64,000 bases of DNA from Limnobacter sp. SAORIC-580 (GTDB lineage: Bacteria; Pseudomonadota; Gammaproteobacteria; Burkholderiales; Burkholderiaceae_B), in assembly GCF_013004065.1 (NCBI RefSeq), contig NZ_CP053084.1, positions 992,001 through 1,056,000 of the forward strand. Reading direction: 5' to 3'. Under the pieces are notes generated by a model, which saw only the letters and a list, made by a program, of their open reading frames with translations, made no database searches and was not told the origin of the DNA. Each line of letters begins with the position of its first letter. Position 1 is the first letter of the stretch. This document shows, one piece after another, positions 1-64,000 of the stretch. The position numbers and the translations under genes were made by a program.

Positions 1-38
1 TGGTTGTGTGTTGATTTGCCATCGCTTAAGGAGGAAGC

Positions 39-491
39 ATGCCGCGCGTCATGATTGTAGAAGATGACTTGACGATACTCAGCAACCTCTCGCAGTTGCT
101 GCAGTTGAGCGGGCTGGATGTGATGGAGGCCCATGATGGGCAGGAAGCATTGCGCTTGCTGCTGGAGTGCCGTGTTCACGATGCCGGTTTGCCCAAAATG
201 ATTGTGAGCGATTTGATGATGCCCAATATGGATGGCTTTGATTTGTTGCGCGCCGTGCGTGGCGATGTGTACTTTAAAACGTTGCCGTTTGTGTTGTTGA
301 GTGCGCGCAGCGATGCCAGTGATTTACAACAGGCGTTTGCCTTGGGCGCCAATGATTACCTGATTAAACCGTTTGAAGTGGAACAGTTGATGGAAGTGAT
401 CCGCTACCATTTGTCGCATTCAGAAGGCCGAAAAGGGGATCCCTTGGCGGGCAAAGACTGTACTGCAGACACCGATTTTTTTCTGGAATGA
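39..491 (+). CDS. single-domain response regulator (REC only)
   Basis: A CheY-like receiver domain of 150 residues without an output domain. The acidic pocket is E8/D9/D10, the phospho-acceptor is D58 in the SDLMMPNMDG motif, and S88 and K110 (LIKPF) are the conserved switch and lysine residues. About 25 extra residues follow the receiver fold. A good ribosome site (AAGGAGG) precedes the ATG. Its stop codon directly abuts the stop of fliR on the other strand. The partner kinase is not visible and may lie upstream of the window. It could relay phosphate to or from one of the kinases or the Hpt protein in this locus, but that is inference. Confidence 0.9.
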   Translation: MPRVMIVEDDLTILSNLSQLLQLSGLDVMEAHDGQEALRLLLECRVHDAGLPKMIVSDLMMPNMDGFDLLRAVRGDVYFKTLPFVLLSARSDASDLQQAFALGANDYLIKPFEVEQLMEVIRYHLSHSEGRKGDPLAGKDCTADTDFFLE

Positions 492-1256
492 TCAGCCTGT
501 ATTCAGCACGGAAATACTCAAGAGACGGCCAATTGCGCTGTCAATTCCAGCGATGAAATAAGGCAGGCTGACCCACAGAATCCACAAGCCAACACCAATC
601 GTGATCGAAAAGCCGATTGACATCACGTTCAGTTGCGGCGCTGCACGCGCCAGAATACCCAGCACAATATTGCTGATCAACACAGCCGCCATGACTGGCA
701 ATGAAATTTGCAAGGCAAGCATGAACATGATGCTGCCGGCCAAGGCAATGCTTTGGCTGTTGACTACAGACAGATTTGCGCTGATCGGGATCAACTCAAA
801 GCTTTGAACCACTGCGGCGATCACCAGCAAGTGACCGTCGATGACCAAAAATGTGAGCATGGCCAGTACACCCAGAAAACTGCCGATAAGTGGCGTTTGT
901 GTGCCGCGTGCGGGGTCGATGAACTGTGCAAAGGCCAAACCCATTTGCAGACCGAGCAAGTCGCCCGCCATTTCGAATGCGGCAAATACCAGTCGCATGG
1001 AAAAGCCCATGGCCACACCGACGAGTATTTGTTGAATCAGAACCGGAATGGCTTGCGCCGAACTGAGCACTGGGGGGGCTGGTAACAGGGGCATCATGAG
1101 AATTGCAATGAGTGCGGCAAGACCTACACGTGTGCGGCGTTGCACGGTGCGGTTGTCGAACACCGGCGCCGTGGCCAGCATGGCCAGAATACGGATGAAG
1201 GGCCACAAGAACGAGGCGATCCAGATTTCAAGTTGTTCGCCGTTGATGGGGACCAT
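492..1256 (-). CDS. fliR: flagellar export apparatus protein FliR
   Basis: Inner-membrane component of the flagellar type III export gate, which forms the FliPQR core channel. The 254 residues are mostly hydrophobic with about six membrane spans and the family pattern near MGLAFAQFIDP. It is the last gene of the minus-strand fliF-R operon and follows fliQ after 2 bases. The length is normal for the family. Its stop codon abuts that of the regulator on the opposite strand, leaving no room for a separate terminator. Confidence 0.95.
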   Translation of the reverse strand: MVPINGEQLEIWIASFLWPFIRILAMLATAPVFDNRTVQRRTRVGLAALIAILMMPLLPAPPVLSSAQAIPVLIQQILVGVAMGFSMRLVFAAFEMAGDLLGLQMGLAFAQFIDPARGTQTPLIGSFLGVLAMLTFLVIDGHLLVIAAVVQSFELIPISANLSVVNSQSIALAGSIMFMLALQISLPVMAAVLISNIVLGILARAAPQLNVMSIGFSITIGVGLWILWVSLPYFIAGIDSAIGRLLSISVLNTG

Positions 1257-1258
1257 GC

Positions 1259-1528
1259 TTAGCCGATCACGGTCGGAATACTCATGATCAAACGCTGGGT
1301 GTAGTCCACCAGCGTGGCCAGCATCCAGGGGCCGAGCAACAGCAGGGTGGCAAAAATACCCAGAATTTTCGGAATGAACGACAAGGTCATTTCATTGATC
1401 TGTGTGGCGGCCTGCAAAATACTGACCAGCAAACCCACCACCAGCGCCACCACCAACAGCGGGCCCGATACCATCAGCATCACTTCCAGTGCAGACTGGC
1501 CCAAATTCAACACGGTTTGGCTGTTCAT
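1259..1528 (-). CDS. fliQ: flagellar export apparatus protein FliQ
   Basis: Small inner-membrane protein of 89 residues with two hydrophobic segments (about 16-38 and 50-75), the standard FliQ size and layout. Several copies of FliQ wrap the FliP/FliR core of the export gate. It lies between fliP and fliR in the same direction, the usual order. The motif around QAATQINEMTLSFIPK matches the conserved inter-helix loop of the family. Confidence 0.95.
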   Translation of the reverse strand: MNSQTVLNLGQSALEVMLMVSGPLLVVALVVGLLVSILQAATQINEMTLSFIPKILGIFATLLLLGPWMLATLVDYTQRLIMSIPTVIG

Positions 1529-1553
1529 GTTTGTACGCTCAATTCAGTTCAGT

Positions 1554-2324
1554 TTAGGTCTCAAAGCTGGCCACCAGCGAGCCAACCAGCAGTGTCCATC
1601 CATCGACCAGTACAAACAACATGATCTTGAATGGCAAGGAGATCAGCATGGGCGACAGCATCATCATACCCATGGACATCAGCACGCTGGCCACAATCAG
1701 GTCGATGACCAGAAATGGCAGAAATATCATGAAGCCGATCTGAAAAGCGGTTTTCAGTTCACTGGTGACAAAAGCCGGAATGAGCACACGCAAGGGCACG
1801 TCTTCGGGATTCTCGACATTTTCCACTTTGCCCAGGCGCATGAAGAGTGCCAGATCGGGTTCACGGGTTTGTTTCAGCATGAAGTCTTTCATGGGCACGC
1901 TGGCCCTCTCGGTCATTTCCTGAAACTCGATTTCATTGTTGGAAAACGGCAGGTAGGCGTTTTCATACACGCGATCAAACACCGGCGCCATGATGAAAAA
2001 GGTGAGGAACATGCTCAAGCCGATGATGACCTGGTTGGGCGGTGAGTTTTGCGTGCCCAGCGCCATGCGCAACAGCGACATCACAATCACGATGCGGGTG
2101 AAGCCCGTCATCATCAACAGCAAGGCAGGCAAAAAACTGAGGAAGGTAAAAAACAGCAGCGTTTGAATGGGGACGCTGTAGTTGGTGGTGCCGTTGGCAC
2201 CCGGCGTGGCCGTAACACCGGGCAGCACTTGCTGGGCTTGCGCTTCGGGCAAGGCCAGAAGAAGCAGCATGAGCAACAGGCTTGATGCGGTCAGCTTGCC
2301 GACAGGGGAACGCAGGGGATTCAT
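1554..2324 (-). CDS. fliP: flagellar export apparatus protein FliP
   Basis: Core protein of the export gate. The 256-residue product begins with a cleavable signal peptide (hydrophobic stretch at about residues 14-27, AQAQ near the cleavage site), as expected for FliP, followed by the membrane spans and the conserved regions near MTGFTRIVIVMSLLR and IDLIVASVLMSMGMMML. The start ATG overlaps the fliO stop in an ATGA arrangement, so the two are probably translationally coupled. Confidence 0.95.
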   Translation of the reverse strand: MNPLRSPVGKLTASSLLLMLLLLALPEAQAQQVLPGVTATPGANGTTNYSVPIQTLLFFTFLSFLPALLLMMTGFTRIVIVMSLLRMALGTQNSPPNQVIIGLSMFLTFFIMAPVFDRVYENAYLPFSNNEIEFQEMTERASVPMKDFMLKQTREPDLALFMRLGKVENVENPEDVPLRVLIPAFVTSELKTAFQIGFMIFLPFLVIDLIVASVLMSMGMMMLSPMLISLPFKIMLFVLVDGWTLLVGSLVASFET

Positions 2325-2659
2325 GATGATTTCACCTTGCCTGCCTTGACGCGCTCCAGCATTTTTGCAAAGTTCACGGCGGGGTTTTGTACTTCGTCCA
2401 GCGCAATGCTGCCCGCAGGCATGCTGTGCAGGGTGTTGATGCTGTTGCTTGTCATGCCGAGTACCAGCCAGGTGTCACCGATTTCAACCAGTACTATTTT
2501 TTCACGTGGCCCCAGTGCCGAGGTGGCCAGTACCTTGTAAAAGCCGCCGCGGCGTTGCTGGTTGCCAATGCCCATGCGTTTGAGCAACCACACCAGGGCG
2601 AGCAACAGGCCCACCACAAACAGCAAGCCCAGTGTGGTTTGCAGCAGATGGCCTGTCAT
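2321..2659 (-). CDS. fliO: flagellar export assembly protein FliO
   Basis: A short membrane protein (112 residues) with one N-terminal membrane segment (about 8-26) followed by a cytoplasmic domain of the FliO type (LVEIGDTWLVLGMTSNSI). FliO helps assemble the FliP ring. Position between fliN and fliP, and the 4-base overlap with fliP, support the name. Sequence conservation in this family is low, so context carries much of the assignment. Confidence 0.88.
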   Translation of the reverse strand: MTGHLLQTTLGLLFVVGLLLALVWLLKRMGIGNQQRRGGFYKVLATSALGPREKIVLVEIGDTWLVLGMTSNSINTLHSMPAGSIALDEVQNPAVNFAKMLERVKAGKVKSS

Positions 2660-2722
2660 GAATGTCCCACCGCATTTTTGTTTTTTTGTTGTAGTTGCAT
2701 GCCTTTGTACTGCGAAAGGGTA

Positions 2723-3172
2723 TCAACGGTTGAGTTTTCTCAAACGCTCGGATGGCGTGATGATGTCAGTTAACCGGATACCAAATTTGTCGTTGACTAC
2801 CACCACTTCGCCTTGCGCAATGAGATAGCCGTTCACCAGCACATCCATGGGTTCGCCAGCCAGGCCGTCCAGTTCAATGACAGAGCCTTGCGCCAGTTGC
2901 AGAATGTGCTTAATCGGTATCTTCGTCCGACCCAGCTCAACAGTCAACTGAACCGGGATGTCGAGAATCATGTCAATGTCGTTCTGCGTACCTGAAGCCA
3001 CACTTCCGGCAAACGGCTGGAACAAACCAGAGGCGGGTTTTGCGTCGCTGGCCTGTGCAAACAGGTTGTCGGTGTCGCTGGTACTGGTGGCGGTGGTGCT
3101 GGCTTGTTCGGCCAATGCGGCTGCCCAGTCATCTGCTGCGTCGGTTACGGTATCTACTTGCTGTTCAGACAT
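2723..3172 (-). CDS. fliN: flagellar motor switch protein FliN
   Basis: C-ring protein. The C-terminal half (about residues 68-147) is the SpoA/FliN domain, with the conserved DIPVQLTVELGRTKIPIKHI and VNGYLIAQGEVVVVNDKFGIRL regions. The N-terminal 65 residues are acidic, Ser/Thr/Ala-rich and probably disordered, making it longer than enteric FliN but common in Betaproteobacteria. FliN binds FliM and FliH. The site AAGGAAAA precedes the ATG. It sits 22 bases downstream of fliM. Confidence 0.95.
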   Translation of the reverse strand: MSEQQVDTVTDAADDWAAALAEQASTTATSTSDTDNLFAQASDAKPASGLFQPFAGSVASGTQNDIDMILDIPVQLTVELGRTKIPIKHILQLAQGSVIELDGLAGEPMDVLVNGYLIAQGEVVVVNDKFGIRLTDIITPSERLRKLNR

Positions 3173-3194
3173 GGTGTTTTCCTTATCTTGATCG

Positions 3195-4241
3195 CTATTC
3201 GTGTGTTTTTTCGGCCTGCTTGGCTTCCTTGCTCAGCAAGGCCTCCAGGTTCAGCGCATCGGCGTGTGAGTCGTTGCTCACAGCCAGAACTTCTTCAACT
3301 TTCAATGCATACTGGCCACCGCTGGTGCCGTAGCTGCAATTGAACACGGGCACATTGTCCACACGCGCTTCAATTACTTTGTCAATTTCAACGGGAATGA
3401 CGTCGCCAATTCTCAGTTCCATGATGTCGGCCACAGTCAGCTGTGTGCTGGCCAGGCTGGCCACCAAGTCCACTTCGGCCATTTGCACCTGCTTTTTCAG
3501 CATGGTGACCCAACGTTTGTCGGGTTCGGCCTGGTCACCCTGCATGCTGGAGTACAGCAAATCGCGAATGGGTTCCATGGTGGAATAGGGAATACATATG
3601 TGAAGTGAACCACCACCGGCACCCAGTTCAATCGAGAACGAGGTGGTTACTACAATTTCAGATGGGGTTGCGATATTGGCAAATTGGGTGTGCATTTCCG
3701 AGCGCAGGTATTCCGGTTTCAGGGGAAACACCGGTGCCCATGCTTTGACGAATTCTTCACGAATGACTTCCAGCATGCGGGCGATAATACGCTGCTCGGT
3801 TTGAGTGAAATCACGCCCCTCAACGCGGGTGTGAAAACGCCCGTCGCCACCAAAAAGGTTGTCGATGACCGCAAACACCAGGCTGGGGTCAAAAATGAAC
3901 AGGGCATTGCCGCGCAAGGGCTTCATGGCCATGATGTTCAGGTTGGTGGGCACCACCAGATTGCGAATGAATTCGTTGTACTTCAATACTTTGACTGGGC
4001 CTACGGAAATTTCCGGGCTTCTGCGCATGAAGTTGAACAAGCCAATGCGGATTAAACGCGCAAAACGCTCATTGATAATTTCAAGCGTGGGCATGCGGCC
4101 ACGAACAATACGTTCTTGTGTGGCCAGGTTGTAAGGGCGAACGCCTTCAGCGGATTCAGACGCGTCTTTCGTTTCTTCTTCGCCGTTCACACCCCTGAGC
4201 AGGGCATCGACTTCGTCTTGTGAAAGAAATTCTCCGGGCAT
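3195..4241 (-). CDS. fliM: flagellar motor switch protein FliM
   Basis: The C-ring protein that receives CheY-P. The N terminus has the CheY-binding peptide (FLSQDEVDALL, residues 5-15), followed by the CheC-like middle domain and the C-terminal SpoA domain (about 265-330). The length of 348 residues is typical. It follows fliL after a 16-base gap with AGGA upstream of the ATG. With FliG and FliN it sets rotation direction. Confidence 0.96.
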   Translation of the reverse strand: MPGEFLSQDEVDALLRGVNGEEETKDASESAEGVRPYNLATQERIVRGRMPTLEIINERFARLIRIGLFNFMRRSPEISVGPVKVLKYNEFIRNLVVPTNLNIMAMKPLRGNALFIFDPSLVFAVIDNLFGGDGRFHTRVEGRDFTQTEQRIIARMLEVIREEFVKAWAPVFPLKPEYLRSEMHTQFANIATPSEIVVTTSFSIELGAGGGSLHICIPYSTMEPIRDLLYSSMQGDQAEPDKRWVTMLKKQVQMAEVDLVASLASTQLTVADIMELRIGDVIPVEIDKVIEARVDNVPVFNCSYGTSGGQYALKVEEVLAVSNDSHADALNLEALLSKEAKQAEKTHE

Positions 4242-4257
4242 GGTGCAGCGCGTCCTG

Positions 4258-4776
4258 TTACTGAATCACAAAGCTGGAAAAATGCACGTCGCGAATGCCA
4301 CGCGTGGGGTCTTTCGGATCGCCTTTGATGGTGACGCGAGCCAGGTCCACCAGTTCATCCATCAACTGTTGTTTGCCTTCAATCGAGGTGAGGTTGCCCA
4401 CGTTCTTGCCCGACAGTACCAACAAGATGCGGCTGCGAATCACGGGTGTGAAGTTTTTGATTTCTTCAGCTTGTGCCGGACCGCTGACCTCGTAGGTAAT
4501 GCCAATTTGCAGGTAACGGGTGGTGTCTGGTTCAGCCAGGTTGACAACAAACTGGTCCATGACCACGAATGTGGGTGGGCCGACCGGCTCTTCTACAGTT
4601 TCCTCTGCAGCGCCTTCACCACTTGCGTTGCCCAGCATGAAAAAAGCTGCTGCGCCGCCTGCTGCCAGAACGGTCAATACGATTGCAAGAATCAGGATCA
4701 GTTTTTTCTTGGATCCTTTTTCGGGCGCTGCTGCTTCTGGGGCTGCTGCAGCGGGTGCCGGGGCGACTCTGGCCAT
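4258..4776 (-). CDS. fliL: flagellar basal body-associated protein FliL
   Basis: Single-pass membrane protein of 172 residues. An Ala/Pro-rich cytoplasmic N terminus and a KKK motif precede one membrane segment (about 26-48); the periplasmic part holds the conserved FliL core (VVMDQFVVNLAEP and the C-terminal DVHFSSFVIQ). FliL sits around the stator units and stabilises them. A GGAG site lies 7 bases before the ATG. The 128-base gap upstream, to fliK, is the largest within this operon. Confidence 0.95.
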   Translation of the reverse strand: MARVAPAPAAAAPEAAAPEKGSKKKLILILAIVLTVLAAGGAAAFFMLGNASGEGAAEETVEEPVGPPTFVVMDQFVVNLAEPDTTRYLQIGITYEVSGPAQAEEIKNFTPVIRSRILLVLSGKNVGNLTSIEGKQQLMDELVDLARVTIKGDPKDPTRGIRDVHFSSFVIQ

Positions 4777-4904
4777 GCTTGACTCCGTAAGTTCAATTGC
4801 TGTTGTGTGTCACTTTCAAACTCTATTGTGTCTGAAAGGTTTCTGAGCAAACCCCCGAAAAGCCGTGTTGTTTGGACCCAATTCATTCGTCAGGCCTGAG
4901 TGGG
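4777..4904. other. intergenic gap between fliK and fliL
   Basis: This gap splits the long minus-strand operon. I see the ribosome site of fliL at its lower end but no convincing FliA promoter or terminator hairpin. It could contain a secondary promoter for fliL-R that I cannot recognise by eye. Confidence 0.5.
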
Positions 4905-6398
4905 TCAGGCAAACAGGTCGAGCTTGCCCTCTGGAGTTCTGGCGGTGGTGGTGTTGGTGGGTGTGCCCGATTCTGTCTGGGAATTGTCACCGCCAGCTGC
5001 GTGCTGTCCATTGCCCTGGCCCTGGTTCCGGTTTTGATCAAACTGAGCCTGGCCGTTGTTGGCCTGGCCTTGTGGTGTGGGGGCGTTGCCGTGCTGAATT
5101 TGCACTTGGTTCAATTGCAGGCCATTCTGGGCCAGTACTTCTTTCAATCCGCCAAGAGCTTGGGTCAACAGGTTGGCCGAGGCTTCGTCTTGTGTTCGAA
5201 TGACCAACTGAACTTGCTGGCCTTTTTGCACCAGACGCATGTTCATGGGACCAAAACTTTCCGGGTTCACTCGAATGTCGACTGTGGACAGGTTTTTGCC
5301 GATGGCCCATTGCACGGTCTGTCCAAGTTCTTTGGCAAAGCCGGGTTGACTGACCGGTGTTTTGATCAGGGCCTGTTGCGCACTGCCTGCTGTGCCAGTC
5401 AGGCCGTTGGTGCCTGCGGTGATGCCTGTGGCCGTGCCAGTTGATTGCAGGTTGCCCGCAGCCAGAATTTTCTGGCCAACTTTCAAACCTTCTTCTCCAA
5501 AACCCTCACCCATGGCTTGCGCCTGCTGAACGATTTGCTGCGTTATTTGTGGGGCCACTTGCTGGTTCAATTGCTGGTTCAGTTGCACCTGTACGGCATT
5601 GCCCACATTGCCAGGACCATTGCCTTGGGCAGTATCAGCACGCATTTGAACCGTGCTGTTGGCAATTGTGGCGTCAGCTTTCAACTGGGCGGTGGTTTTA
5701 AGGTCAGGCCGTGCTTTGTCTGCACCAGCCAGTTCATTGCCGGTAGTTTGTTCTGGTTTTGTTGGATTAATCACCTGCGCCACGGGCTCCCCATCGGCGG
5801 CACTGTTCAATGCCAACTCAGTGGTGGTGGGTTTTGTATCCAGCGCCGTACCGCTGTTTGCCGGGTTTGTGGTGTTGCCAGGCAATGCCACTTTCGCGGT
5901 CTGTTCTGTATCGTTGTCTGCGTTTTTTTCTGGTGTTTGCTGCGCGCCACGAGCATTTGCCTGGCTGTTCTCGCTGCTTGTTGATGCGTTGGCTGAATCA
6001 GTGGGTGCCGTGTTGTCAGGTGCAACAGCCTGTTTTGCAGCTTCGGTATCTTTGGTATCTTTAATCACTTCGTTTGCAGCAACTGGTGTGGCTTGCTGCA
6101 CCGGTGCAGTTTGCATCCAGTTGCGCTGCGCCCACACAGCCGCTTGGGCTGCCTGGGCGGCCTCGGCGTTGGCCGTGCTTTCGTTGTTCTTTTTGGGTTT
6201 GCTCTGTTGGTACAAACTTTCCCGCAATTGGCTTTCAATGCTGTTGAGCTGGGCTGTAGGTGCCGATTGGCCCAATGCTGAACTGAACAGCTCAGTAAAA
6301 TTCAATTGAGACTCTTGCTGACCTTGCTTGGGCTTGTTGCCCGCCGCAGGGGTTTGCACTTTGTTGACATTGTTCATGGCTTGGGTACTCGTGTTCAT
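4905..6398 (-). CDS. fliK: flagellar hook-length control protein FliK
   Basis: Secreted molecular ruler that ends hook growth by switching export specificity through FlhB. The protein is 497 residues. The long N-terminal and central part is rich in Ala, Asn, Gln and Thr and looks unstructured. The conserved FliK C-terminal domain lies at about 345-440, with DIRVNPESFGPMNMRL and a following QVQIQHG motif. The start overlaps the fliJ stop (ATGA). A second FliK-like gene lies at 14968-16233; this one is the canonical copy because of its place between fliJ and fliL. Confidence 0.93.
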   Translation of the reverse strand: MNTSTQAMNNVNKVQTPAAGNKPKQGQQESQLNFTELFSSALGQSAPTAQLNSIESQLRESLYQQSKPKKNNESTANAEAAQAAQAAVWAQRNWMQTAPVQQATPVAANEVIKDTKDTEAAKQAVAPDNTAPTDSANASTSSENSQANARGAQQTPEKNADNDTEQTAKVALPGNTTNPANSGTALDTKPTTTELALNSAADGEPVAQVINPTKPEQTTGNELAGADKARPDLKTTAQLKADATIANSTVQMRADTAQGNGPGNVGNAVQVQLNQQLNQQVAPQITQQIVQQAQAMGEGFGEEGLKVGQKILAAGNLQSTGTATGITAGTNGLTGTAGSAQQALIKTPVSQPGFAKELGQTVQWAIGKNLSTVDIRVNPESFGPMNMRLVQKGQQVQLVIRTQDEASANLLTQALGGLKEVLAQNGLQLNQVQIQHGNAPTPQGQANNGQAQFDQNRNQGQGNGQHAAGGDNSQTESGTPTNTTTARTPEGKLDLFA

Positions 6399-6850
6399 GA
6401 GGGCTCCCCAGCGGTGTGAACCCGGTAAATGCGTGCGGCAAATTCATCGTTCATTTTTTGGTCGCGCTTGTTTTCAAGTTTGGCCTGTTTGAGTTTTTCA
6501 CGTTCCACCAAGGCTTCAAATTTGCGCTGCTCGGCCAGTGCCTCTTGCCATTGCGTGCGCTGGTGGGCCAGCGTGGTGTTCAGAAATTCAATTTCGCGGC
6601 TTTGTTGTTCGATCGCTTGGGCAATTTTGCCGACAAAGGCCAACTGGTTGCGCAGTTGTTGCCCTGTCATGCCGGTGCTTGCCTTGTTGTGCATGCCGCC
6701 CTCGCATTCGTCGCGGTAGGTTTGCAGCATGTTCAATTTGTCCTGGCCTTGAACCAGTTTTTGCTGGGTGTTGGCCATGCCTCTGGCCAGGTTGTCGGCC
6801 TTTTCGCTGGCCTGTTCAATCAGGATTTGCAGCACATTGCTCATGGGCAT
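6395..6850 (-). CDS. fliJ: flagellar export chaperone FliJ
   Basis: A coiled-coil protein of about 150 residues, rich in Lys, Glu and Gln through the whole length, as expected for FliJ, the stalk-like partner of the FliI ATPase ring. It lies directly downstream of fliI. Two in-frame ATGs are possible, at 6850 and 6844; the second (MSNVLQ...) has a GGA at a usable distance, so the true N terminus may be two residues shorter. Confidence 0.92.
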   Translation of the reverse strand: MPMSNVLQILIEQASEKADNLARGMANTQQKLVQGQDKLNMLQTYRDECEGGMHNKASTGMTGQQLRNQLAFVGKIAQAIEQQSREIEFLNTTLAHQRTQWQEALAEQRKFEALVEREKLKQAKLENKRDQKMNDEFAARIYRVHTAGEPS

Positions 6851-6859
6851 CCAAGCGGT

Positions 6860-8266
6860 TTAGTGTTTGTCGTTTTTAAATTCGTTCGGAAATAGCGATT
6901 GAAGGCCTGCGAGCGCTTCATCGAAACTTGCACTCTCTAACATTGACTGTTGCAGCAGGTTTTCAATCTTTGGATAAAGGGCCAAAGAATGGTCCAATTG
7001 TGGATCTGCCCCCGGAGAGTAAGCGCCCACGGTGATCAGGTCACGGTTGCGCTGCACCTTTGAGAAGGCGGCCTTCAGGCCACGGGCTGCATTCAGGTGG
7101 CCTGCAGGCACAATGTTGTGCATGGCCCGTGAAATGGATTGTTCAATGTCAATGGCAGGGTAGTGACCGCTTTCAGCCAGTTGTCGAGAAAGTACAATGT
7201 GGCCATCCAGAATGGCGCGAGCCGAATCAGCGATAGGGTCTTGCTGGTCATCGCCTTCAGTAAGTACGGTATAAAACGCAGTAATTGAACCGCCCCCTTT
7301 TCGGCCATTGCCAGCCCGTTCAACGAGCGTGGGCAGTTTGGCAAACACGCTGGGCGGGTAGCCTTTGGTGGCAGGGGGTTCGCCAATCGCCAAGGCGATT
7401 TCACGTTGTGCCATGGCATAGCGGGTCAGCGAATCCATGATCATCAGCACGTTGTGCCCCTGGTCACGAAAATGCTCGGCCACAATCTGGGTGTAGGCTG
7501 CGCCTTGCATGCGAAGCAGGGGGCTGACGTCGGCGGGGGCAGCAATCACCACGCTGCGTTTCAGGCCTTCTTCACCCAGAATCTGCTCAATGAATTCTTT
7601 CACTTCGCGGCCACGTTCGCCGATCAGGCCAACCACCACACGGTCGGCTTTGGTGTAGCGGGCCATCATGCCCAGCAACACGGATTTACCCACACCGGAG
7701 CCGGCCATTAAGCCGATTCGTTGGCCTCGGCCCACGGTGAGCAATGCATTGATTGCACGCACGCCCACATCCATTGGTTCGGTGATGGGTTCGCGTTCAA
7801 GCGGGTTGATAGGGCGTGCCGCCAAGGGGCTGCGTTTTTCAAATTTCAGTTCACCCAGGGTGTCCAGTGGGCGGCCATTGCTGTCTACTACTCGGCCCAG
7901 CAGGCTGTCGCCCACGGGGAGGTGTTTGGTTTTGTCCTCGGGCCTGCGCCAGGGGTGGGCCTTCACACCCAGCTTGGGTGCGATGGGTGGGGGCTCTTGT
8001 GCAATCACTTTTGCGCCGGGTGTCATGCCGTGCACATCGGTGGCGGGCATCAAAAACAGCTTGTCGCCATTAAAGCCCACCACTTCGGCTTCCAAAGGTG
8101 GAGCTCCTTTTTGCACCACAGTGCACACACTGCCCACCGGCAGTTTCAAGCCCACGGCTTCCATCACCAAACCGGCCACGCGGGTCAGTTTGCCCGTGGC
8201 CACTTGGGGCTGGCTGTGTTCAACCAGAAATTTGCATTCGTCAATCCAATCCAGCAGGTCAGCCAT
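6860..8266 (-). CDS. fliI: flagellum-specific ATP synthase FliI
   Basis: Hexameric export ATPase related to the F1 beta subunit. The 468-residue protein has the Walker A motif GSGVGKS at about 189-195, a Walker B strand ([12 protein letters not shown]), and the family signature [16 protein letters not shown]. It works with FliH and FliJ to deliver substrates to FlhA. The stop of fliH directly abuts its start, so it is likely translated by coupling. Confidence 0.97.
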
Positions 8267-9004
8267 TTACTCGGTGTCCTCTGGGCTTAATGGGTTATTG
8301 CGGCCCAGGGCTTCAATGGCCCGCAGCCAGCGGGTTTGAAGTGTTGCGTCCACTTCGCCCTCCGGGTGCTGTAGCAAAAAACCACCTTGCAGTTGTTTCT
8401 GGTCTTCGATCATGCGCAGATTCCCCAGCATTTGCTGATCGCCAAACTGGGCTTCAAGCACGCGAATGGTGTTGGGGTGTGCACGCAGGGTGACCGCTTT
8501 GCTGTGCAACTGCATGCTTTCCAAAACCTGGTTCAACAATTCGGCGGCCTGTTCAGGATGAAGGGCAAGGGTGTCGCCAATCACTTTTTTGCTGACCAAC
8601 ACAGCCAGGTCAAGCAGTTTTTCTGACAACTCGCTTTTAAAGCGTTCGAATTCCGCTTCCATGGTGCTGGCAGCTTGCACCAACACCACACGTTCGTTGT
8701 GTGCGGCATTCCAGCCCGCTTCATAGCCCAGCTGCTGGCCACGTTCCTCAGCCTGTTTCAGGGTGTCTTTTTCAAGTTCTTCCAGCTGTTTCTCGCGCCG
8801 GGCCAGTGCCTGCTCCCATTCTTTCAAACGCAGTTCCTCTGCGGTGGGGGCAGGTGGTGGGGTGCTGCTTTCCGCTTGATGCCGGTTGATTTCCGCCATC
8901 ATTCGGTCGACCGGGTTTTCATAGCGCGAGCCAATCAGCTCAACCGACCAGTTCGGCAATTCCGCGGCATCCAGTCCGCGAATAATTCGGTTAGACGAAC
9001 GCAT
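8267..9004 (-). CDS. fliH: flagellar assembly protein FliH
   Basis: Regulator and membrane anchor of FliI. The 245-residue product has a variable N terminus, a Glu/Gln/Lys-rich coiled coil (about 50-115, EWEQALARREKQLEELEKD) and a C-terminal domain resembling the V-type ATPase E subunit (LLNQVLESMQLHSKAV). I chose the ATG at 9004 because GGAGG lies 8 bases upstream; a GTG at 9019 would add five residues. The gene overlaps the end of fliG by 14 bases. Confidence 0.93.
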   Translation of the reverse strand: MRSSNRIIRGLDAAELPNWSVELIGSRYENPVDRMMAEINRHQAESSTPPPAPTAEELRLKEWEQALARREKQLEELEKDTLKQAEERGQQLGYEAGWNAAHNERVVLVQAASTMEAEFERFKSELSEKLLDLAVLVSKKVIGDTLALHPEQAAELLNQVLESMQLHSKAVTLRAHPNTIRVLEAQFGDQQMLGNLRMIEDQKQLQGGFLLQHPEGEVDATLQTRWLRAIEALGRNNPLSPEDTE

Positions 9005-9992
9005 CTTCACCGCCTCCACCCAGCACTACTTCGCCGGCATCGGCCAGTTTTCTGGCTACTTTCAGTACATCCTTCTGCGCCGCTTCCACTTCGGACAGGC
9101 GAACCGGACCACGACTTTCCAGATCGTCGCGCAGGGCTTCTGCCGCGCGGCTTGACATGTTTTTGAACACCTTTTCGCGAATCGCTTCGTCCGCACCTTT
9201 CAGCGCGATGACCAGCAGATCGGTTTGTACATCGCGCAAAATGCTCTGCATGCCGCGGTCGTCGATGTCGAGCAGGTTGTCAAAGGTGAACATTTCATCC
9301 TGAATACGCTGGCTGAGTTCGTTGTCGTATTCGCGAATGGTGTCCAGCACGTTTTTCTCTGAAGTGGTACCCACGAAGTTCAAGATTTCAGCAGCAGCAC
9401 GCACTCCACCCAGGGTGGTTTTCTTCAGTTTGTCGCCACCGGCCAGCACTTTGGACAGCACATCATTCAATTCAAGCAAGGCATTCGGTTGAATGCCATC
9501 AATCGTGGCTATTCGCAGCACCACGTCGCTGCGAAGGCGCTCTACAAAAAGGTTTAGAATTGCTGCGGCAAAGTCGCGTTCCAGGTGAACCAGAATGGTG
9601 GCAATAATTTGCGGGTGTTCATTTTTAATCAATTCAGCCACAGTACCCGGGTCCATCCACTTCAGGCCTTCAATGCCAGAGGTGTCGCTGCCCTGCAAAA
9701 TACGGTCCAGCAGAAAACCAGCCTTGTCTTCACCCAGTGCACGTGTCAGCACACTTCGAATGTAGGCATCTGAATCAAGGCCCAAAGCACTTTGGCTTTG
9801 CGCAATTTGAACCACTTCGCCTGCAATTTCTTCGATGCGGTCGATGGGCACGTCTTTGGTTTTCGACATTTGTTGACCCAGCTTTTGGACTTCTTTGGGG
9901 CCTAGGTATTTGAATACTTCTGCGGCCTCTTCTTCGCCCAAGCTAAGCATCAGGATTGCGCCTTTTTGAATGCCAAGTTCGCTTTCTGCCAT
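8991..9992 (-). CDS. fliG: flagellar motor switch protein FliG
   Basis: The rotor protein that contacts the MotA stator. The 333 residues include the N-terminal FliF-binding domain, the middle domain (LIKNEHPQIIATILVHLER, EHPQ motif at about 128) and the C-terminal torque domain (TFDNLLDIDDRGMQSILRDV) with its alternating charges. The ribosome site GAGGAAT is clear. It follows fliF by 36 bases. Confidence 0.97.
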   Translation of the reverse strand: MAESELGIQKGAILMLSLGEEEAAEVFKYLGPKEVQKLGQQMSKTKDVPIDRIEEIAGEVVQIAQSQSALGLDSDAYIRSVLTRALGEDKAGFLLDRILQGSDTSGIEGLKWMDPGTVAELIKNEHPQIIATILVHLERDFAAAILNLFVERLRSDVVLRIATIDGIQPNALLELNDVLSKVLAGGDKLKKTTLGGVRAAAEILNFVGTTSEKNVLDTIREYDNELSQRIQDEMFTFDNLLDIDDRGMQSILRDVQTDLLVIALKGADEAIREKVFKNMSSRAAEALRDDLESRGPVRLSEVEAAQKDVLKVARKLADAGEVVLGGGGEDAFV

Positions 9993-10028
9993 GGTGTTGA
10001 TTCCTCGTGGTGCTTTGTCAGGCAGGCC

Positions 10029-11756
10029 TTAGCCGTTCTGTGTTTCGCCGTTGACCCAGTTTTTTACGATGCTCGCCACAATCTGTGGGTGTTCTTTGGC
10101 CAATTGGCGCAGTTTTTCCATTTTTTCCTGGCGATTCATGCCGGGCAGGGTGCCTTCGCGTTGAAGTTGCTCAAGCAACTCTGCGTCGTTGTCGCCACCC
10201 ACCTGGTTGGCCAGAAGTGGCATGCGTTGCCCGGGCAGCAGTTCAGGTCCTTCGTCGAACAAATCGACTTCGGCTGGTTTCATCATGGGGCGCAGTACAC
10301 CAAACACCAGAATGGCGGCGATCAGTGCAACGCCAATTGGCATACCCAGTGATTTCGCCAGGTCCATGGTTTCCTGCTGGGCCCACATGGGGATGGTTTC
10401 TTCTTCCACTTTGGTGAAGGCCTGGTTCACCACATTCACGGCGTCACCGCGTTGTTCGTCAAAACCAATCGCTTGCTTCACCAGGCTGTCCAGTTGGGTG
10501 ATTTCCTCGGGTGTCAGGGGCACCTGACGTGTTTCACCTTTCGGATCGGTGATTGTTTTGTAATTCACCACCACAGCGGCGGACAAGCGTTCAATTTTGC
10601 CCACTTGTGATTTGGTGTACTGCACCGATTTGTCCACTTCATAATTGACGGTGGAGTCTTTGCGGGTGCTGCTGTTGGTTTGTGTCGGTGTATTGTTGCC
10701 ACCGTTTGCGCCGTTGGCCAAGGCCTGTTGCGGGTTTTGGCCAATGTTGGCCGCTGCCTCTCCCGGTGGAGTGTTGGCCATGACACCTGGTACGCCTTGC
10801 GGGTTGGCATTGCTGCTGCCGTCGTTGGACTCGCTGATTTGTTGGCTTCGAATGGTGGCTTGTGTTGCATCACCATTGGGTTTGTAAATTTCATCGGTGC
10901 GCTCAGACGTGGAGTAATCCATGTTGGCGGTTACGGTGGCACGGACGTTTTCGCTGCCGAACACGGGGCTGAGAATATCAACAATGCGGCTGGTCAGGCT
11001 TTGTTCAATCTGGTTGGTGTAGGCCAGCTGCGTGGGGTTCAGGCCGCTTTCCAGTTGTGTCTTGCCTGTGAGCAGGCGACCAGATTGGTCAACAATGCTG
11101 ACGTCTTCCGGGTTCATGCCGGGCAGGCTGGAGGCCACCAAATGCACGATGCCGTTGATTTGAGGCTCAGACAGTGTGCGGCTACCAAACAGGTTCAGCA
11201 CAATGGATGCGCTGGGCGTTTGCTTTTCACGGATAAAAATGGATGGCTTGGGAATGGCCAAATGCACACGGGCGCTTTGCACCGCTGAAATGGATTGAAT
11301 GGAGCGAACCAGCTCACCTTCCAGTGCACGCTGATAATTCACTTGTTCCTGAAATTGGGTAATGCCCAGCTTCTGGTTGTCCATGGCTTCAAAGCCGCTC
11401 ACACTGCCTTTTGGTAGGCCTTGGCTGGCAAGGGCCAGCCGTGTGTCGTACACCTTCTCCGAGGGCACTAGAATCGCGGTGCCAGCGGTATTGAATTCAT
11501 AAGGCACTTTCATCTGGGTCAGTGCTTCAACAATGGCTCCACCGTCCTGGTCGTTCAGGCCGCTGAACAGCACGCGGTAACTGGTCTGGTTGGCCCACAT
11601 CAGCAGAGAGGCGACCACCGCGATCAGCAATGGCACGCCGATCAGGATACCCATTTTGTTTTTCTGGGGCAGTTTTGCGAAACGTTGCTGCATATTGGTG
11701 ATCGGGTTGTTGCCAACCGGGCCGATCACTTCGGGGCTGCTAAGAACTTCTGCCAT
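10029..11756 (-). CDS. fliF: flagellar MS-ring protein FliF
   Basis: Forms the MS ring in the inner membrane. The 575 residues show two membrane segments (about 34-54 and 457-477), the periplasmic ring-building domains between them, and a C-terminal cytoplasmic FliG-binding tail. First gene of the minus-strand operon. A match to a FliA promoter lies about 85 bases upstream (11842-11868), divergent from fliE. The ribosome site is weak. Confidence 0.97.
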   Translation of the reverse strand: MAEVLSSPEVIGPVGNNPITNMQQRFAKLPQKNKMGILIGVPLLIAVVASLLMWANQTSYRVLFSGLNDQDGGAIVEALTQMKVPYEFNTAGTAILVPSEKVYDTRLALASQGLPKGSVSGFEAMDNQKLGITQFQEQVNYQRALEGELVRSIQSISAVQSARVHLAIPKPSIFIREKQTPSASIVLNLFGSRTLSEPQINGIVHLVASSLPGMNPEDVSIVDQSGRLLTGKTQLESGLNPTQLAYTNQIEQSLTSRIVDILSPVFGSENVRATVTANMDYSTSERTDEIYKPNGDATQATIRSQQISESNDGSSNANPQGVPGVMANTPPGEAAANIGQNPQQALANGANGGNNTPTQTNSSTRKDSTVNYEVDKSVQYTKSQVGKIERLSAAVVVNYKTITDPKGETRQVPLTPEEITQLDSLVKQAIGFDEQRGDAVNVVNQAFTKVEEETIPMWAQQETMDLAKSLGMPIGVALIAAILVFGVLRPMMKPAEVDLFDEGPELLPGQRMPLLANQVGGDNDAELLEQLQREGTLPGMNRQEKMEKLRQLAKEHPQIVASIVKNWVNGETQNG

Positions 11757-11841
11757 GGAATACCTGCATGTGGGTTGAATATTGTTCTACCCATGCATTG
11801 TGCGTGCTGGGGTGCGCAAGCAATTCAATAAAAAGGGGGCC

Positions 11842-11868
11842 TTAACGGCACCTATTTCAAAAACTTGA
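11842..11868 (-). promoter_or_regulatory. putative sigma-28 (FliA) promoter of fliF
   Basis: On the minus strand this reads TCAAGTTT-N11-GCCGTTAA, matching TAAAGTTT-N11-GCCGATAA at 7 of 8 positions in each box with exact spacing. The transcript would start about 80 bases before fliF. fliF is usually a FlhDC (class II) target, so this would add late feedback expression. Confidence 0.6.
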
Positions 11869-11873
11869 GGGTG

Positions 11874-11905
11874 GTGTTTAAAAAATAAGGGGGGTTTTAC
11901 CCCTT
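11874..11905 (-). terminator. terminator-like hairpin upstream of the fliF promoter
   Basis: AAGGGG (11887-11892) pairs with CCCCTT (11900-11905) around a 7-base loop. Read on the minus strand the hairpin is followed by ATTTTTT. It lies between the divergent fliF and fliE genes and might insulate fliF from antisense transcription through fliE. It could also be a leader structure on the plus strand. Confidence 0.4.
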
Positions 11906-11980
11906 GTTTGTGGCAATGGCTTGCCCCGCTTGCCTGTACAAAGAGAGGGTATAAACAAAAATTCCGCGTTGGAGTGTTTC

Positions 11981-12304
11981 ATGATCGACAAAATGGGGGC
12001 CGTGAGTGGCCTGTTAAGCAGTGCGGTAACGGATGCCATCAAAAGCCCGTCGCTGACCAGCAAGCCACAGGCACTTGACCAGGCCTCGTTTGCCGATGCG
12101 ATTGCCAAGGCTTTGGAAAGCGCGAGCCTGTCGGCTGACAAGGCTGCTGACCTGGGCAAGCGTTTGCAGATGGATGACCCCACTGCCTCGGTTGAGGAAA
12201 CCGTGATCGCCATGAATACTTCGTCGCTGCAATTTACAGCGGTGGTTCAGGCCCGAAACAAAATTCTTCAGGCCTACAACGACATCATGAACATGCCTGT
12301 GTAA
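11981..12304 (+). CDS. fliE: flagellar hook-basal body protein FliE
   Basis: Small protein of 107 residues that joins the MS ring to the rod and is an early export substrate. The C-terminal half carries the family signature (VIAMNTSSLQFTAVVQARNK). I chose the ATG at 11981 because GGAG lies 6 bases upstream and the residues before it are unlike FliE; a longer frame exists from 11921. It diverges from fliF, the usual arrangement. A TATAAA at 11950 may be part of its promoter, without a clear -35 box. Confidence 0.94.
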   Translation: MIDKMGAVSGLLSSAVTDAIKSPSLTSKPQALDQASFADAIAKALESASLSADKAADLGKRLQMDDPTASVEETVIAMNTSSLQFTAVVQARNKILQAYNDIMNMPV

Positions 12305-12386
12305 TGTTTTGAAGTCGTTCTGAATTCCAGACAGGCTGTGGCACAATCCAGTTCATTGACCCCATTGAAGAACTGGAGCCCAGCCC

Positions 12387-13925
12387 ATGATTGCACCTTT
12401 CCCGATTGCCCGAGACAACCGAGCCGAAACCGCAACCGACCTCTTTATGTTGCCTCAGTTGGCGAACCGGCATGGTTTGATCACAGGCGCAACCGGCACG
12501 GGTAAGACTGTCACTTTGCAGGTATTGGCTGAAGCTTTTTCACGAATGGGCACGCCCGTGTTCATGGCCGATGTGAAAGGCGACTTGACCGGTATTTCCC
12601 AGCCCGGGAAAACTTCTCCGAAATTTGAAGAGCGTCTGAAAATGACTGGCATTCCTGTGCCGGAATTTGCAGGCAGCCCGGTGACTTTGTGGGATGTGTT
12701 TGGTGAACAAGGCCACCCGGTGCGTGCCACCATCTCCGATATGGGCCCTTTGTTGTTGGGCCGTTTGCTGGGTTTGAACGACACGCAAGAAGGCGTGTTG
12801 AACCTGGTGTTTAAAATTGCGGACGACAACGGCATGCTGTTGCTGGATTTGAAAGACCTGCGCGCCATGTTGCAGTACGTGGGTGAAAACGCCAAGCAGT
12901 TCACCACCGAGTACGGCAATATTTCTTCGGCTTCGGTGGGCGCCATTCAGCGTGGCCTGCTGGCTCTGGAGGGGCAGGGGGCTGACAAGTTTTTCGGTGA
13001 GCCCATGTTGAACATGGATGACCTGATGCAAACTGACTCAAACGGCAAGGGCATCATCAACATTCTGGCGGCCAACCAGCTGATGAATTCGCCAAAGTTG
13101 TATGCCACCTTCCTGTTGTGGTTGTTGTCTGAACTGTTTGAGAATCTTCCCGAAGTAGGCGATGTCGAGAAACCCAAAATGGTGTTTTTCTTTGATGAGG
13201 CGCACTTGCTGTTTACTGATGCACCCAAACCCCTGATTGAAAAAGTCGAGCTGGTGGTTCGCCTGATTCGTTCCAAAGGTGTGGGTGTTTATTTCGTAAC
13301 CCAGAATCCGCTGGATGTTCCTGATTCGGTGTTGGGGCAGCTCGGTAATCGCGTTCAGCATGCCTTGCGGGCCTTCACCCCGCGCGACCAGAAAGCGGTG
13401 AAAGTGGCGGCTGAAACCATGCGCCCAAATGCTGGTTTGGACATTGAAGCTGCCATTACTGAGTTGGGTGTGGGTGAAGCCTTGGTCAGTTTTCTTGATC
13501 CCAAAGGCACGCCAAGCCCCACATGTCGCGCCTGGGTGTATCCACCTGCCAGCAAGTTTGGCCCGGCCAGTCCCGAGCAATGCAAGGAATTGATTGCGAA
13601 TTCATTGGTTGCGGGTGTGTACGAAAAAACCGTAGACCGTGAATCGGCATTCGAAATGTTGAAGGCGCGCACCGAGCAGGCGATGGCTGCGCAGGATGCT
13701 GCAGAAACACCTGCTGCAAAAGGCACTCAAACCGCTGAGGAAAAAAGCACTTTGAGTGGCTTGGGCGATATGTTGTTTGGCACCAGCGGAGCAGGTGGGC
13801 GCAAACGCCAAAGTGTTGCAGAAACCATGGCAAAAAGCGCGGCACGCAGCATCGGCTCACAAGTGGGTCGCGAGTTAATGCGCGGCATTCTCGGTTCTTT
13901 GCTGGGTGGCAGCAAGCGCCGCTGA
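12387..13925 (+). CDS. yjgR: HerA/YjgR-family ATPase (DUF853)
   Basis: A 512-residue P-loop ATPase of the HerA/FtsK-like YjgR (DUF853) family. The Walker A motif is GATGTGKT at 34-41 and the Walker B region is MVFFFDEAH near 265. The C terminus is Ala/Gly/Ser- and Arg-rich, typical of the family. Its biological role is not established, and no flagellar role is known; it may be a bystander inserted between fliE and the filament genes. The ribosome site GGAG precedes the ATG. It ends 13 bases from the convergent PilZ gene. Confidence 0.9.
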
Positions 13926-13938
13926 AATTGTGCTTGCC

Positions 13939-14694
13939 TTAGTCTATTGAGTGCAGATTGGCGCGTTGTCTGCGTTCTGTGGCCAGCAAAAAGCGCTGCA
14001 GGCGGCGTTCAGAACCCCGCTCCAGGGTTTTCATCTCGCACCCAAGTTGAACCATTTCAGGGTGATCTGCCATGGGTTTGATATTTCGCACCACCAATTC
14101 GACCAACATGCTGCCTTCGCCGTCGGGCAAGGTCAGGCGAACGTCCGGAATGATTTCTCCAGCCTGATGAAGGCTGGGTGATGTTTGCAACGACAAACCG
14201 CAACCCGCAAGGCTGATGTCGATCAGGCTGATCGGGCTACTCACTGAGGGAATTTCAAGTTTGACCTGCGAGTTCAATTCCTCATCGGCCATAACCCGGA
14301 AGTAATTTCGCCGTTGCAGGCGAACAATGGTTTTGGGTATGGCAATGCGCAAGGCATCGGCCCCTTGGTATTGGCTTTGCAAAATACCCACACCCGCAAA
14401 CTGCACTTTGACGCCATCGGGAAAGCTCACCATTACATAGGATGTTGAGGCATTGCAATTGCTGCTCAACGCTTTTTCATAGGGCGTGCCCAGCCACATC
14501 AAGCCACTGCTCCAATCGATGCTCAGTATTTCGGTGACAAATTGGGTGTGATCAGATTGCAGATAAACGTAAAGTTCGTGCTCGTCCTCATCGATGGTGG
14601 TGAGTAGTTTGCGCAGGGTGGGCACTGCACTCAAACTGAATTCCTCAAGCAGCTTTTGATCGCGTTCAGGCGCAATACTTGTGTTGTGACTCAT
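13939..14694 (-). CDS. ycgR: YcgR-type c-di-GMP-binding flagellar brake protein
   Basis: A 251-residue protein with an N-terminal YcgR-like domain and a C-terminal PilZ domain (about 125-240). The c-di-GMP-binding motifs are visible: RRNYFR (the RxxxR motif, about residue 128) and DISLAGCG (the D/NxSxxG motif). In enteric bacteria YcgR binds c-di-GMP and slows the motor at the FliG/MotA interface. It overlaps the FlhB-like gene by 4 bases, so it belongs to the filament-cap operon. The EAL protein at 60013 could supply the opposing activity. Confidence 0.9.
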   Translation of the reverse strand: MSHNTSIAPERDQKLLEEFSLSAVPTLRKLLTTIDEDEHELYVYLQSDHTQFVTEILSIDWSSGLMWLGTPYEKALSSNCNASTSYVMVSFPDGVKVQFAGVGILQSQYQGADALRIAIPKTIVRLQRRNYFRVMADEELNSQVKLEIPSVSSPISLIDISLAGCGLSLQTSPSLHQAGEIIPDVRLTLPDGEGSMLVELVVRNIKPMADHPEMVQLGCEMKTLERGSERRLQRFLLATERRQRANLHSID

Positions 14695-15011
14695 GACTTC
14701 CCCTCTGTACTGAATTCTTTGTTTTCTATTTGATACACCCAGGCCAGCAATTCCGCAATCGCCTGATACAGGCCAGGTGGAATTTGTTGGTCCAGGTCGA
14801 CATTCATCAGCAACGAGACCAGCTCGCGGCTTTCATGAACAAACACCCCAGACTCCTTGGCTTTCTGGATGATTTGTTCGGCAATCAAGCCTTGACCTTT
14901 GGCCACTACCTTTGGCGCGCCAGAGTGTTCAAGGTAAGCCAGAGCTACGGCTTGTTGGGGGCTTAGTTTATTCGCCAATTTCAAACCCCGTGGGCACCAT
15001 GAACTGGCCAT
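14691..15011 (-). CDS. free-standing FlhB C-terminal-domain protein
   Basis: A 106-residue cytoplasmic protein that aligns with the part of FlhB after its autocleavage site: AVALAYLEHSGAPKVVAKGQG matches the FlhB segment SVALKYDKDGKGAPRVVAKG. It has no membrane spans and no NPTH cleavage motif. Such FlhB paralogues are known in other flagellated bacteria, where one can partly stand in for the cleaved FlhB domain. It overlaps the second fliK-like gene by 44 bases and ycgR by 4. A role in export specificity is likely but unproven. Confidence 0.85.
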   Translation of the reverse strand: MASSWCPRGLKLANKLSPQQAVALAYLEHSGAPKVVAKGQGLIAEQIIQKAKESGVFVHESRELVSLLMNVDLDQQIPPGLYQAIAELLAWVYQIENKEFSTEGKS

Positions 15012-16233
15012 GAACCAGCTTCAATCCCTTGTCATCCATGGCTTGCCGAAAGCTTTGCCAATGCGGGTCGATGGCTTGTTTGCTGCGCGCCGGTCCGGTA
15101 ATTTGTACATCACATTGTGAACCTACCATGCGCACTCGAACATTCAGTTCACCCAAATGAGCCATGTCCAGTTTCAGGCGTGCAACCCAGGGGCGTGCGG
15201 CTTCTTCATTGTTTTGCTTGTCCTGTTCGGAGGGTTCTTCCTGATCGGGTTCGATGTCGATTTGCACCGGGTGGCCCAACAGGCCACTGAGCGCCAATGA
15301 AATGCGGTTGTTGTCCAGCGCAGCCAGTTGAGCGGTCACCAGTTTCACCGATTGTTCAACTGCAGCGGGGTTCAAACCTTTCTCGGAAATCACCTGCTCT
15401 TGCCCGAAACGGGCTTGGGGCTCTTTCGCAATTTGATCGGTGCTGCGTTGCCCATTGGCCCATTGCTGCAAGTGCGATTCATAGAACAAACCGCTGTTTT
15501 CCACGGCTGCACTAACCTGTTTGGCCAACACGCCAGCAAGGCTGTTGTTCAGGTTGCTCAATGTGTTCACATTCTGGGTTTGCTGTGCCTGGCTTTGAGG
15601 TGTGGTTTGCGCCACGGCGCGGGTATTGGGCGTTGTATTGTCGGGGTCAGTCAGCAAGACGCCGGGCAGGTTGGTTTGTGTTTGAAACTGGGTGCTCAAT
15701 TGCTTCAGGCTGGTCATCACCGAAGTGGAAACTTGCGTGGGTGCCCCTTGCCCCAAGCGCTCAAGAAGTCCAATCAGCCGTGCGGTGCCCGAAAGCCGGT
15801 CCACGAAACTGGGAGAATCCTGTGCCTCGCCATCGTCGACACTGACTGGAAGCGTGGTGAGCAGGTTGCGGGCATCGGCTATCTTTTTACCGCCGCTGGC
15901 ACCACCTGCGGACAAATCATCGCCTTTGCCGGACAGTGCAAAGGCGACTGTGACCATTTCGCCCGCCGTGAGCTGTCGCCCAGGGGGCAATTTAACCTGA
16001 ATATTCTGGCCCGCAAACTCAAGTTCAGCTTCATTGCCAGGCCCGCCTTTCACCACACGCACCAAAGCGGTTTGCCCGGCAAGCTGTTGGGCCTGTGGCA
16101 GCGGGAGTTGGCGGGTCAGTATGGCAACAACGGGCGCAATTTCGCCTTTGCCCGAGGAAACGCGATCGCCCGGATTGGATTGAAGTACGGAGTTGACGTT
16201 GGGTGGAGCTGATTTAACCGGGGTTAATGCCAT
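14968..16233 (-). CDS. second FliK-like hook-length control protein
   Basis: A 421-residue protein with a Gln/Thr-rich middle and a C-terminal domain (about 325-415, MAHLGELNVRVRMVGSQCDVQITGP) of the FliK C-terminal type. It differs from the canonical fliK at 4905 in sequence and in operon. The overlap with the FlhB-like gene is long (44 bases), which suggests the two are made together, echoing the FliK-FlhB switch pair. It may tune hook length or act on another export step. I cannot tell which. Confidence 0.78.
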   Translation of the reverse strand: MALTPVKSAPPNVNSVLQSNPGDRVSSGKGEIAPVVAILTRQLPLPQAQQLAGQTALVRVVKGGPGNEAELEFAGQNIQVKLPPGRQLTAGEMVTVAFALSGKGDDLSAGGASGGKKIADARNLLTTLPVSVDDGEAQDSPSFVDRLSGTARLIGLLERLGQGAPTQVSTSVMTSLKQLSTQFQTQTNLPGVLLTDPDNTTPNTRAVAQTTPQSQAQQTQNVNTLSNLNNSLAGVLAKQVSAAVENSGLFYESHLQQWANGQRSTDQIAKEPQARFGQEQVISEKGLNPAAVEQSVKLVTAQLAALDNNRISLALSGLLGHPVQIDIEPDQEEPSEQDKQNNEEAARPWVARLKLDMAHLGELNVRVRMVGSQCDVQITGPARSKQAIDPHWQSFRQAMDDKGLKLVHGQFMVPTGFEIGE

Positions 16234-16263
16234 GTCTCACACCCGTTGCTTTAGCGCAATGGC

Positions 16264-16578
16264 TTAGTTGGATCCGTAAGAGTTGCTGAGTTTCTGCGAG
16301 TTGTTGGCTGCGCGAAGAAATTCTTCCAACTGCTTAAGGCGGGGTTCGGTGATGTCACGAATGGCAGCATCGTCGGCCAGAATCTTTTTCAAATAGCCGA
16401 TATGCTGACTGCGTTCCTTTTCATTCAATTCGGTTTGTTGTGCTTCCTTGATGGCCTGGAGCTCGTGGATCAGCCTTGAGCACTGTTCTTCAGCAGCACA
16501 CAACTCATCCCAATTGCCAGCCTTGGCCGAATCAAGCATTACTTGGCTTTGATTCGCTATGGCGGCGTACAGCTTCAT
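16264..16578 (-). CDS. fliT: flagellar export chaperone FliT
   Basis: A small helical protein of about 104 residues, Glu/Gln/Leu-rich, matching the FliT pattern (LYAAIANQSQVMLDSAKAGNWDEL at the start, where W and the acidic/hydrophobic spacing are typical). FliT chaperones the cap protein FliD and in enterics also restrains FlhDC. I chose the ATG at 16578 because family members begin close to this point; upstream ATGs at 16611 and 16689 would add poorly conserved residues. It follows fliS closely. Confidence 0.8.
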   Translation of the reverse strand: MKLYAAIANQSQVMLDSAKAGNWDELCAAEEQCSRLIHELQAIKEAQQTELNEKERSQHIGYLKKILADDAAIRDITEPRLKQLEEFLRAANNSQKLSNSYGSN

Positions 16579-16636
16579 GATTGCACCGTTGTTGTCTGTC
16601 GCGAAGATCATGGTCGAGAGCGGTCCTAAGTCGTTG

Positions 16637-17029
16637 TTATGATTTGGTGGCGGTCTGGCCGATTTCCAGCCAGGCAGTACGCAGGTCATCCAGCAAATCG
16701 ATGCAGGTGTCCATGCGTTCCGGATTGTTTTGGGCGTTGGCCAAAATCAGTTCTTTGCCAATGTAGTCGTACAGGGAAAGCAGTTGCTGAGCCAGTGCAC
16801 CGCCAGCGTTCACGTCGAGTGAGGCGGTAAGGCCGTCTTTGATGATGCGCAGGGCCTTGTCCACCGATTTTGTTTTCATCTCGATGTTTTGCATTTCAAG
16901 GTAAATTTTGGCCTTGCGAATGGCCTCGATGGCCCCTTCGTAAAGCATCACAATGAGGCCGTGGGGTGAGGCACTGTTGATGCCTGTTTCCAGTCCTACT
17001 TGTGCGTATGCTTTTGCGCCGTACATCAT
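16637..17029 (-). CDS. fliS: flagellin export chaperone FliS
   Basis: Chaperone that keeps flagellin unfolded before export. The 130-residue protein shows the family N terminus (AYAQVGLETGINSASPHGLIVMLYEGA) and the helical bundle with LYDYIGKELILANAQN. It follows fliD after a 98-base gap that contains a strong stem-loop. Confidence 0.95.
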   Translation of the reverse strand: MMYGAKAYAQVGLETGINSASPHGLIVMLYEGAIEAIRKAKIYLEMQNIEMKTKSVDKALRIIKDGLTASLDVNAGGALAQQLLSLYDYIGKELILANAQNNPERMDTCIDLLDDLRTAWLEIGQTATKS

Positions 17030-17077
17030 GGTGCGTTCACTTGGTGATTTGTCTTAAACAAATAGTAGGGCTTGTTC

Positions 17078-17106
17078 CCCCTGTTTGATCTGACTAAAAA
17101 CAGGGG
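17078..17106. other. stem-loop between fliD and fliS
   Basis: CCCCTGTTT (17078-17086) is perfectly complementary to AAACAGGGG (17098-17106), with an 11-base loop. On the plus strand TTTT follows; on the minus strand, the coding strand here, no T-run follows. It is therefore more likely an mRNA-stabilising or attenuating hairpin between fliD and fliS than a simple terminator. Confidence 0.6.
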
Positions 17107-17127
17107 TTTTAGGGCACAGTTCTGCGC

Positions 17128-18777
17128 TTACCGTTGTTGAGCCAGAGCGGCAAGCTGTTGGCTCAAATAGGAGCTGGTCTGCTGCATGCTGGCCAGCATG
17201 GAGTCCAGCGCGGAGAATTGGGCGCGGTATCGCTTTTCAACCTGCTCCAGTCGCAGGTTGAGCCTGTCTTCCTGGTCGTCCAGACGAGATTTTCTGCTGG
17301 TCAGTCCGTCGGTTCTCGACACCAGCGTTCCGCCTTCATCAGTCAGGCTGCCGATCCAGTCGCTCAGTCGCTCGGCCAGGCCTTTGCTGAAGGTGATCGT
17401 GCCCATATTGCCACTGGCTCCCTGAACCACCGAAAACTGCAGGCCCTCGCTGGGATCGCCTGTGGCACCCGTTAAGGTATTGCCCACTCCTGTGCCTGCC
17501 ACACCGTTGATGGTGCCGGCGATAGTATTGCTGCCATCGTAAGCGGTGCTCACATTGACCGCAAAAGTACCCTCTTGGGTCATGTTGTTGGCACCCAGAT
17601 ACTTCACGCGCGCATCGGTGGTGGTTGCTGTGTTGGCAAAAACCTTCTCGAGAATGGAAGGGTCGGCTGCGACTGCGGTGTCCAGCTTGGTTTTGTTCAG
17701 TGACAACACGCCGTCTTTGTCAAAACTCAAGCCAATATCGCTCAAACCGATGCCGTATTGGGCGACCTGTTCGCGCAGAATATTGCGAAGTCCCCGTTCA
17801 AGGGTGGACGGTGTGGTTTCACGTGACAGGGTGGCGTCTTTCTGTTGCTGGTCTTTCAGGTTGCCGCGTATTTTGTTGTACGCAGTCACAAACCCGTCCA
17901 GTGTGGTCTTCAATGCGGTGTCGTCCAGGCCCACTTCCAGATTGACAGGCGATGTGGTCTGCGCTTTCAGGTTCAGCGTCAGACCAGCCACTGCGTCTGT
18001 CACGGTGTTGCTGGCTTTGCTCACTGGCAAATTATTGATGGTGAAGTTGGCGTTTTGTGCCACTTGCAGGGTGTCGGCATTTTTGCCGGCACCCACCGCA
18101 GCGGTGGGATCATAAGCCAATCGGGAAAGCCCGGTGGTGTCGGTGTTGTTGCCATCGGCATCGGTTACTTCGAGCTTGAAACCGTTGACTGCACCGGTTT
18201 CCTTGCTGGTCAGCACCAGGCGCGAGCCTGCTCCGTCGTTCACAATAGATGCAGTAACGCCGGCATCTGAATCATTGATGGCCTGTTTGATGCCGTCCAG
18301 TGTTTGTTGCCCTGTGCCAATGTTGATCGTGACTGGGGTTTTGTCAGCATTGTTGGTGAAGGTGTTGGTGCCGGAATCGTAGCTGCCCAAGGTGATCGTC
18401 AGGCTGCCTGTGCCCACGGTGGTGTCTGCGGTGGCTACGCCTTGCGCAGCTACACTTTGGGCCTTGGCCAGCTGGCTGACCTCAATGCTGTAGCTGCCTT
18501 TTGCGCCGGCTGCACTGGCGCTGGCTGATACAATTTTTTCGTCGCTTGATGTGGCCTTCAAGGGATTCAGGTTGTTCAAGCTGCTGAGTTTGTCCGCGGC
18601 AGCTTTCAGGTCTGCAAACGAATTTTTGATAATGCCGTAAATCGAAATCTTGGTGTTGATCGCTGTGCGTTCCTGACTCACCTTGGTCAGTGGGATGCGT
18701 TCAGCCGCCATCAAGGAGCTGATGATGCCCTCAATGTCCAGTCCTGAACCAATGCCTGCAGATGAGATTCCTACCAT
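17128..18777 (-). CDS. fliD: flagellar filament cap protein FliD
   Basis: Filament cap that folds incoming flagellin. The 549-residue protein has the conserved N terminus (GIGSGLDIEGIISSLMAAER), a Thr/Ala/Asn-rich variable middle and the C-terminal coiled coil (TSRKSRLDDQEDRLNLRLEQ). The ribosome site AGGGGAA is clear. It is preceded by flaG, the normal order in many polar and beta-proteobacterial clusters. Confidence 0.96.
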   Translation of the reverse strand: MVGISSAGIGSGLDIEGIISSLMAAERIPLTKVSQERTAINTKISIYGIIKNSFADLKAAADKLSSLNNLNPLKATSSDEKIVSASASAAGAKGSYSIEVSQLAKAQSVAAQGVATADTTVGTGSLTITLGSYDSGTNTFTNNADKTPVTINIGTGQQTLDGIKQAINDSDAGVTASIVNDGAGSRLVLTSKETGAVNGFKLEVTDADGNNTDTTGLSRLAYDPTAAVGAGKNADTLQVAQNANFTINNLPVSKASNTVTDAVAGLTLNLKAQTTSPVNLEVGLDDTALKTTLDGFVTAYNKIRGNLKDQQQKDATLSRETTPSTLERGLRNILREQVAQYGIGLSDIGLSFDKDGVLSLNKTKLDTAVAADPSILEKVFANTATTTDARVKYLGANNMTQEGTFAVNVSTAYDGSNTIAGTINGVAGTGVGNTLTGATGDPSEGLQFSVVQGASGNMGTITFSKGLAERLSDWIGSLTDEGGTLVSRTDGLTSRKSRLDDQEDRLNLRLEQVEKRYRAQFSALDSMLASMQQTSSYLSQQLAALAQQR

Positions 18778-18799
18778 GATTTATTCCCCTTGTTGCGTT

Positions 18800-19144
18800 C
18801 TAGGCCTCGCGAGACATTAGAACGCCTTGCATTTTCTCGATGGCTTTTGCGATTTTCAGCATTTCAACCGATGGAATTTGTTTCAACACTTCCTGGGTTT
18901 CCCGGTCCACGATTTGAACAATCGGCTTGCCGTTGTCGGTGTCGACCAGAAACTTCAAATTCGACTGGTTGCTCGTCAATGCGGCATTCGCTTTCTGAAC
19001 CACCTCAAGTACTTCACTCACGCTCAGTTCGGCTTTTTCGCCCAGCAAAGGCCTCGCTACCACACCGGGTGCGGGTTTTGTGTTGCTGGCATCCTGCGGT
19101 TTTTGCAGGGCAGTTGCATAATCAGCCATGTTTGAAATGTTCAT
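18800..19144 (-). CDS. flaG: FlaG-family protein
   Basis: A 114-residue FlaG-domain protein with the family motif LKFLVDTDNGKPIVQIVDRETQEVLKQIPS region near its C terminus (motif split here: LKFLVD, IVQIVD, QIPS). FlaG proteins modulate filament length in several bacteria. I chose the ATG at 19144, with AAGGTGG upstream; a longer frame from 19180 adds a segment unlike the family. It is the first gene of the flaG-fliD-fliS-fliT operon. Confidence 0.9.
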   Translation of the reverse strand: MNISNMADYATALQKPQDASNTKPAPGVVARPLLGEKAELSVSEVLEVVQKANAALTSNQSNLKFLVDTDNGKPIVQIVDRETQEVLKQIPSVEMLKIAKAIEKMQGVLMSREA

Positions 19145-19195
19145 TTTCGCCACCTTCCGAATTCTAAGCGGGCAAGACAAGCCCCCATGTCTTGA

Positions 19196-19223
19196 TTAAC
19201 GGCAGGTTTAGGGGTTTTCTTTA
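19196..19223 (-). promoter_or_regulatory. putative sigma-28 promoter of flaG-fliD
   Basis: On the minus strand it reads TAAAGAAA-N12-GCCGTTAA. The -10 box matches at 7 of 8 positions; the -35 box matches its TAAAG half, and the spacer is one base longer than usual. It lies about 50 bases before the flaG ATG. Confidence 0.45.
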
Positions 19224-19228
19224 GCGTT

Positions 19229-19263
19229 AAAAAGCCCGGTGAGCTTGATTCACCGGGCTTTTT
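19229..19263. terminator. strong terminator after the first flagellin gene
   Basis: A 14-bp perfect stem (AAAAAGCCCGGTGA with TCACCGGGCTTTTT) and a 7-base loop. A- and T-runs on the two sides make it usable in both directions. Its clear job is to end the minus-strand transcript of the flagellin gene at 19320-20186, before flaG. Confidence 0.9.
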
Positions 19264-19319
19264 GTTTGATTCGAACCTGCTTTTGGCAAATTCTTGTCAG
19301 GGTTCAGACCAGGTCTGAA

Positions 19320-20186
19320 TTAACGCAGCAAGCTCAACACGTTGTTGGGCAGCTGGTTGGCCTGGGCCAACATGGCGGTACCGGCCTGTTGCAGAATCTG
19401 TGAACGGGTGAGGTTCGCAGTTTCCTTGGCGAAGTCGGCATCCATGATTCGGCCACGTGCAGAACTCAAGTTGCTGCTGGTGGTTTCAAGAGAACCGACC
19501 ACTTGTTCCAGTCGGCTCAAGCCAGCACCCACAGTAGCGCGCAGGTTGGTGATGTCGTCAATCGCGGTGTCGATGGTATCGATTGCGGTTTCAGCGTTGG
19601 CAGCTGTATCGACTCCACCGAAGGCGGTCACGATTGCAGCTTGTGTTGCGCCACCCAGGGTGGTTTGCAGGTCGTTACCGGCAGCCAGGCCGTCGTCAGT
19701 CAAGTTCACGTTCAATGTATCGGCTGCGTCGTTGCCAGAACCGATCTGCAGTTCCACTGACTTCTGTGCAGCGGAGAACACGTTGTTGTCGTTGAATGTG
19801 GTGCCTGTTGCAACACGGCCCACTTCGTTGGCCAGTTCGGTGAATTCACGGTTCAGGTTCAAGCGGTCGGTGTCGTTCAAGGTGCCGTTTTTGGCCTGAA
19901 CACCCAATTCACGCATACGCTGCAAGTTGTCGGTAATTTTGCCCAGTGCGCCGTCGGCCACTTGCAACAGTGAAATACCGTCGTTTGCATTGCGAGCTGC
20001 CACGTCGAAGCCGCGAATTTGTGCGGTCATCCGTTCTGCAATGGCCAGGCCAGCTGCATCGTCTTTCGAGCTGTTAACACGCAAGCCAGAAGACAGGCGA
20101 GCGATCGAAGTTTCAAGGGAACCGGCAGAGCGGCTCAGGTTGTTTTGTGCACCCAGTGAAGGGGCGTTTGTATTGATGCCTAACAT
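19320..20186 (-). CDS. fliC: flagellin (type A, copy 1)
   Basis: Filament subunit of 288 residues. It has the conserved N-terminal (MLGINTNAPSLGAQ, SGLRVNSSKDDAAGLAIAERM) and C-terminal (ANQLPNNVLSLLR) D0/D1 helices and only a short middle, so the outer D2/D3 domains are missing. It is nearly identical to the copy at 21552-22418, with a handful of differences clustered near the N terminus and around residue 155. AGGAGGTCC-like sequence precedes the ATG. It has its own promoter and terminator. Confidence 0.96.
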   Translation of the reverse strand: MLGINTNAPSLGAQNNLSRSAGSLETSIARLSSGLRVNSSKDDAAGLAIAERMTAQIRGFDVAARNANDGISLLQVADGALGKITDNLQRMRELGVQAKNGTLNDTDRLNLNREFTELANEVGRVATGTTFNDNNVFSAAQKSVELQIGSGNDAADTLNVNLTDDGLAAGNDLQTTLGGATQAAIVTAFGGVDTAANAETAIDTIDTAIDDITNLRATVGAGLSRLEQVVGSLETTSSNLSSARGRIMDADFAKETANLTRSQILQQAGTAMLAQANQLPNNVLSLLR

Positions 20187-20286
20187 TTAGGACCTCCTAG
20201 CGGTTTAAATTGACATGACCTGTGTGAAGGGTTATGTCGCTTTGGGTTATTTAACCCTTGTACAGTTTCTTTTACTGACAATTCGT

Positions 20287-20313
20287 TTAACGGAGGTTTT
20301 TAGTCAAACTTAA
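20287..20313 (-). promoter_or_regulatory. sigma-28 promoter of flagellin A1
   Basis: The minus strand reads TTAAGTTT-N11-TCCGTTAA, matching the FliA consensus at 7 and 6 of 8 positions with exact spacing. It sits about 100 bases before the ATG. Confidence 0.75.
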
Positions 20314-20361
20314 GTGAATTAATTAAATAATTTAAATCAATTTTAATGGTCCAGAAAATGC

Positions 20362-20396
20362 AAAAAGATTATCCACCCCGAAGGGAGGATAATCTT
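20362..20396 (-). terminator. terminator of flagellin B1
   Basis: GATTATCC and GGATAATC form an 8-bp stem (20367-20374 with 20387-20394), followed on the minus strand by TTTTT. It lies about 35 bases after the stop codon of the flagellin at 20430. Confidence 0.85.
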
Positions 20397-20429
20397 CAAT
20401 TTTCTGTTCTGAACGATTGTTTTACATCA

Positions 20430-21293
20430 TTACTGCAACAGGCTCAGTACGTTGTTGGGCAACTGGTTGGCCTGGGCGAGCATGGCGGTGCCGGCCTGCT
20501 GCAGGATCTGCGAGCGAGTCAGGTTGGCCGTTTCCTTGGCAAAGTCAGCGTCCATGATTCGTCCGCGTGCGGCCTGCAGGTTGGTGCTCGATACATCGGC
20601 AAAAGCTGCCACTTGCTCCAGTCGGCTTTGGCCCGCACCCACCACAGCACGAATACCGGTGATGGCGTCGATCGAGGCATCCAGAGTGTCGATGGCCGTG
20701 GTGGCGTTGGCCACATCGGTAATGGCGCCCAGGTTGGTCTGAATGTCGGCTGCACCGTTGGTCATGATGGTGGTCAGGTCGTTGCCCGTGCTCAAGCCAT
20801 CGTCAGTCAGGTTCAGCTCCAGGGTGTCGGAAACGGCGTTGCCGGTGCCCACCTGGAAGCTTAATGTTTGGTTGGCGGCATCAAACAGGTTGTTGCCGTT
20901 GAATGTGCTGCCAGTCACGATACGGTCCACCTCGTTGGCCAGTTCCGTGTACTCACGGTTCAGGTTCACACGGTCGGTGGGGTTCAAGGTGCCGTTTTTG
21001 GCTTGAACAGCCAACTCACGCATACGCTGCAGGTTGTCGCTGATCTTGCCCATGGCGCCGTCGGCCACTTGCAACAAAGAGATACCGTCGTTGGCGTTGC
21101 GCCCCGCCACATCAAAGCCGCGAATTTGCGCTTGCATGCGCTCGGCAATGGCCAGGCCTGCTGCGTCGTCTTTGGCGCTGTTCACACGCAGTCCGGAGGA
21201 CAGGCGAGCGATCGAGTTGTTCAAACCCATGCCAGAGCCTGAGAGGTTTTTCTGGGCGGTCAGTGAAGCTACGTTGGTGTTGATTCCTAGCAT
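20430..21293 (-). CDS. fliC: flagellin (type B, copy 1)
   Basis: A 287-residue flagellin of a second type, also D0/D1-only, with SGSGMGLNNSIARLSSGLRV and the same ANQLPNNVLSLL ending. The ATG at 21293 is chosen because GGAG lies 8 bases upstream; an in-frame ATG ten codons earlier would bury that site. The protein is identical to the product of 22789-23652, and the identity continues about 70 bases into the leader before the two diverge. Confidence 0.96.
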   Translation of the reverse strand: MLGINTNVASLTAQKNLSGSGMGLNNSIARLSSGLRVNSAKDDAAGLAIAERMQAQIRGFDVAGRNANDGISLLQVADGAMGKISDNLQRMRELAVQAKNGTLNPTDRVNLNREYTELANEVDRIVTGSTFNGNNLFDAANQTLSFQVGTGNAVSDTLELNLTDDGLSTGNDLTTIMTNGAADIQTNLGAITDVANATTAIDTLDASIDAITGIRAVVGAGQSRLEQVAAFADVSSTNLQAARGRIMDADFAKETANLTRSQILQQAGTAMLAQANQLPNNVLSLLQ

Positions 21294-21360
21294 TTTAATT
21301 CTCCAAGCAATTTGTTGATTCAAGCTGGCTGCGTCATCTTGTGCGCTGCCTTATGATTCA

Positions 21361-21387
21361 TTAACGCTTGGAAAAACAAGAACTTTA
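21361..21387 (-). promoter_or_regulatory. sigma-28 promoter of flagellin B1
   Basis: The minus strand reads TAAAGTTC-N11-AGCGTTAA: 7 of 8 and 5 of 8 consensus positions with exact 11-base spacing, about 70 bases before the ATG. Confidence 0.7.
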
Positions 21388-21551
21388 GAAAAAAATGCAA
21401 AAAAATTCACTTTCTCAAGAGAATTTTTTAGAACCCTAAAGTTTTAATTTTTGCTGCCGTAATTCGCAGCCTCTCGAAACTTCCCCTGATTATCCAGTGT
21501 GTATTCCTGCTTGCACTTTCAAACCAGGGGTCGCTCGGAGTAAACCTTACA

Positions 21552-22418
21552 TTAACGCAGCAAGCTCAACACGTTGTTGGGCAACTGGTTGGCCTGGGCC
21601 AACATGGCGGTACCGGCCTGTTGCAGAATCTGTGAACGGGTGAGGTTCGCAGTTTCCTTGGCGAAGTCAGCATCCATGATTCGGCCACGTGCAGAACTCA
21701 AGTTGCTGCTGGTGGTTTCAAGAGAACCGACCACTTGTTCCAGTCGGCTCAAGCCAGCACCCACAGTAGCGCGCAGGTTGGTGATGTCATCGATCGCGGT
21801 GTCGATGGTATCGATTGCGGTTTCAGCGTTGGCAGCTGTATCGACTCCACCGAAGGCGGTCACGATTGCAGCTTGTGTTGCGCCACCCAGGGTGGTTTGC
21901 AGGTCGTTACCGGCAGCCAAACCATCATCAGTCAGGTTCACAGCCAGGGTGTCGGAAGCCGCGTTGCCGGAGCCAATCTGCAGTTCTACGGATTTTTGTG
22001 CAGCGGAGAACACGTTGTTGTCGTTGAATGTGGTGCCTGTTGCAACACGGCCCACTTCGTTGGCCAGTTCGGTGAATTCACGGTTCAGGTTCACGCGGTC
22101 GGTGTCGTTCAAGGTACCGTTTTTGGCCTGAACGCCCAATTCACGCATACGCTGCAAGTTGTCGGTAATTTTGCCCAGTGCGCCGTCGGCCACTTGCAAC
22201 AGTGAAATACCGTCGTTTGCATTGCGAGCTGCCACGTCGAAGCCGCGAATTTGTGCGGTCATCCGTTCTGCAATGGCCAGGCCAGCTGCATCGTCTTTGG
22301 CGCTGTTAACACGCAGGCCAGAAGACAGACGGGCGATTGAAGTTTCAAGGGAACCAGCAGACTTGCTGAGGTTCATTTGTGCGCCAAGTGAAGGGGCGTT
22401 TGTATTAATTCCTAGCAT
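21552..22418 (-). CDS. fliC: flagellin (type A, copy 2)
   Basis: A 288-residue flagellin nearly identical to the copy at 19320-20186, with changes such as NNLSRS to MNLSKS, SSKDD to SAKDD and NDAADTLNV to NAASDTLAV. Again no D2/D3 domains. It has its own weak FliA-like promoter. I see no strong terminator hairpin between its stop and the next flagellin promoter at 21361-21387. Confidence 0.96.
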   Translation of the reverse strand: MLGINTNAPSLGAQMNLSKSAGSLETSIARLSSGLRVNSAKDDAAGLAIAERMTAQIRGFDVAARNANDGISLLQVADGALGKITDNLQRMRELGVQAKNGTLNDTDRVNLNREFTELANEVGRVATGTTFNDNNVFSAAQKSVELQIGSGNAASDTLAVNLTDDGLAAGNDLQTTLGGATQAAIVTAFGGVDTAANAETAIDTIDTAIDDITNLRATVGAGLSRLEQVVGSLETTSSNLSSARGRIMDADFAKETANLTRSQILQQAGTAMLAQANQLPNNVLSLLR

Positions 22419-22504
22419 GGTAATTACTCCGAAAAGATCTAGACAAATTAATCAGAAGTGATTTTCTTCTGTATCGTCTCGGTAAATTATTCACCGATGA
22501 TTGT

Positions 22505-22531
22505 ATATCGACTTTCGGTTTTTAATATTTA
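22505..22531 (-). promoter_or_regulatory. putative sigma-28 promoter of flagellin A2
   Basis: The minus strand reads TAAATATT-N11-GTCGATAT: 6 of 8 in each box, exact spacing, about 85 bases before the ATG. It is the weakest of the four flagellin promoters, so expression may be lower. Confidence 0.5.
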
Positions 22532-22582
22532 GGGTTTTGTAGAAATATTTTTTAAATAATTATTAATTTGTAATAAAAAAAG

Positions 22583-22623
22583 AGGATTATCTTTTTCCTG
22601 TTTAATCAAGAAAAAGATAATCC
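22583..22623. terminator. A/T-rich stem-loop downstream of flagellin B2
   Basis: GGATTATCTTTTTC and GAAAAAGATAATCC form a long A/T-rich stem with a 13-base loop. It may act as a backup terminator behind the stronger hairpin at 22651-22680 or separate B2 from the A2 promoter. Confidence 0.55.
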
Positions 22624-22647
22624 ACTCTGGTTTTGTACAGACGCAAG

Positions 22648-22680
22648 AAAAAAGGAGGGGTGGGTGGAACCCACCCCCTC
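22648..22680 (-). terminator. terminator of flagellin B2
   Basis: GGGGTGGGT (22657-22665) pairs perfectly with ACCCACCCC (22669-22677) around a 3-base loop. On the minus strand the stem is followed by TCCTTTTTTT. It lies about 110 bases after the stop of the flagellin at 22789. Confidence 0.85.
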
Positions 22681-22788
22681 TAAAACAACCGGCCATCAGG
22701 AATCAGATCAGCAGGCTGCTGCTTGGTCTACACGCACTACATCAAGTACTACATTAATTACTCATCTATTGGTCACTTCAATCGTTCA

Positions 22789-23652
22789 TTACTGCAACAG
22801 GCTCAGTACGTTGTTGGGCAACTGGTTGGCCTGGGCGAGCATGGCGGTGCCGGCCTGCTGCAGGATCTGCGAGCGAGTCAGGTTGGCCGTTTCCTTGGCA
22901 AAGTCAGCGTCCATGATTCGTCCGCGTGCGGCCTGCAGGTTGGTGCTCGATACATCGGCAAAAGCTGCCACTTGCTCCAGTCGGCTTTGGCCCGCACCCA
23001 CCACAGCACGAATACCGGTGATGGCGTCGATCGAGGCATCCAGAGTGTCGATGGCCGTGGTGGCGTTGGCCACATCGGTAATGGCGCCCAGGTTGGTCTG
23101 AATGTCGGCTGCACCGTTGGTCATGATGGTGGTCAGGTCGTTGCCCGTGCTCAAGCCATCGTCAGTCAGGTTCAGCTCCAGGGTGTCGGAAACGGCGTTG
23201 CCGGTGCCCACCTGGAAGCTTAATGTTTGGTTGGCGGCATCAAACAGGTTGTTGCCGTTGAATGTGCTGCCAGTCACGATACGGTCCACCTCGTTGGCCA
23301 GTTCCGTGTACTCACGGTTCAGGTTCACACGGTCGGTGGGGTTCAAGGTGCCGTTTTTGGCTTGAACAGCCAACTCACGCATACGCTGCAGGTTGTCGCT
23401 GATCTTGCCCATGGCGCCGTCGGCCACTTGCAACAAAGAGATACCGTCGTTGGCGTTGCGCCCCGCCACATCAAAGCCGCGAATTTGCGCTTGCATGCGC
23501 TCGGCAATGGCCAGGCCTGCTGCGTCGTCTTTGGCGCTGTTCACACGCAGTCCGGAGGACAGGCGAGCGATCGAGTTGTTCAAACCCATGCCAGAGCCTG
23601 AGAGGTTTTTCTGGGCGGTCAGTGAGGCTACGTTGGTGTTGATTCCTAACAT
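22789..23652 (-). CDS. fliC: flagellin (type B, copy 2)
   Basis: A 287-residue flagellin with the same protein sequence as the copy at 20430-21293. Base differences appear only near the start codon (for example CTAGC versus CTAAC on the plus strand) in the parts I compared. Flanking sequence, promoter and terminator are different, so only the gene plus about 70 leader bases has been kept alike. The start is set by GGAG 8 bases upstream of the ATG. Confidence 0.96.
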   Translation of the reverse strand: MLGINTNVASLTAQKNLSGSGMGLNNSIARLSSGLRVNSAKDDAAGLAIAERMQAQIRGFDVAGRNANDGISLLQVADGAMGKISDNLQRMRELAVQAKNGTLNPTDRVNLNREYTELANEVDRIVTGSTFNGNNLFDAANQTLSFQVGTGNAVSDTLELNLTDDGLSTGNDLTTIMTNGAADIQTNLGAITDVANATTAIDTLDASIDAITGIRAVVGAGQSRLEQVAAFADVSSTNLQAARGRIMDADFAKETANLTRSQILQQAGTAMLAQANQLPNNVLSLLQ

Positions 23653-23719
23653 GATAATTCTCCAAGCAATTTGTTGATTCAAGCTGGCTGCGTCATCTTG
23701 TGCGCCGCCTTATGACCTG

Positions 23720-23746
23720 TTATCGATGCCAGGAAATGAAACTTTA
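23720..23746 (-). promoter_or_regulatory. sigma-28 promoter of flagellin B2
   Basis: The minus strand reads TAAAGTTT-N11-ATCGATAA. The -35 box is a perfect match and the -10 box matches 6 of 8, making this the best flagellin promoter in the window. It lies about 70 bases before the ATG. Confidence 0.85.
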
Positions 23747-24049
23747 GGCTTTCATCTGCAAATAAAAAATATTGTTTTTACGCCCTCAAGTTCGCTGACT
23801 CGCTGTCGTAATAGGGCGACTTTTTCTGGAAAAGAATGCGGCCGCTACCCTCAAGTTTCCGATAAAGGTGTCCGTTATCTTCAGTAGACGCTTAACAATT
23901 GGGGCCCCCGCCGCAAGGGGCAGCACGAAGTGGGGGTCAATCGAATGGGGGGATCCCCCCAAACTGTGATTCTTCCATCGGGCCTATTGAGCGACAGTGT
24001 GTCCATGTAAGGCAGTTCCCTACATGTTGAATTCCAGCTCGGTGACTCA
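23747..24049. other. long gap upstream of flhDC
   Basis: About 300 bases without a recognisable gene. It holds a 16-bp perfect palindrome (23946-23961, GGGGGATCCCCC core), a run of G/C-rich sequence around 23900-23920 and a 23-base dyad at 24004-24026. As the region upstream of the flagellar master operon, it is where regulators of flhDC would be expected to act. I found no clear sigma-70 pair by eye. Confidence 0.5.
24004..24026. promoter_or_regulatory. operator-like dyad upstream of flhDC
   Basis: CATGTAAGG and CCCTACATG are inverted repeats (8 of 9 pairs) separated by 5 bases. The symmetry fits a dimeric regulator site or an RNA hairpin in the flhDC leader. No specific regulator can be named from the sequence. 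Confidence 0.4.
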
Positions 24050-24064
24050 ATGAATGGAAGTTGG

Positions 24065-24187
24065 ATGATTCAGGTTGTTTGGCGAGAAGCCGAAGATACG
24101 TATGAGGGAATTGTCGCTGCGATCAAGAAAGCGGCGCAAATTGAGGATGCAGTACAACAGAGATTGAATTGGAGGATGTTCAAATGA
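24065..24187 (+). CDS. small ORF overlapping the flhD start
   Basis: A 40-residue ORF starting MIQVVWREAEDTYEG and ending RLNWRMFK; an in-frame ATG at 24050 would make it 45 residues. GGAAG lies 5 bases before the ATG at 24065. Its stop codon overlaps the flhD start as ATGA, so ribosomes leaving it could restart at flhD. The sequence is a plausible charged amphipathic helix. I do not recognise the family. It could be a leader peptide controlling flhDC translation, a small protein, or chance. Confidence 0.4.
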   Translation: MIQVVWREAEDTYEGIVAAIKKAAQIEDAVQQRLNWRMFK

Positions 24188-24501
24188 AAAGTACCCGTCT
24201 ACTAGATGAAATTCGCGAAACCAACCTGTCTTATTTGTTGCTGGCTCAGCAACTGATTCGCGAAGACCGCGCCGAAGCAACCTTCCGTTTGGGCATTTCC
24301 GACGAAGTGGCCGAGTTGATCGACCAGCTGACCACCGCGCAAGTGCTGCGTATTGCCTCAAGCAACATGCTGATGTGTCGTTTCCGTTTCGACGACGAAG
24401 TGGTTTGGAACTTGCTGACCAGTCACACCAAAGACCGCAGTGTTTCCGGTATGCATGCAGCAATCATCATGTCTGGCAAGGCAGTGAACGCTGCTGCTTA
24501 A
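24184..24501 (+). CDS. flhD: flagellar transcriptional activator FlhD
   Basis: Subunit of the FlhD4C2 master regulator of class II flagellar genes. The 105 residues match the family (EIRETNLSYLLLAQQLIREDR and LRIASSNMLMCRFRF). GGAGG lies 8 bases before the ATG at 24184, which sets the start; the frame is open five codons further up. FlhC follows after 82 bases. Confidence 0.96.
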   Translation: MKSTRLLDEIRETNLSYLLLAQQLIREDRAEATFRLGISDEVAELIDQLTTAQVLRIASSNMLMCRFRFDDEVVWNLLTSHTKDRSVSGMHAAIIMSGKAVNAAA

Positions 24502-24583
24502 TCAAAGACACGGTATCTACTCAGGATGTAACAAGAAAAACTCAGGCATCCAACATTGACATCAGACAGGGGTCAAAAAAATC

Positions 24584-25147
24584 ATGGCTAAAGTTAAATC
24601 AATCATCGACGAAGCAGCACAAATTCAATTGGCCACCCAGCTGATTCGCCTGGATGCGCGCTTGCAGGTTCTCGAGTCCGAAACACAGTTGTCTCGTGAA
24701 CGTTTGTTGAAGCTGTACAAAGAACTCAAACACAAGTCGCCCCCCAAAGGCATGCTGCCTTTTTCAACCGACTGGTTCATGACCTGGCAGCCCAATATTC
24801 ACTCTTCCCTGTTTATCAATATCTATCAAACGCTGATCAAGAGCACAGACATTGAAGACATTGAAGCCATCATCAAAGCCTACAGAATGTACCTGGAGCA
24901 AATTACCCAGTTGGGTTTGCCCGAAGTGCTGTCGCTGACTCGCGCATGGCGCTTGGTGAAGTTTTTTGATGCAGGCATGTTGACCACCACGGAGTGCAAA
25001 GACTGCGAAGGCCGTTTTGTGGTGCACACCTATGAATTGGTGAATGACTACGTATGCGGCCTGTGCCACATGCCATCTCGTGCGGGTAAAACCCGTCAGT
25101 CGGCAGCAGACCGTTTCTTCAACGAAGAAGCAAGTATCGAAGCTTAA
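24584..25147 (+). CDS. flhC: flagellar transcriptional activator FlhC
   Basis: DNA-binding partner of FlhD. The 187-residue protein has the four zinc-ligand cysteines C138, C141, C158 and C161 in the pattern CxxC-N16-CxxC. It lies in the same operon as flhD and is followed by two hairpins that look like terminators. Confidence 0.97.
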   Translation: MAKVKSIIDEAAQIQLATQLIRLDARLQVLESETQLSRERLLKLYKELKHKSPPKGMLPFSTDWFMTWQPNIHSSLFINIYQTLIKSTDIEDIEAIIKAYRMYLEQITQLGLPEVLSLTRAWRLVKFFDAGMLTTTECKDCEGRFVVHTYELVNDYVCGLCHMPSRAGKTRQSAADRFFNEEASIEA

Positions 25148-25160
25148 GTATTCAGTTTGC

Positions 25161-25183
25161 AAAGCCCAGGGAGAAGGGCTTTT
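25161..25183 (+). terminator. hairpin just after flhC
   Basis: AAAGCCC pairs with GGGCTTT (25161-25167 with 25176-25182) around an 8-base loop, then TCGTTT. It starts 14 bases after the flhC stop and is a moderate terminator candidate. Confidence 0.55.
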
Positions 25184-25270
25184 CGTTTACCCCCGCTGCA
25201 CCAAAAGGTCCGGTTGCATCCTCCCACCCTCTGTCTCTTCCGGGTCTGCAGTGGGGGTTTCTCACTCCCG

Positions 25271-25300
25271 AATGACCAGCCATTGTTGCTGGTCATTTTT
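25271..25300 (+). terminator. terminator between flhC and motA
   Basis: AATGACCAGC and GCTGGTCATT form a perfect 10-bp stem with a 7-base loop, followed by TTT. It separates the flhDC transcript from motAB-che. Confidence 0.85.
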
Positions 25301-25390
25301 ATTGAACCCCCCTCAAAAATGGCTATCACCAAGGATTGTGAAATCCTGGCCATGCCTTGAAATCACCCAGAAAAGCCACTTTATTCGGAC

Positions 25391-25417
25391 AAAAGATTTT
25401 ACAAATTCTGCCGACAA
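25391..25417 (+). promoter_or_regulatory. sigma-28 promoter of motAB-che
   Basis: AAAAGATT-N11-GCCGACAA matches the FliA consensus at 6 and 7 of 8 positions with exact spacing. Transcription would start about 35 bases before motA, making motAB and the che genes class III, as in other species. Confidence 0.75.
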
Positions 25418-25460
25418 TACCTATACAGAAAAACCATTCATCGACAGAGAACTTCAACCC

Positions 25461-26324
25461 ATGTTAGTAGCAATCGGATTCGTGATCGTGATTTTCTCCG
25501 TGTTGGGCGGTTTCGCCTTCATGGGGGGGCACCTGGTAACGCTGTGGCAGCCTGTTGAAATTTTGATCATTGGCGGTGGTGCCTTGGGTGCATTCATTGT
25601 CAGTAACACGCCAAGCATTTTGAAAGCGACAGGCAAGGCTTTGGGTGGTGCATTCAAACCCAGCGCAATCACCAAGGCTTTTTACATGTCTTTGATGGCC
25701 TTGATGTACGAAATCCTGACCAAAGTGCGCAAAGAAGGTTTGATGTCGATTGAGGGCGATGTGGAAGAACCTGAGCAAAGCCCCTTGTTTCAGAAGTATC
25801 CCGAGGTATTGGCCGATCATCACATTGTTGAATTCCTGACCGATTACCTTCGCTTGATGGTCAGTGGCAACCTGAACCCCATGGAAATTGAAAACCTGAT
25901 GGATGGCGAGCTTGAAACCCACCACCAGGAAGCACACACCCCCCAATCTGCCGTTCAGCAAATGGCCGACGGTTTGCCGGCATTCGGTATCGTGGCTGCG
26001 GTGATGGGTGTGGTACACGTGATGGGCTCAGTGGGGCAGGTCAGTAACGCCGAACTGGGCGTGATGATTGCTGCTGCCCTGGTGGGTACTTTTCTGGGCA
26101 TTTTGCTGGCCTACGGTTTTGTGGGCCCTTTGGCCAGCATTATCAACCACAAAATTTCAGAGTCATCCAAGCCATTCGAGTGTGTGAAAACCACTTTGCT
26201 GGCAAGCCTGAATGGTTACTCACCCGCACTGGCTGTTGAGTTTGGCCGAAAGGTTCTTTATTCCACAGAGCGTCCAACGTTCATTGAACTGGAAGAGCAC
26301 GTGAAGAGCACCAAAGGCAAATAA
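25461..26324 (+). CDS. motA: flagellar stator protein MotA
   Basis: Proton-channel subunit of the stator. The 287 residues have four membrane segments, two at the N terminus (about 1-20 and 30-50) and two at about 170-225, with the cytoplasmic loop that contacts FliG between them. The ATG at 25461 gives the family N terminus (MLVAIGFVIVIFSVLGGF); the frame is open further upstream but that part is unrelated. Motif PAFGIVAAVMGVVHVMG is typical. Confidence 0.96.
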   Translation: MLVAIGFVIVIFSVLGGFAFMGGHLVTLWQPVEILIIGGGALGAFIVSNTPSILKATGKALGGAFKPSAITKAFYMSLMALMYEILTKVRKEGLMSIEGDVEEPEQSPLFQKYPEVLADHHIVEFLTDYLRLMVSGNLNPMEIENLMDGELETHHQEAHTPQSAVQQMADGLPAFGIVAAVMGVVHVMGSVGQVSNAELGVMIAAALVGTFLGILLAYGFVGPLASIINHKISESSKPFECVKTTLLASLNGYSPALAVEFGRKVLYSTERPTFIELEEHVKSTKGK

Positions 26325-26339
26325 AGGCAAACAAGCACC

Positions 26340-27308
26340 ATGGCGAAGTCTGACGAAGAACGTCCAATCATCGTAGTCAAGAAGATCAAGAAAGGTGGCC
26401 ATGGTCACCATGGCGGCGCCTGGAAAATTGCGTACGCCGACTTCGTGACTGCCATGATGGCTTTTTTTCTATTGATGTGGCTGTTGGGTTCTACCTCGGA
26501 AGGTGACCTGAAAGGCATCTCTGATTACTTCAACTCACCATTGAAGGTGGCACTGGTTGGGGGTCCCGGATCCGGTACCGCAACGAGTGTAATAGACGCA
26601 GGTGGTACTGATTTGTCGCGCTCCGTGGGGCAAATCAAAAGCGGAAGTACCGACAAGGCGACCAACAGCAGTACCTCCGATGCCACGGCAGAGGCGCTCG
26701 AGCGGGCAGAGTCCAAGCGCTTGCTTGAATTAAAGGGGGAAATAGAGGGCCTAATCGACGCATCAGATTTGATGAAACAGTTTAAAAATCAAATCATGCT
26801 GGACATTACGCCTGAAGGTTTACGAATTCAAATTGTGGATGAGCGAAATCGCCCCATGTTTGATTCTGGCAGTGCTGTGTTGAAAGATTACATGAAAGAC
26901 ATTTTGCGCAATTTAACCAAGTTGTTGAACCAAGTGCCCAACAAGCTGACCTTGTCAGGCCACACCGATGCAACGCCTTATGCGGCTGGCAATAAGGGGT
27001 ACAGCAACTGGGAATTGTCGGCAGACCGGGCCAACGCCAGTCGTCGGGAAATGTACACGGCAGGAATGCCAGACCAGAAAATATTGCGGGTGGTGGGTTT
27101 GGCCTCCTCGGTGTCGCTGGATGAAAAAGACCCCTACGCCGCAGTGAACCGAAGAATTGCGATTGTGGTGATGAACAAACGCGCAGAAGAAGCAGTGCGG
27201 GCGCTGGCCAATCTGGATGATGGACAAGACCCAGGCTTGATTGAGCTGCCACCCGTACCCAAAGTTGAAGGCTTGCCGTTTCCAAAAAACGGGCCAAGTA
27301 CGAATTGA
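26340..27308 (+). CDS. motB: flagellar stator protein MotB
   Basis: Stator subunit that anchors to peptidoglycan. The 322 residues have one membrane segment (about 30-50) with the essential proton-carrying D34 in AYADFVTAMMAFFLLMW, and a C-terminal OmpA-like domain (SGHTDATPYAAG). The Asp-containing segment suggests proton rather than sodium drive, though residues alone do not settle this. It follows motA by 15 bases. Confidence 0.96.
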   Translation: MAKSDEERPIIVVKKIKKGGHGHHGGAWKIAYADFVTAMMAFFLLMWLLGSTSEGDLKGISDYFNSPLKVALVGGPGSGTATSVIDAGGTDLSRSVGQIKSGSTDKATNSSTSDATAEALERAESKRLLELKGEIEGLIDASDLMKQFKNQIMLDITPEGLRIQIVDERNRPMFDSGSAVLKDYMKDILRNLTKLLNQVPNKLTLSGHTDATPYAAGNKGYSNWELSADRANASRREMYTAGMPDQKILRVVGLASSVSLDEKDPYAAVNRRIAIVVMNKRAEEAVRALANLDDGQDPGLIELPPVPKVEGLPFPKNGPSTN

Positions 27309-27336
27309 AAGAAACAGACCAATTGTCAGGAGCAAC

Positions 27337-28269
27337 ATGATGCAAAACGATTATCGCTTGATGAACATGATTGACGAGAAGGCAAGACTTGCAGGCTCCA
27401 ACAAAATGGAGTTGCTGCTTTTCTCGTTGGGTTCCACCGAGGTGTTCGGTATTAACGTGTTCAAGGTCCGCGAAGTGTGTGAAACCTTGCCCATCACGCG
27501 AACCCCCAACATGCCTGCTGGCGTGGAAGGCATCATTTCACTGCGCGGCAGTATTTTGCCGGTGATTGACTTGGCACAGTGCCTGCGCATGGGCAATGGT
27601 GAAGCGCGCACCAAGCTGATCATCACCGAGTTTTCTTCACACACCCAGGCCTTCCTGGTGCAAGACGTAGACCGCATTGTGCGCGTGGACTGGGAGCAGG
27701 TGAAATCGCCCCAAAGCATTGGTCAGTCGCAAAGTGCAATGATCACTGCCCTGACAGAACTGCCCGATGGCAAACTGGTTTCCATTCTCGATGTTGAGCA
27801 AATTCTGGGTGAAGTAATTGGTGAGGGCGATGTGCCCAATATGGACAGCATGCGACCCGACCATCCATACCCCGTGTTCTTTGCAGACGATTCGAACATG
27901 GCTCGCAAGAAAATTACTGAGGTGCTGGAGAAGCTTCACCTGCCTTACCAAAGCGCCATCAACGGTCGCGAGGCTTGGGAAAAACTGCGCAACATTGCCA
28001 GTCGTGCCGAGCAGGAAAACAAAGACATTCGGGATGTTGTATCTCTCATCCTGGTGGATGCCGAAATGCCAGAAATGGATGGCTACGTGTTGACACGTCA
28101 CATCAAGGAAGATGTTCGCTTCAAGGGCATTCCTGTCGTGATGCATTCCTCACTGTCGTCTGTGGCAAACAAAAAGTTGGGTCAGCAAGTTGGTGTGGAC
28201 GCCTATGTGGGCAAGTTCCATCCTGAAGAGTTGGCGCAGATGGTTACCTCAATGCTTCACCCAGCGTAA
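27337..28269 (+). CDS. cheV: chemotaxis coupling/response protein CheV
   Basis: A CheW-REC fusion of 310 residues. The CheW-like domain covers about 25-160 (VFGINVFKVREVCE, RGSILPVIDLA), and the receiver domain about 178-305 with acid pair D184/D185 and phospho-acceptor D241 in VDAEMPEMDG. CheV couples receptors to CheA and can be tuned by phosphorylation. AGGAG precedes the ATG at 27337. There is no cheW in the window, so this may be the main coupler encoded here. Confidence 0.93.
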   Translation: MMQNDYRLMNMIDEKARLAGSNKMELLLFSLGSTEVFGINVFKVREVCETLPITRTPNMPAGVEGIISLRGSILPVIDLAQCLRMGNGEARTKLIITEFSSHTQAFLVQDVDRIVRVDWEQVKSPQSIGQSQSAMITALTELPDGKLVSILDVEQILGEVIGEGDVPNMDSMRPDHPYPVFFADDSNMARKKITEVLEKLHLPYQSAINGREAWEKLRNIASRAEQENKDIRDVVSLILVDAEMPEMDGYVLTRHIKEDVRFKGIPVVMHSSLSSVANKKLGQQVGVDAYVGKFHPEELAQMVTSMLHPA

Positions 28270-28278
28270 GGAGCAAGC

Positions 28279-28668
28279 ATGAACCCCGAAGATTTAAGAA
28301 TCCTGATTGTTGACGACTTCTCGACCATGCGTCGAATTGTTCGCAACCTGTTGAAGGAAATTGGCTACAACAACGCCGATGAAGCGGAAGACGGTGCAGT
28401 GGCTCTGGCCAAGCTGAAAGCCGGCAATTTCAACTTTGTTGTCAGCGATTTGAACATGCCCAATATGAACGGCTTTGAGTTGCTGCAAAACATTCGTGCC
28501 GATGCTGAACTCAAGCATTTGCCTGTGTTGTTGGTGACCGCAGAAGCCAAGAAAGAGGACATCGTGACCGCAGCTCAAATGGGTGCCAATGGTTACATCG
28601 TCAAGCCTTTTACCAAGGCAACCCTTGAAGAAAAGCTGGGCAAGATCGTCGCGAAGATGTCTGTCTAA
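28279..28668 (+). CDS. cheY: chemotaxis response regulator CheY
   Basis: Single receiver domain of 129 residues with acid pair D12/D13, phospho-acceptor D57 ([10 protein letters not shown]), the conserved T (LLVTAE) and K109 (VKPF). CheY-P binds FliM and changes motor direction. It is closely spaced behind cheV (9 bases) and ahead of cheZ, with AAGGAG before the ATG. Confidence 0.96.
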
Positions 28669-28701
28669 TAACGAAGAATCAGAAATGGAGAGGTCGCAAC
28701 G

Positions 28702-29475
28702 ATGAGCCCAGATAATCTGAAAAGTGGTGACAACGACGATTTGGAAGCGTTGTTTGATGAAATCGCAGAACAACGTGTTTGGGATGATGCACCTGCTGCC
28801 GCCCCACAGGCATCGCCGTCTGTCGCACCCGATGCTCAAGCACCAGTGAATTCCAGCCCAGCCGACGAAGAACCACATGATGTGTTTCGCCGCGTAGGTT
28901 CTTTAACCCGCAAACTGCACGATGCCTTGCGTGAACTGGGTTACGACAAAAGCGTTGAGCATGCGGTGAATGCCTTGCCCGATGCGCGTGCACGCTTGAA
29001 CTACATTGCCGACCTGACTGGTAAAGCGGCCGAAAAAGTGCTGGCGGCGGTGGAGGCCTCTCAAAAACTGAATGACGATGTTTCAGCCCGTGCTGCACAA
29101 CTGGACAGACAGTGGGATCGCCTCTACAACAACGAGATGAGTCTTGAAGAGTTCAAGTCGCACGCCCGTGAAAATCGCGAATTCATGAAAGAGATCAGCC
29201 AGTGCAGTGGTCAGTTGGGAGGGCACCTCACCGACATCATGATGGCGCAAGACTTCCATGACCTCACTGGTCAGGTTGTTAACCGCATCGGCAATATGGC
29301 GCAGGGCCTGGAAGAACAACTGGTTCAGCTGTTGCTCGACACCACGCCACCCGACCAGCGCAAGCAGGTTGAAGAAACATTCCTCAATGGTCCGGCCATC
29401 AATGCCGAAGGTCGTGCCGATGTGTGCAGCAATCAAAGCCAGGTCGATGACCTGCTGGAAAGCCTCGGCTTCTAA
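28702..29475 (+). CDS. cheZ: CheY-P phosphatase CheZ
   Basis: A 257-residue helical protein. The catalytic region DFHDLTGQVVNRI holds Q191 and the nearby D184, and the C-terminal peptide VDDLLESLGF is the CheY-binding tail. The first 60 residues are acidic and Pro/Ala-rich. It lies between cheY and cheA. Confidence 0.95.
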   Translation: MSPDNLKSGDNDDLEALFDEIAEQRVWDDAPAAAPQASPSVAPDAQAPVNSSPADEEPHDVFRRVGSLTRKLHDALRELGYDKSVEHAVNALPDARARLNYIADLTGKAAEKVLAAVEASQKLNDDVSARAAQLDRQWDRLYNNEMSLEEFKSHARENREFMKEISQCSGQLGGHLTDIMMAQDFHDLTGQVVNRIGNMAQGLEEQLVQLLLDTTPPDQRKQVEETFLNGPAINAEGRADVCSNQSQVDDLLESLGF

Positions 29476-29511
29476 CAACACCAACAGCCGGGCTGACGTG
29501 GGAGAATACAA

Positions 29512-31350
29512 ATGAGCGCATTCAGTGATGTCGAACTGCTACAGGACTTCTTGACCGAGGCAGGCGACTTGTTGGAGGACGTGGACAGCAAGCTGGTCGA
29601 ACTGGAGCAAAGCCCGGAAGACGCCGATTTGTTGGCCACTGTTTTCCGCGGTTTCCACACCATCAAGGGTGGTGCCGGTTTTCTGGAAGCAACACACCTG
29701 GTGGAGTTGTGCCACAAAACAGAAAACCTGTTTGACCTGTTGCGTTCCAAGAAGCTTGTTCTGGATGCTGAAATGATGGACTCCATCATGGCCGCCACTG
29801 GCGAGGTGCACCGCATGTTTGGTGAAATGCGCAATGGCCACCAGCCAGGCGCAGCACCTCAAGAATTGCTCGAGGCGCTGGATGCCGCAATTGAAGGGCG
29901 CACTGTCGCCCCGGCTGCAGCACCAGTCGTTCCAGTGGTTTCTGAAGCTCCCGCGCAAAGCCAAGCCAAAACATTGAATGAACTCGCACAAATTTCAGAG
30001 GATGATCTGGATTGGGCCGGTTTGTATGAAGCTGTGGTGGGTGTACCACCCCGTGAGCTCGAACAGGCTGCACTAAGCACAGGCATGGCCACTGAGGCGA
30101 TTGCAAGGCAGGCAGCCGCAGCAGTTCGCCCCAAGGCGCCACCACCCAAAGCAAAAGCAGCTCAGCCTGCAGCAGCCGTACAAAAAGAAAACACCATTCG
30201 CGTGGACACAGCACGTTTTGACCAAATCCTGAACCTCAGTGGTGAAATCGGTTTGACCAAAAACCGGTTGAATTGTTTGTTTCAGGCTTTTGCATCCGGT
30301 GCCAGCAATGAAGAGTTGATCAAGTCGCTCGACACGGTGGTCGGGCAGCTCGACATGCTGGTCTCTGACTTGCAATCGGCCGTGATGAAGGCGCGCATGC
30401 AGCCAGTGGGTCGTGTATTCCAGAAGTACAGTCGCCTGGCCCGTGATGTTTCACGCCAGTTGGGTAAAGACGTTGAACTGGTGATTGAAGGTGCAGAAAC
30501 CGAGGTGGACAAATCCATTCTCGAAGAGTTGAACGACCCCTTGATTCACTTGGTGCGCAATGCTGTTGACCACGGCATTGAAACCATCGCAGACCGCACA
30601 GCTTGTGGCAAGAATCCCAAAGGGATTGTGAATCTTTCTGCCCGTCAGACCGGCGATCACATCGTGATTGAAATTCAGGACGATGGTCGTGGCATGCGCC
30701 CGGAAATCATTCGTGAGAAGGCAGTTGAAAAAGGTTTGATTTCTGCCGAGGAAGCAGGGCAATTGAGCGTACAGGAAAGCCTGCAGCTGATTTTCTTGCC
30801 CGGTTTTTCAACCAAAGATCAAATTTCGGATATTTCAGGCCGCGGCGTAGGCATGGATGTGGTGAAAACCAATATTCAGCGTTTGAACGGTCGCATTGAA
30901 ATTCAATCCGAGCCAGGCCATGGTTCTACCATCACCATTTTGCTGCCGCTGACATTGGCAATTTTGCCCGTGTTGATGCTGAAGCTTGAAGAGCAAATTT
31001 ATTCCCTGCCTTTGTCCTGTGTTCGGGAGATCATTCCGATCGAAGAAGACAAGGTGCAATACGTGGGTGGCAAGCCCACCATGGTGGTGCGCGGTGAGGT
31101 GATTCCATTGCTTGACCTGGCCACTTTAATTGGTCGCGAAAGTGCACCGACTCCGAAGGTGGGTGTGCTCACAATCAGCGGCAACAAGGCGTGTATTTTG
31201 GCGGTTGATTCGCTGGTGGGCCAGGACGAAGTGATGATCAAACCGTTGGATGGGGTAAAACCCAAGGGTGTGGCTGGTGCCACCTTGTCAGGTGAAGGCT
31301 TGCTGGTGCTGGTACTTGAACTTCGCGAGTTGATTGAAGGAAAGCTGTAA
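29512..31350 (+). CDS. cheA: chemotaxis histidine kinase CheA
   Basis: A 612-residue kinase. P1 carries the phospho-accepting H49 (HTIKGGAGF). Dimerisation P3 starts near 228 (DTARFDQILNLSGEIG). The ATP-binding P4 domain has LVRNAVDHG, DDGRGM and GRGVGMDVV, and P5 at the C terminus is the CheW-like domain. The region between P1 and P3 is Ala/Pro-rich and does not look like a standard P2 CheY-binding domain. It is the fourth che gene of the mot-che operon. Confidence 0.95.
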   Translation: MSAFSDVELLQDFLTEAGDLLEDVDSKLVELEQSPEDADLLATVFRGFHTIKGGAGFLEATHLVELCHKTENLFDLLRSKKLVLDAEMMDSIMAATGEVHRMFGEMRNGHQPGAAPQELLEALDAAIEGRTVAPAAAPVVPVVSEAPAQSQAKTLNELAQISEDDLDWAGLYEAVVGVPPRELEQAALSTGMATEAIARQAAAAVRPKAPPPKAKAAQPAAAVQKENTIRVDTARFDQILNLSGEIGLTKNRLNCLFQAFASGASNEELIKSLDTVVGQLDMLVSDLQSAVMKARMQPVGRVFQKYSRLARDVSRQLGKDVELVIEGAETEVDKSILEELNDPLIHLVRNAVDHGIETIADRTACGKNPKGIVNLSARQTGDHIVIEIQDDGRGMRPEIIREKAVEKGLISAEEAGQLSVQESLQLIFLPGFSTKDQISDISGRGVGMDVVKTNIQRLNGRIEIQSEPGHGSTITILLPLTLAILPVLMLKLEEQIYSLPLSCVREIIPIEEDKVQYVGGKPTMVVRGEVIPLLDLATLIGRESAPTPKVGVLTISGNKACILAVDSLVGQDEVMIKPLDGVKPKGVAGATLSGEGLLVLVLELRELIEGKL

Positions 31351-31386
31351 GTAGAACTAAGGTGTTTTTCAGGGTTTTATAACCCG

Positions 31387-31413
31387 TATGGTTAACTCCA
31401 TTTGCTTCGATAA
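31387..31413 (+). promoter_or_regulatory. putative sigma-28 promoter of the chemoreceptor gene
   Basis: TATGGTTA-N11-TTCGATAA matches 5 and 6 of 8 consensus positions with exact spacing. It lies in the 139-base gap after cheA, about 75 bases before the receptor ATG. Confidence 0.5.
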
Positions 31414-31489
31414 TTGAATCATCGGCACAAGATGCCAATGACATTCACACACACCTGACGAAACAAGTCAGGGGCAAGGAGTTGACCTG

Positions 31490-33235
31490 ATGAATTCACT
31501 GTACCGCTCGATTGAAAAAAGTTTTTTCTACACACTCAGTCGAAAACTGTTTGGCAATGTGGCCGGTATTGCAGCTGTTGTATTGATCGGTTACCTGGTC
31601 ATTTACAGCTGGGCGATGGGCAAGCTGGCCCCCGAACAAATGGGCGACTTTCGCCTCATTCTCAGTATTTCCCTTGGGTTTACCTTGCTTGCCTGCGCTG
31701 GTGCTTTTGTATACCTGCGCCACTTAATCGTGCGCCCCGTACGTTTGCTCAGCGAGCGCATGGATCAACTGGCCAACGGCGAGGGTGATTTGTCAGTGAA
31801 CCTGCCTACGGTAACTGAAGACGAATTGCGTGGCCTTGCAGAAAACTACAATGCCTTCATGGTGCGCCTGCGTGACCTGATTCACGAAATTCGCCGAATG
31901 ACTGCGCAGGTTTCCATGGAATCGGTGCGTGTTTCCGGCAGCTTGAAAGACGCCAGCCGCACCGCTGACAAGCAAGGCAATATCACTTCCGAAATTTTCC
32001 AAGCGGCTGACCAGGCATCAAGCGCCATGGAGAATGTAGCCAATAGCGCAAACTACCTGTCGCGTGCCACCGAAGAACATCTTGAAACGGTGAACTCCTC
32101 TTACCGTGAACTGCTCACTGTGGCCGACGAAATGAACGCAGCCTCGGGCAGTTTGAACAGTTTCGGGCACACCGTTGAGAAACTGGCCGAAACGGGCAAA
32201 GGCATTGAAAACATCGTCAAGCTGATCAATGACATTTCAGATCAAACCAATTTGCTGGCTTTGAATGCTGCAATTGAGGCAGCTCGCGCTGGTGAACAGG
32301 GGCGTGGATTTGCGGTGGTTGCCGATGAAGTGCGTGGCCTGGCCGAGCGTGTGAAGTCAGCCACTGGTGAAATTCGGGGCAATATTTCGTCCATGCTTCG
32401 CTTGGTTGGCGACACCCAGCAAGAGACGCGCGAAATCAATCAAAGCATTTTGAAAGGTCAGCAAACGGTGAGCACCTCATCGGCCAAATTCTCTGGCATG
32501 GTCCACAGTTTTGAGGAAATGAGCACCCAGATCAACGACGTGACCCAGCAAGTTCAATCGGTCAAACAGATCAATATGGAAGTGTCTGGCAAGGCTTCTG
32601 AAATTCGCGAAACTGCCCAGTCGGTAATCAATCAAACCAGCGAGTCCGAGAAATCAAGTTCAGAACTTGCGGCAGCCACAGATCGAATCAAAGAGCTGGT
32701 AGCCCGATTCAAAATTGGCAAGGGTGCCTACGAGCAAATCATCGAGCAAGCCATATTGGCACGCGAGCAATGCAAGAATGTATTGATCGAGGCCCTGGAC
32801 AATGGCCATGATATTTTTGATGAAGCTTACAAAGCTGTGCCCAATTCCAATCCGCAAAAATACAGCACCCGCTACGACAAAGCTGTGGAGCGTCCACTGC
32901 AAAATGCCTACGATCAGTTGGTGGCCAATGTGCCCGGCTCGGTGTTCTCCTTGTGCGTGGATAGAAAAGGTTATGCCCCAACGCACAACAGCAAGTATTC
33001 ACGCCCCTTGACCGGCGACCTGAAAAAAGACTTGGTGGAAAGCCGAGACAAACGCATGTTCAGCGACCCGGTGGGTTTGCGTGCAGCGCAAAACCTGTCG
33101 CCCTGGTTGTTGCAAACTTATCGGCGTGACACCGGTGAAGTGTTGAATGACTTGTCACTGCCCATCGAAATCAACGGGCGCCACTGGGGTGGCCTGCGCT
33201 TGGGCTTCAGCCCCGAGTTGTTGATCAAGGATTAA
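31490..33235 (+). CDS. methyl-accepting chemotaxis protein with C-terminal sensor-like domain
   Basis: A 581-residue chemoreceptor. Two membrane segments lie close together (about 21-43 and 57-80) with almost no periplasmic loop. A HAMP domain follows (about 80-135), then the signalling helices with the hairpin tip [30 protein letters not shown] (key part [16 protein letters not shown], about 255). After the signalling domain about 180 residues remain ([25 protein letters not shown]), which resemble a PDC/Cache-like fold. The ligand input is thus probably cytoplasmic. No CheR-tethering pentapeptide is seen at the end. Confidence 0.9.
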
Positions 33236-33274
33236 GTACCAGCATTTCAAAAAACGGATAGGGGTCCGTTTCTC

Positions 33275-33300
33275 ACCGCGCTCAGGCGCGGTTTTTTTTT
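33275..33300 (+). terminator. terminator after the chemoreceptor gene
   Basis: CCGCGC and GCGCGG form a GC stem with a 4-base loop, followed by nine Ts. It ends the mot-che-receptor transcript and overlaps the last codons of the convergent Hpt gene. Confidence 0.9.
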
Positions 33301-33635
33301 GCCCAGTCTTTCAAGGTTGCTTCGCAGGCGTTCAATACGGTAATCAGTTTTGCGGTGCTGTTCTCGAAGTACGCAATACTTTTTACCCCGGATTGCCTGC
33401 AAGCCACCTCCAGTTCTTCTGCCAAATTGCGGCACTCCTCAAAACCGATCGCGGCGCTTGCACCTTTGATGTTGTGCGCAGCGTCACCCAAGGCGTTCAG
33501 ATCCTGCCTGTCGCGTGCAGTTTGTAGCTTTCCAATGTAGCTTGGGCATTCTTTGACAAATACTTCGATCAACATGATCAACAGGCCAGTGTCGTTGTCG
33601 ATTCGCTCCAGAGCTTCGGTGGGGTCGTAATGCAT
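33282..33635 (-). CDS. stand-alone histidine phosphotransfer (Hpt) protein
   Basis: A helical Hpt domain of about 117 residues with phospho-accepting H54 in AAHNIKGASAAIGF. No kinase or receiver domain is attached. I chose the ATG at 33635 because the Hpt fold begins there, although its ribosome site is weak; the frame is open to 33731. It lies on the opposite strand between the chemoreceptor and flhB. It probably passes phosphate between receiver domains in this locus; the partners are unknown. Confidence 0.82.
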   Translation of the reverse strand: MHYDPTEALERIDNDTGLLIMLIEVFVKECPSYIGKLQTARDRQDLNALGDAAHNIKGASAAIGFEECRNLAEELEVACRQSGVKSIAYFENSTAKLITVLNACEATLKDWAKKNRA

Positions 33636-33744
33636 GGATTTGAATGTGAATACAGAAGAATCCCATGTTACCTCTTCAAATCGGGGTTTTGAATTGCGTG
33701 TATCCTTTTCATAATAAGAACATTCCAACACCGCAGGTGCTGCT

Positions 33745-34875
33745 TTGGCAGAAGAAACCGATCAGGAAAAAGACTTACCCGCGTCGGAACAGAAGATCCG
33801 TAAAGCGCGAGAAGAAGGCAACCTTCCCCGTTCCAGAGAGCTGGGCGGAGGCGTGGTGCTGCTCGCTGGTGTTGGCTTGCTTTACACCATGGGGGGCGAA
33901 CTGGTCAGCCAAAGTGAAAAGCTGATGCGCCAGGGTTTGGTGCTAGACCGCGCGCAGGCTTTTGACACCAAACACATGGGTTTGAAATGGGTGTCCATGT
34001 TGCAGGAAAGCCTGTTCATTCTCATTCCCCTTTTTCTTGTGGTGGTGGTGGCTGCGATTGTTTCCAACATTGCAGTGGGTGGTTTTAACTGGTCCACCAA
34101 ACCGCTTGAGCCCAAGCTTTCAAAGCTGAACCCGATCAAGGGTTTGAAAAACATATTCTCGGTCAACGGTTTGGCCGAGCTCGTCAAAGCCATTTTGAAA
34201 ACAGTGGTGTTGGGCGGCGTGGGCTATCTGCTCCTGATGCAGGATCTGGGTGAGTTCACTCAGTTGTCAGCCATGCCGCTTGAACATGGCATGGCCGAGA
34301 CTGCGCGAATTACCATCAAGGACGCGCTTATTCTTGCGATTGCATTCCTGTTGATTGTGTCGATTGATGTGCCTTATCAGCTGTGGCGCTACTACAAAGG
34401 TTTGCGCATGAACCTGGAAGAACTCAAGCGAGAATCGAAAGAGTCGGAAGGCGACCCCCACCTGAAAGGCAAGATCAAAAGCATGCAGCGTGAAGCAGCA
34501 CGCCGCCGCATGATGGCTTCGGTACCTAACGCCGATGTGATTGTCACCAACCCTACGCATTACTCTGTTGCCTTGAAATACGACAAGGATGGCAAAGGTG
34601 CGCCCCGCGTGGTGGCCAAGGGCATCGGCCCGCTGGCCTTGAAAATTCGGGAAGTGGCCAAGGAAAACAAAGTGCCTTTGGTGGAAGCGCCGCCACTGGC
34701 CCGTGCCTTGTATTCCAATGTTGAGCTTGAGCAGGAAATTCCGGGTGCCTTGTACACGGCAGTGGCCAAGTTGCTGGCTTATGTGTATGCACTTGCGGAA
34801 GGCAAAGGCCACATGGTGGAAGTGCCTGGAGAGGCGGATATTCCGAAAGGCATGGATCCGGGGCCGGCTGCCTGA
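33745..34875 (+). CDS. flhB: flagellar export switch protein FlhB
   Basis: Export-gate protein that changes substrate class after hook completion. The 376 residues have the N-terminal cytoplasmic segment, four membrane spans (about 35-205) and the cytoplasmic domain with the autocleavage motif N269-P270-T271-H272. It starts with TTG at 33745, with a modest GCAGG upstream; there is no in-frame ATG close by. Unusually, it is not directly joined to flhA: a 600-base structured repeat begins immediately after its stop. Confidence 0.95.
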   Translation: MAEETDQEKDLPASEQKIRKAREEGNLPRSRELGGGVVLLAGVGLLYTMGGELVSQSEKLMRQGLVLDRAQAFDTKHMGLKWVSMLQESLFILIPLFLVVVVAAIVSNIAVGGFNWSTKPLEPKLSKLNPIKGLKNIFSVNGLAELVKAILKTVVLGGVGYLLLMQDLGEFTQLSAMPLEHGMAETARITIKDALILAIAFLLIVSIDVPYQLWRYYKGLRMNLEELKRESKESEGDPHLKGKIKSMQREAARRRMMASVPNADVIVTNPTHYSVALKYDKDGKGAPRVVAKGIGPLALKIREVAKENKVPLVEAPPLARALYSNVELEQEIPGALYTAVAKLLAYVYALAEGKGHMVEVPGEADIPKGMDPGPAA

Positions 34876-35530
34876 GGACCACCGCTGCTGTGTGTTGCCC
34901 ACTCGGCGTGGGTTACTAGTTCCGAACTGGCTGGGTGACTTGGGAGCCAAACTTGAAGGGTCACCGCTGCCCGAAAACTTGGCATTTCGGCTTGTTGGCT
35001 TGAGCCTGCACTAAGCCAAGCCCTCCAAAAGTAACGGTCGGGTCTTGGCTTTCGCGCCAGGGCGCGATCGTTAGTCTCGGCGCGCCAAGCCGGCAAGTTT
35101 TCTGACTGGTCATCGTGCGACCCATTGCAAGTTCAGCTCCCAATCCAACGGACCAACGCCTCTGCGCCACCGACCAACTGGCGGCTGCGTTCAAAGCCTA
35201 ATTGGCACTGGTGAATCTCTTCCACCACGCAACTCGGGGCTGGCTTCACAGCCCAATCGGCGGCGGTGTTTCGATCGCCTCGCCTTCAAGAAAACCTGCC
35301 CTTGCGTGCCGAGCAGGGCCGGTGTTGCCCGGCATGGGCGACAGAGAACGGACCCGACCCGCAGTTTAGGAGGGCCGTTCTCAGGCATCGCAAGGCTCAG
35401 CAAGGGATCAACAGGTTTTCTGGCGAGAGAGCGAAATCCAAGCCGATTGAGCTACCAAGAAAGCTGCGAGAGATCGGAACCCAAGCCGATCGGGCAGTTA
35501 ACGCACCGCGAGAGATCGGAACCCAATCCA
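34876..35530 (+). repeat. structured intergenic mosaic repeat, copy 1
   Basis: First of three related elements. It starts at the base after the flhB stop. A left module (34951-35139) is nearly identical to 62470-62658 and holds paired segments AAGCCAAG/CTTGGCTT (35013-35020 with 35044-35051) and a TCGCGC/GCGCGA hairpin. The core (35224-35421) is shared by all copies: AGAAAACCTG (35289-35298) pairs with CAGGTTTTCT (35412-35421) around hairpins 35323-35343 and 35344-35382. The tail has three units about 42-43 bases apart (from 35423, 35466 and 35508) carrying GAGAGATCGGAACCCAAGCC or variants. No protein is conserved between copies. Confidence 0.85.
35289..35421 (+). ncRNA. predicted structured RNA core, copy 1
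   Basis: A 10-bp perfect closing helix encloses two consecutive hairpins: TGTTGCCC/GGGCGACA (loop GGCAT, one U-G pair) and GAGAACGG/CCGTTCTC. The strand is inferred from the shared orientation of all copies and from transcription of flhB; the structure would form on either strand except that the U-G pair favours the plus strand. Family unknown to me. Confidence 0.5.
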
Positions 35531-35574
35531 CAATAAGACGGTAATTCGCCTTCAATTCCACCGTTGAGAAAACC

Positions 35575-35601
35575 TAAAGTTTTCCATAATTGAACCGTTA
35601 A
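35575..35601 (+). promoter_or_regulatory. sigma-28 promoter at the flhA start
   Basis: TAAAGTTT-N11-ACCGTTAA has a perfect -35 box, 6 of 8 in the -10 box and exact spacing. It ends only 7 bases before the flhA ATG at 35609, so transcription would begin on or next to the start codon. Confidence 0.7.
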
Positions 35602-35608
35602 CAACTTG

Positions 35609-37729
35609 ATGGGCGGAATTGTGGCCTCCACCGCATTCTCTTTGGACTTCATTAAAGCAGGCCTGGCCGGCGACAAGGTAAAAACCCTGGGCGCGCCAAT
35701 CTTCATCATCCTGATCCTGGTCATGATGATTTTGCCTGTACCGCCTTTCGCGCTCGATCTGTTTTTCACCTTCAATATTGCAATCAGCCTTATGGTGCTG
35801 GTTGCCGCTTTGTACACCACCCGTCCGCTCGACTTTGCTGCATTCCCTACCATTTTGCTGGTAACCACCCTGTTGCGCTTGAGCCTGAACGTCGCCTCAA
35901 CCCGTGTGGTGCTTATGCATGGTCACGAAGGCCCCGATGCCGCAGGCAAAGTGATTGAAGCATTTGGTCACTTCTTGGTCGGCGGCAACCTTGCAGTTGG
36001 TATTGTGGTGTTCGTCATTTTGATGTTGATCAACTTTGTCGTAATCACCAAAGGTGCTGGCCGAATTGCTGAAGTGTCTGCGCGTTTCACATTGGATGCC
36101 ATGCCCGGCAAGCAAATGGCAATTGATGCGGATTTGAATGCCGGCTTGATCGCTGAAGACGAAGCCCGCAAGCGGCGTGCAGAAGTCAGTCAGGAAGCGG
36201 AGTTCTTTGGTTCCATGGACGGTGCCAGCAAGTTTGTGCGTGGCGATGCCATGGCCGGCATCATGATTCTGATCATCAACATCATTGGCGGTTTCGCGGT
36301 GGGTGTGATGCAGCACGACATGACCTTTGCCGATGCTGGCACGGCTTACGTGCTGCTGGCCATTGGTGATGGTCTGGTGGCGCAAGTACCCGCACTGGTC
36401 ATTTCGATTGCCGCAGGTTTGGTGGTGGCACGCGTGGGGCAGGGGCAAGACATCGGCACCCAGCTGGCCAGCCAATTGCTGAAATCTCCACAGGCCGTGG
36501 GCATTACCGCTGGCATCATGGCTTTGTTGGGCATTATTCCGGGTATGCCCACACTGGTGTTCCTGTTGCTTGCAGGAGGTTTTGGATATTTGTCTTATCA
36601 CCTTTCCCAGAAAGGCAACATACAGAAAGTGGTGGCCACCACTGACGACCAGGCCAAGATCAAGGCCGCCACCACCGAAGCACAAGAAGCCACTTGGGAC
36701 GACCTGGTGCCCATCGACACCATTGCGCTTGAAGTGGGTTACCGACTGATCGCCTTGGTGGACAACAAGCAAGACGGCGATTTGCTCAAACGCATCAAGG
36801 CCATTCGCAAAAAATTTGCACAGGAAATCGGTTTCCTGCCACCTGCCGTGCATTTGCGCGACAACCTGGAACTGCGCCCCTCGGTGTACCGTATTTTGCT
36901 GAAAGGCGTGTGCATGGGCGAAGGTGAAGTGTTCCCGAACCAACACCTGGCCATCAACCCCGGCCGCGTCACCATGCAGTTGCCAGGCCCGCAAACCACC
37001 GACCCGGCATTCGGTTTGCCTGCTGTGTGGATTTCAGATGATCAAAAAGAGAAAGCGAATGCAGCGGGTTACACCGTTGTGGATGCTTCCACTGTGGTGG
37101 CCACGCACCTCTCACATATCTTGCAAACATCAGCAGCCCAATTGCTGGGCCGAACCGAAACCCAACAGCTACTGGACCACTGTGCGAAAAGTTCTCCGAA
37201 AGTGGTGGAAGACCTGACTCCCAAGTTGCTGGATGTTGCCGTGATTCAGAAAGTGCTTCAAAACCTGCTGGAAGAAAGCGTTCACATTCGCGACTTGCGC
37301 ACCATTTTTGAAACCTTGCTCGAGAACGGCGTTCGCACCAAAAACCCGCTTGAACTGACAGCCGCAGTGCGCATTGCCTTGGGCCGTGCCATTGTGCAGG
37401 CTCTGGCTGGTACCACCGAAGACCTGAATGTGCTGGTCATGGAACCCAAGCTGGAACAAATGATCACCCATGCGCACACCGCGGCAGGGCAAGACCAGGT
37501 GGGCATTGACCCCAACCTGGCAGAAAACCTGGCCCGTCAAACTGCCGATGCGGCAGGTCGCCAAGAACAGCTGGGCCAAAGCCCCGTGCTGCTGGTGCCC
37601 GATGCACTGCGCTTGTCCATGGCGCGATTGTTAAAGCGTGCAGCACCCAATCTTCGGGTGTTGTCGCACAGTGAAATTCCTGAAAACCGTACTATCCGCG
37701 TTGCGCAAGTCGTAGGAGCGAAAGCATGA
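35609..37729 (+). CDS. flhA: flagellar export gate protein FlhA
   Basis: Largest export-gate protein and docking platform for chaperone-substrate pairs. The 706 residues have eight membrane spans in the first half, the conserved TLLRLSLNVASTRVVL and MPGKQMAIDADLNAGLI segments, and a cytoplasmic C-terminal half. The ATG at 35609 has no clear ribosome site, and a FliA promoter ends 7 bases before it. A GTG at 35621 is an alternative start. flhF overlaps its end by 4 bases. Confidence 0.96.
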   Translation: MGGIVASTAFSLDFIKAGLAGDKVKTLGAPIFIILILVMMILPVPPFALDLFFTFNIAISLMVLVAALYTTRPLDFAAFPTILLVTTLLRLSLNVASTRVVLMHGHEGPDAAGKVIEAFGHFLVGGNLAVGIVVFVILMLINFVVITKGAGRIAEVSARFTLDAMPGKQMAIDADLNAGLIAEDEARKRRAEVSQEAEFFGSMDGASKFVRGDAMAGIMILIINIIGGFAVGVMQHDMTFADAGTAYVLLAIGDGLVAQVPALVISIAAGLVVARVGQGQDIGTQLASQLLKSPQAVGITAGIMALLGIIPGMPTLVFLLLAGGFGYLSYHLSQKGNIQKVVATTDDQAKIKAATTEAQEATWDDLVPIDTIALEVGYRLIALVDNKQDGDLLKRIKAIRKKFAQEIGFLPPAVHLRDNLELRPSVYRILLKGVCMGEGEVFPNQHLAINPGRVTMQLPGPQTTDPAFGLPAVWISDDQKEKANAAGYTVVDASTVVATHLSHILQTSAAQLLGRTETQQLLDHCAKSSPKVVEDLTPKLLDVAVIQKVLQNLLEESVHIRDLRTIFETLLENGVRTKNPLELTAAVRIALGRAIVQALAGTTEDLNVLVMEPKLEQMITHAHTAAGQDQVGIDPNLAENLARQTADAAGRQEQLGQSPVLLVPDALRLSMARLLKRAAPNLRVLSHSEIPENRTIRVAQVVGAKA

Positions 37730-39060
37730 AGCTGAAAAAATTCACAGCCCCCACCACAAGAGAGGCCTTGCAAAAGCTGCGTGCTGAACTGGGTGAAGAT
37801 GCAATCATTTTGTCCACCAAGCAAACTGCTGCGGGCACTGAGGTATTGGCTGCATCCTCGCAAGACCTGGACACTGTGACAGAGAAACCAGCAGCCCAGT
37901 CGGCGCCGCTGTCGTGGACCAAGGCTGAGCGCACACAATTGGCCGCTCAGGACGCAACACGTCAGCCTACACCTGCGGAGAAAATTGCGCAGCAGGTGGC
38001 CGCGCAGCGTGACGTGCTGATCAACCGCGCGCCCGCTGTGCATCAAATACCGCAAACCCTGCCTGAACATGACATGATTTCGGAGGTGGCCAAGCGGCGT
38101 TCACAAGCGGCCAGCGATTCCATGGCCAGCGAGCAAACTGCAGTGCTGGAAGAAATCAAGCAAATGCGCCAGTTGTTGAAAGACCAAATGGCCATGATCA
38201 CCTGGCGCGATGCCTTGGAGAAAAATCCCCAGCGCGGCGAGTTGTGGAACCAGCTCACCCAATCCGGATTCTCCCCCCTGTTTGCACGCACAGTGGTTGA
38301 AAAACTTCCTGCGGATCTTTCCGACAGCCAGGTGCAAGACTGGGTAATGAATGTAATCAAGAAGAACCTGAATGTGGTGCCAGCCGACAAAGACATTGTT
38401 GAAACCGGCGGCACATTCGCCCTGGTCGGCCCCACCGGTGTGGGCAAAACCACCACCACCGCCAAACTGGCCGCGCGTTGCGTGGTGAAGTATGGTGCCG
38501 ACTCGCTGGGCTTGATCACCACCGACAGCTACAGAATTGGCGCGCAAGACCAGCTGCGCATTTACGGCAAAATTCTGGGCGTGCAGGTGTACACCGCACA
38601 AACCCATGCCGACCTGGCCCAGTTGCGCAATACCATGCAGCGCAAGCGGCTTATTTTGATTGACACTGTGGGCATGGGGCAACGCGATTCGCGCGTGGCC
38701 GAGCAAACCAAAATTCTGACCGACAGCCATGTAAAGCGCGTGTTGCTGCTCAACGCCACCAGCCAGCCAGAAACGCTGGATGACGTGGTGCGCCATTACA
38801 AAAGCACGGGCCTGAATGGAGCCATTCTCTCCAAACTGGACGAAGCCATCAAAATTGGCGGAGTGCTTGATGTTGTCATGCGCCACAAATTGGCCTTGCA
38901 CTACATTGCCACCGGCCAGCGCGTGCCTGAAGATCTTTTCCCGGCCGATCCCCGTGTGTTGGTGCACCGCGCCATGCGCGCGCGCAGCAGCCAGGCTTTT
39001 CAGGCCTCGAGCGAGGAATTGAAATGGAAAATGGCCCAAGTCTCTGCGACTGGAATCTAA
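37726..39060 (+). CDS. flhF: flagellar placement GTPase FlhF
   Basis: SRP-type GTPase that sets flagellar position and number. The 444 residues have a basic N terminus (MKLKKFTAPTTREALQKLR), a variable B region, and the NG domain with the P loop GPTGVGKTT at 235-243 and later G motifs (LIDTVGMGQRD, SKLDEA). ATGA overlap with flhA implies coupled translation. Presence of flhF suggests polar flagellation, although flhDC is also present. Confidence 0.94.
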   Translation: MKLKKFTAPTTREALQKLRAELGEDAIILSTKQTAAGTEVLAASSQDLDTVTEKPAAQSAPLSWTKAERTQLAAQDATRQPTPAEKIAQQVAAQRDVLINRAPAVHQIPQTLPEHDMISEVAKRRSQAASDSMASEQTAVLEEIKQMRQLLKDQMAMITWRDALEKNPQRGELWNQLTQSGFSPLFARTVVEKLPADLSDSQVQDWVMNVIKKNLNVVPADKDIVETGGTFALVGPTGVGKTTTTAKLAARCVVKYGADSLGLITTDSYRIGAQDQLRIYGKILGVQVYTAQTHADLAQLRNTMQRKRLILIDTVGMGQRDSRVAEQTKILTDSHVKRVLLLNATSQPETLDDVVRHYKSTGLNGAILSKLDEAIKIGGVLDVVMRHKLALHYIATGQRVPEDLFPADPRVLVHRAMRARSSQAFQASSEELKWKMAQVSATGI

Positions 39061-39083
39061 AGTTTCATGGTCTACTGAATCCT

Positions 39084-39842
39084 ATGGATCAAGCCAAAAC
39101 ACTTCGACACTTGTTGGGCCGCAAGGCCGCCACCATTCACCCGATTCTTGGTGACATGGGGAGCGATTACGCAGCCTGCCTGGCCCGTTTTGTGTTGGAG
39201 CAGCAGGCACGTTCTGAACGCTCAACCGTGTTGTTTGACGGGTCCGCCGCAGGCCTTCCTCAACTGTTGCCTGCGCATGCCCGCACCGATCTGATCGAAT
39301 TTTTCAATGGCAAGCTGAATCTGGAAGACCAGGTCATCGAGCTTGCTGAATCCCAATACCTGGTGGTGGCCCGAATCGGTCTTGAAGCCCTGGCCAAAAA
39401 GCCGGCCCAATCCCTGGCCCTGCTGGGCAAGCTTCACCGCATGCCGGTCAGCTGTGACCGCTTTTATGCCACCTTGCCTTACGAGGCAGTGGAACTGGCC
39501 AAGGCATTTTCCCCGCAAGACGACTGGTACTGGGTGGTGCAACCCACCGCCCGATCCGTTACCCGCGCCTTTCAGGCCATTCGTTCTTCAAAAGGGGTAG
39601 ACGAAAATATTCACCATCGTGTTATTGTTGCGGGTGTAAGAAGCACAGATGAAGCCGATCACGTGTTCGCAAATTTGCTGGAAAGCACTTCGAGCTTTCT
39701 GGTCAATCCCTTGCAGTATGCGGGGCATTTGCCAGCCTTGCCCTCGGGCAAAGCCTTGAACCAGGTCGGTCGGGAGATGATTGCGGCAGGTCGGAGAATC
39801 GCAAAGGCCATTTGCTCTTTCGACGAACACGCACTGGCGTAA
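39084..39842 (+). CDS. flhG: FlhG/FleN-like protein with degenerate P loop
   Basis: A 252-residue MinD/ParA-fold protein between flhF and fliA, the usual place of flhG. The N-terminal helix MDQAKTLRHLL keeps the DQAxxLR motif that activates FlhF in characterised FlhG proteins. The Walker A loop is absent: the matching stretch reads ILGDMGSDYAAC, without Gly-Lys-Thr. A later stretch (TARSVTRAFQAIRSSKG) resembles the family's TPEPTSITDAY region. The ATG at 39084 is chosen for the family N terminus; the frame is open to 39024. It may regulate FlhF without hydrolysing ATP. Confidence 0.75.
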   Translation: MDQAKTLRHLLGRKAATIHPILGDMGSDYAACLARFVLEQQARSERSTVLFDGSAAGLPQLLPAHARTDLIEFFNGKLNLEDQVIELAESQYLVVARIGLEALAKKPAQSLALLGKLHRMPVSCDRFYATLPYEAVELAKAFSPQDDWYWVVQPTARSVTRAFQAIRSSKGVDENIHHRVIVAGVRSTDEADHVFANLLESTSSFLVNPLQYAGHLPALPSGKALNQVGREMIAAGRRIAKAICSFDEHALA

Positions 39843-39867
39843 TAACAAGACAGGAAGCATAGACTCC

Positions 39868-40584
39868 ATGTACACAGCCCAGGGCACTTTAGACAAATCA
39901 AAGCAGGTGGACCAGTACATCCCTCTGGTTCGCAGGTTGGCGCATCACCTCATTGCCAAGTTGCCCGCATCGGTGCAAATCGATGATCTGATTCAAGCCG
40001 GCCTGATCGGCCTGATGGACGCCATTACCCGCTTTGAAGAAGGGCAGGGCGCCCAGTTTGAAACCTATGCCAGCCAGCGAATTCGTGGCTCCATGCTCGA
40101 TGAACTGCGCTCAGCCGACTGGATGCCGCGCGGCGTTCGCCAGGCACAACGAAAAATTGAAACCGCAACCCTGAAAGCCGAGCAAAAACTGGGGCGCTCC
40201 GCCTCTGAGAAAGAGATTGCTGAAGTCTTGGGCGTGAGTCTGGACGAATACCAGGAAATGTTGTTTGATTCGCGCGGTGCATCGCTGGTGTTTTACGACG
40301 ACTATGCAGACGACGGCGATGGCGAAGGTTATCTGGATCGCCAGATAGGTGGCGACGAAGAGGCCAATCCGCTTGAAATGCTGGGTGATCAACGTTTTCG
40401 GGAAAACCTGATCCAGGCCATTGAAGACCTGCCCGAGCGTGAAAAAATGCTCATGGGACTGTATTATGAGCAAGAGTTAAACTTCCGTGAAATCGCCGCT
40501 GTCCTTGGCGTGACTGAATCCCGGGTGTGTCAGTTGCACACCCAGGCGGTGAGTCGCCTCAAAGCCAAGCTTCGCGAACACTAA
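39868..40584 (+). CDS. fliA: flagellar sigma factor FliA (sigma-28)
   Basis: Sigma factor for class III flagellar promoters. The 238 residues hold region 2 (VRRLAHHLIAKLPASVQIDDLIQAGLIGLMDAI; key part DDLIQAGLIGL), region 3 and the region 4 helix-turn-helix (FREIAAVLGVTESRVCQLH). AGGAAG precedes the ATG at 39868; the frame is open further up. The eleven promoter matches reported here would be its targets, and FlgM (43450) its inhibitor. Confidence 0.97.
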   Translation: MYTAQGTLDKSKQVDQYIPLVRRLAHHLIAKLPASVQIDDLIQAGLIGLMDAITRFEEGQGAQFETYASQRIRGSMLDELRSADWMPRGVRQAQRKIETATLKAEQKLGRSASEKEIAEVLGVSLDEYQEMLFDSRGASLVFYDDYADDGDGEGYLDRQIGGDEEANPLEMLGDQRFRENLIQAIEDLPEREKMLMGLYYEQELNFREIAAVLGVTESRVCQLHTQAVSRLKAKLREH

Positions 40585-40590
40585 GCACAC

Positions 40591-42489
40591 ATGGCTGATC
40601 CCAAAGCCCAGGGAAAACCGAAAACTTTTGAGCAATCCCGCACCAGGGTCAATCGTTCCCTGATTTTGGTGATTCTCACCGGCATTGGTCCGCTGGCCTT
40701 GACCGCTTTTTACATGGCAGCCACCACCTCCGATCCCGCCAACTGGAATTTAACTGTACTTTTCACCTTGGTGCTTGGCGTGTTGGGTGCCTGGTTCATG
40801 GGCAACAAGCTCATGTCTGGCCTGCTTGAAATCATCCGCTCGTCCATCCAGTCTGAAAGCCAGTTGCGCCGCCTCATGGAACTCTCGGGCGATTGGTACT
40901 GGCACCAGGATTCGGCCCACACCATTGTGCGAATCATCTACCGCGGCAAAGATCAAAACAGCAACGCCAAAAGCGGGTTCAAATTGCCTTTTGATGGTTT
41001 GGCCCGGTGGGACGTCGAAGGCTTGAAGTGTATTGACCCGCGCTACAACTGGGACACTTTCAAAGAGCTACTGGACAGTCACCAACCCTTTGACCGGGTT
41101 TGCTTTGAGTACTGGCCCCAAAACTCTGAGCGTATTATTTTTGAATCCACTGGCCGGCCTTTGTACAACGCCAACGGCGATTTTGTAGGCTACATGGGCG
41201 TGTCCTCCGATCGCACGCAGAAACGCCTGAATGAACAGTTGCTTTCCCTGCAACGTTCGCTGTTGCAAGGTGTGTTGCTTTCTGCACCCATTCCCGAGTT
41301 GGCGGCATCGTATGCGCGTGGTTTGAAAAACTGCCTCACCGTGCATGCCGAAGTGGTACTGGGTTTTCGCGACAAATCCGAGCACAACCACTGGCGTGTG
41401 CGGGGTACCAACCCCAACCTTCGCATGCCACTTGAAAAAGGGCAGGCATTTTGGGACAAGGCCGAGCAACTCTGTGAGCCCCTGGAAGGCCACGACCAGC
41501 ATGGTTTGGTCTGGATCGCCAAAATGAAACCCGAGCATTATTTTGAAGACAATTGGGCAAGCGAACTTGGCATTACTGCGGTGTGGTTTGCACTGCGCAA
41601 AGCCGTTGAGCCCAATCAGCCCGAGTACTGGATCATGGTGGCCCAGCAAGGTGTCAACAACACAGGTCATGATGACGTGTTGCGCGTTTTAACCGCCATT
41701 CGCCTGCTTGGTTTGTGTGTAGAGCGTCGGGTTTTTGAAGACGATTTGCAGGGCTTGAACGGCACGCTCGAGCAGCGCATCAACGACCGCACTGCCGAGC
41801 TTACTCGCAGCAACTCCGAACTCGAGGCCTTCACCTACACGGTGTCGCATGATTTGCGTGCGCCCCTTCGCGCCATTGATGGTTTTTCCAGCATTCTGAA
41901 GGAAGACTTCGCCGACAGCCTGCCGGAAGATGCCCGCGGCCTGCTCGATCGAATCAGCAACAACGCACGTCAAATGGGCGGTCTTATTGACGGCTTGCTC
42001 GACTTTTCGCGTTTGCTGCGCACCGATGTTGCGCGCGTCAAAGTAGACCAGCAACAGCTGCTGGATCAAATTCTGGATCAACTCGACGCCCGGCGCAAAA
42101 ACGTGGTGGAGTTGTGCGAGCTTCCACCCGTGTATGCCGACCCCGTGTTGTTGAAACAGGTGTGGATGAATCTGATCGACAACGCCCTGAAGTTCAGCAG
42201 CAAAGCGGCGCAGCCAAAGGTCACCATTGACTGTGAAAAAACAGGTCGTTTTTACAGTTTTAGTGTGCAAGACAACGGCGCTGGTTTTGACATGAAGTAC
42301 GCCGACAAACTGTTCAACGTGTTTGAGCGTTTGCACCACAAAAAAGATTTCGATGGCACCGGGGTAGGCCTGGCCATTGTGAAACGAATCATTGAACGTC
42401 ACGGCGGTGAAATCAGCGCCAAGGGTGAGTTGGGCCAGGGGGCCTGCTTCACATTCACCTTGCCTGAGCACGCCGACCTGAACGACTAA
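40591..42489 (+). CDS. membrane sensor histidine kinase, phytochrome-type kinase core
   Basis: A 632-residue kinase. Two membrane segments (about 22-45 and 52-72) with a tiny loop are followed by a PAS domain (about 90-220), a GAF-like region (about 220-390), a HisKA domain with H in SHDLRAPLRAIDGF (about 421) and an HATPase domain (DNGAGF, GTGVGLAIVKRI). The kinase core resembles bacteriophytochrome and Rcp-linked kinases, but no chromophore-binding GAF cysteine is evident. It starts 6 bases after fliA, so it is co-expressed with the sigma factor; the next gene is its likely partner. Confidence 0.88.
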   Translation: MADPKAQGKPKTFEQSRTRVNRSLILVILTGIGPLALTAFYMAATTSDPANWNLTVLFTLVLGVLGAWFMGNKLMSGLLEIIRSSIQSESQLRRLMELSGDWYWHQDSAHTIVRIIYRGKDQNSNAKSGFKLPFDGLARWDVEGLKCIDPRYNWDTFKELLDSHQPFDRVCFEYWPQNSERIIFESTGRPLYNANGDFVGYMGVSSDRTQKRLNEQLLSLQRSLLQGVLLSAPIPELAASYARGLKNCLTVHAEVVLGFRDKSEHNHWRVRGTNPNLRMPLEKGQAFWDKAEQLCEPLEGHDQHGLVWIAKMKPEHYFEDNWASELGITAVWFALRKAVEPNQPEYWIMVAQQGVNNTGHDDVLRVLTAIRLLGLCVERRVFEDDLQGLNGTLEQRINDRTAELTRSNSELEAFTYTVSHDLRAPLRAIDGFSSILKEDFADSLPEDARGLLDRISNNARQMGGLIDGLLDFSRLLRTDVARVKVDQQQLLDQILDQLDARRKNVVELCELPPVYADPVLLKQVWMNLIDNALKFSSKAAQPKVTIDCEKTGRFYSFSVQDNGAGFDMKYADKLFNVFERLHHKKDFDGTGVGLAIVKRIIERHGGEISAKGELGQGACFTFTLPEHADLND

Positions 42490-42502
42490 AAGGATATTTG
42501 CC

Positions 42503-42943
42503 ATGGCTGACGTAGTACTGGTTGATGACAATTCCAATGATGCAGATCTCGCCTTGCGCGTGGTTCGCAAAACATCCTCAAGCTCCACCACAGTGTTGCT
42601 GGAGGACGGCGAACGGGCCATCGAGTATTTCAAACAGCTAATGGAAGATCACCCCAAAGACAGTGCGGCCCTGAATTTGCCCAAGTTGGTGCTGCTCGAT
42701 CTGAAACTGCCCAAGCTGGATGGCCTTGAAGTGTTGAAGTTTCTGCGTTCACACGATGTGTTTAAAACCATGCCCATCGTGGTGCTTTCTTCATCGCGCG
42801 AAATCAGCGATGTGAAACGTTCATATGAATTGGGAGTGAACAGCTTTGCGGTCAAACCAGTGCAATTCGATCAGTACCTGACCCGAATTTCTGCACTGGT
42901 GTCGTATTGGTTAACGATCAACGAATTACCGCGCGGGGCATAG
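42503..42943 (+). CDS. Rcp1-like response regulator
   Basis: Receiver-only protein of 146 residues of the Rcp1 type found with phytochrome-like kinases. Acid residues D8/D9, phospho-acceptor D66 in LLDLKLPKLDG, conserved S (LSSSRE) and K (VKPVQF) are present. It follows the kinase by 13 bases. Its last 26 bases overlap the end of flgN on the other strand. Coupling to motility is suggested by context only. Confidence 0.9.
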   Translation: MADVVLVDDNSNDADLALRVVRKTSSSSTTVLLEDGERAIEYFKQLMEDHPKDSAALNLPKLVLLDLKLPKLDGLEVLKFLRSHDVFKTMPIVVLSSSREISDVKRSYELGVNSFAVKPVQFDQYLTRISALVSYWLTINELPRGA

Positions 42944-43433
42944 CGCCACCGGTCAGGGCTGACTGGCTCATGCCGCCTTTGGGGCCGTAGGTGTCGCTGG
43001 CGGTTGGCTTTTGTTCAGCCACCGCAGCCGCAGTCAAAATCGAAATTCTTTCCTGTAGCCCAGCCAGTTGCTCAGTCACCAGCTCCCCGTTTGTTTTGTT
43101 CAAACGCTGTGCGTGGGCCAGGGTGGTGCGCAGTGTGGAGTAAGTGCCCAACAGGCGGGGTTCGTGTGCAGCAAGCACATCGACCCAGAGCGCGATACCG
43201 TCCATATTGGGCTGAAAGCCCTCGGCCTTGGCCAATTGAACGTTGTTCAGGTAACGCTTTTCAAGCTCCAGCATCATGGCTTCCTTGCGAAGGGCCAGGC
43301 TGTTCAGTTCAGTGGTTTGCAGTTTTACAAGGCACGCCTGTTCTTCAAGCAAGATATCAACCAGCGCCATGGCCATGTCACATTCATAAGCCAGGTTGCG
43401 GTATAAATTTTTTGCTGCGTCAGCGTGCGACAT
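42918..43433 (-). CDS. flgN: flagellar export chaperone FlgN
   Basis: Chaperone for FlgK and FlgL. The 171-residue helical protein matches the FlgN family loosely (LLEEQACLVKLQTTELNSLALRKEAMMLELEKR region), and location next to flgM is standard. I chose the ATG at 43433, where the helical domain begins; the frame is open to 43484. The C-terminal 40 residues are Gly/Pro/Ser-rich and overlap the convergent regulator gene. Confidence 0.87.
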   Translation of the reverse strand: MSHADAAKNLYRNLAYECDMAMALVDILLEEQACLVKLQTTELNSLALRKEAMMLELEKRYLNNVQLAKAEGFQPNMDGIALWVDVLAAHEPRLLGTYSTLRTTLAHAQRLNKTNGELVTEQLAGLQERISILTAAAVAEQKPTASDTYGPKGGMSQSALTGGAMPRAVIR

Positions 43434-43449
43434 AATCTTCAATCCTCGG

Positions 43450-43740
43450 TTACTTTTGACCAAGCAACTCGCGAGCACTTTCAATCACCTTGGCTGCAAC
43501 CGCTTCGGCATTGACCTTGAACTCGCCTTTGCTAATGGCCTCTTTGATCTCGGCCACTTTCTCGGCATTGAACGGAGCACCTGCAGCGCTCAGCTCACTG
43601 GATTGTCCGGAAAGCTTGGCTACCGCACCTTCCGAACTGGTTTTCTCTGTGGAACCAACCGATGCTGACTTGCTGCCACCTTGTGGCTTGGTCAGTTTGT
43701 CAATCGGGTTGCTTCCCGGGTTTATTCTGTTAATACTCAT
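43450..43740 (-). CDS. flgM: anti-sigma-28 factor FlgM
   Basis: FlgM, 96 residues, disordered and Ser/Gly-rich in the first half, with the C-terminal FliA-binding helices (VAEIKEAISKGEFKVNAEAVAAKVIESARELL). It is exported once the hook is complete, which releases FliA. AGGACATC-like sequence precedes the ATG. It has its own FliA promoter, giving autoregulation, and is cotranscribed with flgN. Confidence 0.95.
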   Translation of the reverse strand: MSINRINPGSNPIDKLTKPQGGSKSASVGSTEKTSSEGAVAKLSGQSSELSAAGAPFNAEKVAEIKEAISKGEFKVNAEAVAAKVIESARELLGQK

Positions 43741-43787
43741 GATGTCCTCCGCGTTGGGCAGAGCCTAAGTGGGTTTCGTATGTTTTC

Positions 43788-43814
43788 TTAACGGCTCGAT
43801 TCCACCTAACTTTA
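43788..43814 (-). promoter_or_regulatory. sigma-28 promoter of flgM-flgN
   Basis: The minus strand reads TAAAGTTA-N11-GCCGTTAA, matching 7 of 8 in each box with exact spacing. It lies between flgA and flgM, about 50 bases before the flgM ATG. Confidence 0.85.
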
Positions 43815-43854
43815 ACGAATTCTCGAAAGAATTCCTACTTTTTGAGGATCCCCC

Positions 43855-44559
43855 CTACAAACTAACCTCAACCAGTAGTGCATCTCGCGCCACACCGTGA
43901 AGTATCTTGCCCTGCGAGGTTTTGATTTTTACCACCTCGCCCAGCTCGGCTTCACCCATGGCCACCGCAGTGCCACCAATTGCAAAGCCAGGGCCTTTCA
44001 TCATCACTTTCACTGTGTCGCCGTTTTTCACCAAGGCCTGACCGCGCAAATGGTCATGTTTCAACAGGGTACCTGGCCACAATTGGCGGGCTGCTGTTTT
44101 GTTGTTTAAATGTGCAAGCTCGCTGACCCAGCCATGGCTCAGCTGGCTTAAATCCATGGTTCGAAATTCAACATCATTCAGACCCAGCGTTTGGCCCGAT
44201 TGAACAGTGCCTTTCACCACCAGCACTGGCGCCCACACTTTCACGTCTACGCCCACAAAAAAGGGAGCTGTGTCTGAGCCCACACATTGCACGCGCACAT
44301 AAGTACGCCCCCACATTTTGTTGCCTGCCGAATTGGCAAACAGTGCAGCGGGGCATTGCAGGCTACCGATGCGTTCATCGGCTTTTACAAACTTCACATC
44401 CACGCTTGCGCCAGGTGGCAGCAGGGCGGGGTCCACCAGTTCACTTAGCTGGGCTTCAGTCACCCAGCGAGAACTGTCGGCCTGTGCTGCGGTGGCCTGA
44501 GTAAGCCCCAAGCCAAAAAGCACTTGAAATGCGATGTTAAAAAAAGTGTGAAATTTCAT
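43855..44559 (-). CDS. flgA: P-ring assembly chaperone FlgA
   Basis: Periplasmic chaperone for FlgI. The 234-residue protein has an N-terminal signal peptide (about 1-27, ATAAQADS at the cleavage region) and a C-terminal SAF/FlgA domain (VWAPVLVVKGTVQSGQTL, LLKHDHLRGQALVKNGDTVKV region). It diverges from flgB, the usual arrangement. Its likely FlhDC-dependent promoter is in the 191-base gap to flgB. Confidence 0.93.
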   Translation of the reverse strand: MKFHTFFNIAFQVLFGLGLTQATAAQADSSRWVTEAQLSELVDPALLPPGASVDVKFVKADERIGSLQCPAALFANSAGNKMWGRTYVRVQCVGSDTAPFFVGVDVKVWAPVLVVKGTVQSGQTLGLNDVEFRTMDLSQLSHGWVSELAHLNNKTAARQLWPGTLLKHDHLRGQALVKNGDTVKVMMKGPGFAIGGTAVAMGEAELGEVVKIKTSQGKILHGVARDALLVEVSL

Positions 44560-44750
44560 TCAAGTTTTGGGCGTTGCCGCCGTAAATGTCACTGTAAGAA
44601 ACAATTACTGCCTCGATGACAACATCCTAGGCGGGAGTCTGCTGCACCCTAAGCAGAAAAAGAGCGCCCTTTCCCCCCTTTCTCTCCACTTTGATTTGAC
44701 AGCATCAATTCAATAATCCATTCATCCGTCCGTGTATGAAGGATTAAAAG
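44560..44750. promoter_or_regulatory. divergent flgA/flgB control region
   Basis: The 191-base gap between two divergent class II operons. A TTGACA at 44696-44701 could be a -35 box for flgB, but I see no good -10 box at the right distance; class II promoters depend on FlhDC rather than on a strong -35. GAAGGA precedes the flgB start. Confidence 0.5.
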
Positions 44751-45203
44751 ATGTTGGACAAACTCACTGATGCAATGCAGTTTTCTGCCGAGGCCCTGAA
44801 ACTCAGAGCACGTCGGCAAGAGGTATTGACCTCCAACATTTCCAACGTAGACACCCCCAATTACAAAGCAGTCGATTTCGATTTTCAAAGCGCACTGAAA
44901 GCAGCCACGGGCGAGAAAGGATCCATGACCGCTCCGGTCAATCCGGGCCTGGGCAATGGTGCCGGCGCTTTGGCAGTCACCCAACAGGGCCACATCACCG
45001 GCAAAGGGAATGCGGGCATGAGCACGGCCGAGATGTTGCAATTTCGTCGTGGCAACAACGCCGCCATTGATGGCAACTCGGTTGACATTGACCGCGAGCG
45101 CGCCGCCTTTGCAGAAAACACAGTGAAATACGAAGCCGCCTTGCGTGCCATCAACGGAAGAATTTCTTCCTTGAAGCAGGCCATGGGCTCGGGTAACCAA
45201 TAA
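44751..45203 (+). CDS. flgB: flagellar proximal rod protein FlgB
   Basis: Rod protein of 150 residues with the axial-family motif near the N terminus (SNISNVDTPNYKAVDFDFQ) and the C-terminal helix (VKYEAALRAINGRISSLKQ). First gene of the flgB-L operon. A GAAGGA site precedes the ATG. Confidence 0.95.
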   Translation: MLDKLTDAMQFSAEALKLRARRQEVLTSNISNVDTPNYKAVDFDFQSALKAATGEKGSMTAPVNPGLGNGAGALAVTQQGHITGKGNAGMSTAEMLQFRRGNNAAIDGNSVDIDRERAAFAENTVKYEAALRAINGRISSLKQAMGSGNQ

Positions 45204-45219
45204 GGCTTAGGGGAACAAT

Positions 45220-45642
45220 ATGTCGCTATTCAATTCTTTCAAACTGGCCGGTGGCGCGATGCAAGCGCAAACCACACGCCTGAACACAGTGGCGAGCAAC
45301 CTCGCCAACGTCGACACGGCAGCCGGCGATCCCAATTCTGTTTACCAGGCCCGCAAGGTGGTGTTCGAAGCCGTGCTTCAAAAAGCAGCGCCTGGCAAGG
45401 CCTCGCTGGCTGAGAACGTGCAGGTGAAAGACATTGTGGAAGACCAGTCTGAGGCCAAAAAAATGTTCGACCCCAAGCACCCCATGGCCGACGAAGACGG
45501 GTATGTGTACATGCCCAACGTGAATGCCGTGGAAGAAATGGTCGACATGCTGGCCGCCTCGCGCAGCTACCAAACCAACGCAGAAGTAATGAATACAGCC
45601 AAACAGTTGATGTTGAAAACCTTGAACATGGGCAACCAGTAA
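45220..45642 (+). CDS. flgC: flagellar proximal rod protein FlgC
   Basis: Rod protein of 140 residues with the family motif TTRLNTVASNLANVDTAAG region near the start and the C-terminal EEMVDMLAASRSYQTNAEV helix. It follows flgB after 16 bases. Size is normal. Confidence 0.96.
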   Translation: MSLFNSFKLAGGAMQAQTTRLNTVASNLANVDTAAGDPNSVYQARKVVFEAVLQKAAPGKASLAENVQVKDIVEDQSEAKKMFDPKHPMADEDGYVYMPNVNAVEEMVDMLAASRSYQTNAEVMNTAKQLMLKTLNMGNQ

Positions 45643-45655
45643 GGAGCAATGAAAA

Positions 45656-46327
45656 ATGACGATTGACGTAACTTCCGCACTGGGCAACAACAGCGGCACC
45701 ACAGCAGCAAAAAAGAAAGCCGATGAAAACAGCCCTGAGGCGATTCAGGAGCGGTTCATGTCTTTGCTGGTGGCCCAATTGAAAAACCAGGATCCACTGG
45801 CCCCCATGGACAACGCTCAGGTGACCAGCCAAATGGCGCAATTGAATACTGTCACCGGCATCAACACACTGAACGCCACCATGGAAGGTGTGGCGGCTTC
45901 GATCAACGCCAACCAAACCGTGCAAGCCACCAGCATGCTGGGCCGCGCGGTGCTGACTGAAGGCAACGACCTGAAACTGGTGGATGGCAAGGCCGTGGGA
46001 TCCATGGAATTGAACCAGAGCGCCGACATTTTGCGCGTGAATGTACTGGACGCAGGTGCGAATGTAGTGCGCACCATCGAACTGGGTCCGCAATCCAAAG
46101 GCACGCACGAGTTTGAGTGGGACGGCAAAAGCAACGACGGCAGCACCCTGCCCGCGGGCAACTACAAATTTGAGATTGAAGCAAAAGCAGCAGGCAAGGA
46201 CGCCAGCGTCACACCACTGACCCTGTCCGTGGTTCAGGGCGTGCGCAACGCAGGCGCGGAAGGTACCAAACTTTTAACCAGCAATGGCAGCGAAATTACA
46301 TTCGCCGACATCAAGCAGGTTTTCTAA
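45656..46327 (+). CDS. flgD: hook cap protein FlgD
   Basis: Hook cap scaffold of 223 residues. The N-terminal export region is followed by FMSLLVAQLKNQDPLAPMDN, the FlgD signature, and a C-terminal Ig/Tudor-like region (WDGKSNDGSTLPAGNYKFEIEA). A second ATG lies 9 bases earlier but out of frame. The site AAGGAG is clear. Confidence 0.95.
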   Translation: MTIDVTSALGNNSGTTAAKKKADENSPEAIQERFMSLLVAQLKNQDPLAPMDNAQVTSQMAQLNTVTGINTLNATMEGVAASINANQTVQATSMLGRAVLTEGNDLKLVDGKAVGSMELNQSADILRVNVLDAGANVVRTIELGPQSKGTHEFEWDGKSNDGSTLPAGNYKFEIEAKAAGKDASVTPLTLSVVQGVRNAGAEGTKLLTSNGSEITFADIKQVF

Positions 46328-46354
46328 TTTAAAGATTTTTCCAAGGAGTCAAGC

Positions 46355-47668
46355 ATGGCTTTTTCAGCAGGTGGTAGTTTCCAGCAGGGTTTGAGTGGTC
46401 TGAACGCAGCGCAGCGCGGTTTGGAAGTCATTGCAAACAACGTGTCCAACGCCAGTGTGGTCGGCTTTAAAGGATCGGAGGCAGAGTTCTCAGATGTGTT
46501 CGCCCGCGCGTTCAATGGCGCACGTTCCACCAACGGCATCGGCTTGGGTACCAGCCTTGCAGCGGTTACGCAAAACTTCAAGCAGGGCAATATCAATGTG
46601 ACCGGTAACCCTTTGGACCTGGCCATCAGTGGCACCGGTTTCTTCAAGGTGCAGGCTGGCAATGGTGACAATATTTACACCCGCAACGGTCAATTCACTT
46701 TGAACAATGAAGGCGTCATCGTGAACTCCCGTGGCGACAAACTGCAAGGCTTCCCCGTGGATGCAGCCACTGGCCGCCCCTCCGATGTTGCCCAGGATAT
46801 TCTGGTGCCACGCGGCAGCATTCCGCCTGCTGCCACCCGTTCCGCCAACCTTGACCTGAACCTGGATGCACGTGCCACGGCAATTGATCCTGCATTGGCT
46901 TTCGATCCGGCAAATTTGAACACCTTCAACAATTCAACGTCGATGACGGTGTATGACGAATTGGGTGGTGCACACATCATGGCCATTTACATGCGCAAAG
47001 AAGCCTCGAATGACTGGTCGGTGTTTGCAACGGTCGACGGTACTCAGGTCGACGTTGGCACCGCGCCCGTGGCTGTAACCACAGCACCCGCGCAATCCAC
47101 AGCGGCCAGCTTGCAATATGGCGTTGACGGTCTGTTGACTACCCCCAACAGCGGAAATCTGACAGTTGACATGTCACGTTTCGTGACCGCAAGTGGTGTG
47201 CCTTTCTCTTCGACTGGCACAGCCCCAAACCAATACACGTTCGACATGAGCAACACCACCCAGTATGGAAGCTCGTTTGTGGTTCAAAACCTGGGGCAGG
47301 ATGGTTATGAGTCCTCACCTTTTGCAGGTTTTGATGTGGGTGCTGACGGCATGTTGACCATCAGCTACGCCAACGGCCAGTTGGTGAACCACGCACAAAT
47401 CGGTTTGTATCGTTTTCCGAATCCGGAAGGCTTGCAGCCAGTTGGGTCGAATGGCTGGTTGGCCACCAACTCCTCGGGACCTGAATTGGTTTCGCTGAGC
47501 GAAGACACCGCATTCGGCATTATCCAGTCGGGTGCTTTGGAAGAATCGAACATTGATTTGACGGCTGAACTGGTGGCCATGATTTCCGCACAGCGCGTGT
47601 ATCAGGCCAACTCACAGACCATTAAAACGCAAGATTCAATTTTCCAGACCATCACCAACCTTCGTTAA
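46355..47668 (+). CDS. flgE: flagellar hook protein FlgE
   Basis: Hook subunit of 437 residues. N-terminal GLNAAQRGLEVIANNVSNAS and C-terminal VAMISAQRVYQANSQTIKTQD helices are the axial-family ends; the middle is variable. AAGGAG precedes the ATG. Length is slightly above the enteric protein. Confidence 0.96.
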   Translation: MAFSAGGSFQQGLSGLNAAQRGLEVIANNVSNASVVGFKGSEAEFSDVFARAFNGARSTNGIGLGTSLAAVTQNFKQGNINVTGNPLDLAISGTGFFKVQAGNGDNIYTRNGQFTLNNEGVIVNSRGDKLQGFPVDAATGRPSDVAQDILVPRGSIPPAATRSANLDLNLDARATAIDPALAFDPANLNTFNNSTSMTVYDELGGAHIMAIYMRKEASNDWSVFATVDGTQVDVGTAPVAVTTAPAQSTAASLQYGVDGLLTTPNSGNLTVDMSRFVTASGVPFSSTGTAPNQYTFDMSNTTQYGSSFVVQNLGQDGYESSPFAGFDVGADGMLTISYANGQLVNHAQIGLYRFPNPEGLQPVGSNGWLATNSSGPELVSLSEDTAFGIIQSGALEESNIDLTAELVAMISAQRVYQANSQTIKTQDSIFQTITNLR

Positions 47669-47693
47669 TGTGAACTGAAGCGGGATCGCAAGA

Positions 47694-48431
47694 ATGGACA
47701 AACTGATTTTCCTGGCCGCCCAAGCCGCCAAAGGCACAATGTCTCGCCAAGAGAACATTGCCAACAACCTGGCCAACGTGAACACGCCCGGGTTTAGGCA
47801 ACAACTCATGGCGTTTCAAAGCGCGCCTGTGACAGGCGAGGGCAGTGGTTCCAGAAGCTTTGCGGTGGAAACCAGCATTGGCTTTGACACCACGCCAGGA
47901 CAAATTCAGTCCACGGGGCGGGAAATGGACGTGGCCATTCAAGGCGAGGGCTGGTTTGCAGTCAACGACGCGAAAGGCAATGAAGCCTACACTCGCAATG
48001 GCTCCTTTCAGCTGGATGGGCAGGGCAATCTGGTGACCCAGGAAGGTTATTCAGTCATCGGCAGCAACGGCCCCATCAACGTGCCGCCCGACCATCGCTT
48101 GTCATTTGAAGGCGATGGATCCGTTTCTGCAATTCCCATCAGTGGCGACACCAATGTAGTTCAACTGGGTCGATTGAAGCTGGTCAACATTCCCGAAGGT
48201 GAAATCAATCGCGGCGACGATGGCTTGTTCCGCGCCGCCAACGGCGATCCTGCTGAAGCCGATTTGAATGTGCGTGTGGCTGGTGGCTTTATTGAATCGA
48301 GCAATGTGAATGCAGTGGACATGATGGTGCAAATGATCACCGCTGCCCGCCAGTATGAAACCCAAATGAAAATGATCAGCACGGCCAAAGAAAACGGCCA
48401 GGCCGCCAACAGCCTGTTTGGCATGAATTAA
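47694..48431 (+). CDS. flgF: flagellar rod protein FlgF
   Basis: Proximal rod protein of 245 residues with the N-terminal [15 protein letters not shown] and C-terminal [18 protein letters not shown] motifs. It lies between flgE and flgG as usual, with a short gap to each. Confidence 0.95.
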
Positions 48432-48444
48432 GGAGAAAACCATC

Positions 48445-49227
48445 ATGATGCGTTCTTTGTGGATTGCAAAAACAGGCCTGGATGCCCAGCAAACCCAGCT
48501 GGATGTCATTTCAAACAACCTGGCCAACACAGCCACCAACGGCTTTAAACGCTCGCGTGCCGTGTTCGAAGATTTGCTGTATCAAACACTTCGACAGCCC
48601 GGTGCACAAACCACCGAGCAAACTCAGGTGCCATCCGGCTTGCAGATTGGTACCGGCGTAAAGCCTGTTTCTACCGTGCGAAATTTTGCGCAGGGCAACC
48701 TGCAGCAAACCGGCAACACACTTGATGTGGCGATTAACGGTCAGGGCTTTTTCCAGGTTCAAATGCCCGATGGCACCACCAGCTACACCCGCGATGGCAG
48801 CATTCAGATTGATGCCAACGGCACACTGGTCACTTCCAACGGATACCCAATTCTTGGCCCGGTCACCATTCCGCAAGGCGTTCAGGAAATCTCGATTTCT
48901 CAAGACGGTGTTGTTTCCGCGGTGGTGCAGGGTCAGGTTCAACCCCAGGAATTGGGTCAAATCCAATTGGCCAGTTTTGTAAACCCGGCGGGCTTGTTCA
49001 GCATGGGCCAAAACCTGTACTCCGAAACAGCAGCCTCTGGCGCACCCACCCAGGCGGTGGCGGGCACCAACGGTGTGGGTTTTGTGTCCCAAGGTTTCGT
49101 GGAAACATCCAACGTGAACGTGGTGGAAGAGCTGGTGGGTTTGATCCAGGCCCAGCGTGCTTACGAAATCAATTCCAAGGCAATCTCGACATCAGACCAG
49201 ATGTTACAGCGCTTATCTCAGCTTTGA
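48445..49227 (+). CDS. flgG: flagellar distal rod protein FlgG
   Basis: Distal rod protein of exactly the usual 260 residues. N-terminal [20 protein letters not shown] and the C-terminal [20 protein letters not shown] are near the family consensus. Two tandem ATGs begin the gene; AAGGAG favours either. Confidence 0.97.
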
Positions 49228-49275
49228 TTCTTGAAACATTGGGCACACTGAATGTGTTCTGATGGAGTGTATGGC

Positions 49276-49965
49276 ATGAAAAGATTGATACTAATCGGTT
49301 TAACGGCAGCGTTCTCGATAACTTTAGGGGCTTGTTCAACTTTCGCACCGAAAGTAGACATGCCTGCTCAAACCACCGTGCCGCAGCCGGTTCAGCAGCC
49401 AGCCCAGGTGGCCATGGCTGCACCCACAGGCAGCTTGTACAGCCCGGCCACTTATCGCCCCTTGTTTGAAGACCAGCGCGCCCGCTTTTTGGGTGACACG
49501 CTGACCATTCAAATCATCGAACAAATCAATGCCGCACAAACCAACTCCATGAGTGCCTCCCGCAGCGATTCTGCCAGCATTGATGTACCACTCATTCAGG
49601 GTTTCTTTGGCAGTCGAGATTTGCGCGCCATCAATGGCAGTGCCAGTAGCGACAAAGACTTTTCTGGCGAAGGCTCCAGCCGCGCCGCAAATACCCTGAC
49701 CGGTTCCATCACAGTATCGGTTGCAAGCGTGTTGCCCAATGGAAATTTACAGGTGGTGGGCGAAAAACAGATTGGTACCAACCGCGAAGTGGAGTATTTG
49801 AAATTCAGTGGTGTGGTAAACCCCATCACCATTTTGCCCGGCAATGTGGTGCCCAGCACCAAGGTGGCCGATGCCCGCATTGAATACCGCGGAAAAGGAG
49901 CTTTGGACTCTGCCACAGCCATGGGCTGGCTAAGCCGCTTTTTCCTGACCGTATTGCCTTTCTGA
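49276..49965 (+). CDS. flgH: flagellar L-ring lipoprotein FlgH
   Basis: Outer-membrane L-ring protein. The 229 residues begin with a lipoprotein signal ending in the lipobox LGAC (C20), followed by the conserved LYSPATYRPLFEDQRAR-type segment and the C-terminal ring domain. I chose the ATG at 49276, with GGAG 8 bases upstream; an ATG codon-frame start at 49252 would add residues before the signal peptide. Confidence 0.95.
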   Translation: MKRLILIGLTAAFSITLGACSTFAPKVDMPAQTTVPQPVQQPAQVAMAAPTGSLYSPATYRPLFEDQRARFLGDTLTIQIIEQINAAQTNSMSASRSDSASIDVPLIQGFFGSRDLRAINGSASSDKDFSGEGSSRAANTLTGSITVSVASVLPNGNLQVVGEKQIGTNREVEYLKFSGVVNPITILPGNVVPSTKVADARIEYRGKGALDSATAMGWLSRFFLTVLPF

Positions 49966-49978
49966 ACTGGACCACACC

Positions 49979-51124
49979 ATGAAACGCATTTCCTTCCCGG
50001 AACTGAAAGACCGAATCATCAAAGCCGCCGTGTTGGCACTGACCGCCGCTGCGGTGATGGCATTTGGTACGCAGGCAGACGCACAAACCCGAATTCGTGA
50101 CTTGGTCACTGTTTCTGGCGTGCGCGCCAACCCGGTGTATGGCTACGGTATTGTGATTGGTCTGGATGGCACTGGCGATCAAACCACGCAAACGCCGTTT
50201 ACCAGTCAAAGCATTGTGTCCATGCTGCAGCAATCTGGCATTACCTTGCCCCCAGGCGCCAATTTGCAGCTGAAAAATGTGGCCTCAGTCATGGTCACTG
50301 CCAATTTGCCAGCCTTTGCTCAGCCCGGCCAAGCGATCGATGTAACTGTCTCGTCAATCGGCAATGCAAAAAGCCTGCGTGGTGGCATGTTGCTCATGAC
50401 CCCCTTGAAAGGTGCTGATGGCCAGGTGTACGCCTTGGCCCAAGGCCAACTGATTGTGGGTGGTGCAGGTGCCTCTGCGGGGGGCTCCAAAACCGTGATC
50501 AACCATTTGTCGGCAGGTCGCATTCCAGCGGGTGCCTTGGTTGAACGTGAGGTGGCCTCGCCTTTCCTGCTTGGTGAAACCTTGCAGCTTGAGTTGACCA
50601 GCACCGATTTCTCCAACGCCATTCGCGTGGCCGAGGCGATCAACAACAACATGGGCCCGAATGTGGCTCAAGCGCTGGATGGCCGCACCATCAAGGTTCG
50701 TGCACCTTCCAACCCCAACGACCGCGTGGCATTTTTGTCGCGTGTTCAAGAATTGAGTATCAACAAAGCCATGGGAAGCGCCAAGGTGATTGTGAATGCA
50801 CGCACGGGGTCTGTGGTCATGAACCAGGCCGTGATGCTTGAAAGCTGTGCTGTGGCGCACGGCAACCTCACCGTGAAAATAACTTCTACCCCAGTCATTT
50901 CCCAGCCTGCACCGTTTGGTCAGGGTGAAACTGTGGTCACTGAAGTGGCCGATATTCAAATTTCCGAAGCCGGTGGCGAGTTGATCGAAATCAAGGGCGC
51001 TGCGCAGTTGTCTGATGTGGTCAAAGCACTGAACGCTTTGGGCGCAACCCCAAGCGATCTGATTTCCATTTTGCAGGCCATGCAAACTGCTGGCAGCCTG
51101 AAAGCCGAACTCGAGGTGATCTAA
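49979..51124 (+). CDS. flgI: flagellar P-ring protein FlgI
   Basis: Periplasmic P-ring subunit of 381 residues. A long signal peptide (about 1-35, QADAQ cleavage region) precedes the conserved core (RIRDLVTVSGVRANPVYGYG, GLDGTGDQ). It follows flgH by 13 bases and needs FlgA for ring assembly. Confidence 0.96.
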   Translation: MKRISFPELKDRIIKAAVLALTAAAVMAFGTQADAQTRIRDLVTVSGVRANPVYGYGIVIGLDGTGDQTTQTPFTSQSIVSMLQQSGITLPPGANLQLKNVASVMVTANLPAFAQPGQAIDVTVSSIGNAKSLRGGMLLMTPLKGADGQVYALAQGQLIVGGAGASAGGSKTVINHLSAGRIPAGALVEREVASPFLLGETLQLELTSTDFSNAIRVAEAINNNMGPNVAQALDGRTIKVRAPSNPNDRVAFLSRVQELSINKAMGSAKVIVNARTGSVVMNQAVMLESCAVAHGNLTVKITSTPVISQPAPFGQGETVVTEVADIQISEAGGELIEIKGAAQLSDVVKALNALGATPSDLISILQAMQTAGSLKAELEVI

Positions 51125-51538
51125 ATGACGCCATTGTCGAACAATCCGGTGGATACCCAACAAATGCTGTCGATGGATTCCCGCAGCCTGGAGGGTTTGA
51201 AGCGTGGCGCGCGCGCAGAGCGTGGCAGCGAGGAATTCAATGCGGCGATCGACAAAGTGGCTGTTCAGTTCGAGTCTATTTTTTTACAAATGGCTTTGAA
51301 GAGCATGCGGGATGCCACCCCGGAAGGTGGCTTGTTCACCGACTCCAGCACCAAAACTTACCAAGGCATGTACGACCAGGAACTGGTGCAAAAATTGTCG
51401 GGCAAGGGTTTGGGGCTGGCCAGTGAGATTGCCAGGCAGTTGAAAGCCGGTGCTGGCGTGGGTGGTGAGCAAACCATTTTCCCGCCGGGACAAGTTAAAA
51501 AAGACTTCCCCTCAACTTTCCCGAAAACCGACCGTTAA
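51125..51538 (+). CDS. flgJ: rod-cap protein FlgJ, single-domain form
   Basis: Only 137 residues: the N-terminal rod-scaffold domain is complete (VAVQFESIFLQMALKSMRDA-type region, TYQGMYDQELVQKLSGKGLGLA), but the C-terminal peptidoglycan hydrolase domain of enteric and many beta-proteobacterial FlgJ (about 300 residues) is missing. The stop is genuine: no glucosaminidase-like frame continues beyond it before flgK. The start directly follows the flgI stop (TAAATG). Confidence 0.92.
   Translation: MTPLSNNPVDTQQMLSMDSRSLEGLKRGARAERGSEEFNAAIDKVAVQFESIFLQMALKSMRDATPEGGLFTDSSTKTYQGMYDQELVQKLSGKGLGLASEIARQLKAGAGVGGEQTIFPPGQVKKDFPSTFPKTDR
51512..51538 (+). promoter_or_regulatory. sigma-28 promoter of flgK-flgL inside the flgJ end
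   Basis: TCAACTTT-N11-ACCGTTAA matches 6 of 8 in each box with exact spacing. Its -10 box contains the flgJ stop codon TAA. The ATG of flgK is 31 bases downstream. Confidence 0.65.
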
Positions 51539-51568
51539 GTCGTTCAAGACACCAAAGGATCCTGAATT

Positions 51569-53302
51569 ATGTCGAACTCGGTCTACGGAATTGCGCTCAG
51601 CGGCCTGAATGCGGCCCGGGCAGGGCTATCCACCACCTCGCACAACATTGCGAACAGCAACACCGTTGGTTTTAATCGCCAGCAGGTGATCCAGCAGTCG
51701 CGCCCGTCCACAGGCAGCGACATTGGCTTCATTGGGCAAGGTGTCGATATTGCCTCGGTACAGCGGGTGTATTCCGATTTCATCAATTCGCAGGAACAGA
51801 AAGCCACGTCCGACGCTGCTTTTTACAACGCCAAGGCGCAGCAAATTGCGCGTGTAGATGCGATGATCGCGGATGATGCCTCGGGCTTATCAAGCGCTTT
51901 GAGTATTTTCTTTGGTGCGGCACAAACGCTGTCGACCAACCCGGCCGATCTGGCTGCCCGCCAAAACTATTTGTCGTCTGCGGAAACCCTGAGTTCACGC
52001 TTCAACGGTTTGAACACGGTGATGGACGAACTGCGCAGTGCCACCAACTTGAAGGTGCGCGACACGGTTGAGCAACTGAACAACGCCACATCGCAGATTG
52101 CTGCTTTGAACAACCAGATTGTGACTGCCCAGAACCAAACATCCAACGGCGGGCCTCCCAATGATTTGATGGACCGCCGGGACAAATTGATTCTTGAATT
52201 GTCCGAGCAGGTGCAAACTACCCGCGTGGACATGGCGGATGGTTCGACCAACCTGTTTCTGGCGAATGGCCAGTCGTTGGTTATTGGTACTACCCAGTTC
52301 AAAGTACAAACTCAGGTGGATCCTCAAGACCCACAAAACCTGCTGGTGGGAATGACCACCAATGTGAATGGCCAAGATCGCCTGTTGGCATTCGATTCAA
52401 GTAGTTTGGGCAATGGTGCCTTGGCCGGTTTTCTCAGTTTCCGGGAAGATGAGCTGACCGAATACCAAAACACCATTGGCTTGTTGGCTGCGCGAATTGG
52501 CCAAACCGTCAACGACATTCAAACAGCGGGTGTCGACCTGGACAACAATCCGGCCAGTGCACTGTTCAGCTTCGGCAGCAGCGGCAGTTTTGTGGACGAT
52601 ATTTCCCGCGTTGTTCCCAATGTGAACAACAGCACGGTGAACCCCACGCAGGTTACCTTGCGTGGTCTTGATTTGTCCAAGCTGGGTCCCGCTGAGTACG
52701 AAGTTCAAATTGTGGGTAGCCAACCACGCTATCGCGAAGTGGGCTCGGATGGCCCGTTTGTTCCCGCCAACCTGGTGACCGATCCCGGTGGTGACTACTA
52801 TGAAATTCGCGATCCTGCCGGAGCACCCTTGCTCAGCTTTCAGTTGAACAATGCCACACCTCAGGAAGGTGATCGTTTCGTGTTGATGCCGGTGCGCGAA
52901 GCCGCATTGAATATGCGCACAGCACTTGACCGTCCATCGGAAGTTGCAGCCTCGTCGGCCGTGAATCCCAGTATCGGTAACAACGAGAACATTCTGGCGG
53001 TGGCCGCATTACAAAATTCACGCACCTTGTTTCAGTCTAACAACTCGGCAGGTGTTTCCATTTCGGATGGCTTTAACCAACTGGTCAGCCGTGTAGGCAA
53101 CAAAACACGTGAATTTAATTTGGCCGCGGAATCGCGCGAAACCGTGTTGAACCAGGTGGCCGATTCACGCGATGCCTTGCAGGGCGTGAACATGGACGAA
53201 GAGGCCGCCAACCTGATCAAGTTTCAGCAGGCCTACCAAGCCTCGGGCCGGGTGATTTCATTGTCCAAAGAATTGTTTGATCAAATCCTCAGCATGTTCT
53301 GA
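51569..53302 (+). CDS. flgK: hook-filament junction protein FlgK
   Basis: First junction protein, 577 residues, with the axial N terminus (GIALSGLNAARAGLSTTSHNIANSNTVGFN-type region) and C terminus (EEAANLIKFQQAYQASGRVIS). It is exported after the hook is complete with help from FlgN. AAAGGAT lies before the ATG. Confidence 0.96.
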   Translation: MSNSVYGIALSGLNAARAGLSTTSHNIANSNTVGFNRQQVIQQSRPSTGSDIGFIGQGVDIASVQRVYSDFINSQEQKATSDAAFYNAKAQQIARVDAMIADDASGLSSALSIFFGAAQTLSTNPADLAARQNYLSSAETLSSRFNGLNTVMDELRSATNLKVRDTVEQLNNATSQIAALNNQIVTAQNQTSNGGPPNDLMDRRDKLILELSEQVQTTRVDMADGSTNLFLANGQSLVIGTTQFKVQTQVDPQDPQNLLVGMTTNVNGQDRLLAFDSSSLGNGALAGFLSFREDELTEYQNTIGLLAARIGQTVNDIQTAGVDLDNNPASALFSFGSSGSFVDDISRVVPNVNNSTVNPTQVTLRGLDLSKLGPAEYEVQIVGSQPRYREVGSDGPFVPANLVTDPGGDYYEIRDPAGAPLLSFQLNNATPQEGDRFVLMPVREAALNMRTALDRPSEVAASSAVNPSIGNNENILAVAALQNSRTLFQSNNSAGVSISDGFNQLVSRVGNKTREFNLAAESRETVLNQVADSRDALQGVNMDEEAANLIKFQQAYQASGRVISLSKELFDQILSMF

Positions 53303-53322
53303 TCGGGTTTCAAGGAAAAATT

Positions 53323-54300
53323 ATGGCAATCGGCAGAATCAGCACCAACCAGTACTTCAAGCTCAGCACAGATCGCATGAGCAAGCAGCAGTCTGAACTG
53401 GTAAAAATACAGGGGCAGTTGGCAACCGGGCAGCGCGTGTTGAAACCATCGGATGACCCTTTGGCCATGTCGGTGGCCTTGGGTGCGAAGGCGGGTGTTA
53501 AAACCATCGACAGCTACCAAAGCAACATCACTTACGTGAACAACCAGCTGGGTCAGATGGATGTGGCCTTGCAGTCCGCTTCCGACATCATGGTGTCCAT
53601 CAAGGAAGCATTTCTGCAGGCGGGTAACGCCGCGCTTAGCCCAGCCGACCGTGAAATTATTGCGCAAGACATTGAAGGACGCATGGAAGAGTTGCGTGGC
53701 ATCGCCAACCGCACCGACGCCAATGGTTACTACATGTTCTCCGGCACTTTCCAGGATCAGGAGCCATTTCAGACGCCTGGCGGCGCAGTCACCGGTACTT
53801 TCCTTGAAACCACCACTGCGGCAGCCGGTGAGGCTGTGATTGGCCGTGAAATTCAAGTGGCCAGCGGCCGCTTTGTCAACCTGAGCATTACCGGTCAAGA
53901 TGCATTTGTTGACCCGAATACCAACGAAGATGCTTTTGCCATCCTTCGTGATGCAGTGGCCTTGCTGCGTAATCCTGCCTACCCAAATGGGCAAGAGGGC
54001 GCCACACCGCAAGACACTTACCTGAGAGCATTCAATGACAAGGGTGCACAACTGGATGAGATTTTTGACCAGGTTCAAATTTCCCGCACCAAGGTAGGCG
54101 TTCGTTTGCGTGAAGTGGAAACCCTGCAGCAAATCAACCAATCGGCTCAATTAGAGCTTGAGCGCGTTGCTGGCGAGGCGGTGGGGCTGGATTATGCCAA
54201 GGCCATCAGCGAGCTGTCACAGGGCCAATTGCAGCTTCAGGCTGCGCAACAGAGCTTTGCGAGTACCTCGCAGTTGACCTTGTTCAACTTTATTGGTTGA
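53323..54300 (+). CDS. flgL: hook-filament junction protein FlgL
   Basis: Second junction protein, 325 residues, flagellin-like at both ends (STDRMSKQQSELVKIQGQLATG and KAISELSQGQLQLQAAQQSF). AAGGAAAA precedes the ATG. Last gene of the flg operon; copy 2 of the structured repeat begins at the base after its stop. Confidence 0.95.
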   Translation: MAIGRISTNQYFKLSTDRMSKQQSELVKIQGQLATGQRVLKPSDDPLAMSVALGAKAGVKTIDSYQSNITYVNNQLGQMDVALQSASDIMVSIKEAFLQAGNAALSPADREIIAQDIEGRMEELRGIANRTDANGYYMFSGTFQDQEPFQTPGGAVTGTFLETTTAAAGEAVIGREIQVASGRFVNLSITGQDAFVDPNTNEDAFAILRDAVALLRNPAYPNGQEGATPQDTYLRAFNDKGAQLDEIFDQVQISRTKVGVRLREVETLQQINQSAQLELERVAGEAVGLDYAKAISELSQGQLQLQAAQQSFASTSQLTLFNFIG

Positions 54301-54922
54301 ACTTGAAGGGGCGCCGTTGCTGTTTGTTGCCCACTCGGCATGCGTTACTTGTTCCGCACAGAAAACCGCTTGATCCCTTGTTGAATGGATTCTTGCTCAC
54401 CTCGCTCGGCAAAAGGGCGGGCCGAGTCTCGGTGTCGGCATGAGGCCGACCGCTACGGATCCACTCAAACGGGGCGGTTTTCTTGAAGTGCGCCCCAAGC
54501 AATCCCACTGCCGAGTTGGCTCAAACCCGCAGAGTGCGCCCACCTGCAAGCTCAGCTCCCGAATCTCCCGACCAACGCGCTTTCACCACCACGCAACTCA
54601 CGGCTGGTTTCATCGCCCAATCGGCGGCGGTGTTTCGATCGCCTCGCCTTCAAGAAAACCTGCCCTTGTGTGCCGAGCAGGGCCGGTGTCGCCCAGAATG
54701 GGCGACAGTGAACGAACCCGACCCGCAGTTTAGGAGGGTCGTTCTCAGGCATCGCGAGGCTCAGCAAGGGAGAAACAGGTTTTCTGGCGAGAGATCGGAA
54801 CCCAAGCCGAGTGGGCGACTAATGAGCTCCGAGAGATCGGAACCCAAGCCAATTGGGCGATTAAGAAAGCTGCGAGAGAGTTGAACCCAAGCCGATGATC
54901 GGGCAGTTAACGAACAGCCGAG
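54301..54922 (+). repeat. structured intergenic mosaic repeat, copy 2
   Basis: Fills the gap between the convergent flgL and LuxR-type regulator genes from stop codon almost to stop codon. The left module differs from copies 1 and 3: GAAAACCGC (54361-54369) pairs with GCGGTTTTC (54474-54482) and encloses CTCGGC/GCCGAG (54405-54410 with 54421-54426) and GTCGGC/GCCGAC hairpins. The core (54588-54785) keeps the AGAAAACCTG/CAGGTTTTCT helix and both hairpins with compensatory changes. The tail has three units about 42-43 bases apart (54787, 54829, 54872) and the start of a fourth. Confidence 0.85.
54653..54785 (+). ncRNA. predicted structured RNA core, copy 2
   Basis: Same fold as copy 1. Hairpin 1 is TGTCGCCC/GGGCGACA (54687-54707), fully Watson-Crick. 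Hairpin 2 is GTGAACGA/TCGTTCTC (54708-54746): the G-C pair of the other copies has become A-U, with one mismatch elsewhere. The closing helix is unchanged. Confidence 0.5.
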
Positions 54923-54927
54923 CAAGC

Positions 54928-55557
54928 TTAGATCAGCCCGTTCTCCAACGCATAGCGCGTCAGTTCACCATTGGTTTTCATGCGCATTTTTTCAAGAATC
55001 CGTGCCCGGTAAACGCTCACAGTCTTCGGGCTCAGCGACAGTTCATCCGCAATTTCGCTCAGTTTCTTTCCTGCAGCAATCATGCGAATGGTTTGAAATT
55101 CACGGTCACTCAGCGTCGCGTGCAGCGGTTTCTCCGAGTCTTCGGTCAGGTGGCTGGCCAGCGATTCTGCCAGCTCAGGCGTAATGTATTTGCGACCCGC
55201 TGCAATCACCTGAATCGCATCTACCAGTTTTTCAGGCGCCGTATTTTTTGTCAGATAACCCGAGGCGCCAGCCTTCAAACAACGCACCGCATACTGGTCT
55301 TCCGGGTGCATCGACAACATCAGGATTTTCAGGGCAGGGTATTTGTCTTTCAGAATTTTGACAATGTCCACCCCGTTTTTGCCGGGCATTGAAATATCCA
55401 GAATCGCCAGGTCAATCGTGTGGCATGTCATGGCTTTCATGATTTCCGAATATTCGCCCGCCTGGGCCACCACCTGCACAAATCCCGTGTCATCCAGTAA
55501 CTGCTTCAGGCTTCCCCGAAGCAATGCATGGTCATCTGCCAGCAGCACCTTAATCAT
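54928..55557 (-). CDS. LuxR/NarL-type response regulator
   Basis: A 209-residue regulator: receiver domain with D8/D9 and phospho-acceptor D54 (LDISMPGKNG), then a C-terminal LuxR-type helix-turn-helix (LSDREFQTIRMIAAGKKLSEIADELSLSPKTVSVYRARI region, key part KLSEIADELSLSPKTVSVYR). The ATG at 55557 overlaps the kinase stop by 8 bases and has a GGCGGGAA site; longer in-frame starts are less likely. It probably is phosphorylated by the kinase encoded upstream. Targets unknown. Confidence 0.92.
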   Translation of the reverse strand: MIKVLLADDHALLRGSLKQLLDDTGFVQVVAQAGEYSEIMKAMTCHTIDLAILDISMPGKNGVDIVKILKDKYPALKILMLSMHPEDQYAVRCLKAGASGYLTKNTAPEKLVDAIQVIAAGRKYITPELAESLASHLTEDSEKPLHATLSDREFQTIRMIAAGKKLSEIADELSLSPKTVSVYRARILEKMRMKTNGELTRYALENGLI

Positions 55558-57088
55558 TTCCCGCCTCACCTGTCTGAATGCTTCTTGGTATGGACACCAT
55601 GACCGTTGTCCCGGATCCCAAGGATCCGCTGACATCGACCCAACCCTCGAAGGCTGCAACCCGTTCTTGCATGCCACGAAGGCCGAACGATGTTTCTTTT
55701 AATTTATCAGTATTCTCGATTCCGCGACCATTGTCACGAATCTCCAGTGTTAATTCACTTTCTGTTACAAACAGTTCGACGTCTACCCGTGTGGCTTGCG
55801 CGTGTTTCACGATGTTTGTCAGTGCTTCCTGCAAAATCCTGAACAAGGCCGTGCTTTGTTCGCCATCGAGATCCAGTTCATCGACATTGCACTGGAAAAC
55901 GCCCTCAATCTGGGTGCGTTTCTGAAAGTCGTTCATCTGCCACTCCAGGGCAGGAATCAAGCCATAGTCCAGAATGCCGGGGCGCAAATCCTTGGCAATC
56001 CGCTGGCTGCTGGCCAGCAAATGTTCAATCAATTCCAGCATGTCATCCAGCTTTTCCTGCACCGCAGAATCAGCGGGCATGTTTTTGTTCAGCCAGGCCA
56101 CATCCGCTTTCAGCTTGGTCAGCGATCCACCCATGTCATCGTGAATTTCACGGGCTATTGCCCCGCGTTCCTGTTCACGCCGTTTCTCAAACTCGGTGGT
56201 CACCAGGCGCAACTCGGTTTGTGCATTCAGCAAGCGTTCTTCGGCCTGTTTGCGATCAGAAATATCGAGTAACACGCCGTCCCAAACAAACATGTTTCCA
56301 CGTGGTTTGGCCACTGCATTCATGTAAACCCAACGCGATTCGCGTTTGCCGTAATTTTTGATTCGACCCTCCCAGCTCACAGGCACACCTGGTTTGGGTG
56401 GGTCCATCAGTAGCTCAAAAAGGGTCGCAGCATCGTCGGGTTCAAACTGCTCAAAGAAATAATGCGGATTCTCAAGAAACAGCCTGGGTGGCACGCCAAA
56501 CAGACGTACCACGCCCTCGCTGACGAACGGCACAGTAGGCCGCTGTATCGAGGGGCCTGATTGCATCTGAAAAATAATGCCAGGAATATTTTCGGCGATG
56601 GCGGCAAATCGCCGCTCGGACTCCCGCTGCGCAAGCTCGGCAGCAGCCAGGCTGCGCCGTTCATTTGCGGCGCGCAGTGAGCGCTCAATCGCAGGCACCA
56701 AACGTGCCATTTTGTCTTTCATCAAATAATCGTCGGCACCGGCACGCATGGCCTCTACAGCCACATGTTCACCAATGCTGCCCGACACGATAATGAAAGG
56801 GATATCCAGCCCGGAGTCGCGCACCACGCGCAGGGCTTCCTCTGAACCAAAACCAGGCAAATTGTGGTCAGAAATCACCACTTGCCATTCTTCGTGTTCC
56901 AGACGTTTTCGCAGGTCTTCGATGCGGTCTACCCGCGTTGCCATGTACTTCAAACCGCCTTGTTTCAAGCGGTAACACATTAGCTCGAAGTCCGAATCAT
57001 TGTCTTCCACCACCAGAACTTTCAATCCACCATCTGAAAAGTTACTGATGTCCAGCAATGACGGGGGTAGTCCTTTGGATTCACTCAT
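55550..57088 (-). CDS. cytoplasmic REC-PAS sensor histidine kinase (HisKA_3)
   Basis: A 512-residue kinase without membrane segments. Order: N-terminal receiver domain (about 22-140, phospho-acceptor D74 in SDHNLPG), PAS domain (about 155-282), HisKA_3 dimerisation domain with H316 (EIHDDMGG) and an HATPase domain (DNGRGIEN, GLRGMQERV). A receiver placed before the sensor and kinase means its activity may be gated by another phosphodonor, such as CheA or the Hpt protein. It lies immediately upstream of its likely LuxR-type partner. Confidence 0.9.
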   Translation of the reverse strand: MSESKGLPPSLLDISNFSDGGLKVLVVEDNDSDFELMCYRLKQGGLKYMATRVDRIEDLRKRLEHEEWQVVISDHNLPGFGSEEALRVVRDSGLDIPFIIVSGSIGEHVAVEAMRAGADDYLMKDKMARLVPAIERSLRAANERRSLAAAELAQRESERRFAAIAENIPGIIFQMQSGPSIQRPTVPFVSEGVVRLFGVPPRLFLENPHYFFEQFEPDDAATLFELLMDPPKPGVPVSWEGRIKNYGKRESRWVYMNAVAKPRGNMFVWDGVLLDISDRKQAEERLLNAQTELRLVTTEFEKRREQERGAIAREIHDDMGGSLTKLKADVAWLNKNMPADSAVQEKLDDMLELIEHLLASSQRIAKDLRPGILDYGLIPALEWQMNDFQKRTQIEGVFQCNVDELDLDGEQSTALFRILQEALTNIVKHAQATRVDVELFVTESELTLEIRDNGRGIENTDKLKETSFGLRGMQERVAAFEGWVDVSGSLGSGTTVMVSIPRSIQTGEAGND

Positions 57089-57268
57089 TGTCTGTTCGCT
57101 TGTTGTTGGTTTTTATTGTTGTGTGCAGGATCAAAGCGAGAGATAACGCCCTTTCAAGGTTTTAATCCTTGCATTATTTTATGCATCTTATCGGAACATA
57201 TCAGGGTATAGAACTCATTCGCGTCGGGGCACCTCCCAAATTGTGTTAACCCCGCGACAAAGGCCCTG

Positions 57269-58261
57269 ATGAACCGACCCCCCGTGAAATTTGAATTCTC
57301 CAAAGCACAATATGCCAATGATGCCGTAGCCGGTGCCAAACAGGCTGCCGCAGCGGTCAATCGCAGTTTGTTAAGCGATGACAATGCAGACCGGGAGTTT
57401 GAATTCAATGACAAGGACTTTGCCCGTGTACGCGCGCTCATCCTTAAAATTGCAGGTATTTCACTGGCACCCAGCAAGCAAAGCATGGTGTACAGCCGAT
57501 TGGCCCGCCGCTTGCGCGCATGCAACCACAGCCGCTTTTCTACCTATCTGGATGCGCTGGAGTCCAACTCAAGCAACCCGGAATGGGAGCACTTCACCAA
57601 TTCGCTGACCACCAACCTCACTTCTTTTTACCGTGAGGCACATCATTTCGATATTCTGAAAAAGCAGTTGCAATCACTTTCGCGCAACGCACGAATCGAG
57701 ATGTGGTGCAGTGCAGCTTCCACCGGCGAAGAGCCGTACACCATGGCCATTACCGCCATGGAGGCCTTCAACAGCATGAATCCGCCCGTGCGCATTCTGG
57801 CCACCGACATTGACACCAAGGTGTTGGACCATGCCAAAAAAGGGGTGTACCGCATGGACCAGGTCGACAAAATTCCCGATGAAATACTGCGCAAGTATTT
57901 TTTGAAGGGAAAAGGCGAAAGCGAAGGCTTGATCCGCGTACGCCCCGAGGTGCAAGCATTGTTGACATTCCGAAAGCTGAACCTGATGGAGAATGTGTGG
58001 TCCCTGCGCCCCGGCTTTGATGCCATTTTCTGTCGGAACGTGATGATCTATTTCGAGAAAGATGTGCAGCTGCAAATTCTCAAGCGGTTTGCCCCCCTGA
58101 TGAATCCAAATGGTTTGTTGTACGCAGGCCATTCCGAGAATTTCGCCATGGCGCGAGACTATTTCACCTTGCGTGGTAAAACCGTGTATACCGTCAACAC
58201 CGACAAGGCCGCGAAAACCGGCACTGGTGGTGAAGGTCAGGCGCGTCAGGTTACTGCATGA
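57269..58261 (+). CDS. cheR: chemoreceptor methyltransferase CheR
   Basis: SAM-dependent methyltransferase acting on receptor glutamates. The 330 residues include a 45-residue variable N terminus, the CheR helical domain (about 50-115) and the catalytic domain with the SAM-binding segment (EMWCSAASTGEEPYTMAI) and FDAIFCRNVMIYF. It starts a cheR-cheD-cheB operon; the 180-base gap upstream contains no clear FliA promoter. Confidence 0.95.
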   Translation: MNRPPVKFEFSKAQYANDAVAGAKQAAAAVNRSLLSDDNADREFEFNDKDFARVRALILKIAGISLAPSKQSMVYSRLARRLRACNHSRFSTYLDALESNSSNPEWEHFTNSLTTNLTSFYREAHHFDILKKQLQSLSRNARIEMWCSAASTGEEPYTMAITAMEAFNSMNPPVRILATDIDTKVLDHAKKGVYRMDQVDKIPDEILRKYFLKGKGESEGLIRVRPEVQALLTFRKLNLMENVWSLRPGFDAIFCRNVMIYFEKDVQLQILKRFAPLMNPNGLLYAGHSENFAMARDYFTLRGKTVYTVNTDKAAKTGTGGEGQARQVTA

Positions 58262-58860
58262 GCACAGGGCTTCTCACCTCTCCTGCTGCTGCGCACTGCG
58301 CAACGTTGCCGGTGAAGAAAATCATCATGCCCGGCGATTATTTTGTATCGTGGGCACCTGCTGAAATTTCCACCCTGCTTGGCTCGTGTGTGTCCGCATG
58401 TGTGTGGGACAGCCATCGAAAAATTGGGGGGCTGAATCACTTCATGTTGCCCGATTCGCCCTCTGAGGCCCGCAGCCTTGGCGACAAAACCAAGTCTTTG
58501 CGCTACGGCTTGTACGCCATGGAATGCCTGGTCAACGACTTGTTGACCATGGGCGCGAAGCGAGAACACCTCAGCGCCAAAGTATTTGGCGGTGCCAATA
58601 TTACTGGTGCCTTGAATACCCAGCACGTGGGTCGCAGAAATGCAGAATTTGTGATCGACTTTCTACAGAAAGACAAAATCAAAGTAGTGGCATCCGATTT
58701 GGGTGGGCCACACAGCCGTCGCATTCGTTTCAATACCCAAACCAGTGCCGTGCGTGTTGAGCGAGTGGCCAGTGCCAATTCAGCCGCCTTGCAACAGGAA
58801 AAACGCTACAGCGAAAAGATCAACAAAGACCCCGTCAATGGCGACATTGTGTTTTTCTAA
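58258..58860 (+). CDS. cheD: chemoreceptor glutamine deamidase CheD
   Basis: A 200-residue CheD. The catalytic Cys is in [12 protein letters not shown] and the His in GGLNHFMLP. CheD deamidates receptor glutamines and can interact with CheC-type phosphatases in other bacteria. The ATGA overlap with cheR indicates coupled translation. Confidence 0.95.
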
Positions 58861-58871
58861 GGGCCCATGAG

Positions 58872-60011
58872 ATGAACAAAATCAAAGTGTTGGTGGTAGA
58901 CGATTCGGCCTTGATCCGAAACTTGATGAGCAAGATCATCAATTCGCAGCGCGACATGGAAACTGTGGCCACGGCACCCGATCCATTCATTGCCAGAGAT
59001 CAAATCAAGAAATTCAATCCCGATGTGATTACACTGGATATAGAAATGCCCAAAATGGATGGCATTGAGTTTCTGGAAAAAATCATGCGTTTGCGGCCCA
59101 CGCCGGTGTTGATGGTGTCTACATTGACTGAACGTGGAACCGACGTAACCTTTCGCGCCCTTGAACTTGGAGCAGTTGATTTCGTGACCAAACCGAAACT
59201 GGACATCAGCCAAGGCATGATCGACTATGCCAACGAAATTACCGACAAAATTCGTGCTGCCTACGCCGCCCGTTTTCGTCTAAACCGGCTGCCACCGAAA
59301 CCTGCTGCGCAAGCGCCCGCAGCGCAAACTGACCCGGTCACCGGCATGGTGGTACCGGCAGAAGTGGCCAAGCCCGCGCCCACCAACAATGCACTGGGCA
59401 ATCGCTTTGCAGCCACCGAGAAGCTTGTGTTGATTGGCTCATCTACAGGTGGTACCGAAGCGATTCGAGTCATTCTGGAGCAGCTGCCCAAAGACAGCCC
59501 CGCAATTCTGATTACTCAACACATGCCTGCTGGTTTTACCAAAAGCTTTGCAGACCGCTTAAACCAGGTGTGCAATATCACCGTGAAAGAAGCTGTGCAC
59601 GGTGAGCGCGTATTGCCAGGCCATGCCTACATTGCGCCCGGTGACAAACACCTGTTGTTGGGGCGCAGTGGTGCCAACTACATTTGCCAGCTCTCTGATT
59701 CTGAGCCAGTCAACCGTCACCGTCCGTCGGTGGAAGTGTTGTTCAAGTCGGGCCAGGAAGTCTCGCCGCGCAATATCGTGGGCATCATGCTTACCGGGAT
59801 GGGCAAAGACGGTGCACAAGCCATGGCTGACATGAAAAAAGCGGGTTCCTACAATATTTGCCAGGACGAGGCCAGCTCGGTGGTGTTCGGCATGCCGCGC
59901 GAAGCAATCGCCCTGGGCGCTGCCGATGAAGTGGTGCCGCTGAACCTGATTGCCAAGCGTTTGCTCGATTACCTCTCAAAAATTGGCGGGCGCTCAGCCG
60001 TTCGAATTTAA
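58872..60011 (+). CDS. cheB: chemotaxis methylesterase CheB
   Basis: Receiver plus methylesterase, 379 residues. Receiver D10/D11 and phospho-acceptor D56 ([10 protein letters not shown]); a Pro/Ala linker (about 143-180); catalytic domain with S in [11 protein letters not shown] in ITQHMPAGF and D in [10 protein letters not shown]. It removes receptor methyl groups when phosphorylated by CheA. It ends one base from the convergent EAL gene. Confidence 0.96.
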
Positions 60012-60012
60012 C

Positions 60013-61731
60013 TTAGTCAAGCGTGGTTTTATTCAGCCAGTTTTTCAGGCTGTCCATATCCATGGGGCGGGAAAACCAATAGCCTTGCAGCCTGTCGCAT
60101 CCCATCTGGATCAAGCTTTCTCGCTGCGCTGCGGTCTCAATGCCTTCGGCATGCACAATCAGGCCCAATGCATGTGCAAGGTCAATTACAGCTTTCACAA
60201 TCATGTGACTGTTTTTGTCCTCCAGCAAATCCATCACGAAGCTTTTGTCGATTTTCAATACATCCACGGGTAGTTGGCGCAGGTAGTTCAGCGAGGCATA
60301 GCCAGTACCAAAATCATCCATCGCAATTTGCGAGCCTTGTGCTTTCAGTTTGTTCAGTGCGTCCACCGTGCGGGCCATGTCATCAATCGCTGCAGATTCA
60401 GTGACTTCAAACTCAATCCATTTCGGGTCAAGCCCCGCATTTCGAATGGTTTGCTGGGCCTTGGCCGGAAACTCCGGATTCAACAACTGACCAGCCGAGC
60501 AATTGACCGCGCACCACAGCATGTGCTCTTGCTGGTGCAGCTCCAGCACTTTTTTGCTGCTCGATTCAATCACCCAGTCACCCAGTGCATCAATCAAGCC
60601 CGAATCTTCGGCAACGCCAATAAACTCGCTGGGCATGATCCGGCCCAATTCGGGGTGGGTCCACCTTACCAGGGCCTCAAGACCGCAAATGCGGCCCGTT
60701 TTAAGGTCTTCAATGGGCTGAAAGTCAAGCACCAGCTCGTTGCTTTCAATGCCTTTGGCCAAGCCCAGTTCAATGGTTTTTCGGCGTTTGGCGAGATCAT
60801 GAATTTCCGCATCCAGAACATTCAACAATTCCAAGCCGCGCGACTCGATCACATGCGCCACTGACTGTGCATGCGTGACCAACTCTGCTGCATGTTGGCC
60901 ATGCACACCTGGGCGCGCCAACCCCAGGCGCATATTGGGGCGTACCGCAATGTTGTCCACTGTGAATACACGGTTCAGGTTGGCTTCAAACTCGCACAGA
61001 GTGTCAGCAATCAAGGTTTGGTCTGCACTCCAGTCCAGCTTGTTGGTCAGCACCACCAGCACATTGTCAGACCAGCGACAAATAATGTCCTGTTTGAATG
61101 TGTCCCGAATTCGCTCCACAATTTTTTCCAGCATGTTGCGCCGAATGCGCGGGTCCACTTCCGGGCGGCGTGCCTGGTTCCTCGACACGTTCACGCTGAG
61201 CAGGCACAGGTCGTTGTCCTCGCCAGAATTTGTGCTCAGGCCCGACAAGGTTTTCACCAAACCCTGGCGGTTTAAAAAACCGGTGGCTGAATCAAAATAC
61301 ACCGCCCGCCTGTGGGCTTGCTCAAGCAGCAGTTTCTCACGGCGAAGCCGGTGTGTGTGTATTTCCCGGCGTACCGCAGGAATCAGGCGCTCGGGTTTGG
61401 ACTTCTCCACATAATCGCGCACACCTTCGTGCATGGCCTGCACGCCCAAAGCGTCGTTGGCCAGTCCTGAGAGCAGAATCATGGGTGTTTCAGGTCGCAG
61501 GGTCTGAACCATTTCAATGGCCCTCTCGTGCGTCAGTTGCGGCATGGAATAGTCGCAAATCACCAAATCAGGTTCGATGTCGTCCAGCGTTGTTCGGAGC
61601 GTTTCCTCGCTGTGGGCGTGCCGGACAATTGCTGTGTGCCAGGTTTTGGTCAGCTGCCGCTTGATCAATAGAAAATCGTCGTCGCTGTCGTCGACAACAA
61701 TGATTCTGGGCGCTTCCTGTTCTATCGTCAT
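60013..61731 (-). CDS. REC-GGDEF(degenerate)-EAL protein, likely c-di-GMP phosphodiesterase
   Basis: A 572-residue protein. Receiver domain with D14/D15 and phospho-acceptor D60 (ICDYSMPQ); a GGDEF-like domain (about 140-300) whose active-site motif reads RWSDNVLVV instead of GGDEF, so cyclase activity is unlikely; and an EAL domain with GLEALVRW, FEVTESA, DDFGTGYASL and HAEGIET, all expected for an active phosphodiesterase. The ATG at 61731 gives the receiver N terminus; the frame is open to 61791. Lowering c-di-GMP would relieve the YcgR brake. Confidence 0.92.
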   Translation of the reverse strand: MTIEQEAPRIIVVDDSDDDFLLIKRQLTKTWHTAIVRHAHSEETLRTTLDDIEPDLVICDYSMPQLTHERAIEMVQTLRPETPMILLSGLANDALGVQAMHEGVRDYVEKSKPERLIPAVRREIHTHRLRREKLLLEQAHRRAVYFDSATGFLNRQGLVKTLSGLSTNSGEDNDLCLLSVNVSRNQARRPEVDPRIRRNMLEKIVERIRDTFKQDIICRWSDNVLVVLTNKLDWSADQTLIADTLCEFEANLNRVFTVDNIAVRPNMRLGLARPGVHGQHAAELVTHAQSVAHVIESRGLELLNVLDAEIHDLAKRRKTIELGLAKGIESNELVLDFQPIEDLKTGRICGLEALVRWTHPELGRIMPSEFIGVAEDSGLIDALGDWVIESSSKKVLELHQQEHMLWCAVNCSAGQLLNPEFPAKAQQTIRNAGLDPKWIEFEVTESAAIDDMARTVDALNKLKAQGSQIAMDDFGTGYASLNYLRQLPVDVLKIDKSFVMDLLEDKNSHMIVKAVIDLAHALGLIVHAEGIETAAQRESLIQMGCDRLQGYWFSRPMDMDSLKNWLNKTTLD

Positions 61732-61833
61732 TGAAGGTTTTATGATGGTGTTATTGGCAAAGAAACGACCGCTTTCCTGTATCCTGCACACTTCTGCAGA
61801 GGCTGTCTAGTCGGGCAATTCACGAGAAAAGAC

Positions 61834-62391
61834 ATGAGCAAGGCTTTCACGAAAGAAAACGATTCAGAATTCGAGGACGATGGCCCCGACGCGGCCCCAG
61901 CCTTACCTCAAGGCTTGAAAAATTACATCACACCCAAAGGCTACCGCCGCTTGCGCGACGAACTCACCCACCTTGTGAAAACCGAGAGGCCCGAGGTGGT
62001 GTCTGTGGTGTCTTGGGCAGCGTCCAATGGGGATCGCTCTGAAAATGGAGATTACCTGTACGGCAAAAAACGCCTGCGTGAAATTGATCGGCGCATTCGT
62101 TTTCTCACCAAGCGCACTGAAATTGCCGAGGTGGTAGATCCCGCCACGCAGCAAGAGCTTGAAAGCATTTTCTTCGGCGCTACAGTCACCTATATCAATT
62201 CAAAAGGTGAGGAACTGACCGTGAAAATAGTGGGGGTTGACGAAGTGGATACCGCCAAAGGGCACATCAGCTGGATTTCTCCGGTGGCCCGTGCTTTGTT
62301 GAAAGCAAAGGAGGGCGATGTTGTGCAATTGATGACACCGGCAGGGCGCGATGAGCTAGAGATTGTCGAAGTGCGGTATGTGATTGATTGA
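61834..62391 (+). CDS. greB: transcription elongation factor GreB
   Basis: GreA/GreB-family transcript cleavage factor of 185 residues. The N-terminal coiled coil has the acidic tip (ASNGDRSENGDYLYGKKRLREIDRRI region, key part SNGDRSENGDY) that reaches the RNA polymerase active site, and the C-terminal FKBP-like domain follows. The 30-residue acidic extension and the basic patch favour GreB over GreA. Not a flagellar gene; it marks the end of the cluster. Confidence 0.93.
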   Translation: MSKAFTKENDSEFEDDGPDAAPALPQGLKNYITPKGYRRLRDELTHLVKTERPEVVSVVSWAASNGDRSENGDYLYGKKRLREIDRRIRFLTKRTEIAEVVDPATQQELESIFFGATVTYINSKGEELTVKIVGVDEVDTAKGHISWISPVARALLKAKEGDVVQLMTPAGRDELEIVEVRYVID

Positions 62392-62953
62392 CTGGGTGAC
62401 TGAGAGCCGAACTTGAATAGTCGGCGTCGCGGTTTGCGGCCAACTCGGCGTGGGTGATTTCTGATCTGAACTTGAAGGGTCACCGCTGCCCGAAAACTTG
62501 GCACTTCGGCTTGTCGTCTTGAGCCTGCACTAAGCCAAGCCCTCCAAAAGTAACGGTCGGGTCTTGGCTTTCGCGCCAGGGCGCGATCGTTAGTCTCGGC
62601 GCGCCAAGCCGGCAAGTTTTCTGACTGGTCATCGTGCGACCCATTGCAAGTTCAGCTCTCCGCACTCCCGTGCAGCGCTTCGCCATCACCACGCAACTCG
62701 CAGCTGTGTTTGGTGCCCAATCGGCGGCGGTGTTTCGATCGCCTCGCCTTCAAGAAAACCTGCCCTTGCGTGCCGAGCAGGGCCGGTGTTGCCCAGCATG
62801 GGCAACAGAGAACGGACCCGACCCGCCTTTTTGGAGGGCCGTTCTCAGGCATCGCAAGGCTCAGCAAGGGAGAAACAGGTTTTCTGGCGAGAGAGCGAAA
62901 TCCAAGCCGAGTGGGCTACCAAGAAAGCGGCGAGAGATCGGAACCCAAGCCGA
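62392..62953 (+). repeat. structured intergenic mosaic repeat, copy 3
   Basis: Occupies the whole gap between the convergent greB and spoT genes, from stop codon to stop codon. Left module 62470-62658 is nearly identical to 34951-35139 of copy 1. The core (62688-62885) keeps the AGAAAACCTG (62753-62762) and CAGGTTTTCT (62876-62885) helix and both hairpins. The tail has two units 43 bases apart (62887 and 62930), the second running into the spoT stop codon at 62954-62956. Confidence 0.85.
62753..62885 (+). ncRNA. predicted structured RNA core, copy 3
   Basis: Same fold as copies 1 and 2. Hairpin 1 is TGTTGCCC/GGGCAACA (62787-62807), fully Watson-Crick with a T-A pair where copy 2 has C-G. Hairpin 2 is GAGAACGG/CCGTTCTC (62808-62846). 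Confidence 0.5.
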
Positions 62954-64000
62954 TTAGTGTGTCGCCGTGTCTGCCACGGGCAAACGCACTTTCGCAAAAG
63001 CCCGGCCCTTCACACGGGTTACACGCTCCACGTATTCAAGCCTGCGCAGCGCCATCAAAATGCGCGCCAAGTGCACTCGGTCAGTGACCTGAATTGTGAA
63101 ATGCAACAGTTTGCGGTAAGCCGTTTCATCACTCATCGTCAGGTTGGTAATGTTGGCTCCGGCATCTGACAAAGTGGCCGCAATCGTGGCCAGTGCGCCT
63201 TTCTCGTTCACCGCCTGCAAATCTACATTCACATCGAAGGGGCGGGTAATTTCAGGCGACCACTGAACATCGGTCCAGCGCTCAGGTTCCTTGCGAATCT
63301 GCTTGCGGGCTGTTTCGCATTCGTCGGTGTGAATGATCAAGCCTGAGCCCTTGCGCACGTAGCCAATAATATTGTCGCCAGGAATTGGCAAGCAGCAGGG
63401 CGCGCGTTGAACCGACATGCCTTCACCACCGTGAATCATGATAGGCGCACGGGCTTCACCCACGTTGCCTGAAGGTGCATCCACCCTCGCATCAGCACGG
63501 CCCATGGCGATCAGTACACGGCGCGCCACAACTGGCGCCACACGGCGGCCTGCGCCAATGTCGGCCAGCAATTCGTCTCGGGTGCTCACTTGCGAGTCTT
63601 TTTGTAAACGGTCCCACACCTCGTTGGTGAGGTGCTCAAGCTTGATCTGGTCGGCTTCAAGCGCCTGTTCCAGCAATCTGCTGCCCAAGCGCACGGTTTC
63701 CTCAAGATTCATGGACTTCAAATAGTGCCGAATCTCGGAGCGTGCCTTTCCTGAGCGCACAAAACCAAGCCAAACCGGATTGGGGCGGCTGTGGGGTGCA
63801 GTAATAATTTCAACCACATCGCCACTTTTCAAAATGGTGCGCAGGGGTTCAATCACCTGATTCACACGTGCAGCCACACAGTGATTGCCCACATCGGTGT
63901 GCACTGCATAAGCAAAGTCGACTACGGTTGCGCCACGGGGCAGGCTCATGATCTTGCCGTTCGGGGTGAACACGTACACGGCATCCGGGAACAGGTCCAC
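62954..64000 (-). CDS. spoT: (p)ppGpp synthetase/hydrolase SpoT/RelA family, 3' part
   Basis: The last 348 residues of a long RelA/SpoT protein; the gene runs off the right edge of the window, so the catalytic domains are not seen. Visible are the TGS domain at the start (VYVFTPNGKIMSLPRGATVVDFAYAVHTDVG region, key part FTPNGKIMSLPRGATVVDFA), the helical and conserved-Cys regions (QRAPCCLPIPGDNIIG) and the C-terminal ACT domain (LATIAATLSDAGANITNL). Neighbouring greB favours the bifunctional SpoT over RelA, but this cannot be settled from the part present. Confidence 0.9.
   Translation of the reverse strand: MDLFPDAVYVFTPNGKIMSLPRGATVVDFAYAVHTDVGNHCVAARVNQVIEPLRTILKSGDVVEIITAPHSRPNPVWLGFVRSGKARSEIRHYLKSMNLEETVRLGSRLLEQALEADQIKLEHLTNEVWDRLQKDSQVSTRDELLADIGAGRRVAPVVARRVLIAMGRADARVDAPSGNVGEARAPIMIHGGEGMSVQRAPCCLPIPGDNIIGYVRKGSGLIIHTDECETARKQIRKEPERWTDVQWSPEITRPFDVNVDLQAVNEKGALATIAATLSDAGANITNLTMSDETAYRKLLHFTIQVTDRVHLARILMALRRLEYVERVTRVKGRAFAKVRLPVADTATH

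What the first reader, a model, noticed from the sequence alone, without database searches (positions are those of the whole stretch)
34876..62953. A three-copy intergenic element whose core shows compensatory base changes, suggesting an undescribed structured RNA
Three gaps (34876-35530, 54301-54922, 62392-62953) hold related sequences in the same orientation. The 133-base core is closed in all copies by AGAAAACCTG pairing with CAGGTTTTCT. Inside, hairpin 1 reads TGTTGCCC/GGGCGACA, TGTCGCCC/GGGCGACA and TGTTGCCC/GGGCAACA, so pairing survives changes on either arm (U-G, C-G, U-A). Hairpin 2 reads GAGAACGG/CCGTTCTC twice and GTGAACGA/TCGTTCTC once: one G-C pair has become A-U, with one mismatch. 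Reading frames across the core change amino acids freely (for example CCPAWATENG against CRPEWATVNE). Selection therefore appears to act on pairing, not on protein. I do not recognise a named family.
Basis: partly seen in the sequence, partly recalled or inferred. Interest (0 to 1): 0.9.

Follow-up and report, generated by a model that had tools for sequence, protein, structure and literature searches.

The report
Paired giant hairpin repeats in Limnobacter
Short non-coding stretches after genes in Limnobacter bacteria carry large, precisely folding hairpins whose letters change in matched pairs and whose variants are swapped between long-standing sites; this looks like an undescribed family of structured repeats whose job is still unknown.

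Summary
The "133-base core" is one of two related giant hairpins in a ~500-620 bp intergenic element. The window's genome (Limnobacter, by names of relatives) has 24 copies with the full hairpin plus one partial, not three. A covariance model hits 12 of 16 Limnobacter genomes and 0 of 252 others of the family (top candidates only). Pairing is selected: in 41 sequences 18 of 40 pairs changed on both sides while 97.7% of cells stayed paired. Very different inner sequences share one scaffold. One strand folds better in 81 of 88 copies. In 17 of 24 own copies an upstream hairpin is present; its CGC type is the same hairpin reversed. Sites are shared between species, yet hairpin types swap among them. 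Copies sit at gene 3' ends (1 of 88 between divergent genes). Orientation follows the replication fork in 69 of 88, but only in sites shared with the own genome; G009-private sites show no bias (14 of 25). No Rfam, RAYT or own integron integrase explains it. Best reading: a new genus-specific family of REPIN/BIME-like hairpin repeats, recombining among fixed sites; a 3'-end RNA function is nearly as likely. "Structured RNA" is partly supported; transcription is untested.

The parts
34876..35530 (+). Element copy 1 (between flhB and flhA, same strand): 5' arm repeats, HP1, linker, HP2, 3' arm repeats
34973..35102 (+). HP1 of copy 1, TTG type (GAAAACTTG...CAAGTTTTC)
35290..35420 (+).
54301..54922 (+). 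Element copy 2 (after a Flagellin_N gene; convergent with a minus-strand gene)
54361..54482 (-). HP1 of copy 2, CGC type; matches the HP2-B covariance model on the minus strand
54654..54784 (+). HP2 of copy 2, insert type A
62392..62953 (+). Element copy 3 (convergent: greB and the minus-strand reading frame 62954-64000)
62492..62621 (+). HP1 of copy 3, TTG type
62754..62884 (+). HP2 of copy 3, insert type A
35421..35529 (+). 3' arm units of copy 1 (GAGAGATCGGAACCCAAGCCGAT and variants)
54785..54905 (+). 3' arm units of copy 2
62885..62953 (+). 3' arm units of copy 3

Best explanation
A Limnobacter-specific family of mosaic intergenic elements built of giant strand-specific hairpins: HP2 (CTG type) alone or with an upstream HP1 (CGC type = the same hairpin reversed, or TTG type), with arm repeats on both sides. 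Shown: the pairing constraint, one scaffold under several sequence types, reversed CGC/CTG pairs, sites shared between species with module swapping, and gene-3'-end location. Inferred: it works like a REPIN/BIME, that is, as a non-coding repeat recognised as a folded single strand and once spread by an unidentified or lost enzyme; today the modules are shuffled among old sites by homologous recombination through the shared arms. Spread on the lagging-strand template is a possible cause of the fork orientation, but that link is weak because private copies show no bias. Read-through transcripts would carry the fold, so a role at mRNA 3' ends is possible as well.
For: Copies. Covariation: A3, 18 of 40 pairs changed on both sides (8.1 in shuffles, at most 9 when slid), score 0.207 (0.090 and at most 0.041); A1 24 of 49 pairs, A2 7 of 63. 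Shared scaffold in types A, B, C, HP1-CGC and diverged G009 copies; a G004 copy also folds into one long hairpin. Strand preference: sense fold stronger in 81 of 88 HP2, 16 of 19 of the fork-opposed ones included; HP1-CGC folds better on the other strand in 20 of 22, HP1-TTG in 14 of 21. Orthologous type-A cores hardly closer than other copies (0.054 vs 0.062, 26 comparisons); types swap at one locus. Fork: 23 of 24 in G000, 18 of 22 in G011:C1, 28 of 42 in G009; convergent gaps 42 of 53.
Against: No RAYT/Y1 transposase in the own genome or in any carrier but G008, and no partner enzyme found. No fresh insertion or target duplication was shown. Fork bias is absent at sites not found near an own copy: G009 14 of 25, G011 5 of 8; private copies would be expected to show it best if insertion caused it. 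HP1 was found by the strict criterion in only 43 of 88 copies (G009 12 of 42). Strand preference is not uniform: crude count of the outer arms GU 299 vs AC 329; columns chosen from the reverse strand alone GU 24 vs AC 22 and 17 vs 14; fork-oriented G009 copies 30 vs 26; the mixed G000 alignment folds slightly better in reverse. Copies are related by descent, so p-values overstate.
Confidence: 0.42

Rival explanations
1. Structured RNA at mRNA 3' ends: the hairpins are transcribed by read-through from the upstream gene and stabilise, process or terminate the message.
For: Only 1 of 88 copies lies between divergent genes and 53 between convergent ones (background gaps 100 and 80 of 407); tandem gaps lean to the genes' direction, 22 of 34 (p = 0.12); G-U exceeds A-C on the sense strand over hairpin columns taken from both strands' structures (45 vs 18 columns); complex three-way-junction fold with heavy covariation.
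Against: Orientation in convergent gaps follows the fork (42 of 53), which transcription alone does not predict; HP1-CGC lies reversed; terminator scans of two gaps found no more than chance, and no promoter; the basal stem's T run is only four in the usual type.
Confidence: 0.38
2. Replication- or chromosome-linked DNA sites: oriented hairpins bound by a host protein, as gyrase or IHF bind REPs.
For: Fork co-orientation 69 of 88, strongest at sites shared between species (G009 14 of 17, G011 13 of 14), as selective retention would give; invariant basal-stem sequence with freely varying tip; 1 of 24 G000 copies in the 38% of the chromosome opposite ori (region chosen after seeing it).
Against: Bias absent at private sites; 4 of 16 congeners lack a model hit, so it is dispensable; the terminus gap is not seen in G009.
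Confidence: 0.12
3. Integron attC sites, or classical RAYT-mobilised REPINs.
For: Strand-specific imperfect hairpins with conserved base and variable tip, after stop codons; reversed pairs as in REPINs.
Against: No integron integrase over the cut-off in the own genome (2 of 16 congeners have one); PF01797 absent from 15 of 16 genomes; hairpins of about 122-132 nt; the greB gap is element-free in three congeners with the gene order kept.
Confidence: 0.04
4. Chance palindromes or hidden coding sequence.
For: Long ORFs run through some copies.
Against: Covariation, model hits down to E = 3e-31, no Pfam domain in two ORFs tested, insert lengths that break the frame.
Confidence: 0.01

Closest known systems
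REPIN / BIME (REP doublets, RAYT-associated)
   Same: Dispersed intergenic repeats, reversed pairs of hairpins, mosaic, located downstream of genes and between convergent genes (PMC3733652 abstract and passages; PMC6006769 passages).
   Different: Hairpins of about 122-132 nt with three-way junctions instead of 20-65 nt; no RAYT in 15 of 16 genomes; about 25 copies; several sequence types on one scaffold.
MITE-like intergenic repeats (ERIC, Correia/NEMIS, YPAL, RUP) and pneumococcal BOX
   Same: Taxon-restricted non-coding elements with stem-loops, some transcribed (PMC2229807: abstract and section list seen; BOX recalled).
   Different: No target duplication found here; module swapping at old sites.
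Integron attC sites
   Same: Folded single strand, conserved base and variable tip, position after stop codons (recalled).
   Different: No integrase over the cut-off in the own genome, no cassette array seen at the copies, larger hairpins.
Rfam structured RNAs
   Same: Covarying multi-helix fold.
   Different: No match at gathering thresholds over the window, nor at E <= 1 on two elements.

Membership tests
REPIN / REP (RAYT-associated) | RAYT / Y1 (HUH) transposase in the genome | tested here: not met
   PF01797 in 1 of 16 Limnobacter genomes (G008), not in the own genome
REPIN / REP (RAYT-associated) | two hairpins in reversed orientation | tested here: met
   for the CGC/CTG pairs: HP1-CGC hits model R1 on the strand opposite to HP2 in all 6 own pairs; for TTG/CTG pairs and copies without HP1 not shown
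REPIN / REP (RAYT-associated) | short (20-65 nt) hairpin with GTAG/GTGG foot | tested here: not met
   inserts of 103-114 nt in 75 of 77 listed copies; basal stem reads GAAAAC or GAAAGC; foot judged by eye
Integron attC | integron integrase (TIGR02249 over cut-off) in carriers | tested here: not met
   over cut-off in 2 of 16 genomes, not in the own genome
Integron attC | RYYYAAC/GTTRRRY core boxes | not tested
   looked at by eye only
Rfam family | covariance model match | tested here: not met
   0 matches
MITE of a DNA transposon | terminal inverted repeats with target-site duplication | tested here: inconclusive
   no clean empty/filled pair was found; remnants and element-free gaps only
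Structured non-coding RNA | covariation beyond shuffled and slid controls | tested here: met
Structured non-coding RNA | transcript | not testable with these tools
   no RNA-seq available
Intrinsic terminator | stem followed by a U tract, above chance | tested here: not met
   0 and 1 found vs 0.8 and 1.5 expected in two gaps

The most novel reading that the evidence does not exclude
A new class of bacterial repeat: large three-way-junction hairpin cassettes of near-constant size and freely varying sequence, often in reversed pairs, held at old docking sites and exchanged between them, recognised as folded single strands by an unknown non-HUH protein, with selection keeping them aligned to the replication fork.
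Probability: 0.25. Interest if true: 0.82.

Novelty: new variant of a known kind. Interest (0 to 1): 0.6.

Why it matters
It is a tractable case in which selection keeps a complex single-strand fold while its sequence turns over, with a built-in comparison (two hairpins on opposite strands, known fork and gene direction) that can separate RNA-level from DNA-level selection. If the hairpins spread or swap without a RAYT, an unknown enzyme remains to be found in a small genus.

Tried and rejected
RAYT/REP driver: PF01797 search, negative in 15 of 16 genomes. Integron attC: TIGR02249, not over the cut-off in the own genome. Phage or plasmid origin: blastn of one A-type and one B-type element against plasmids and phages, no match; of 63 exact 15-mer hits in viral contigs none had CAGGTTTTC within 200 nt and two had CGGGTTTTC. 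dif-site search found nothing, so replichores rest on dnaA at position 16 of G000, half the length of G000 and G009, and GC skew. Literature: searches (Limnobacter; repeat families) showed no description of this element in the listings I saw; the library is open-access only. A purely DNA-level reading (A-C as common as G-U) came from the crude arm alignment and was weakened, not removed. A mutational origin of the strand preference was tested by splitting fork-oriented and opposed copies: the preference stays in opposed copies, but recombination between copies blurs this.

Changed on re-check: the gene contexts came from a simple longest-ORF rule that misread at least window copy 2, so I repeated them with a codon-scored caller. 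That replaced 'tandem gaps 30 of 34 with the fork, 19 vs 15 with the genes' by 26 of 34 and 22 vs 12, and 'convergent 37 of 49' by 42 of 53. Splitting shared and private sites showed that the fork bias is confined to shared sites.
Full report
WHAT IS THERE. Each also holds a second hairpin upstream, so the window's elements read: arm repeats, HP1, linker, HP2, arm repeats. HP1 is the TTG type in copies 1 and 3 and the CGC type in copy 2. The stems continue outward into the arms, for instance GCCCAATCGGC before HP2 with GCCGATTGGGC after it, and the 3' arm unit is repeated. By the strict 9-nt stem criterion HP1 is found in 17 of 24 own copies, 14 of 22 in G011:C1 and 12 of 42 in G009; the rest may lack it or have it diverged. 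The neighbours are flhB and flhA, a Flagellin_N gene, and greB.

HOW MANY AND WHERE. The window is 992001-1056000 of a 3,297,222-bp single-contig genome. Named genomes with the sequence are Limnobacter species and a few MAGs named only to class or order. The own genome has 17 full-length copies of the 133-nt core and 25 copies by a 19-mer (28 sites, 3 dropped by eye), 24 of them with the whole hairpin. A covariance model from 41 mostly B-type hairpins gave 31 hits in the own genome: 24 HP2, and 7 HP1-CGC, 6 of which pair with an HP2 on the opposite strand and one is alone. By a 15-mer with one mismatch, 11 of 16 Limnobacter genomes have 12-44 matches and 5 have 1-2 (up to one control match per genome). 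By the model 12 of 16 have it, and 0 of the 252 other genomes of the family searched, with 13 candidates scored per genome and stricter filters; in an overlapping sample of 399 genomes of the order only two Limnobacter genomes, with 8 candidates scored. One G004 copy, with E = 1.3e-17, folds into one long hairpin.

PAIRING IS SELECTED. In alignment A3 (41 distinct sequences, 40 pairs) 97.7% of cells form standard pairs against 91.0% after shuffling; 18 pairs changed on both sides against 8.1; covariation score 0.207 against 0.090, and at most 0.041 when slid. The closing stem varies too: of 42 G009 copies 13 read GAAAGCCTG/CAGGCTTTC and one GAAAATCTG/CAGATTTTC. Types A, B, C and HP1-CGC, and G009 copies with wholly different arms, fold into the same plan: basal stem, CCC/GGG stem, a 3' bulge of 5 nt (6 in type C), then a junction with two hairpins; the TTG type does not show this plan as clearly. 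The insert is 103-114 nt in 75 of the 77 copies listed (others 59 and 124).

WHICH STRAND. Over pair columns taken from both strands' predicted structures, G-U exceeds A-C: 49 vs 26 cells in A1 (one row, L117, left out) and 97 vs 17 in A2, 45 vs 18 columns together (p = 0.0009). On columns predicted from both strands alike it is 23 vs 9 columns (p = 0.02); on columns from the reverse strand alone 24 vs 22 and 17 vs 14 cells. The sense strand folds more strongly in 81 of 88 copies from three genomes, including 16 of 19 opposed to the fork. HP1 folds better on the element's minus strand: 20 of 22 CGC and 14 of 21 TTG. Against: the outer arms in a crude alignment show no such excess (GU 299, AC 329), fork-oriented G009 copies give 30 vs 26, and the mixed-type G000 alignment folds slightly better in reverse (-29.3 vs -26.0). 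On balance the preference belongs to each hairpin rather than to one transcript through the element.

OLD SITES, MOVING MODULES. At greB, 14 of 16 congeners could be compared (G002 and G010 gave only distant matches): seven have a two-hairpin element, one is cut by a contig end, three have short remnants (93, 186, 98 nt) and three have none (72, 42, 14 nt). HP1 switches between TTG and CGC, and the HP2 insert between A and B, while the flanks stay. For 24 of the 25 own copies a gap with an element between matching flanks was found in at least one other genome; this is biased, because most of those loci were fetched for their elements. From the other side, 17 of 42 G009 and 14 of 22 G011:C1 copies sit where the own genome has one. 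At one site with 95-96% identical flanks, HP1 and its surroundings were replaced. Orthologous type-A cores are hardly more alike than other copies (0.054 vs 0.062; nearest in 4 of 26 comparisons). I read this as recombination through the shared arms; it is inferred.

ORIENTATION. dnaA lies at 16-1383 of G000; GC skew flips near the middle of G009 and near 0.57 Mb of G011:C1. With the fork: 23 of 24 in G000, 28 of 42 in G009 (p = 0.044), 18 of 22 in G011:C1, 69 of 88 in all. Genes in the fetched stretches are 52-60% co-oriented, so G000 exceeds its gene bias (p = 2e-5). With codon-scored gene of 88 copies lie between convergent genes, 34 in tandem gaps and 1 between divergent genes, against 80 convergent and 100 divergent of 407 gaps longer than 60 bp. 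In convergent gaps 42 of 53 follow the fork (p = 2e-5); in tandem gaps 26 of 34 follow the fork and 22 of 34 the genes (p = 0.003 and 0.12). Against a general rule: at sites not found near an own copy the bias is gone (G009 14 of 25, G011 5 of 8), while shared sites have it (14 of 17, 13 of 14). Counting the own copies plus those private ones gives 42 of 57 (p = 0.0005), most of it from G000. So the polarity marks an old set of sites, which fits retention at least as well as directional insertion.

WHAT IT IS. No Rfam match, no plasmid or phage relative of two elements, no Y1 transposase except in G008, no own integron integrase. By anatomy it works most like a REPIN/BIME, but it fails the RAYT and short-hairpin tests and is not filed as one. 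Elements that use folded single strands are known to target the lagging-strand template (PMC6006769, passages); REPs are known to sit downstream of genes and between convergent genes, and CGTC REPs lack a known transposase (PMC3733652, passages). The chief rival, nearly as likely, is an RNA function at mRNA 3' ends.

VERDICT. Real, strongly supported as selected structure, undescribed in the sources searched, mechanism open.

Noticed in passing
window 19319-23715 (minus strand): Four flagellin genes in a row; two pairs are near-identical (99.5% over 930 bp and 94.6% over 868 bp), suggesting recent duplication or conversion.
   Followed up: partly
L260 (G009:C1:2438434-2439375): A full-length integron integrase (444 bits, over cut-off) in one Limnobacter; a second, broken one over the cut-off in G001, and partial strong matches in G014 and G008.
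   Followed up: no
L098, L099, L102: Three own copies use a second class of outer arms (such as GCAATGCCCTCGC...GCGAGAGAGGGTATGC) around the same basal stem.
   Followed up: partly
L097 (G000 81793): A lone CGC hairpin about 2 kb upstream of the element at 83714, without its own HP2.
   Followed up: no
G000 1.10-2.34 Mb: Only 1 of 24 copies lies in this terminus-side 38% of the chromosome (p = 2e-4, region chosen after the fact); not seen in G009.
   Followed up: partly
L188 (G009 69931) against G000 83828: At this shared gap the hairpins come in the opposite order relative to the flanks, so the element is turned round between the two species.
   Followed up: no
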